Origin: a virus | DNA: 25,901 bases | IMG/VR virus record: IMGVR_UViG_3300046321_000041 | Coordinates: 1 to 25,901 of that record | Strand: one strand, 5' to 3' | In this document: positions 1-25,901 of the stretch, piece after piece | Numbering within the stretch: the first letter of the stretch is position 1 | How the letters are laid out: each line of letters begins with the position of its first letter | Notes under the pieces: model-generated | Told to the model about the DNA's origin: nothing | What the model saw: the letters and a program-made list of their open reading frames with translations, nothing else | Database searches by the model: none | Program-made: the position numbers and the translations under genes

Positions 1-371
1 CCCTTGGGTACAAAAACACAACCCAATCTGTTGCGGACAATGTAGATGCTGACGAACGGTATATCCAGCAGATAGACCGTGGCGGCTCATTGGTAGTTAT
101 CAACGAATCCGGCCTCTACGCCCTCGTTTTACGCAGCCGCAAGCCCGAAGCCCGCAAATTCGCCAAATGGGTGACCAGCGAGGTTTTGCCAAGCATTCGT
201 AAAACTGGCAGCTACACCCAAAACGAGCGCCAGCAGACATTGAATCAAATTGTCGCGCAGCTTACCGAGCAGCTAAAGACGCAAGGCGGATACCCCGTAG
301 AGATTTTCATCCCACTGTGGCAGGCCATCAATGAAAAGCTGGTCATGTCGAGAAGGGTTGCACATGGCTGA
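1..371 (+). CDS. BRO-N domain (antirepressor-type) protein, 5'-truncated by window edge
   Basis: The reading frame is open from base 3 and enters from outside the window, so the true start is not visible. The visible part begins inside a BRO-N domain. It carries a YKNTTQSVADNVD-like segment, then the typical end of the fold: a segment reading NESGLYALVLRS, followed by KPEARKFAKWVTSEVLPSIRKTG. In phages this domain is found in antirepressors and other DNA-binding regulators. About 55 residues follow the domain; they are polar, resemble a helical tail (QTLNQIVAQLTEQL) and match no effector domain I know. An internal TTG at base 90 could be mistaken for the start, but the domain clearly begins upstream of it. 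The end overlaps the next gene by 8 bases. The domain call is strong; whether it acts as an antirepressor is inferred from the family. Confidence 0.85.
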   Translation, partial: LGYKNTTQSVADNVDADERYIQQIDRGGSLVVINESGLYALVLRSRKPEARKFAKWVTSEVLPSIRKTGSYTQNERQQTLNQIVAQLTEQLKTQGGYPVEIFIPLWQAINEKLVMSRRVAHG

Positions 372-900
372 AACCCTAAAACTCAAATGCTGGGAGCCGG
401 TTTTGAATAAACCAATCGACCATATACGCCTTTTGACGGTTTTAAAGTATGACGCATCTAAAGGTATTTTTTGCTGGATTAAATCGCCAAATCCAATGGT
501 TAAAGCCGGCTCAGAGGCTGGAAGTACAGGAGTGCACAACGATGGTTATAAAAAAATCAAACTAGATAAAGTTTTTTATTCCGCACATAGGCTTGCATGG
601 TTTTATGTTTTTGGGGTTTGGCCAACAGGACAAATCGACCATATTAACGGGAATCGCCTAGACAACAGAATTGAAAATTTAAGAGATGTCCCGAAACAAA
701 TAAATTCTGAAAACACTAGAAAAGCAAGGTCAGATTCATTAAGTGGAATCCAAGGCGTTGCTGCACATGGTCTGCGCTGGAAGGCAGCCATAACAGTAAA
801 TGGGAAAAAGAGACACCTAGGAGTTTTTAAAACTCAAGATGCAGCACATGAGGCATATATTTTCGCAAAAAGAAAATTTCATACAGGGTGCACTTTATGA
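364..900 (+). CDS. HNH endonuclease with AP2 DNA-binding domain (homing-endonuclease type)
   Basis: A 178-residue protein. Residues about 60-115 form an HNH_3-type nuclease: SAHRLAWFYVFG, then IDHINGNRLDNRIENLR with the D92-H93 pair and the conserved N residues. Residues about 128-175 form an AP2-type DNA-binding domain (RWKAAITVNGKKRHLGVFKT, then AAHEAY). This HNH-AP2 pairing is typical of free-standing homing endonucleases that invade phage genomes. I chose the ATG at 364, preceded by AGAAGGG, over an upstream in-frame ATG at 331 that would overlap the BRO gene by about 40 bases. The gene is visibly richer in A and T than its neighbours, which suggests recent arrival. It still overlaps both flanking genes (8 bases upstream, ATGA downstream), so it is translated within the operon. 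Confidence 0.88.
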   Translation: MAETLKLKCWEPVLNKPIDHIRLLTVLKYDASKGIFCWIKSPNPMVKAGSEAGSTGVHNDGYKKIKLDKVFYSAHRLAWFYVFGVWPTGQIDHINGNRLDNRIENLRDVPKQINSENTRKARSDSLSGIQGVAAHGLRWKAAITVNGKKRHLGVFKTQDAAHEAYIFAKRKFHTGCTL

Positions 901-1346
901 CAAGTATTTCAATACGTTGCTTTAATCCAGTGCAAGGCTACAAAGCATTCACAGGTGCATGGCCTTGGCTGAAATCCATGCTTATAGCCGGTCATCGCAT
1001 CAATGTGATTTTTAAGACGGAAACCCGATCAATTGCGCAAAACGATTTGATGTGGTCATGCCTCACTGACTTGTCAAAACAGGTTAAGTGGTTTGGAAAG
1101 TATCTAACGCCTGAAGGCTGGAAGGACTTTATCACCGGCCATTTAGAAGGCCAAGATTTAGTCCCAAACATGGACGGCACGGGCTTTATCAGCATTGGAC
1201 GGGGAAAAAGCACAAGCAAGATGACGATTAAAGAAATGACCGCCGTGATTGAGCTTTGCCATGCTTTTGGCGCTGAAAACAATGTGAACTGGTCGCCTAC
1301 ATCTTTGGGGCGCGATGTTATGGATTTGGAGAGGTTAGCAGCATGA
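897..1346 (+). CDS. ninB: NinB family recombination protein
   Basis: A 149-residue protein matching the NinB family of lambdoid phages (lambda Orf). That protein binds single-stranded DNA and host SSB and helps recombination by the RecBCD/RecF pathways or the phage's own. Family features seen: TRSIAQNDLMW at about residues 43-53, TDLSKQV, a Trp-rich middle (LTPEGWKDFITGHL), and the C-terminal block TSKMTIKEMTAVIEL followed by HAFGAE and VNW (about residues 105-135). The ATG at 897 overlaps the stop of the HNH gene (ATGA) and has AGGG upstream; an in-frame ATG at 888 lies inside the HNH gene and is less likely. Position in an operon with a Ref-like nuclease and RusA resembles the lambda nin region. 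Confidence 0.9.
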   Translation: MTSISIRCFNPVQGYKAFTGAWPWLKSMLIAGHRINVIFKTETRSIAQNDLMWSCLTDLSKQVKWFGKYLTPEGWKDFITGHLEGQDLVPNMDGTGFISIGRGKSTSKMTIKEMTAVIELCHAFGAENNVNWSPTSLGRDVMDLERLAA

Positions 1347-1822
1347 GCGCTAGATTATCCGTATTAAAAGCCTCTTTAGTAAAAAAAGAGAAATTGCGCG
1401 ACACCAAAATAAATACTCACTTTGAAACTATTAAAAAAACCAACGGCCAGCCATTAAACGACAAGCGCGACGGGCATAAAACTTTAGCAAAATGGGATAA
1501 GCAAAACGATGCAATACGCAGCATCAATGAAAGCATTGAGCGCACAAAAGCGGCAATTTTGCGTGAGGAATCAGCTGTAAATAGAGTAGCAAGCGTGGAT
1601 TTGCCGGATTGCATACAACGCGCAATTACAGATAAAAGAATCACCCAATGGCGTAAATTTCCTAATCGGTTTTTTGTAACTGGTGTCGATAACGGGCGCA
1701 TCATTTTTGAAGACGGCATCTTAAAACACGCTTATTTGCGTGATGTGTCAAAAGATCAATATCCGACATTTAGAGATACGTTCAATGCTCTAAATACTGA
1801 ACTGCGTGGGGTGACAGCTTGA
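1343..1822 (+). CDS. Hypothetical phage protein with N-terminal helical region
   Basis: A 159-residue protein that I do not recognise. The first 75 residues are Lys/Glu/Arg-rich and look like two long helices that may form a coiled coil (SVLKASLVKKEKLRDTKI, then NDAIRSINESIERTKAAIL). The C-terminal half is more globular, with aromatic and basic patches (RITQWRKFPNRFFV; KDQYPTFRDTFNALN). The ATG overlaps the end of ninB by 4 bases and is preceded by GAGAGG at good spacing. The gene sits between two recombination genes and ends in a TTGA overlap with the next, so it is part of the same transcript. There is no basis for a function. Confidence 0.75.
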   Translation: MSARLSVLKASLVKKEKLRDTKINTHFETIKKTNGQPLNDKRDGHKTLAKWDKQNDAIRSINESIERTKAAILREESAVNRVASVDLPDCIQRAITDKRITQWRKFPNRFFVTGVDNGRIIFEDGILKHAYLRDVSKDQYPTFRDTFNALNTELRGVTA

Positions 1823-2088
1823 AGTCAATTCTAAACAGCAGCCAAGGCGCATTACTAGCCAGTCAAGACCGCATTTACAACTGGCTTGACACGCAGCTAT
1901 CAATTGCACGGCATTACGGCGGTATCAACATTCAAGGCGTGGGTTATGTGATCGACGACACCTACAAAGGCCACTCGAACAAAGCGCCATTGGTGAAAGA
2001 AACTGTGCTGAAAGCTGAGAAAAAAGCAGCTAAGGAGGCAAATATTGCAGAAAACATGCAAAAAACACAGGAAGAGAGCTTGTTTTGA
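1819..2088 (+). CDS. Hypothetical small phage protein (TTG start)
   Basis: An 89-residue protein with no recognised family. The N-terminal two thirds look compact (DRIYNWLDTQLSIARHYGG, then VGYVIDDTY). The last 25 residues are a Lys/Ala/Glu-rich helix with a polar tail. The only reasonable start is TTG at 1819, which overlaps the preceding stop (TTGA) and has GGGG seven bases upstream. The next gene starts on the last base of its stop codon (TGATG). The operon position supports translation even though the start codon is rare. Confidence 0.65.
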   Translation: MKSILNSSQGALLASQDRIYNWLDTQLSIARHYGGINIQGVGYVIDDTYKGHSNKAPLVKETVLKAEKKAAKEANIAENMQKTQEESLF

Positions 2089-2429
2089 TGACCTACCCAA
2101 ACAAAAAAGAAACCATGCTTCGCTTGGAGCAATGGAAGCAACAGCACGACGACCTAGAAGCCGTATTTGCAGCCATGAAGCCATCGCTCGGATGCCTAGC
2201 AAACAGCCCACTATTTGAGAGCGCATGGCGAACTTTTGAAGCGTATACAAAAACATTGGTCGAACTTTTAGGCGCGACCGGCTGGCCTGATGACTGGTTG
2301 ACCTGGTACGCCTACGAGAACGATATGGGCGCGCGCGGGCACGAGGCGGGGTATGACGGCAAGCTCAAGAAAATCAAAAATCTAAATGATTTGTACGGGC
2401 TGATTGTGCAGGGGAGGGCGCGAGGATGA
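2088..2429 (+). CDS. Hypothetical phage protein, Trp-rich
   Basis: A 113-residue acidic protein. It has a helical N-terminal half (KKETMLRLEQWKQQHDDLEAV) and a C-terminal half containing GWPDDWLTWYAYENDMG, a tryptophan/aromatic cluster seen in many small phage proteins of unknown role. I place the start at ATG 2088, which shares a base with the previous stop, rather than at the adjacent TTG at 2085. GGAAGAG lies upstream, slightly far. It overlaps the Ref-like nuclease gene by 4 bases. No function is assigned. Confidence 0.7.
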   Translation: MTYPNKKETMLRLEQWKQQHDDLEAVFAAMKPSLGCLANSPLFESAWRTFEAYTKTLVELLGATGWPDDWLTWYAYENDMGARGHEAGYDGKLKKIKNLNDLYGLIVQGRARG

Positions 2430-2701
2430 CCATCGCAGAAAAACGCCACAAAAACGCCGTAGCCGCACTGGGTTGCATTTTGTGCCTACGCATGGGCTAC
2501 GAAGACACCCCAGCGGAATTGCACCACCTACGTTCTGGCGGCTGGGGACGTGGCGGGTACATGACGCTTATCCCGCTTTGCCCGACGCACCACCGTGGCA
2601 ATGACGGTATTCATGGCATGGGAACCCGCGCATTTGAAAAGCACTATGGGGTGACACAGCAAGAATTGCTAGATAAGACATTAGAAATGATAGCAGCATA
2701 G
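2426..2701 (+). CDS. Ref-like RecA-dependent nuclease (recombination enhancement family)
   Basis: A 91-residue metal-binding nuclease resembling the C-terminal catalytic part of phage P1 Ref, which cuts DNA in a RecA-filament-dependent way. Visible residues: C17-x2-C20, the HHLRSG segment at H33-H34, then GWGRGG, then C52-x2-H55-H56-RG and H63 in GIHGMG. These are the expected metal and HNH-like active-site positions. P1 Ref has a long N-terminal extension that is absent here, as in many short phage homologues. The start is ATG 2426 with a strong GGGAGGG upstream; it overlaps the preceding gene by 4 bases. A 39-base gap separates it from rusA. Its neighbours NinB and RusA support a role in phage recombination. 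Confidence 0.85.
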   Translation: MTIAEKRHKNAVAALGCILCLRMGYEDTPAELHHLRSGGWGRGGYMTLIPLCPTHHRGNDGIHGMGTRAFEKHYGVTQQELLDKTLEMIAA

Positions 2702-2740
2702 GCAATAAATACGCCGACCATAACCAGAATTAATAAAAAA

Positions 2741-3112
2741 ATGACCATTACCATACATCTACCGTTCCCAAACGGGAAACTCAGCCCAAACCGTGCCAAG
2801 GGCATGCATTGGGGCGCGACCAGCTCGCTCAAAGGCCGTCAGTTTGACGATGCTTACACACTGACGCACCAAGCCGTTGCCAATATCCCAATGGGTAAAT
2901 GGACACCGCTTACAGGTCAAATCCCGTTGACTGTGACATTTTGCGAGCCTGACAAGCGCCTGCGCGACTTGGATAACTTGCTGGCAGCGGCCAAAAGCGC
3001 CATCGACGGCATTGCCACGGCCTTGACAGTCAACGACAAGCACTTTTCACCCATCACCATCAAGCGCGGCGCGGTAGTCAAGGGTGGGTCAATGATTGTG
3101 GAGGTGGCATGA
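2741..3112 (+). CDS. rusA: RusA family Holliday junction resolvase
   Basis: A 123-residue protein of the RusA family, dimeric metal-dependent endonucleases that cut four-way DNA junctions. Family landmarks: N-terminal PFPNGKLSPNR, then the acidic catalytic cluster in RDLDNLLAAAKSAIDG (D76, D78) and a third Asp in VNDKHF (D99). Length matches E. coli RusA (about 120). The start at 2741 has no clear Shine-Dalgarno sequence; the 39 bases before it are A/T-rich (AATTAATAAAAAA). It could be translated weakly, by an AT-rich enhancer, or after read-through from upstream. It overlaps the next gene by 4 bases. Confidence 0.93.
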   Translation: MTITIHLPFPNGKLSPNRAKGMHWGATSSLKGRQFDDAYTLTHQAVANIPMGKWTPLTGQIPLTVTFCEPDKRLRDLDNLLAAAKSAIDGIATALTVNDKHFSPITIKRGAVVKGGSMIVEVA

Positions 3113-3585
3113 AAAAGCATCAAAAAAAACGCCAATATACGATGATGGACGTGCTTTTAGCTAGCCCAACCAATCAAATGCCAGTAGCCAAGCAAATCTA
3201 CCAATTGGATTTGATGCGCAAAGGCTTAAACGCATTGGAAAAGAGCGACAGCCCGACAGCCGAGCATTGGCGCTGTGTGTCAGATGCCATCAATCTGCTG
3301 GAAACCATGCTTGAAATGGGTTTGATTGAGGATACCGAGGGTCTACTCAAAGATGCTGTATTTGCTATGGGCGAAGCTGGCGCACGCGCTATGAAGGGTA
3401 AAGCTATCAGGCTATCAGGCAAGGGTATTCAGGCTTGCAGGGCAGTATTGGACGACTACGCCGCAGTGATGAAAGCATTGCCAGAGCGCACCATGATTAA
3501 AGCCTACATGAAAACCGAGAAAAGGATCAGCGACATTGTTGCTGGACGGTCTAGGGTGCACGATGTTGCGGTGGTGGCGATATGA
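3109..3585 (+). CDS. Hypothetical phage protein, mainly helical
   Basis: A 158-residue protein, basic at its N-terminus (MKKHQKKRQY) and then almost entirely predicted helix. It has regularly placed Leu and Met residues (LLETMLEMGLIEDTEGLL; ACRAVLDDYAAVMKAL). Such proteins occur downstream of rusA in many phages but I know of no demonstrated function. Start ATG 3109 overlaps rusA (ATGA) and has a very good GGAGGTGG upstream. It ends in a 4-base overlap with the next small gene. It could be a regulator or replication accessory protein; this is not supported further. Confidence 0.7.
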   Translation: MKKHQKKRQYTMMDVLLASPTNQMPVAKQIYQLDLMRKGLNALEKSDSPTAEHWRCVSDAINLLETMLEMGLIEDTEGLLKDAVFAMGEAGARAMKGKAIRLSGKGIQACRAVLDDYAAVMKALPERTMIKAYMKTEKRISDIVAGRSRVHDVAVVAI

Positions 3586-3779
3586 AAAGCTCCAGAGAGA
3601 TAGCAGACTTGGTGATTGCGCACGTAAATCGCAACCCATGCGTGACAAAAAAAGAAATATGTTTCGCAGTAAGAATCACACCCGACCAATTCCAAGCTGC
3701 TACGCCGTACATCAAATCTAAGTGTGAGCGGGTAAAGACAGAGTGGTATACGAAATTACAAAAATTAGAGCTTGAGTAA
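3582..3779 (+). CDS. Small helix-turn-helix-like phage protein
   Basis: A 65-residue basic protein. Residues 4-50 read like a compact three-helix DNA-binding unit (REIADLVIAHVNRNPCVTKK, then an EICFAVRITPDQFQAATPYI segment). This matches the pattern of winged-helix domains with a conserved turn after TKKEI. The assignment is by eye and tentative. It starts at ATG 3582, overlapping the previous stop by 4 bases, and is the last gene before the promoter-bearing gap at 3780-3842. It may be a small transcriptional regulator. Confidence 0.6.
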   Translation: MKSSREIADLVIAHVNRNPCVTKKEICFAVRITPDQFQAATPYIKSKCERVKTEWYTKLQKLELE

Positions 3780-3801
3780 ATTTTTTAAACAAAAGTATAG
3801 T
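3772..3801 (+). promoter_or_regulatory. Candidate sigma70-type promoter for the 3843 gene
   Basis: TTGAGT (3772-3777) and TATAGT (3796-3801) are separated by 18 bases. They match the -35 and -10 consensus at 4/6 and 5/6 positions, in an A/T-rich gap after the early operon. The -35 overlaps the last codons of the preceding gene. A start near 3808 would give a leader of about 35 bases containing AAGGA before ATG 3843. Confidence 0.5.
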
Positions 3802-3805
3802 AAAA

Positions 3806-3820
3806 TTCAGCAAAGCTGAA
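3806..3820 (+). promoter_or_regulatory. Short dyad TTCAGC-AAA-GCTGAA at the expected transcription start
   Basis: A perfect 6-base inverted repeat around AAA lies a few bases downstream of the candidate -10 box. It could be an operator bound by a dimeric regulator, possibly the helix-turn-helix protein encoded next (autoregulation), or a small 5' hairpin in the transcript. It lacks a T-run on the + strand, so it is not a terminator for the upstream operon. Confidence 0.35.
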
Positions 3821-3842
3821 AAGTAAAAAAAAGGATACTTGC

Positions 3843-4202
3843 ATGGTCGCATTAACCAAATCTCAGAGAGTGCTGCAAGCCATCAAAGAGCTGCAAAATG
3901 CAGGTAAACGAGCGCACCGTCAAACGCTGGCCGATGCCATGGGTGAGCCGCTAGGCATTATTGATGATCACATCAAGGTACTGATAGAAAATGGCGAGAT
4001 CAAGCGCGCAGAGCTTGGAGTGGTTGAAACCATCAAGGCATGGCGAAAAGACCAGCCAATATCTGTAACCCACCTAGAAGAAGGCGAAGTATTGGTTGAG
4101 AAAGGTGACGTCAAGATTGACTTCACGCCGTCAGAGTGGCGCAAGCTGGGTAACTTGGCCATGGGGTCATCATTGGCGTTTAGTTTGGGGGTGAAGGGGT
4201 GA
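3843..4202 (+). CDS. Helix-turn-helix (winged-helix-like) DNA-binding phage protein
   Basis: A 119-residue protein. Residues about 7-55 form a helix-turn-helix resembling bacterial winged helices: SQRVLQAIKELQNAGKRAHR, QTLADAMGEPLGIIDDHIKV, then LIENGEIKRAELGVVE. The C-terminal part (about 65-105) contains a short beta-rich stretch (EGEVLVEKGDVKIDFTPSEW) and no recognised domain. Its start has a good AAGGA eight bases upstream, and it has its own candidate promoter. Lying just before the packaging genes, it occupies the place where many phages encode their late-gene regulator. I infer that it could be that regulator, without direct evidence. It overlaps the next gene by 4 bases. Confidence 0.75.
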   Translation: MVALTKSQRVLQAIKELQNAGKRAHRQTLADAMGEPLGIIDDHIKVLIENGEIKRAELGVVETIKAWRKDQPISVTHLEEGEVLVEKGDVKIDFTPSEWRKLGNLAMGSSLAFSLGVKG

Positions 4203-4483
4203 GCCATCCATTCGCTAAAGACGTTACTATTAACGGAGTAACTAGACAAGTTATTTTCTGCACTCAATCGCACACAGTGGGAGACATGTTAACCATAACG
4301 CTACACTCTAACTTGTACCCGATGCACGGAACAATATCTGCAGAGTGGGAACTAGAAGCAGAAGGTGATTTAGCGCCAACAGCAAAAGCGGTATATACGC
4401 CTTCTGAGAGTATCTTTAAGAATACTTGGTGTTTAGGTGATTCCGAACTTGCTGAAGCCAAGACTATTGGGGAGAATGGATGA
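4199..4483 (+). CDS. Hypothetical small phage protein (GTG start)
   Basis: A 94-residue protein predicted to be mainly beta-strand (DVTINGVTRQVIFCTQSHTV, then MLTITLHSN, then ISAEWELEAEGDL). I do not recognise a family. The GTG start at 4199 overlaps the preceding stop (GTGA) and has GGGGG seven bases upstream, which supports it. It ends with another 4-base overlap onto a 54-residue gene. Confidence 0.65.
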   Translation: MSHPFAKDVTINGVTRQVIFCTQSHTVGDMLTITLHSNLYPMHGTISAEWELEAEGDLAPTAKAVYTPSESIFKNTWCLGDSELAEAKTIGENG

Positions 4484-4644
4484 AGCCCAATTCATTCGAC
4501 CCAGATACATGCAAAGAAGTAACCGGTGATACTCGGACAAGAAAAATTGAGGCAAGAGCACGCGCCGATGCAGATATGGGGAAATTTGACCCACCAGCAG
4601 AAGTATTAGGCGGCAGTTACTGGTCACAAGTCTGTATGCGGTAG
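4480..4644 (+). CDS. Very small hypothetical phage protein (54 residues)
   Basis: ATG at 4480 overlaps the preceding stop (ATGA), has GGGGAG five bases upstream, and runs 54 codons to TAG at 4642-4644. The product begins MKPNSFDPDTCKE, has a basic helix (TRTRKIEARARADAD) and ends SYWSQVCMR. The overlap and ribosome-binding site match those of its neighbours, which is the main reason to accept it. It is below the usual size cut-off of gene finders. Function unknown. Confidence 0.55.
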   Translation: MKPNSFDPDTCKEVTGDTRTRKIEARARADADMGKFDPPAEVLGGSYWSQVCMR

Positions 4645-4741
4645 TGGAGCGACTTGCTGGGCATACGGGGAGAGGATTGTTGAGAGTATTCGGGCGTTGC
4701 CTCTTTAACATTACTCCACTAAGCGATAATTCCAAACCTTT
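4645..4741 (+). other. 97-base gap with possible -10 box
   Basis: No gene is seen. GATAAT (4725-4730) is one base from the -10 consensus and lies 11 bases before ATG 4742, but no convincing -35 is at the right distance. The gene that follows has no Shine-Dalgarno sequence. ACTCCACTAAG at 4713 faintly resembles the conserved box described at 4959, but differs at several bases and lacks the second block. Confidence 0.3.
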
Positions 4742-5035
4742 ATGCAATGCAAAGACATCCCTGATCTGCCAATACTAGAGTTTTTGGCAAAGAGCTTGGG
4801 CGTGTGGCATAACTGGTCAGAAGGTCACGAGCGAGATGTTGGGCACTTCATGCCAGCAGAAACGCCTAGAAAGCTGGTGCTTGCCAAGATGCGTGGCTTG
4901 ATGCGGCGTGGGTTGGTAGATGGCTGCGGTTGCGGGTGTCGCGGTGACTTTGAAATTACCCCAGTAGGGTTAGACCACATGAGACAATTTCGGCATCATC
5001 CAAAGGATGACCGACAAACCCACCAAGAAGACTAA
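4742..5035 (+). CDS. Hypothetical phage protein with Cys-rich CGCGC segment
   Basis: A 97-residue protein. It starts like many small phage proteins (DIPDLPILEFL), has a predicted helical core (PRKLVLAKMRGLMRRGLV), then DGCGCGCRGDFEIT with Cys62, Cys64 and Cys66. The layout (helix, recognition-like helix, Cys loop, beta hairpin with DFEITPVGL) looks like a small winged-helix unit, a familiar kind of conserved phage hypothetical found just before terminase genes. There is no Shine-Dalgarno sequence before ATG 4742. Its 3' end overlaps the small-terminase start by 29 bases and carries the two-block DNA element, so the same bases serve coding and probably regulation. Confidence 0.7.
   Translation: MQCKDIPDLPILEFLAKSLGVWHNWSEGHERDVGHFMPAETPRKLVLAKMRGLMRRGLVDGCGCGCRGDFEITPVGLDHMRQFRHHPKDDRQTHQED
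4959..4999 (+). promoter_or_regulatory. Two-block element, copy 1 (before small terminase)
   Basis: CCCCAGTAGGGTT (4959-4971), then 20 bases, then GGCATCAT (4992-4999). The ATG of the small terminase follows 7 bases later. The same arrangement is found at 16442 and 21426. The first block is a dyad, ACCC-N5-GGGT. CATCAT could act as a -10 hexamer, which would put the dyad near -42 and transcription start at about the ATG. It lies within the coding sequence of the preceding gene. Confidence 0.6.
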
Positions 5036-5681
5036 GACTATCCCAACCAAAGGGAAAGCTGCGCCAGTAAAGATCCGTACAGATTGGGAAGCTGTAGAGC
5101 GTGATTACCGAACAGCTAAGTTCACCCTAATAGAATTAGCGGCAAAGTATGCTTGTACACATCAGGCAATTGGCAATCAAATCAAGCGCCACAAGTGGAC
5201 GCAAGACCTTTCCATTGCTATCAAGCAAGCAACTGACGCGAAGCTTGTCAACGATTTAGTTGCCAAAGAAGTTGCCAAAGGTGGACAAGAAGTTGCCAAC
5301 ACGGTTTTAATGGCCGCTGAAATCAATACGCAGGTTATCTTAGGTCACAGAACTGGCCTCAAGCGCATCACAAAAATTCAGCAGAAGCTACTCGACCAGA
5401 TAGAGCAAGCAGCATCGAATCTGCCCGAATTGGAGGAAGTGATCGAGATGATCCGCAACCCAGACGAGAACGGCACAGACAAAGCCAACGACCAAATGCG
5501 CAAGGCCATGAGTCGCAGCTCTTTGGTTGATGACCTCAAGAAGCTATCCGAGATTGACGAGAAGGTTCGTAAGGGTGAACGTGAGGCTTTCAATCTCAAT
5601 GCAGAGCAAACTCCCGACAGCGAAATCACATCATTGCTCAAGTCACTGGGTTCACGTTCAGCGTTTCAAGTAGTCAAATGA
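5007..5681 (+). CDS. terS: Terminase small subunit (probable)
   Basis: A 224-residue protein immediately before the large terminase, overlapping it by 4 bases. Residues about 26-64 form a helix-turn-helix (DWEAVERDYRTAKFTLIELA, then AKYACTHQAIGNQIKRHKW), the DNA-recognition part of many small terminases. The middle (about 85-150) is a long helical region fit for oligomerisation, and an acidic/basic tail follows that probably contacts the large subunit. The first 24 residues are Lys/Thr/Pro-rich and probably disordered. ATG 5007 is the only ATG before residue 100. The AAAGG before it touches the start codon and is too close to act as a normal Shine-Dalgarno site. The family call rests on position plus fold. 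Confidence 0.82.
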   Translation: MTDKPTKKTKTIPTKGKAAPVKIRTDWEAVERDYRTAKFTLIELAAKYACTHQAIGNQIKRHKWTQDLSIAIKQATDAKLVNDLVAKEVAKGGQEVANTVLMAAEINTQVILGHRTGLKRITKIQQKLLDQIEQAASNLPELEEVIEMIRNPDENGTDKANDQMRKAMSRSSLVDDLKKLSEIDEKVRKGEREAFNLNAEQTPDSEITSLLKSLGSRSAFQVVK

Positions 5682-7240
5682 TTGAGTTGGACTTCAAGCC
5701 CACAACCAAGGCCGAGCTTGCCGCTTGCCTAGCTGACCCTATGTGGCGGGTTTGCAGTGGGTATTTGTACAAGATTATGGTCAAGAGCCATGATTCGGAC
5801 GAGGGATCAGTTGTTCCATTCGTCCCGAACAAGTCGCAGCGCAAATTACTGGGTAAACTTTGGCACCGAAATGTAATCCTGAAAGCCCGTCAATTAGGCT
5901 TCACGACCATGGTGGCGATTCTTTGGCTTGACCATGCGCTGTTTAACGCCGACCAGCGTTGCGGCATCATCGCCCAGGACAGAGAAGCTGCAGAAGCTAT
6001 TTTCCGAGACAAAGTGAAGTTGGCTTATGACCGTCTGCCCGATGAACTAAAAGCCGCCATGCCACTTGGCCGTGATAGCGCTAGCGAGCTGCTATTCGCC
6101 CATAACAACAGTTCGATCCGTGTGGCTACCAGCATGCGCTCAGGAACTATCCACCGGCTCCACGTCTCAGAGTTCGGCAAGATTTGCGCGAAGTTTCCTG
6201 ATAAAGCCAATGAAGTTGTGACTGGCTCACTGCCTGCAGTTCCTTTGGATGGCATCACCATCATTGAAAGCACAGCCGAAGGGCAAGAGGGTGAGTTCTA
6301 CAAGATGACGCAGCGCGCGCAAGCCCAGCAAGAGCAGGCAAAAGACCTGACTGCCCGCGACTACCGATTCCACTTCTTCCCTTGGCACCAAGAGGATAGC
6401 TATCAGATCACCGATGGCGAGGTTGTTGTCACCGACAAAGACAATGAGTATTTCGATCAAATCGAGGTTGAAGCCGGCGTAACGCTATCACTTGGCCAGC
6501 GTCAATGGTATGTGGCTACCCGTGATGCCGACTTTTCGGGTGACCCTGAGAAGATGTGGCAAGAGTATCCGAGCACGCCTAAAGAGGCGTTTCAGGTATC
6601 GACTGAGGGCAACTACTACAGCAAAGATATGACAGCCGTACGCAAGCGTGGCGGAATTTGTCGCGTTCCTGTGCTGGATTCGCCAGTTAACACGTTTTGG
6701 GATATTGGCAACTCGGATGGTTGTGCAGTTTGGTTTCATCAGCAGTTGGCTGGCGAGGATCGTTTCATTGGGTACTACGAAGCTCACAATGAAACATTGA
6801 TGCACTACGTCAAGGCGTTGACCGATACCGGTTACCTATTCAACAAGCATTTTTTACCGCACGATGCCGCACACAAACGCCTGAGTGACACCAACAACTC
6901 TACCGAGCAAATGTTGCAGGCGCTTGGATTGCGCAATACGGTCATTGTTCCAGTCATCACTGACCTAAACACAGGCATTCAAATGGTGCGAAAACATATC
7001 AAAGGTGCGTACTTTGATGAAGTGATGACCAAGGACGGCGTGAACCGGCTGGACAACTACAAGAAGCGGTACAGCACCAAAGACAACCGCTACATAGACG
7101 AACCAAACAAAACAAACGGATGCAGCGAGGGCGCGGACGCTTTCAGGCAGTTTGCCCAGGCTAAAGAGGCTGGAATGATTGCTTTGGCGGGATCAAGCAG
7201 CGATTACTCAGCACCCCCACCCCCAGATTGGCGAACATAG
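5678..7240 (+). CDS. terL: Terminase large subunit (packaging ATPase-nuclease)
   Basis: A 520-residue packaging motor protein that pumps and cuts concatemeric DNA at the portal. The N-terminal ATPase domain has a P-loop variant KARQLGFTT at residues 69-77, preceded by an adenine-binding-type Gln (NKSQRKLL). The strand VHVSEFGK-like segment at about 161-168 (LHVSEFGK) sits where Walker B and the catalytic Glu are expected, and IIESTAEGQEG lies at the coupling-motif place. The C-terminal RNase H-like nuclease begins at FWDIGNSDG (about residue 340) with LPHDAAH near 393 and a further acidic segment near the end (SEGADAFRQ). Length fits the family. The start overlaps terS (ATGA), suggesting coupled translation. 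Confidence 0.94.
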   Translation: MIELDFKPTTKAELAACLADPMWRVCSGYLYKIMVKSHDSDEGSVVPFVPNKSQRKLLGKLWHRNVILKARQLGFTTMVAILWLDHALFNADQRCGIIAQDREAAEAIFRDKVKLAYDRLPDELKAAMPLGRDSASELLFAHNNSSIRVATSMRSGTIHRLHVSEFGKICAKFPDKANEVVTGSLPAVPLDGITIIESTAEGQEGEFYKMTQRAQAQQEQAKDLTARDYRFHFFPWHQEDSYQITDGEVVVTDKDNEYFDQIEVEAGVTLSLGQRQWYVATRDADFSGDPEKMWQEYPSTPKEAFQVSTEGNYYSKDMTAVRKRGGICRVPVLDSPVNTFWDIGNSDGCAVWFHQQLAGEDRFIGYYEAHNETLMHYVKALTDTGYLFNKHFLPHDAAHKRLSDTNNSTEQMLQALGLRNTVIVPVITDLNTGIQMVRKHIKGAYFDEVMTKDGVNRLDNYKKRYSTKDNRYIDEPNKTNGCSEGADAFRQFAQAKEAGMIALAGSSSDYSAPPPPDWRT

Positions 7241-7248
7241 GATTACCC

Positions 7249-9450
7249 ATGACAGAAAAAGATTCAAAAGGTGGAAAACTCGACCTCAAGACGTTCACGA
7301 AATGGCTGTTTGAGATTGACAACCAACCCGCTTGGCGCGCAAAGGCCGACAAAGAAATGGATTATGTTGATGGTAATCAGCTTAACAGCGAGATTTTGCA
7401 AAAACAGAAAGCCATCGGTATGCCGCCCGCGCTGGAGCCATTGATTGGCCCCGCGATTGAATCTGTACTCGGTTTGGAGGCTAAGACCCGCACGGATTGG
7501 CGCATTACCTCGGACAACGGCAAAGAGAACGACGATGTTGCCGCTGCCTTGAATTTCAAATTGAACCAGTCCGAGCGCAAATCAGGTGCTGACCGCGCCT
7601 GTAGTGATGCGTTCAAGCCGCAATTGTGCGTTGGCCTTGGCTGGGTTGAGGTTTCACGCGAGAGTGACCCGTTCAAATACCCACACCGGTGCAAAGCCGT
7701 TCACCGCAATGAAATCCATTGGGACTTTCTATCGGTTGAGCCTGACTTGTCGGACGCGCGCTACTTGGTTCGCAGGCGCTGGACGGAATCAGAGCAGGCT
7801 ATTTTGAAGTTCCCTGACCACAAAGACTTGATTGAGCGTTCAAATGGACGATGGGCAGATCGATTTGCATTGTCGATGGATGGCGGCGCTTCGACTGATT
7901 TAGCCCAGTCATGGGAAGATGAGCGCGGCTGGAGCATTGAAGAGCAGCAATGGCGTGATGCTGAGACGGGTCGTGTGTGTTTGTACGAGGTTTGGTATCG
8001 CCGCTGGGAGCAAGTGACCATCATCAAAACACCTGACGGGCGTATCGTTGAGGTAGATATGGACAACCCAGACCACCTTGAAATCATTGCAGCCGGCTTG
8101 GTGAAGCCAGAAAAGGCTACCGTCGCTCGCATGTATGTGTCGTATTGGATGGGGCCGCACAAGTTGCATGATGGAAAATCACCCTACAAACACACAGATT
8201 TTCCGTATGTTCCGTTTTGGGGCAAGCGCGAAGATCGCACCAACGTGCCGTATGGAAATGTACGCGGCATGATTTATTTGCAAGACAACGTGAACAGCTT
8301 GATGAGCAAACTGCGCTGGGGAATGAGTGCCGTAAGAACTACACGAACCAAAGGTGCAGTCGTTTACTCTGACGAGATTTTTAGGCAGCAAAGCGCACGG
8401 ATTGATGCTGATATTATTTTAGATCAACAGCACATGGCGCAATCGGGCGCGGTATTCAAGGTTGAAAGAGACTTTGAATTGAACAATCAGCAATTTCAAA
8501 TGCTGACAGATTCTCGTGATGGAATCAATAGGGCTGCAGGTATCACACCTGGGTTTCAAGGTCAAAAAGGTACAGCAACATCAGGCTTGCAAGAGTCCAC
8601 TCAAATCGAGCAGGCGACACAAAGCCTAGCTGACTTGATGGATAACTTCCGCTTTGGCCGTACCAAAGTGGGTGAACTGCTACTTTCCATGATTGTGGAG
8701 GACATGATCGGCAAGCCTGAGCAGGTTCTGATTCGTGGTGGAGCAGTGAAGGATGACCGTGTTGTGAGGTTGAATGAGCCAACTATTGACGGAGATGGCA
8801 CCGAGTATCTAAGCAACGATGTATCACGCACGATATTGAAGGTCGCCGTCAATGATGTGCCAAGCACCTCAAGCTTCCGTTCACAGCAACTAGCCGCTAT
8901 GTCCGAAGCGTTTAAGTCTATGCCGCAAGAGTACCAAGTGATTGCATTGCCGCACCTACTGGCATTGATGGATGTTCCTGACAAAGAAGAAATCATCAAA
9001 GCTATCAAAGAGGCTAGCCAGCAGCAAACACCTGAGCAAGTGCAGCAACAGATTGACCAAGCTGTCAAAGATGCGTTACAAAAAGCAGGTAATGACCTCA
9101 AGATGCGGGAGTTGGACTTGAAGTACAGCCCAGACCGCATGATGGCCGAGATTCAAAAGCTAGTGTCTGAGACTGTCAAGAACAATGTGGGTTCGTCATT
9201 TGCTGCCATGCAAGCAGGCGAAAAGATTGCCATGGTTCCGCAAATCGCACCAATAGCAGATATTGTGATGCAGCAATCTGGCTGGAGAGAACCAACACCC
9301 GGCGGTGAAGATCCAAACTTCCCGCAACCCCAAATTGCACCACCGCAACCCACGGAAACAAATGGTGATACATCACCACTTACACCCATGAACCCTGTGA
9401 GTGCGTTTGAAGGTGAGCAGCAGGGCATGGACACACTACGCGCTGACTAA
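7249..9450 (+). CDS. Portal protein, P22-like family
   Basis: A 733-residue protein matching P22-type portals (P22 gp1 is 725). Twelve copies form the DNA gate at one capsid vertex. Recognisable parts: N-terminal YVDGNQL, GPAIESVLGLEAKTRTDWRI, the wing region rich in Trp, and the stem/crown part with GINRAAGITPGFQGQKGT, then SGLQESTQIEQATQSLADLM and FGRTKVGELLLSMI. A Gln-rich coiled-coil-like stretch (about 590-650) and a Pro/Gln-rich tail that is probably flexible close the protein. I use ATG 7249 with TAGGA upstream; a TTG at 7228 would overlap terL. The gene directly follows terL, as in most phages. Confidence 0.93.
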   Translation: MTEKDSKGGKLDLKTFTKWLFEIDNQPAWRAKADKEMDYVDGNQLNSEILQKQKAIGMPPALEPLIGPAIESVLGLEAKTRTDWRITSDNGKENDDVAAALNFKLNQSERKSGADRACSDAFKPQLCVGLGWVEVSRESDPFKYPHRCKAVHRNEIHWDFLSVEPDLSDARYLVRRRWTESEQAILKFPDHKDLIERSNGRWADRFALSMDGGASTDLAQSWEDERGWSIEEQQWRDAETGRVCLYEVWYRRWEQVTIIKTPDGRIVEVDMDNPDHLEIIAAGLVKPEKATVARMYVSYWMGPHKLHDGKSPYKHTDFPYVPFWGKREDRTNVPYGNVRGMIYLQDNVNSLMSKLRWGMSAVRTTRTKGAVVYSDEIFRQQSARIDADIILDQQHMAQSGAVFKVERDFELNNQQFQMLTDSRDGINRAAGITPGFQGQKGTATSGLQESTQIEQATQSLADLMDNFRFGRTKVGELLLSMIVEDMIGKPEQVLIRGGAVKDDRVVRLNEPTIDGDGTEYLSNDVSRTILKVAVNDVPSTSSFRSQQLAAMSEAFKSMPQEYQVIALPHLLALMDVPDKEEIIKAIKEASQQQTPEQVQQQIDQAVKDALQKAGNDLKMRELDLKYSPDRMMAEIQKLVSETVKNNVGSSFAAMQAGEKIAMVPQIAPIADIVMQQSGWREPTPGGEDPNFPQPQIAPPQPTETNGDTSPLTPMNPVSAFEGEQQGMDTLRAD

Positions 9451-9453
9451 TAA

Positions 9454-9494
9454 CCCCACTAGGGTTTGTAAAAACTTGCATTGATTGAAATACT
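9454..9494 (+). promoter_or_regulatory. Two-block element, degenerate copy (portal/scaffold gap)
   Basis: CCCCACTAGGGTT (9454-9466) is identical to the first block at 16442 and 21426, but the expected second block is replaced by GAAATACT (9487-9494). AATACT in the -10 slot matches the -10 consensus at 4/6. No gene starts within the next 90 bases. The 145-base gap 9451-9595 contains no gene. Confidence 0.45.
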
Positions 9495-9528
9495 CGCACC
9501 GTGCTCTGAAAAGAGTGCAGGCGAGTAT
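9490..9528 (+). other. Long imperfect hairpin with GAAA loop
   Basis: Bases 9490-9507 pair with 9512-9528 around a GAAA loop (9508-9511). The outer stem ATACTCGC/GCGAGTAT is perfect over 8 pairs. The inner part has seven pairs next to the loop including two G-T pairs, with one mismatch and one bulged A between. No T-run follows, so it is not a classic terminator. It may be an RNA-processing site, an mRNA 5' stabilising structure for the scaffold/capsid transcript, or a binding site. Confidence 0.6.
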
Positions 9529-9595
9529 GTGATTTAGGTCGCATTCTCATTACACCTTTAAGCGGCCACGGCGATATGTGGCAAGGGAAATGTGA

Positions 9596-10528
9596 ATGAA
9601 TCAAGAAGAGTTTTTCAAAAGCAATCAAGTTGATGGTCAGTTGACCGACGAACAGATGGCGCAGATGTTGAATCTGCCAGAGGGCGATACCGCTTCGGCG
9701 GAAGGTGGCGTGCCCGACGCTGCAGCTGCAGTCGAAACACCAGAAGCCGTTGCGGAAGCTAAGGTTGAAGCAGTCGTAGAGCCGGTTATTTTAGCAAAAG
9801 ATGGTATCCACACGATCCCATTTTCAAAGCTGGAAGAAGCAAGGCAAGCAGAGCAGCACTGGAAATCAGTTGCGGCGGAACAGCAAAGACAAATTGATGC
9901 TCTTGGCCAAAAGTCAGTTGCAGAAGTAGTCGAGCCATCCGCCGAGACAAATATCCTTGATACGGATATGTTCGGTGACTACTCTGAGGAAGCGCTCGCA
10001 AAGGGCATGAATAAGTTGGTAGACGTGAAGGTTGCTGCAATAAAGCAGGAGCTGGAAGCTAAATTTAACGCAGTTTTGGAGCCAATTCAAAAACAGCGTG
10101 AAGTCAGCGCCACGGATGACCATTTTGAAACCATTGCCAAGGCGCATCCCGATTATGAGTCTATTGGACAGAGCCAAGAGCTTACTCAGTGGATTTCCAA
10201 GCAACCTAGTTTTGCCAGAAGTGGTTACGAAAAAGTAATCGCAGAAGGTACTGCAAAAGAGGCCATTGAGCTATTCGACGCCTTCAAAGCAGCCACAGGA
10301 AAAACCACTGTCGTAGCTGGTCGCCCAGATACCGCAGCACTCGCTAAGGCAGCTATTGCAAATGTCAAGTCAAAGCCACCGTCTAGCTTGTCGGAAATTC
10401 CGGCAGGTTCAGGCGTACAGCATGACGAAGCGGCCGCAATGCTGGAAATGTCAGCAGTTGGGGTGATGAATAAGTTTGATGGAAAGACTCCTGAACAGAT
10501 CAACGCCCTGCTAAGTCGAATTATTTAA
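9596..10528 (+). CDS. Scaffolding-like protein (head assembly)
   Basis: A 310-residue acidic protein between portal and major capsid genes, the classic scaffold position. The N-terminus is short and polar (NQEEFFKSNQVDGQL). Residues about 25-65 are Ala/Glu/Val-rich and low-complexity. The middle shows extended helices (FSKLEEARQAEQHWKSVAAE; VDVKVAAIKQELEAKFNAVL) and a segment HFETIAKAHPDYESIGQSQE that I recognise from other phage scaffold-type proteins. The C-terminus has EQINALLSRII. Scaffolds guide coat assembly and are later removed. No protease motif is seen. ATG 9596 has AAGGGAA upstream at good spacing. Function comes from position and composition. Confidence 0.75.
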   Translation: MNQEEFFKSNQVDGQLTDEQMAQMLNLPEGDTASAEGGVPDAAAAVETPEAVAEAKVEAVVEPVILAKDGIHTIPFSKLEEARQAEQHWKSVAAEQQRQIDALGQKSVAEVVEPSAETNILDTDMFGDYSEEALAKGMNKLVDVKVAAIKQELEAKFNAVLEPIQKQREVSATDDHFETIAKAHPDYESIGQSQELTQWISKQPSFARSGYEKVIAEGTAKEAIELFDAFKAATGKTTVVAGRPDTAALAKAAIANVKSKPPSSLSEIPAGSGVQHDEAAAMLEMSAVGVMNKFDGKTPEQINALLSRII

Positions 10529-10547
10529 CGCTTAAAGGAGCATTCAA

Positions 10548-11825
10548 ATGCCAAGTACCAATATTCCCTACGGTTCGCCACAAGCGAACACCTTACAATC
10601 GGCGGGTCTGTTTGCTGCAAACATGCAGCGTAACACGACCATGAACCGTTTGACAGGCAAAATGCCTCAACAGGCAGATGCTGAAAACAACCTGCGCAAG
10701 CAATCACCCAACGAAATGCCGATTGTTCGTTGCATGGACTTGCAAAAGATGGCGGGCGATGAAATTACCTTCGATTTAATCAACCCAATGGGCGGTAAAC
10801 CCATCATGGGTGGCGATGTGGCCGAAGGTCGTGGTCAAAAGATGTCTTTCAGCCAGGATAAGTTGCGCATCAACCAGTCGCGCTTCCCAATTTCCGCTGG
10901 CGACACGATGACGCAGCAACGATCACCACACCAAATGCGTAAATTAGGTCGCGCCATGGGTGAGAGCTTGATGAATCGTTTGGCTGATCAGTCCATTTTG
11001 ACGCACTTGGCCGGCTCTCGCGGCTTCCACAACAACATTGAATGGGTTGTGCCGTTGGCTTCTGATGTTGACTTTGCAAACGTGATGATTAACCCAGTCA
11101 AAGCGCCTACAAAGAACCGTCACTTTTTGTCTACTGGTTCAGGCATTGAAACTGTCAAAGCTGCTGGCAATGAAATCTCTATTGCCACGACTGACGTGCT
11201 CAATGGCGATACGGTTGACGGCATCCGCACTTTCATTGATTCGATGGCATTGCCACCGCCACCAGTTATTTTTGAAGGCGACAAGATGGCCAGTGATGCA
11301 CCTTTGCGTGTATTGTTGGTGTCCAGTGAGCAATACGCTGGCTTTTTGCAAACATCTGGCTTCCGCACCTTGCAAGCAAACGCCATGGCGCGTGCTCAAA
11401 ATGCGGCCATGAACCCAATCTTCATGGGTGAAGCTGGTTTGTGGAACGGCATCTTGATTGTCAAAATGCCTAAGCCTATCCGCTTCTATGCGGGTGACAG
11501 CTTGCGCTGGTGCCAAAGCTATACGTCAGAAGTTGAAACTGCTACCGATTTGGTTCCAGCTTCATTTGGTACTGGTTTTGCTGTTGACCGTGCGATTCTG
11601 TTGGGCGGTCAAGCACTCGCAGAAGCATGGGGCAAGCATGCAAAGTCTGGAAATCCGTTTTTCTGGTCTGAGAAGGAAATGGATCACGATGACAAGCTCG
11701 AATTGTTGGTTGGCGCAATCAATGGCCGCAGCAAGATTCGTTTTGAAGTTGACCATGGCGACGCCAAGCAGTTCACTGACTATGGCGTGATGTGTATCGA
11801 CACAGCGGTCAAGCTGCAGTCATAA
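10548..11825 (+). CDS. Major capsid protein, N4-gp56 (DUF4043) family
   Basis: A 425-residue coat protein. The family signature is clear: NEMPIVRCMDLQKMAGDEIT, then GRGQKMSFSQDKLRINQSR, then MTQQRSPHQMRKLGRAMGES and LADQSILTHLAGSRG. The latter half includes SEQYAGFLQTSGFRTLQANA and LLGGQALAEAWGKH. These belong to an HK97-like fold; the first 60 residues are polar and may be the arm. Start ATG has AAAGGAG seven to eight bases upstream, one of the best ribosome-binding sites here, as expected for the most abundant virion protein. A stem-loop follows the gene. Confidence 0.93.
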   Translation: MPSTNIPYGSPQANTLQSAGLFAANMQRNTTMNRLTGKMPQQADAENNLRKQSPNEMPIVRCMDLQKMAGDEITFDLINPMGGKPIMGGDVAEGRGQKMSFSQDKLRINQSRFPISAGDTMTQQRSPHQMRKLGRAMGESLMNRLADQSILTHLAGSRGFHNNIEWVVPLASDVDFANVMINPVKAPTKNRHFLSTGSGIETVKAAGNEISIATTDVLNGDTVDGIRTFIDSMALPPPPVIFEGDKMASDAPLRVLLVSSEQYAGFLQTSGFRTLQANAMARAQNAAMNPIFMGEAGLWNGILIVKMPKPIRFYAGDSLRWCQSYTSEVETATDLVPASFGTGFAVDRAILLGGQALAEAWGKHAKSGNPFFWSEKEMDHDDKLELLVGAINGRSKIRFEVDHGDAKQFTDYGVMCIDTAVKLQS

Positions 11826-11831
11826 AGTTTT

Positions 11832-11868
11832 GGGGTATCTCGTGCCATTACTTGATACCCCGCTTTTC
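11832..11868 (+). terminator. Stem-loop after the major capsid gene
   Basis: GGGGTATC (11832-11839) and GATACCCC (11854-11861) pair perfectly over 8 bases around a 14-base loop and are followed by GCTTTTCT. The T-run is only four bases, so this is a weak or partial terminator, or a 3' stabiliser of the abundant capsid message. Confidence 0.5.
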
Positions 11869-11895
11869 TAAACCCTCATATAACTGGAGTCCACC

Positions 11896-12375
11896 ATGGC
11901 TACTATTCAAAAGAAAAAAATCGCTTCCGATCAGCAATTCGGCGGCACACCATACGGTAATTCAACTACTTTGCCGTTTAACTTGACCACTAATGCGGTC
12001 GGCGCTGCTGTCAATTCAGACACAGCTACTGGTATCGCATTGGGTGACAAGGTGCGCATTGGTATCTTGCCAGCTGGCGCAATTCTCAATGATTCCTCAA
12101 TTGTTGTTTCTGATGCTTTTACGGCATTGGTGACTGCAAATGTGGGTTTTGAGTATGTTGACGGCGTTGATGTTGCGGCCGTACCACAAAGCGCAACGTA
12201 CTTTGGTTCTGCTGTGACCCTGCACACTGTTGGTCGTTATCGCAATGCGACCACCAATGCCCCGGTAAAGCTGCCAAAAGATGCGTATTTGATTCTGACA
12301 ACTGCTGGCGCGGCCAATGCTGCTGTTGGTATTGCTGATGTTTTGATTGAGACGGTTCTCAACGGCGCACCTTAA
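11896..12375 (+). CDS. Small head (decoration-like) protein
   Basis: A 159-residue, Ala/Val/Thr-rich, mostly beta protein directly after the major capsid gene, where head decoration or stabilising proteins are usually encoded. The N-terminus (ATIQKKKIASDQQFGGTPYG) is polar, then LGDKVRIGILPAGAILNDSS reads like a beta-sandwich edge common in phage head proteins. No catalytic motif is visible. CTGGAG lies before the start. The neighbouring hairpins on both sides suggest that its expression is set apart from that of the coat and connector genes. The role is inferred from position and composition. Confidence 0.65.
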   Translation: MATIQKKKIASDQQFGGTPYGNSTTLPFNLTTNAVGAAVNSDTATGIALGDKVRIGILPAGAILNDSSIVVSDAFTALVTANVGFEYVDGVDVAAVPQSATYFGSAVTLHTVGRYRNATTNAPVKLPKDAYLILTTAGAANAAVGIADVLIETVLNGAP

Positions 12376-12382
12376 ACCATAA

Positions 12383-12413
12383 GAATGAAGCCGCTTTTTG
12401 AGTGGCTTCATTC
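12383..12413 (+). terminator. 12-bp stem-loop between decoration and connector genes
   Basis: GAATGAAGCCGC (12383-12394) pairs with GTGGCTTCATTC (12402-12413) across a 7-base loop, TTTTTGA; one pair is G-T. No T-run follows, and the stem ends two bases before the CAGGAG ribosome-binding site of the next gene. It could weaken transcription, protect the upstream mRNA end, or affect initiation at 12431. Confidence 0.45.
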
Positions 12414-12430
12414 ACTCAGGAGATTTACCA

Positions 12431-12805
12431 ATGACTTTTACACCCATCAAATACATCGGCAAGCGTCCAGAGTACCTAGATGGCACCTACGGCACGCGCA
12501 TTGTGTTCCAACAAGGTGAAACCAAGCTTGTGCCTGCTGATAAAGCCACATTGATGCTCAAGCATCCTGATGTTTATGTTTTGAGCGAGGCTACGGACAA
12601 GATGGATGAGCCTGAAACCCCAAAAAAAGCATCAGACGACGAGGACGAGATGCAAAATTTGCGTGACAGCATTTCCGCCATGAATAAAGATGGCTTGAAA
12701 GAGTTTGCCCAAACCCATTACAACGTTAAGTTGAATGGTCAAAAGGGTGAAGTTACGTTGCGCCAAGAAGTCATTAGCTTAGTTGACCAGTTCGGATTGA
12801 AATGA
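12431..12805 (+). CDS. Hypothetical head-module protein with SAP/HeH-like C-terminus
   Basis: A 124-residue protein with two parts. Residues 1-48 are beta-rich (FTPIKYIGKRPEYLDGTYGT, VFQQGETKLVPADKATLML), like a small fold common in phage head genes. A charged linker follows (DKMDEPETPKKASDDEDE). Residues about 75-124 (MNKDGLKEFAQTHYNVKLNG, then VTLRQEVISLVDQFG) resemble the two-helix SAP/HeH/Rho-N type unit, which often binds nucleic acid. I chose ATG 12431, which has CAGGAG upstream; a longer in-frame start at 12398 would sit in the stem-loop. It overlaps the next gene by 4 bases. Exact role unknown. Confidence 0.65.
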   Translation: MTFTPIKYIGKRPEYLDGTYGTRIVFQQGETKLVPADKATLMLKHPDVYVLSEATDKMDEPETPKKASDDEDEMQNLRDSISAMNKDGLKEFAQTHYNVKLNGQKGEVTLRQEVISLVDQFGLK

Positions 12806-13464
12806 CCTCTGACGAATTAATCGCTCAGTTTAGGTCGGATGCGGATGACCGTGCCGAGCCTTACTTAGCTATAAATACTGATGTGTTGACCTGGCTAGAT
12901 GAAGGCCAAGAAGAAGCATGCATCCGCGCCAAGCTAATTTATGAAGCCTCAAATACTAAAGTGTGCAGTATCGCAGTTGTCGCAGGAGTCAGCGTTTATC
13001 CTGTGCATGCTGCCGTGCTGGACATCATGAAGGCGACATTCACAGCAACGGGTTCGACATCATGCGTTGATTTGATTTTGACTGACCGTATTGAGTTGGA
13101 CCGCATCAAAAATGGCTGGCGTCGTGTTGAGGAGGCGCCTAAGTACCTGGTGCAAGACGATACGAAAGTTCAATTTGGCTGTATTCCAAATGTGAGTGGC
13201 ACGCTTTCCATTGAGTGCTATCGCCTGCCACTTGCCAAAATTGAAGATGCAGATAAGCCTGAGATTAGTCGAGCGCATCATCGCCACTTAGTTCAATGGG
13301 CACTACACCGAGCATTCAGTCGACCAGATGCGGAGTTGTTTGATCCTGCAAGATCAGAGAAGGCTTTTATGGCTTTTGAGCGCATGTTTGGTAAGCACCC
13401 GGACGCCAACTTGCGCCGCAGCTACTCGGCAAACACACCTATGCACAATAAGGCGGTTTGGTAA
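12802..13464 (+). CDS. Phage adaptor protein, DUF6682-like (head-to-tail connector)
   Basis: A 220-residue protein with the N-terminal pattern of phage adaptor proteins: MTSDELIAQFRSDADDRAEP, then VLTWLDEGQEEACIRAKLIY. A beta-rich middle follows (VSVYPVHAAVLDIMKATF, with WRRVEEAPKYLVQDD), and a helical C-terminus (HRHLVQWALHRAFSRPDAEL; AFMAFERMFG). Such proteins form the ring under the portal that joins the head to the tail. Start overlaps the previous gene (ATGA), and the stop overlaps the next ATG (TAATG). The family name is from memory of its pattern. Confidence 0.72.
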   Translation: MTSDELIAQFRSDADDRAEPYLAINTDVLTWLDEGQEEACIRAKLIYEASNTKVCSIAVVAGVSVYPVHAAVLDIMKATFTATGSTSCVDLILTDRIELDRIKNGWRRVEEAPKYLVQDDTKVQFGCIPNVSGTLSIECYRLPLAKIEDADKPEISRAHHRHLVQWALHRAFSRPDAELFDPARSEKAFMAFERMFGKHPDANLRRSYSANTPMHNKAVW

Positions 13465-13844
13465 TGGCGTCCGCAAAGTACAACATCAAAATAGAGCGCG
13501 GCGCTGACTGGTCGCGCATATTCACGATCAAAAGCGCCACTACGAATGTACCTTTTGACCTGACTGGCTGTACTGTGCGCATGCATGTGCGTCAAGAGGC
13601 TGAATCTACCGCAACATTGGACATTCTGACCACGGAGAATGGCCGCATTGCCTTGGTGAATAGAGACAATCCGCTTGGCGGCGTTGTTTTAGGTGGCGTC
13701 AAGGTGACGTTCCCAAATGAAACAACTACAGCCTACACATGGACCGAGCCAGCCGTTTATCAACTTGAAATCGTCTATCCATCCGGCATTGTCGAGCGTC
13801 GCTTGCATGGTTCGGTTATTCTTTCAGCTGAGGTGACGCGGTGA
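13464..13844 (+). CDS. Virion protein with BppU N-terminal-like fold
   Basis: A 126-residue protein resembling the N-terminal domain of phage baseplate upper protein BppU: KYNIKIERGADWSRIFTI, then FDLTGCTVRMHVRQ, and a C-terminal AVYQLEIVYPSGIVERRLHG. This is an all-beta Ig-like domain that is common in phage accessory structural proteins. I place the start at ATG 13464, which shares a base with the previous stop; a TTG at 13458 is two codons earlier. It ends in a GTGA overlap with the next gene. It may be a receptor-binding assembly or connector part; the fold call is moderate. Confidence 0.65.
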   Translation: MASAKYNIKIERGADWSRIFTIKSATTNVPFDLTGCTVRMHVRQEAESTATLDILTTENGRIALVNRDNPLGGVVLGGVKVTFPNETTTAYTWTEPAVYQLEIVYPSGIVERRLHGSVILSAEVTR

Positions 13845-14248
13845 GCGAAGTCATCATTATTGAGGTTGCAGAGCAGGGACCACCTGGGCCTAGTGGCGCT
13901 GACTTCATATTTCAATGCCTCGCCGCAGAAGCTATTGGCGGTCATCGTGTGGTGGTTGGCTCAGGCTTCAATGGTGTTTTGCACGCTGATGCAAATGATG
14001 AGGTGCATTTTGGAAAAGTCATTGGCGTAACTCTAAACGCTGCATCTATTGGCGGTGCCGTCTCTGTTAAAAACGTAGGCACGATTGATGAGCCAAGCTG
14101 GGCATTCACTCCGGACGTGGATATTTGGCTTGCCAGCAACGGGCTATTTACGCAAACCCCACCTAACACAGCGTTTACCCAGCGAATCGGGTATGCGCTT
14201 ACACCAACCCGTATATGGGTTGATCTTTCAGATTCGATTATTTCTTAG
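13841..14248 (+). CDS. Virion accessory protein with short collagen-like segment
   Basis: A 135-residue protein starting at GTG 13841 (GTGA overlap, GAGG upstream). Residues 1-10 are a hydrophobic strand (EVIIIEVAEQ), followed by GPPGPSGAD, a tiny collagen-like repeat. The rest is all-beta (GGHRVVVGSGFNGVLHADAN; KVIGVTLNAASIGGAVSV) and resembles a DUF2190-type capsid-accessory domain, in which a hydrophobic barrel contains a pattern of Gly-Val turns. A related EVIxxEAAEQG-PG segment occurs in the protein at 16489. The likely role is surface decoration or fibre attachment; this is inferred. Confidence 0.6.
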   Translation: MSEVIIIEVAEQGPPGPSGADFIFQCLAAEAIGGHRVVVGSGFNGVLHADANDEVHFGKVIGVTLNAASIGGAVSVKNVGTIDEPSWAFTPDVDIWLASNGLFTQTPPNTAFTQRIGYALTPTRIWVDLSDSIIS

Positions 14249-14256
14249 GAGTTGAC

Positions 14257-14769
14257 ATGGCAGCTAAAAAATTTCTTGCACTGGTTGCAGGGCGTATTAA
14301 ACAAATGGCGGCAGTTGTCATCTCTGCTGGTGCTGGCAATGATGGCGATCTGGTGGCATTGGATGCTTCTGGAAAATTGGATGCCTCTGTTATGCCGTCT
14401 GGTATTGGTGCAAACACTGTACCAGCCTTGGCTAGTGAGACGTTGGCGGCAAACGATCTTGTCAATCTGTACAACAATGCCGGCATCATCAATGTTCGCA
14501 AGGCCGATGCGACGACTGAGGGTAAAGAGTGCCATGGATTTGTTAAAGCAGGGTTTGCAGGTGCAGCCATGGCAACAGTCTACCCATCTGGCGACACTAT
14601 CACGGCTTTGACTGGCTTGACACCCGGAACCCGTCAATATTTATCGACAACACCCGGCGCGCGGACTGAAACTGCGCCGTCAACGACTGGTAATGTCGTT
14701 CAGATGATTGGCACTTCAGCCAGTGCAACCACTATTATTTTTGAGCCAGAAGAGCCAATTACAGTCTAA
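14257..14769 (+). CDS. Virion accessory protein with DUF2190-like C-terminal domain
   Basis: A 170-residue protein. The N-terminus (AKKFLALVAGRIKQMAAV) is helical, then GDLVALDASGKLDASVMPSG is a segment widely seen in phage head/tail accessory proteins. The C-terminal 110 residues form a beta-rich domain (ETLAANDLVNLYNNAGIINV; GKECHGFVKAGFAGAAMATV; TPGTRQYLSTTPGARTETAP; NVVQMIGTSASATTIIFEPE). This resembles the C-terminal half of the preceding protein in fold pattern. The TAGGAG upstream is a good ribosome-binding site. The role is probably structural, in the capsid or fibre base. Confidence 0.68.
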   Translation: MAAKKFLALVAGRIKQMAAVVISAGAGNDGDLVALDASGKLDASVMPSGIGANTVPALASETLAANDLVNLYNNAGIINVRKADATTEGKECHGFVKAGFAGAAMATVYPSGDTITALTGLTPGTRQYLSTTPGARTETAPSTTGNVVQMIGTSASATTIIFEPEEPITV

Positions 14770-14771
14770 GC

Positions 14772-15206
14772 ATGGAGCGTAGACCACTGGTTAATGTCGA
14801 TGGCAGGATTAAAGCCCTTCCCGCTGGAGATACTTTACCTGGCGGCTTAGGCTCGTCTACCAAAGTCACCAAAAACGCAGTCTCCCTAGGCACGCAGTCA
14901 GCGAACCAGACAGCTTTTACTTACACAACAGTTCCATCGACTGCCGCGCGCGGTTTGATGTCGCAGTTGATTGTTGAAAGCACCACGGCTGGTGTGTATG
15001 ACCTTGTGGTACGTGGCGCGGGCAACGATTCAGGCTCATTGTGGTTAAGCGCTGTGAGTGTACAACAAAAGATTTATGCCATGTCACTGCCCGTCTATGT
15101 TGAAAACGACGCTGCAGGGCAAGACTTTTTTATCGGTGTGCGCAATCGCGGCAATGTTGCGGCTACTTTCACGCTGAACAATTTACGAATGGAGAAATTC
15201 GCATGA
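14772..15206 (+). CDS. Hypothetical virion protein, beta-rich
   Basis: A 144-residue protein starting two bases after the preceding stop. The N-terminus has VDGRIKALPAGDTLPGG, common in phage fibre-associated proteins. The rest is beta-sandwich-like (QTAFTYTTVPSTAARGLMSQ; GVYDLVVRGAGNDSGSLWLS; DFFIGVRNRGNVAATFTLNN). No strong Shine-Dalgarno sequence is seen, so translation may be coupled to the gene before. It overlaps the next gene by 4 bases. It resembles carbohydrate-binding or fibre-cap modules by composition only. Confidence 0.6.
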   Translation: MERRPLVNVDGRIKALPAGDTLPGGLGSSTKVTKNAVSLGTQSANQTAFTYTTVPSTAARGLMSQLIVESTTAGVYDLVVRGAGNDSGSLWLSAVSVQQKIYAMSLPVYVENDAAGQDFFIGVRNRGNVAATFTLNNLRMEKFA

Positions 15207-16105
15207 CTTATGTAACAGGCACGCTATCCAATGCGGCACCAGCATCTACATTTTTAAGCATCATTGATGCGACCATCACGGCTGAAACAGGATTAACTAA
15301 GGTTTCAAGCGCCATTGTTGTCGGTACAAATACTTGGAACGTTTACAAAAGCGCGGCGGCTAACAATTCGTTCGGCCAAGACTTCCATTTTGCCATTGGT
15401 TACCCGACTGCAACACCGACGACCCTGTTGATGGCTGTGTTCGAGGGCTGGAACACTGGTACGCTACTGGCCACGAACTACCCACCTAATGCAACAGTCA
15501 CGCCAAACGGCAGCTTTGCAAACCCTGGCGCGGCGCTGGCACTGCCATCTACGGGTGCGATTATGGGTTATCTGCAGTCAATTGTTCTGACGACAAGCTG
15601 CTCGTATTATTACTCGGTAACACCAGATCGGGTTATTTTCTCGATCCTTACCAGCGCGCCTACGAATATCGGGTTTTACATTGGGCTGTACGACAGCTTC
15701 AATACAACCGCCATTGACCCATTCCCATTGTGCGTTATAAACCTCGGGATAGCGAATATCACATTAGCTAATGCATTACCTAATGCCTCAGCCGGATTCA
15801 CAACACGAGAGCTTGGTACTCCTGCTAGTAACGCTAATAATTTTTGTGTTTTTGCTGCCGGGGGGATTACTTGTGCATGGACAAGGGTTGAATCGACCGC
15901 AGATTACTATAAAGGGTTTAACTACCTGTCACGGGTTCTTGTTACCGGAAAAACAGTATCTTACCGAGGTCTTTTAAAAGACGTGTACTTAGGCCCACCA
16001 CAAACCCAGAATGGCGATACGGTGACATGGACGATAGCTGGCTCACCTAAAACTGCTGTGCGCGCTCATGTTTATACTCTAGGGATCTACTTCCTGACCA
16101 TCTAA
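15203..16105 (+). CDS. Hypothetical virion protein (300 residues)
   Basis: A 300-residue protein, rich in Ala, Thr, Ser and aromatic residues and with almost no charge, typical of phage structural proteins. It has strands such as AIVVGTNTWNVYKSAAANNS and FGQDFHFAIGYPTATPTTLL; aromatic clusters include CSYYYSVTPDRVIFSI and NIGFYIGLYDSF. I recognise no enzyme motif. Similar proteins are found in phage tail/fibre clusters with a repeated pattern of a capsid-surface part and a C-terminal decoration part. The start overlaps the previous gene by 4 bases; the next begins one base after its stop. Confidence 0.6.
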   Translation: MTYVTGTLSNAAPASTFLSIIDATITAETGLTKVSSAIVVGTNTWNVYKSAAANNSFGQDFHFAIGYPTATPTTLLMAVFEGWNTGTLLATNYPPNATVTPNGSFANPGAALALPSTGAIMGYLQSIVLTTSCSYYYSVTPDRVIFSILTSAPTNIGFYIGLYDSFNTTAIDPFPLCVINLGIANITLANALPNASAGFTTRELGTPASNANNFCVFAAGGITCAWTRVESTADYYKGFNYLSRVLVTGKTVSYRGLLKDVYLGPPQTQNGDTVTWTIAGSPKTAVRAHVYTLGIYFLTI

Positions 16106-16441
16106 ATGGCAACCCTAGCAGCCTACCCAGTCACCAACAGCGGCGATGAGACGACGCCGGCTGAACTGTGGGCGGCTGCTTCGCCAACGACTCTCCGTAC
16201 CCTAGATGCCTTCATTAAAAACAAGTACGCATCACCAGTGACCGCACAAGGCGATGACATTAACCCCGCTGAGTTGTGGTCAGTCGCCTTGCCCACAACC
16301 GTCCATATCGCCAATTTCAACAGAAGCATTCGTGCGCAAGATTCTGTCTTTGACCCGATGGCAGGATACGTATTTGTGTTGAGTCCCGCAACATTGCAAC
16401 CGCAAGTGCCACGAAGTACGCAGTTCCCCTACGCCCAATAA
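16106..16441 (+). CDS. Small virion protein with internal 36-residue duplication
   Basis: A 111-residue protein whose ATG directly follows the preceding stop (TAAATG). Residues 8-29 and 44-65 are a repeat with 36-residue spacing: PVTxxGD, then PAELWxxAxPTT; 14 of 22 positions are identical. The C-terminal 40 residues contain a Pro/Gln-rich tail (LQPQVPRSTQFPYAQ). There is no Shine-Dalgarno sequence, so translation is probably coupled to the gene before. The repeat could make a short modular rod or bind two copies of a partner. Function unknown. Confidence 0.6.
   Translation: MATLAAYPVTNSGDETTPAELWAAASPTTLRTLDAFIKNKYASPVTAQGDDINPAELWSVALPTTVHIANFNRSIRAQDSVFDPMAGYVFVLSPATLQPQVPRSTQFPYAQ
16127..16300 (+). 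repeat. Two-copy protein-level repeat, 108-base period
   Basis: Codons for residues 8-29 and 44-65 of the 16106-16441 product repeat with a period of 36 residues. Conserved positions are PVT, GD, PAELW and PTT. The DNA of the two units has diverged, so the duplication is not recent. Confidence 0.65.
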
Positions 16442-16482
16442 CCCCACTAGGGTTCGCATTTCCCACTTGAAATAGGCATCAT
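16442..16482 (+). promoter_or_regulatory. Two-block element, copy 2
   Basis: CCCCACTAGGGTT (16442-16454), 20 bases, then GGCATCAT (16475-16482), with ATG 16489 following after 6 bases. The gap between the genes is 47 bases and is almost entirely this element. No useful Shine-Dalgarno sequence is present; AAGG touches the ATG. Confidence 0.62.
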
Positions 16483-16488
16483 CCAAGG

Positions 16489-16974
16489 ATGACGACGATC
16501 ATCCTACAGTCCGAAGAAGTGCTTGTTATCGAGCAAGAAATCGGCGCGTCTGTAGTTGAAACTGAAGTTAATCATGTCATCGTCGTTGAAGAAAGCGAAA
16601 TCAACGGCGTTATAGAGACTGAGGTTGAGACGCTACTGGTGGTTGAAAGCACCGAGGCTGCAATACTGATTGAAGTCGAGACTGAAACCGTCATTGTTGT
16701 TGAAGACACGGAAGTAATTGTGTTGGAAGCTGCAGAGCAAGGGTCGCCCGGCCCGCCTGGAATCGCCATTCACCCCATTGACAAAACCTTTCTAAGAAAC
16801 CCTGACGGCACGCTTTCCCGCGTCAATTACTCGGATGGCACTTACAAAACTTTTCAATGGACTGCTGGGTTGTTGACTTCTACGGTGCTGTATGAGGCGA
16901 CCCGCACGATTCAAACTACATTTAACTACGACATGACTGGCTTGTTGCTTGGCTCGGATGAGGTGCTACTGTGA
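16489..16974 (+). CDS. Repeat-rich virion protein with Val/Glu 19-residue repeats and collagen-like motif
   Basis: A 161-residue protein. Residues 11-67 are three consecutive 19-residue repeats and 68-84 a partial fourth. Each begins with a hydrophobic strand (VLVIE, VIVVE, LLVVE, VIVVE) and continues with an acidic stretch (for example ETEVET). The pattern suggests an acidic beta-solenoid or stacked beta-hairpin rod. It is followed by GSPGPPG (85-91), a collagen-like junction, then a C-terminal domain (about 95-161) with FLRNPDGTLSRVNYSDGTYK and a TWTAGLL-like Trp strand, as in phage fibre proteins. The protein has the organisation of a fibre: rod, joint, head. A leaderless start is suspected. 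It ends with a GTGA overlap with the 848-residue protein. Confidence 0.65.
   Translation: MTTIILQSEEVLVIEQEIGASVVETEVNHVIVVEESEINGVIETEVETLLVVESTEAAILIEVETETVIVVEDTEVIVLEAAEQGSPGPPGIAIHPIDKTFLRNPDGTLSRVNYSDGTYKTFQWTAGLLTSTVLYEATRTIQTTFNYDMTGLLLGSDEVLL
16519..16740 (+). repeat. 57-base coding repeat (19 residues), 3 full and 1 partial unit
   Basis: Units begin at 16519, 16576, 16633 and 16690, each coding a V/L-V/I-V/I-V/E start followed by Glu/Thr-rich residues. The repeat unit is a multiple of three bases, so changes in unit number would keep the frame and could vary rod length. Confidence 0.7.
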
Positions 16975-19517
16975 CAGCCTACACCTTATCAGCCAACACA
17001 AATATCGACGCACTCACGGCGAAGGCTGGCGGCGATACTTATGCAACCAATGGGTTTACGCTAACGATTGACCAAGACTCTCGCACGGGTCTAAACCAAA
17101 CCACTAGCACGTCCCTTGGGTCAATGACTGTCACTCCCACATTAGGGGGCAACACAAATATAGATGCAACTGCAATATGGATGATCCCATACACAGGCGG
17201 TAGCGGTAACGTGCCAGCGTGGAACACTGTAGTTTCTCGCGGTACTGGCACAGGTAAGCTCATAGGTGTACACGCTTCACTGACGGCGGCATCTACCGCT
17301 ACAGGCGCAGCAATGCCTGCTACTGGCTTTATTCGCGTTAAGCAAAAATCAGGCGCTTATACCGCTGGCGCTTTGACTGGTATCACAGCTACAGCCTCAG
17401 ACGCAGGACGTATTGGTTGGCTTGAGATTGTGGGTGATGAGGCTGGCACAATCAATGCAAACCGTTTAGGCGCTGTAAACATCACAGGTGCATGGTACGC
17501 AGTAGGTACAACCTCTGGCGTATCAAATCAGACAATGCAAATCCCGAATAACGGATTGCTTAGATATGCGGCTGGTGTTTATATTGAGAAAACAGCGGGG
17601 TTGCAAGACTTCGAGTTTTACCCAAATGCGGGAACTGTGACCACAATCGGAACAGACGCAACACGCGGTAAAGTTTGCTGGATTGACGCTAACGGACTGG
17701 TGCGGCTTGGTAACTCAGGCGCAGCAACCAATGGCTACACGCCAGTGGCAGGGCTTGCGGTTGTCATTGGCAATGTGTTTTTAGAAAATTGCACCACAGC
17801 GGCACGGACTGCGAATGTGATTCCGAACGCGACCATTGCCACGCGGTACGACTTCACAACCACGGGCGGCGGTGTAGTGGTCATGGATAAAGTTAATTGT
17901 GCATGGTACGGCTCATTCTCTCAAGCGTACTCAGTCACCGTGACAAATACAGGTTTTGTGGATGCTGTACTCTTCAATGAGATTGCAACACCCATGACAA
18001 ACAGCAAAATCGGCGTTGGCAACAAACCAACGACAGCTTTGCTTGTATCACCTTTAACGCTTACTTTGTCATTTGCTGGTGGAACTTTTACAGATTGCGT
18101 ATGGGGCAGGGTTTCACATGCTGCATCGGGCGCGTACACCAATACTGTGACTGATATTGCAAACTTTGAATTTATTGATGATACGGCGCGGGCTAACACG
18201 ATCCGAGCCAATGCAACAACTGGCTCATGGATCGCTACTAGGGCGGTGAATTGCAAGTGGACGCGACCTAAGCTAATTCAGGGAAAGATGTCGTTTTTGC
18301 AATGCGTTGGTTACGAGGTAATTGACCCCGTATATGTAGATTGTGTGAGTGGTACGACTGTTACGACATACGCTATGTACGTGACCGAATCATCGGCATC
18401 ATGTTTGAATGGTAAGTTAAAAGGGTTGTCATTGCCCGTGACAAATTGCCAGCCATATACAGCTTTGCACTCTATCGCGGCGGCGGGTTGTGCAAAGATA
18501 AAAATCAGGAATATTGCTAGTCGATCAGCGCCTTTGAATTTAGGTAGCGTGAACATTACTGGCTTGATTTATGTTTTGGCGAACGCTGGTGCGGCGGCAG
18601 ATATTGACGTTCAAGACATTTGGACAACCCCGCCTAGAATTGGCATTATGACTGGTGACAATTCAAGCACTAGGATTAGAGAAAAAAACGTATCAGGTCA
18701 ATATGCGATTGCTACTGATTTTATGTCGTGTCTAAATATGACTCGTCAGGGTATGGGTGGTACAGGCGTTTTGACTGCACAAACCGCCATCTATGGCACT
18801 CACTGGCGCGACGGCTTCACCAGCACCACGGCGGGGCGAATCGCCATATTGATGAACGAGCCTTCAAGCCTCACGACTTCGCAGGTAACGCTATCAAACG
18901 GCGCGGCGTTCACGTCAGCGGGTGGTCTGTACATGCCGGTTATCGGTCATCAGGCAGTCTTTGAAATGCCTGAGTACACCATTGGTCACACAGCGTTTGC
19001 AAATGCTGTAGGCGTGATGGCAGGCGCCACGATTGGTAATTACTTAATCGAGTTTTCAATTGATAAAAATGACGGTAGCGGATTCTCTGCCTACCAAACA
19101 GCCACGGGTGTAAATTTATCGGGCGTGACTGGCATCAATGCGCAGTTAGGCTTTAAGTTGCGCGTGCGGGTTACAACTTCGACAACAAACGCGACTGCGA
19201 TCACTTCGCTTTATTTCACGACAGTGAGCACTACGACAGCGCAGGATTATTTGTATCCGTTGGATGTGGCTACCGTTGAAATTGGCGGCTTGGTCACAGA
19301 TTCTCGCGTCGTTGCAAAAAAGGTATCTGACGGTACTGTTTTATTCAATGGAGTGGAAGTGGCCGGCTCGGTGTTGTTCACTACTGACTTCATCGGCGCG
19401 GTACGCATCATTGCCCGTAAAGCAAGCGCGGCACCGTATTACATCGAGTGGGAAACCCAAATCACAACAATTGCAGGCTCAATGGTGAGCGCAATAGCAC
19501 TTCAACAATCAGAATAG
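16971..19517 (+). CDS. Large beta-rich virion protein (848 residues), tail or fibre component
   Basis: The largest gene in the window. The product is Thr/Ala/Gly/Val-rich and consists almost entirely of short strands and turns (for example IDALTAKAGGDTYATNGFTL; LGAVNITGAWYAVGTTSGVS), a composition typical of beta-helical fibre or tailspike proteins. The middle has a run of Asn/Val strands (VDAVLFNEIATPMTNSKIGV) like a parallel beta-helix. The C-terminal 150 residues have an Ig-like pattern (YLIEFSIDKNDGSGFSAYQT; TTTAQDYLYPLDVATVEIGG; YYIEWETQITTIAGS). No enzymatic residue set can be pointed to. The GTG start has GAGG upstream and overlaps the preceding stop. The role as a tail-associated fibre or spike is inferred from composition, size and location. 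Confidence 0.65.
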   Translation: MTAYTLSANTNIDALTAKAGGDTYATNGFTLTIDQDSRTGLNQTTSTSLGSMTVTPTLGGNTNIDATAIWMIPYTGGSGNVPAWNTVVSRGTGTGKLIGVHASLTAASTATGAAMPATGFIRVKQKSGAYTAGALTGITATASDAGRIGWLEIVGDEAGTINANRLGAVNITGAWYAVGTTSGVSNQTMQIPNNGLLRYAAGVYIEKTAGLQDFEFYPNAGTVTTIGTDATRGKVCWIDANGLVRLGNSGAATNGYTPVAGLAVVIGNVFLENCTTAARTANVIPNATIATRYDFTTTGGGVVVMDKVNCAWYGSFSQAYSVTVTNTGFVDAVLFNEIATPMTNSKIGVGNKPTTALLVSPLTLTLSFAGGTFTDCVWGRVSHAASGAYTNTVTDIANFEFIDDTARANTIRANATTGSWIATRAVNCKWTRPKLIQGKMSFLQCVGYEVIDPVYVDCVSGTTVTTYAMYVTESSASCLNGKLKGLSLPVTNCQPYTALHSIAAAGCAKIKIRNIASRSAPLNLGSVNITGLIYVLANAGAAADIDVQDIWTTPPRIGIMTGDNSSTRIREKNVSGQYAIATDFMSCLNMTRQGMGGTGVLTAQTAIYGTHWRDGFTSTTAGRIAILMNEPSSLTTSQVTLSNGAAFTSAGGLYMPVIGHQAVFEMPEYTIGHTAFANAVGVMAGATIGNYLIEFSIDKNDGSGFSAYQTATGVNLSGVTGINAQLGFKLRVRVTTSTTNATAITSLYFTTVSTTTAQDYLYPLDVATVEIGGLVTDSRVVAKKVSDGTVLFNGVEVAGSVLFTTDFIGAVRIIARKASAAPYYIEWETQITTIAGSMVSAIALQQSE

Positions 19518-19526
19518 GAGCTAATT

Positions 19527-20972
19527 ATGGCAATTGCAGACGACTTCACAGTAGCGGCGGGGGGTGATATTCGCCACGTCAGCGGTACAACGGTTTATTC
19601 TGTTTTACAGCTTCACGAATGGCTGCAGGACAAAGCTGATGATGGCTCGATCTCTGTGCCAGGGGATGACATTTCCATTCTCAGTCCGAACCCGTCAAAG
19701 CTAGATGGCCCACGATCTGCCATTAAACCCATGTTGCTCAATTTGCTGGGCGCTTACAACATTGACGACTCGGCAGCTCAATACCTCAACTTTGGTTCTA
19801 TCCAGCAAGACGGCACCAATGTTTTGCGTACTGGCTTGAAATCCATTGGTTCACCGCTGGTGGCCGCTTCGCCTATGTATGTGGTGCAGGCAGGTTCCAA
19901 GCTGACGACATATTGGCCAAATGGTCATATTCAGATCATGGTCAAGGCAAAAACAGCTGGCGCATTGATTGACAACGGCGATGTGCGTGTGTTTTCTCGC
20001 AAGTACGGCCAAACCTACGGCGACTTTGCTGCCAACTTGGTAGCCGGTGGTGAACAGCCTGCAGCGGTGTCAACAGCACCTACCGACTGGACGCCTTTGA
20101 GCAAAGCGGCAGCGCTGGCACTCACAAACATCGTCATTTCCACGGGAGACACCACGCAAAACACTGGTGACGGTAGTGGCGCAAAGTTGTACAAGGGTAC
20201 GATCACCCTAAGCGGTGGGCGCACCATTGCAGAGGCGGCACAGTATTGCCAAGCGATTTGCGATGAATCCAGTGCGGTCACGGTTGACGGCGTATTAGGC
20301 TGGAAATTCCGTAGTTTGGGCGATGGTGCCAACGGCTACACGCCAAACGGTGCAGCACCATTCGGCACGGTGGCGGGTGGTAAGTGGTTCGTAGCTCAAG
20401 GTTGGTACATTGCTGGCGCATTGGCTGGTGATTTGCAAAAGTATCAGATGGTAAGTCATGATGGCACGACGGTGACAAACCCTGTGGTAGCGGGTATTGC
20501 CATTGGAGGATTGACAGTGGGTTCTCGCGTGTTGGTGGGGCGTAGTGCTGGTACAGCCTCTGGATTCTTAGACACTGAGTACACATTAAATGGCGCAACC
20601 ACATCAGGCGGCAATACGTGCGTGATCAATGAAGTGGTCAAGGTGGACACGCCAGCTACTGGATTTATCCGTGTGAATGGCATCCCTTACGCCTATACCG
20701 CAGTCAATACGGGCACTAAGACATTCACCATCAGCGGCACATGGGGCCAAATTCACGCCAGCGCTTCACCAGCATGGGTGCCGTTTTTAGATAAAGTAGT
20801 TGTAAGCACAACAGAAAGCAGCGCGGCCTACACGTATGCGGCTGACTTTACAGCACGCCTTAAAGTGCGCAAAGGCACGGCTGGCTCTAGCTTGCAGCCG
20901 TTTGAGACGACATTCTTGGCTGGCTCATCATCGACCAACGGCACCAACGCGATTGCAACTGCTGACGAATAA
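19527..20972 (+). CDS. Large virion protein (481 residues)
   Basis: A 481-residue protein with TAGGAG upstream of the start. It opens with AIADDFTVAAGGDIRHVSGT and a segment SVLQLHEWLQDKADDGS, which I recognise as common to several phage structural proteins. The middle has YWPNGHIQIMVKAKTAGALI and VRVFSRKYGQTYGDFAANLV; the C-terminal half is beta-rich (TGFIRVNGIPYAYTAVNTGT; KVVVSTTESSAAYTYAADFT). The conserved features suggest a tail hub/tube-like or internal virion protein. I cannot assign a precise part. It overlaps the next gene by one base. Confidence 0.65.
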   Translation: MAIADDFTVAAGGDIRHVSGTTVYSVLQLHEWLQDKADDGSISVPGDDISILSPNPSKLDGPRSAIKPMLLNLLGAYNIDDSAAQYLNFGSIQQDGTNVLRTGLKSIGSPLVAASPMYVVQAGSKLTTYWPNGHIQIMVKAKTAGALIDNGDVRVFSRKYGQTYGDFAANLVAGGEQPAAVSTAPTDWTPLSKAAALALTNIVISTGDTTQNTGDGSGAKLYKGTITLSGGRTIAEAAQYCQAICDESSAVTVDGVLGWKFRSLGDGANGYTPNGAAPFGTVAGGKWFVAQGWYIAGALAGDLQKYQMVSHDGTTVTNPVVAGIAIGGLTVGSRVLVGRSAGTASGFLDTEYTLNGATTSGGNTCVINEVVKVDTPATGFIRVNGIPYAYTAVNTGTKTFTISGTWGQIHASASPAWVPFLDKVVVSTTESSAAYTYAADFTARLKVRKGTAGSSLQPFETTFLAGSSSTNGTNAIATADE

Positions 20973-21421
20973 TGACCATCAGCATTGACTGGCCTAACAA
21001 ACTGGTCATATCGACGGCCAGCATACCGGATGTCATCGCCTTCAAAGACACTTTGCGTGATTTTGAGGATGATGAGATCGGCATGCTCAACCCCGCCATC
21101 ATCAGCTACAAACGGCTTGATCTTGGTGGTGGCGCGTACTTTCATGGTGTTGACTTCATCAATGGCTGGCAGTTGCAATTTCCCAACGCGGGTAATTACA
21201 CGGTCATCGGAAACATCAATGCAAACATTGTCCCTGTTGGCGGTGTTTTTGTTGATCGCGTGAAGTCGGCAGCTTTTGCGACGGTGTCGGGCTCTGGCGG
21301 TGGCTCCAGCCCTGCAGACATTGCCGCAGCGGTCATCGCCGCCATGCAGCCGGAATTGTCGCGCCTTGATGTGAAAGTTTCTAGCCGTGTGACGATGGCT
21401 GAGGTTGCTGCATTGGTTTAA
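20972..21421 (+). CDS. Hypothetical virion protein with C-terminal helical tail
   Basis: A 149-residue protein starting on the last base of the preceding stop (TAATG). The first 105 residues are beta-rich (ISIDWPNKLVISTASIPDVI; LGGGAYFHGVDFINGWQLQF; YTVIGNINANIVPVGGVFVD). A Gly/Ser linker (SGSGGGSSP) leads to a helix (DIAAAVIAAMQPELSRLDVK), then SSRVTMAEVAALV. Such tails often make trimeric coiled coils at the virion surface. No direct function. Confidence 0.62.
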   Translation: MTISIDWPNKLVISTASIPDVIAFKDTLRDFEDDEIGMLNPAIISYKRLDLGGGAYFHGVDFINGWQLQFPNAGNYTVIGNINANIVPVGGVFVDRVKSAAFATVSGSGGGSSPADIAAAVIAAMQPELSRLDVKVSSRVTMAEVAALV

Positions 21422-21425
21422 TCTA

Positions 21426-21466
21426 CCCCACTAGGGTTTGAGAAAAAAGGGGGGTCTTGGCATCAT
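21426..21466 (+). promoter_or_regulatory. Two-block element, copy 3
   Basis: CCCCACTAGGGTT (21426-21438), 20 bases including an A6G6 run (21443-21454), then GGCATCAT (21459-21466). ATG 21473 follows after 6 bases. The whole 51-base gap is this element. The G-run ends 18 bases before the ATG, too far to be a Shine-Dalgarno sequence. Confidence 0.62.
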
Positions 21467-21472
21467 TGCTAC

Positions 21473-22603
21473 ATGGAAACGGTGAAGTCATTTTTCGGTT
21501 TGAATAATATTTCAAACCCGCTTCGGCTGGGTATGAAATGGCTTGCGCGTGCGGATAACGTCAATGTTTCGGACACTGGAGCTGTTCAAAAGCGAGACGG
21601 CTACACAAAAACGATTTCAGGAGCTTTCACTAGCGCATTTTCAACATTTGATTTTGCGCGGATGTACCTTGTTGAAGGTTTGACGCTAAAAGCAATGACC
21701 GGCCAGTCGGTGCTGGCGATCAAATCACTTCAAAGCTCTGCACTGATGTACTGGGCGGAAATTAACAACCAGGTGTTCTATAACAACGGAGTTGACACAG
21801 GCATTGTGCTGTCCGATAACGCGGTTATTCCGTGGTCATGGCCTATGCCCGACGCCCCGCGACTTGCCGCAGTTACTGGAAACTTACCCGCTGGACTCTA
21901 TCGCGTGCTCTGCACTCAAAGACTAGCAGACGGACGTGAGACTGGTGGAAGCGAGATTGTTGAAATAGACCTCTTGGAAGGTCAATCGCTACAAATCAGC
22001 AATATCCCTACTGGTGCAACCGTCTATATCGCTCCAGCAAACAGCACAGTTTTCCAAAGCATCGGTACGCCTTCGAGCGCTACGGTGTGGAATAGTTCGC
22101 CAGACATGCTCGGTGTCGATTTGCTGAATGGCCAACTTAGCCCACTACCACAAGGCGTTACCGTCATCCAAGCGTGGAAAGGGCGCATGTATGCAGCTCA
22201 ACACATGCCAGAAGCAGATCAAACGGTTTTATGGGTATCGCAGCCTTTGGGGTTTCATTTATTTGACCTTGATACTGATTTTGTACTGATCCAAGGCAAG
22301 GTTTTGATGCTGGCCGCACATGATGATGCGCTGATAGTTGGTACAGACAAGCGTATTTATGCGTATGACGGCAACACGATTGTGACTTTAGCTGAGTACG
22401 GCGTTGCACCGGGGCAGCACGCAAGCAAGGACGATACCCGTATTTTGTTTTGGTCAAACCGTGGGCTTTGCGCCGCACTGCCTTTCGTCAATCTCATGGA
22501 GAGCCGTTTCCTCGCAGAACCATGCGAGAGCGCGGGCGGTGCGTTGATCCAGCGCGGCAGCAGTCGGCGCTATGTTGCCGCCACAAAACAGTTGCCCACC
22601 TAA
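21473..22603 (+). CDS. Virion protein, probable beta-propeller (P22 gp10-like role)
   Basis: A 376-residue protein. The N-terminus NPLRLGMKWLARADNVNVSD, then GAVQKRDGYT, is the opening seen in many short-tailed phage proteins thought to form beta-propellers that plug the tail, similar in role to P22 gp10. Repeated patterns in the rest fit propeller blades: MYWAEINNQVFYNNGVDTGI, VIQAWKGRMYAAQHMPEADQ, VLMLAAHDDALIVGTDKRIY, TRILFWSNRGLCAALPFVNL. There is no good Shine-Dalgarno sequence. It is preceded by the two-block element. The role comes from the pattern and from the lack of long-tail genes; the protein could also be a virion enzyme scaffold. Confidence 0.65.
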   Translation: METVKSFFGLNNISNPLRLGMKWLARADNVNVSDTGAVQKRDGYTKTISGAFTSAFSTFDFARMYLVEGLTLKAMTGQSVLAIKSLQSSALMYWAEINNQVFYNNGVDTGIVLSDNAVIPWSWPMPDAPRLAAVTGNLPAGLYRVLCTQRLADGRETGGSEIVEIDLLEGQSLQISNIPTGATVYIAPANSTVFQSIGTPSSATVWNSSPDMLGVDLLNGQLSPLPQGVTVIQAWKGRMYAAQHMPEADQTVLWVSQPLGFHLFDLDTDFVLIQGKVLMLAAHDDALIVGTDKRIYAYDGNTIVTLAEYGVAPGQHASKDDTRILFWSNRGLCAALPFVNLMESRFLAEPCESAGGALIQRGSSRRYVAATKQLPT

Positions 22604-22634
22604 TTTTTTACAAATTTCTTGAAAGGAAATTGCC

Positions 22635-23090
22635 ATGACAGTTCGTTTATCAACCGGCGCACGCACCTTACTGGCTGGAGCCAGCGGTTTCGCTGAAATC
22701 TTTGAAAAGGGTGTGATTGAGATTTACACAGGGACTCAGCCAATCACTGCAGATTCTGCGGCGTCGGGCACATTACTCGGTACGGTCACACTTGGGTCTG
22801 GCGCGTTTACGCCGGGATCTCCGACCAACGGCTTGACTTTTGCGGCCCCTATTGCCGGCGCAGTCTCAAAAACTGGTGTTTGGTCAATGAACGGTGTCGC
22901 TGCTGGTACAGCTGGCTACTTTCGCTTAAAAGCCAACGGTGTTGATGCAGGCACATTGTCAACTTCTTTACCACGTATGGATGGCAGTGTTGCGGTGTCA
23001 GGCGGTGACTTGAATTTGTCAAACATTGCTATTGCCATCGGCGCGCCAACAACCATTGACACTTTTAACTGGACAATCCCGGCGCAGTAA
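22635..23090 (+). CDS. Virion protein, paralogue of the 24214 product
   Basis: A 151-residue beta-rich protein with AAAGGAAA upstream. It begins MTVRLSTGARTLLAGASGFA, then VIEIYTGTQPITADSAASGT, then DLNLSNIAIAIG at the end. The product at 24214 has the same layout (VSTGLRNQML, GLINVYSGAAPASADDAVSG, EMNLSNPIL), so the two are paralogues. Each is followed by a different larger gene. This protein type is common in tail/fibre clusters and probably forms a structural collar or fibre mount. A weak stem AATTTC/GAAATT (22613-22618 and 22626-22631) covers the ribosome-binding site. Function is inferred. Confidence 0.65.
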   Translation: MTVRLSTGARTLLAGASGFAEIFEKGVIEIYTGTQPITADSAASGTLLGTVTLGSGAFTPGSPTNGLTFAAPIAGAVSKTGVWSMNGVAAGTAGYFRLKANGVDAGTLSTSLPRMDGSVAVSGGDLNLSNIAIAIGAPTTIDTFNWTIPAQ

Positions 23091-24202
23091 TGGAGCACAA
23101 GCTCATTCAGGGTGGCGAGGAGTATTTGCCATTTGCCAGAAGTCGCATTAGAGCGCTGAAAGCAAGTGGGCAAACCTACGCTACGCAACGAATCTCCATG
23201 CCCGACGGGGCAATGGTGTCGGTGCGCCTTGCGGGTGAGCATGAGTACATTGAAATAAGCGGCAGTACGGGTAACCTGTACTTGGTCTTTTGGGAGCCTG
23301 CGGCTGGTGAAAGTTACAGCACTTCAGCTTGGACGGACGGCTACAAGCACAAACACCGAACAAGCATATTCAAAAAAGGCAAATACCATATCGTCAAGAC
23401 AGTAGTCCCTGACTGTAAGGTTTTTAAATATGACCGAGCAATCAGTGCAAGTAAAGCTGACTTTGATTACACGTACTACTTCATAGATGCTTTTGTCGAC
23501 GCAAAACCAGTGATGACGAAAGAGGTTAGAGTAGGTCAGACCCTAACAAAGACAAGGTTTTTAGGTAAAGATGGTGAATCGCCAGGAAGTGTGAGCTACG
23601 CAGCTTGGGATATTGCTGTAGGTTTTTCTGACGTCGCTGCAGTGAAAGTACCGACAGGCAGAAAAGCAGGATTAGCGGATATTGGTTTGGTAAATGCGAG
23701 GCTGCCCGCGCAAGGATCTGGTGCAGACAACACTGTGAATGAGCCGTTTGTCCGAGAAAATCTTGATTTTGGGCTAAACACGGTATCTCTTTTTTTACCC
23801 GACGGTAACGGCGTCAACGAAAGAAACGTAGTTCGGGCGTGCGGTAGTTCGTCTTTTCTGGCGGGTACTTTAGATGCTGACTTCAACGAAGTGCTGAATG
23901 TCGTCAGGTACAACGGCGCTGTGCGCATCCGCACAACAGAGTCTGAGTTTGCAGCGCGTGGTGACTTCCCCGAGCACCACTACAAAGCATTTAGATTTTT
24001 TGATGACTATATTGTGACGGTTCGCGGCGGAGACTCTACAGGCCCAGGCGCATTCTCGATCAACTGCTTCAACATTAACGACAAGTCGCATAAGACAGTC
24101 AATAAGAAGGTATTTGAAAACCTAATCCCGCAAGGCTGCTACCTCGTCGGCGTCCACAGAGACGAGCTAGCAACTATGCAACACTATTCCCCAACTCCTT
24201 AA
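23090..24202 (+). CDS. Virion/adhesin-type protein paired with the 22635 product
   Basis: A 370-residue protein starting on the last base of the preceding stop (TAATG). The N-terminal part (LIQGGEEYLPFARSRIRALK, with YATQRISMPDGAMVSVRLAG and HEYIEISGS) is a recognisable beta domain of phage tail-tip proteins. The middle is unusual, with many charged and aromatic residues (HKHRTSIFKKGKYHIVKTVV; FDYTYYFIDAFVDAKPVMTK). The C-terminal part may be receptor-facing. No lysozyme or depolymerase signature is visible. The close coupling to the 22635 gene suggests the two act as a pair. Confidence 0.6.
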   Translation: MEHKLIQGGEEYLPFARSRIRALKASGQTYATQRISMPDGAMVSVRLAGEHEYIEISGSTGNLYLVFWEPAAGESYSTSAWTDGYKHKHRTSIFKKGKYHIVKTVVPDCKVFKYDRAISASKADFDYTYYFIDAFVDAKPVMTKEVRVGQTLTKTRFLGKDGESPGSVSYAAWDIAVGFSDVAAVKVPTGRKAGLADIGLVNARLPAQGSGADNTVNEPFVRENLDFGLNTVSLFLPDGNGVNERNVVRACGSSSFLAGTLDADFNEVLNVVRYNGAVRIRTTESEFAARGDFPEHHYKAFRFFDDYIVTVRGGDSTGPGAFSINCFNINDKSHKTVNKKVFENLIPQGCYLVGVHRDELATMQHYSPTP

Positions 24203-24213
24203 AAGGAAAAATC

Positions 24214-24654
24214 ATGTCTTATAAAGTTTCAACTGGCCTTCGCAATCAAATGCTGGTCACAAGCTCATTGAAAACAGCGCTGGCCTCTGGGCTTATTAAC
24301 GTCTATTCGGGTGCAGCACCGGCTAGCGCGGATGATGCCGTCTCAGGTGTTTTGCTTTGGACGATCAGCCTAAACAATACGGGTTCTGGTATTGATTTGG
24401 ATGCAACTGCAACCAACGGCGTTGTCGGCAAGCCTACAGGCTCCGTCTGGAGTGGGACAGTCGTTACATCTGGCACGGCGGGTTACTACCGCCATGTGGG
24501 TTCATCTGATTCTGGTGCTTCGTCTACCACGCAGCCACGTATTCAAGGCGCTGTCGGTGTAATTGGTGCGGAGATGAACTTGAGCAACCCGATCCTCACT
24601 TCCGGTAGTTTGAAGGTGCTGGACAACTACACAATCGAACTACCAACTGCTTAA
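24214..24654 (+). CDS. Virion protein, paralogue of the 22635 product
   Basis: A 146-residue protein with AAAAGGAAAAA before the start. It shares with the 22635 product the opening STG-R motif, the IYTG/VYSG-x2-P-x3-AD motif, a GLLW/GTLL strand, the central SGTAGYYR/AGTAGYFR strand, and NLSN near the end. The order and spacing match throughout, so a gene duplication is likely. The next gene differs from the partner of its paralogue, as if the same mount carries another head. The role is structural by inference. Confidence 0.65.
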   Translation: MSYKVSTGLRNQMLVTSSLKTALASGLINVYSGAAPASADDAVSGVLLWTISLNNTGSGIDLDATATNGVVGKPTGSVWSGTVVTSGTAGYYRHVGSSDSGASSTTQPRIQGAVGVIGAEMNLSNPILTSGSLKVLDNYTIELPTA

Positions 24655-24655
24655 T

Positions 24656-25279
24656 ATGGAGTTTGCGCGTTTTGATTTGACGGGACTTTCAGTTGCAAAT
24701 GTACAAATTCTGCAGCCGGGCGTAACCGTCAGCTACACCTACGAAACATACAGTGGCGCGCAAAGTTGCCTTGTCAGCTTCACCATACCAAACAGGCTGA
24801 TTAATTCAGAAAACAACGGCCTGCGCCTGACTTTCCCCCCTTTAAGCGGGAAAGTAGACTTCTTCTTCAATAACAGTAACGTCAATAGCGGCAGGGTGTC
24901 AATTGAATCAGGAGTGCTTGTATGTAATTGTCGAGTAAGGGCGCACGACAATTTCATCGTGCAGATGGCTCAAGGTTCTAGATTCGCTATTGACTTTGGC
25001 ATCGAGAGCCTCGATGTTTCTTCTGCGCAGCAGAACAACTTAACGCTACTAGATAGCTACCTCTTTAATGGGGGCTATCGCGGAGATCCTAGGCCACCTG
25101 TCACCTCTGGCGATACTATTATTTCTTTCGTGAGCGTGTATGAAGAGGGTTCATACCAGAACGCAGTGTCCGACGGAGTGACCCTCAGCGCCTTCAAGTT
25201 GCCGAAGCCAGCAAAGTTCTGGATCGAAAAAAGACTAAGTGAAGAGTATGCTGTCTATAAAGATGATGTATTGCCATGA
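24656..25279 (+). CDS. Hypothetical virion protein paired with the 24214 product
   Basis: A 207-residue protein starting one base after the preceding stop. It is beta-rich, with ARFDLTGLSVANVQILQPGV, VSYTYETYSGAQSCLVSFTI, then LRLTFPPLSGKVDFFFNNSN. The last 70 residues contain DTIISFVSVYEEGSYQNAVS and a charged C-terminus (FWIEKRLSEEYAVYKDDVLP). It shows no similarity to the 23090 product that occupies the matching place after the other paralogue. No family is recognised. It overlaps the next gene by 4 bases. Confidence 0.6.
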   Translation: MEFARFDLTGLSVANVQILQPGVTVSYTYETYSGAQSCLVSFTIPNRLINSENNGLRLTFPPLSGKVDFFFNNSNVNSGRVSIESGVLVCNCRVRAHDNFIVQMAQGSRFAIDFGIESLDVSSAQQNNLTLLDSYLFNGGYRGDPRPPVTSGDTIISFVSVYEEGSYQNAVSDGVTLSAFKLPKPAKFWIEKRLSEEYAVYKDDVLP

Positions 25280-25901
25280 CCAACGCTCTAATTAAAAACA
25301 TCGAGGTCATATTTACGCCAGAAATCCAAGCGCGTGGGGCTATACCATCTAGCCCGCGAGTAGAGGAGTGGTATGAAAACATAACGACCAACGTATGCTC
25401 TGTTGTGGAGACTGGCGGGAGTTATGTTAGGCAGCGTAAGTTGGTCTGGGTTGAAGATCTATCCATACCTTCTGGCGGGTACTATGACATTATTGATGGG
25501 TTTGTCTGGGTGCCAGCTAGCACGCAACGCGTGTGTCGTGATATTGTCACAACGATTTACCACCCAGTTATCCCGGAAGTAATCGGATCCCCCGCTATTG
25601 CCTACTCCCCCGCAAAGACGGAATACAGGCTTAACCCAGGATGGAACTCAGGCGCTAGATCAGCCCGAGTTTTCCCAGCAGCAGGTTTTGTTTCCTTTCA
25701 AGTCCCCGTGGCCGTGGGCGTGTTTGTCGGCTTCAACGACGCTGATGTTGGGTATGAATATGCAGAAATGGAGCATAGTTTCTACTGCGTCACGTCAACC
25801 GGCTACAAGATTTACGAATCAGGTGTTGAAAAATTTGCGGGCGGCACGTTTGACCCAGCAACTGCGGTTTTCAAAATCCGAAGGGTTGACGCACAAGTAA
25901 C
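25276..25901 (+). CDS. Adhesin-like virion protein, 3'-truncated by window edge
   Basis: ATG 25276 overlaps the previous stop (ATGA), and the frame stays open to the window's right edge (more than 205 residues). It opens MTNALIKNIEVIFTPEIQ, continues with PRVEEWYENITTNVCSVVET, then CRDIVTTIYHPVIPEV. The later part has SARVFPAAGFVSFQVPVAVG, VFVGFNDADVGYEYAEMEHS, then FYCVTSTGYKIYESGVEKFA and FKIRRVDAQV. The latter pattern (a lectin-like beta-sandwich with VFVGFN, YEYAEMEHSFY and KIYESG) is familiar from phage tail-tip proteins thought to bind the host. The family call is by eye. No stop or C-terminus is visible. Confidence 0.65.
   Translation, partial: MTNALIKNIEVIFTPEIQARGAIPSSPRVEEWYENITTNVCSVVETGGSYVRQRKLVWVEDLSIPSGGYYDIIDGFVWVPASTQRVCRDIVTTIYHPVIPEVIGSPAIAYSPAKTEYRLNPGWNSGARSARVFPAAGFVSFQVPVAVGVFVGFNDADVGYEYAEMEHSFYCVTSTGYKIYESGVEKFAGGTFDPATAVFKIRRVDAQV

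Follow-up and report, generated by a model that had tools for sequence, protein, structure and literature searches.

In phage lambda, the cI gene is transcribed from PRM, a sigma70 promoter with weak -10 and -35 elements and an activator bound at about -42, and its mRNA starts at the AUG. To our knowledge, most leaderless mRNAs described in proteobacterial phages are isolated examples, lambda cI among them. In phage T4, the genes e, soc, 49, and I-TevI have a late promoter inside a hairpin that sequesters the ribosome binding site; read-through transcripts fold over the start site, and the late transcripts lack the 5' arm of this hairpin (PMC3014915, PMC2988022).

The stretch of DNA analyzed in this study (25.9 kb of a virus record, hereafter the window) carries the late half of a temperate podovirus of the F116 type, with NinB, RusA, the terminase subunits, the portal, a protein in the scaffold position, an N4-type capsid protein, and a head closure protein (the names NinB, RusA, and capsid were given partly by reading of the sequences). 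It shares with F116 and other Hollowayvirus phages (H66, LKA5, phiC725A) a box upstream of late genes, the spacing between -10 and ATG, a winged-helix protein, and the late gene order, but the box of these phages reads CCCCYGTARGGTTCG, and the hairpin arms and some of the terminase genes differ. Lessieviruses (Bcep22-like; DC1) have a related terminase large subunit, while no box was found in the 50 kb of DC1 that were searched.

The late promoters predicted here resemble lambda PRM in the position of the activator site near -42, the weak sigma70 elements, and the predicted start at the AUG. However, they precede a set of late genes instead of one lysogeny gene, the candidate activator, a winged-helix protein, lacks the fold of the lambda repressor, and a hairpin covers the -10. 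T4 late messages keep a Shine-Dalgarno sequence and use T4's own late sigma factor, whereas the late messages described here are predicted to be leaderless, and the arrangement recurs across the regulon with varied arms. The best overall explanation, which we consider highly probable in view of the sequence comparisons below, is that of activator-driven sigma70 late promoters that would place the AUG at +1 to +3, combined with a gating hairpin.

Promoter sites in the window and its relatives

The octamer GGCATCAT is found at 4992, 16475, and 21459, just before the ATGs at 5007, 16489, and 21473, with 7, 6, and 6 nt between the last base of the -10 and the ATG, respectively. These sites and their spacing, from which leaderless or near-leaderless starts had been predicted in a preliminary description, were confirmed in the sequence. 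The same holds for the lack of a properly spaced Shine-Dalgarno sequence: AAGG directly abuts the ATGs at 5007 and 16489, and no Shine-Dalgarno sequence was seen at 21473. The octamer is enriched in the window (seven exact copies versus 1.45 expected) but unspecific on its own, because copies also exist within genes on the + strand (5963, 14482, and 18395) and on the - strand (24332). An imperfect dyad, ACCCCA(C/G)TAGGGTT, lies at 4958, 16441, and 21425, exactly 34 bases upstream of each start-site octamer, and the intragenic copies have no such box. The distance from the start of the box to the ATG (the offset) is 49, 48, and 48, respectively. A fourth and only other copy of the dyad in the window is located at 9453, with GAAATACT in place of GGCATCAT 34 bases further on; all copies are on the + strand. 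We describe as F116-like late promoters those sites that combine a box ACCCCNSTARGGTTYG with a -10 of the form xAxxxT at offset 36-41 on the + strand before late genes, as all four window sites do (Table 1). The preliminary description had read GGCATCAT both as a -10 and as an operator-like box: it does cover the -10 region, but the regulatory box common to these sites is the dyad that starts 34 bases earlier.

At the leadered scaffold-gene promoter, a strong nested hairpin (ACTCGC...GCGAGT, TGCTCT-GAAA-AGAGTGCA; 9489-9530) surrounds the predicted +1, and the start of the leader (CAAGCC...) looks conserved at the corresponding sites in relatives. No match to Rfam was found in the window.

Table 1. 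Coordinates of the promoter elements, hairpins, and genes in the window.
Feature	Position	Strand	Basis
Winged-helix protein, phrog_8117 / F116p37 family, candidate activator of the box	3843..4202	+	Co-occurrence, predicted structure
Putative activator box, dyad ACCCCAGTAGGGTT, promoter of terminase small subunit	4958..4971	+	Conserved family
-10 hexamer CATCAT inside GGCATCAT	4994..4999	+	-10 position from logo of leadered sites
Hairpin TCATCC-AAA-GGATGA, ATG in 3' arm, in read-through RNA only	4996..5010	+	Sequence, folding
Terminase small subunit gene, predicted leaderless or with leader of at most 1 nt	5007..5681	+	phrog_1206, E 8e-43; conserved start
Putative activator box, promoter with long leader	9453..9466	+	Box sequence
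-10 hexamer AATACT, predicted +1 near 9501, leader of about 95 nt	9489..9494	+	Sequence
Scaffold-position gene, leadered member of the same regulon	9596..10528	+	phrog_479; gene order as in F116
Putative activator box ACCCCACTAGGGTT	16441..16454	+	Box sequence
-10 hexamer CATCAT	16477..16482	+	Motif, leadered-site logo
Hairpin TCATCC-AA-GGATGA containing ATG	16479..16492	+	Sequence, folding
161-aa gene, function not assigned, predicted leaderless	16489..16974	+	ORF, promoter logo
Putative activator box ACCCCACTAGGGTT	21425..21438	+	Box sequence
-10 hexamer CATCAT	21461..21466	+	Motif, leadered-site logo
Head closure Hc3 gene, predicted leaderless	21473..22603	+	phrog_8040, E 1.4e-27

Eighty relatives were collected via the large terminase. 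With up to two mismatches, the box occurs 49 times in the forward and four times in the reverse orientation (six and five times for reversed-pattern controls), and a weight matrix at score 12 returned 94 sites on the + versus four on the - strand, with the family consensus (A/C)CCCCNSTARGGTTYG. Scanning DNA for the box as it reads in the window returned 27 stretches, of which several are probably chance matches. On these comparisons, the putative promoter family is conserved across F116-like phages. In some relatives, this box with its -10 was also observed directly before apparent tRNA genes (L069:706, L102:7124, L075:8051).

The transcription start was predicted from the 66 sites outside the terminase small subunit (TerS), and thus without using start codons, as nearly all of these sites have their starts far downstream; the set includes a few intragenic chance sites (score 14-17), which merely dilute the signal. 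An A is found at offset 37 in 53/66, a T at offset 41 in 45/66, and a C at offset 47 in 45/66 of these sites, and an A is preferred at offset 39. By this pattern, offsets 36-41 are the putative -10 hexamer, strongest at the usual A2 and T6, while offsets 13-17 correspond to a -35-like TYGAC with a 17-bp spacer, and a C is preferred before the presumed initiator. The -10 otherwise varies among relatives (AACACT, AATCAT, CATAGT, etc.), with only A2 and T6 being well conserved. The conservation of A37, T41, and C47 at the non-TerS sites places the predicted +1 at offset 48-49. Since the center of the dyad is at about offset 6, a +1 at offset 48 would put it at about -42, overlapping the -35, which by geometry alone corresponds to a class II activated sigma70 promoter.

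Start codons at the predicted +1

In about 40 terminase loci, an open reading frame of TerS length starts with an ATG at offset 48, 49, or 50 and thus coincides with the predicted +1. A scan of IMG/VR for the box, followed by A...T, 6-8 nt, and an ATG, returned 97 stretches, compared with three for a control in which the spacing was shifted to 14-16 nt. The base before the ATG is a C in 56 of the 79 distinct sites; as in the other site counts, related phages are included, and these are not independent. A Shine-Dalgarno sequence of at least 4 nt at proper spacing was found at two of the 79 sites versus 150 of 487 control ORFs, which were drawn from the same contigs and some of which are spurious. 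The predicted leaderless genes, including those of the window, thus nearly all lack a functional Shine-Dalgarno sequence. They comprise TerS, holin-like, head closure, giant virion protein, and tail genes; apart from TerS and head closure, these assignments were made by N-terminal sequence and size. The homologues of the head closure gene at 21473 in L141, L195, and L020 are predicted to be leaderless too. The gene set of the preliminary description thus holds for its three window genes but turned out to be wider, namely a late regulon across the family.

A marine gammaproteobacterial clade (L057, L061, L062, L110, Shewanella phage Y11 and, at other late genes, Pseudoalteromonas Y7) has retained the box, but its start codons lie 22-29 nt after the predicted +1 and are preceded by GGAG-type Shine-Dalgarno sequences. 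In this clade, a Shine-Dalgarno sequence appears where the ATG is not at the predicted +1. The 49 bases before the ATG (-49 to -1) contain only two variable positions among eleven Hollowayvirus phages. In eight of these eleven (L120-L127: Epa33, D14I, CF24a, H66, Baskent_P6, PA8, CF63a, and LKA5), the F116 TerS promoter and about 25 first codons are kept, and the TerS and TerL genes downstream are unrelated, a pattern that indicates recombination just behind the predicted leaderless start. Several deposited gene starts differ from this position. The deposited TerS start lies 75 nt downstream of the leaderless ATG in F116 (L114:22776-22851) and 204 nt downstream in LKA5 (L127:957-1161), and the deposited TerS and holin starts of Acidovorax phage AP1 (L274:12634-12690) lie 18 and 9 nt upstream of it.

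Leaderless starts, either true or with a leader of 1-2 nt (the two being indistinguishable here), are very likely in our opinion. The earlier prediction is supported by the transcription start derived from leadered sites, the position of the ATG in dozens of phages, the contrast with the Shine-Dalgarno-led clade, and the outcome of a prediction made for phage AP1 (see below). A search of the open-access literature found neither this promoter nor leaderless late genes described for F116-like phages, and their novelty is provisional.

Hairpins around the -10 and alternative explanations

At the leaderless sites, an inverted repeat surrounds the -10, with its end at or within the ATG. Folding of the region -25 to +6 gave a mean z of -2.5 for leaderless sites (n = 38) versus -0.2 for the remaining sites of this promoter (n = 67). 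The longest stem formed by a leaderless site's own arms has a mean length of 5.0, compared with 3.75 +/- 0.12 for permuted arms (about 10 sd), and of 4.67 compared with 3.59 +/- 0.13 if one site is taken per distinct 3' arm. Leadered sites perform no better than permuted ones (3.35 versus 3.21 +/- 0.12). Arm sequences vary from site to site, and in L157, L186, L194, and L198 they do so inside a single phage, a variation that speaks against one operator protein. Mismatches inside the stems are of the GU type in 15 cases and of the AC type in three (80 and 116 in shuffled arms), and this excess of GU is what a structure formed by the sense RNA, rather than by the DNA, would produce. Because the late promoter is predicted to start at the ATG, the 5' arm would be present only in read-through RNA. 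Prediction and covariation thus point to an organization of the T4 type, with the start codon paired in read-through RNA and the promoter inside the structure, and the hairpin may thus gate translation. In the window, this signal is weaker than in relatives: the folding energies are -6.2, -4.8, and -4.8 kcal/mol, and the hairpins are short at 5007 and 16489 (TCATCC..GGATGA) and weak at 21473. A second possible hairpin, GGATGA-CGACGA-TCATCC (16487-16504), lies just within the 16489 gene and offers an alternative partner for the ATG arm.

Alternatively, the hairpin could be a processing site, with leaderless messages arising from read-through RNA by RNase cleavage immediately upstream of the AUG. 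The GU pattern, which marks the hairpin as an RNA feature, would fit such a role, as would the 51 stems of at least five pairs that end within 4 nt of the ATG. We nonetheless regard processing as unlikely, given that the promoter already puts the +1 at the ATG and that 32 stems run into the ATG instead of ending before it; a consensus for cleavage was not identified either.

It is also conceivable that the genes have ordinary leaders from an unseen promoter and are translated by coupling, with the box and -10 serving another purpose. About 12 other starts in the window also lack a Shine-Dalgarno sequence and are mostly coupled to the stop of the preceding gene, so that a missing Shine-Dalgarno sequence by itself is weak evidence. 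TerS at 5007 overlaps the end of the ORF at 4742-5035 by 29 nt, which makes reinitiation possible there, but the genes at 16489 and 21473 overlap no upstream gene. Dozens of phages that differ in their upstream genes also keep the ATG 6-8 nt after the -10, and we regard coupling as a very improbable explanation. The ORF in question encodes 97 aa (phrog_5135) and spans the TerS promoter and first codons.

We attach slightly less probability still to a phage single-subunit RNA polymerase using the box as its promoter (T7-like, or an N4-virion-like hairpin), with transcripts that would begin at the GGG within the box and have leaders of about 40 nt. The sequence TAATAACCCCACTAGGG near 9448 does resemble a T7 promoter, the box can form a 5-bp hairpin with a 5-nt loop, and an N4-like polymerase domain has been suggested in the giant virion protein of phiC725A (PMC5217972). 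However, the box variants TAGCGTT and TAGAGTT break the stem, the ATGs are placed relative to the -10 and not by a Shine-Dalgarno sequence, and the conserved A...T with sigma70 spacing, 34-41 bases downstream of the box, has no role for such a polymerase; a T7-like promoter is complete without a downstream -10, whereas here a sigma70-like -10 follows at fixed spacing. Finally, the three identical copies of GGCATCAT at equal distance from three starts could suggest an operator for one regulator, the least probable reading, which we rejected as relatives keep only A2 and T6 and the intragenic copies come without a box.

Candidate activator and proposed mechanism

Only one gene family upstream of the terminase tracks the box, namely that of window gene 3843-4202 (F116p37; phrog_8117), which is listed as having unknown function. 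This winged-helix gene is present in 21 of the 23 loci with a box score of at least 14 and at least 5 kb of upstream sequence, and one of the two exceptions (L088) has a false box. It was also found in eight loci with a divergent box but the same architecture, and it is absent from loci without this architecture. The tally amounts to 26/28 architecture loci with at least 5 kb upstream versus 0/~15 loci without the architecture, a co-occurrence that partly reflects shared ancestry, as the box-less loci are more distant terminase relatives. No activator homologue was detected in L039 and L065, which do have the architecture. Linkage to TerS is not the reason for the co-occurrence, because in 8P the gene is located about 11 kb from TerS and the boxes are still present. 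The other genes preceding TerS (w3109, w3582, w4199, w4480, and w4742) were rejected as activator candidates, each being represented by homologues in few, if any, of the other loci with a box.

The predicted structure of the family (pLDDT 91) combines a winged helix with subsequent strands and a C-terminal helix of 54 residues. Among PDB structures, it is most similar to the DNA-binding domain of DtxR (E 0.003; 61 columns at 1.4 A), and family members match the AbiEi_4, TrmB, ArsR, and MarR models, while Pfam gave no credible match for the window's own wHTH protein. Acidovorax phage AP1, found through the winged-helix protein alone (36% identity), has four boxes, one each at the genes for TerS, head closure, a tail protein, and the holin, all with the ATG at offset 49, in agreement with the advance prediction. 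Based on co-occurrence and the modeled structure, the winged-helix protein is likely the activator of the box, although it may instead act as a repressor or in another role.

In the mechanism we propose, the F116p37-family protein would probably bind ACCCCNSTAGGGTT as a dimer centered near -42, adjoining the weak -35 (TYGAC, 17-bp spacer), and recruit the host sigma70 RNA polymerase to the weak -10 (xAxxxT). Transcription would begin 6-8 nt past the -10 and thereby place the AUG at +1 to +3 for a subset of late genes (in the window the terminase small subunit, the 161-aa protein, and head closure), giving leaderless mRNAs that need no Shine-Dalgarno sequence, while the fourth site, at 9453, would give a leadered message. 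In read-through transcripts only, the sense-strand hairpin would close the AUG, so that each gene would be translated mainly from its own late promoter. The chances are about even, in our estimate, that the leaderless mRNAs of this late regulon serve as such a translational gate, with the AUG locked in read-through RNA and released by the gene's own activator-driven promoter.

If true, this gate would time packaging, head closure, and lysis gene by gene within one co-directional block, and a regulon with a dedicated activator, a start at the AUG, and a silencing hairpin would represent a natural system for leaderless translation late in infection. The finding would also give phrog_8117 a function, allow the gene starts of deposited genomes to be corrected, and make late promoters predictable from sequence in any F116-like phage.
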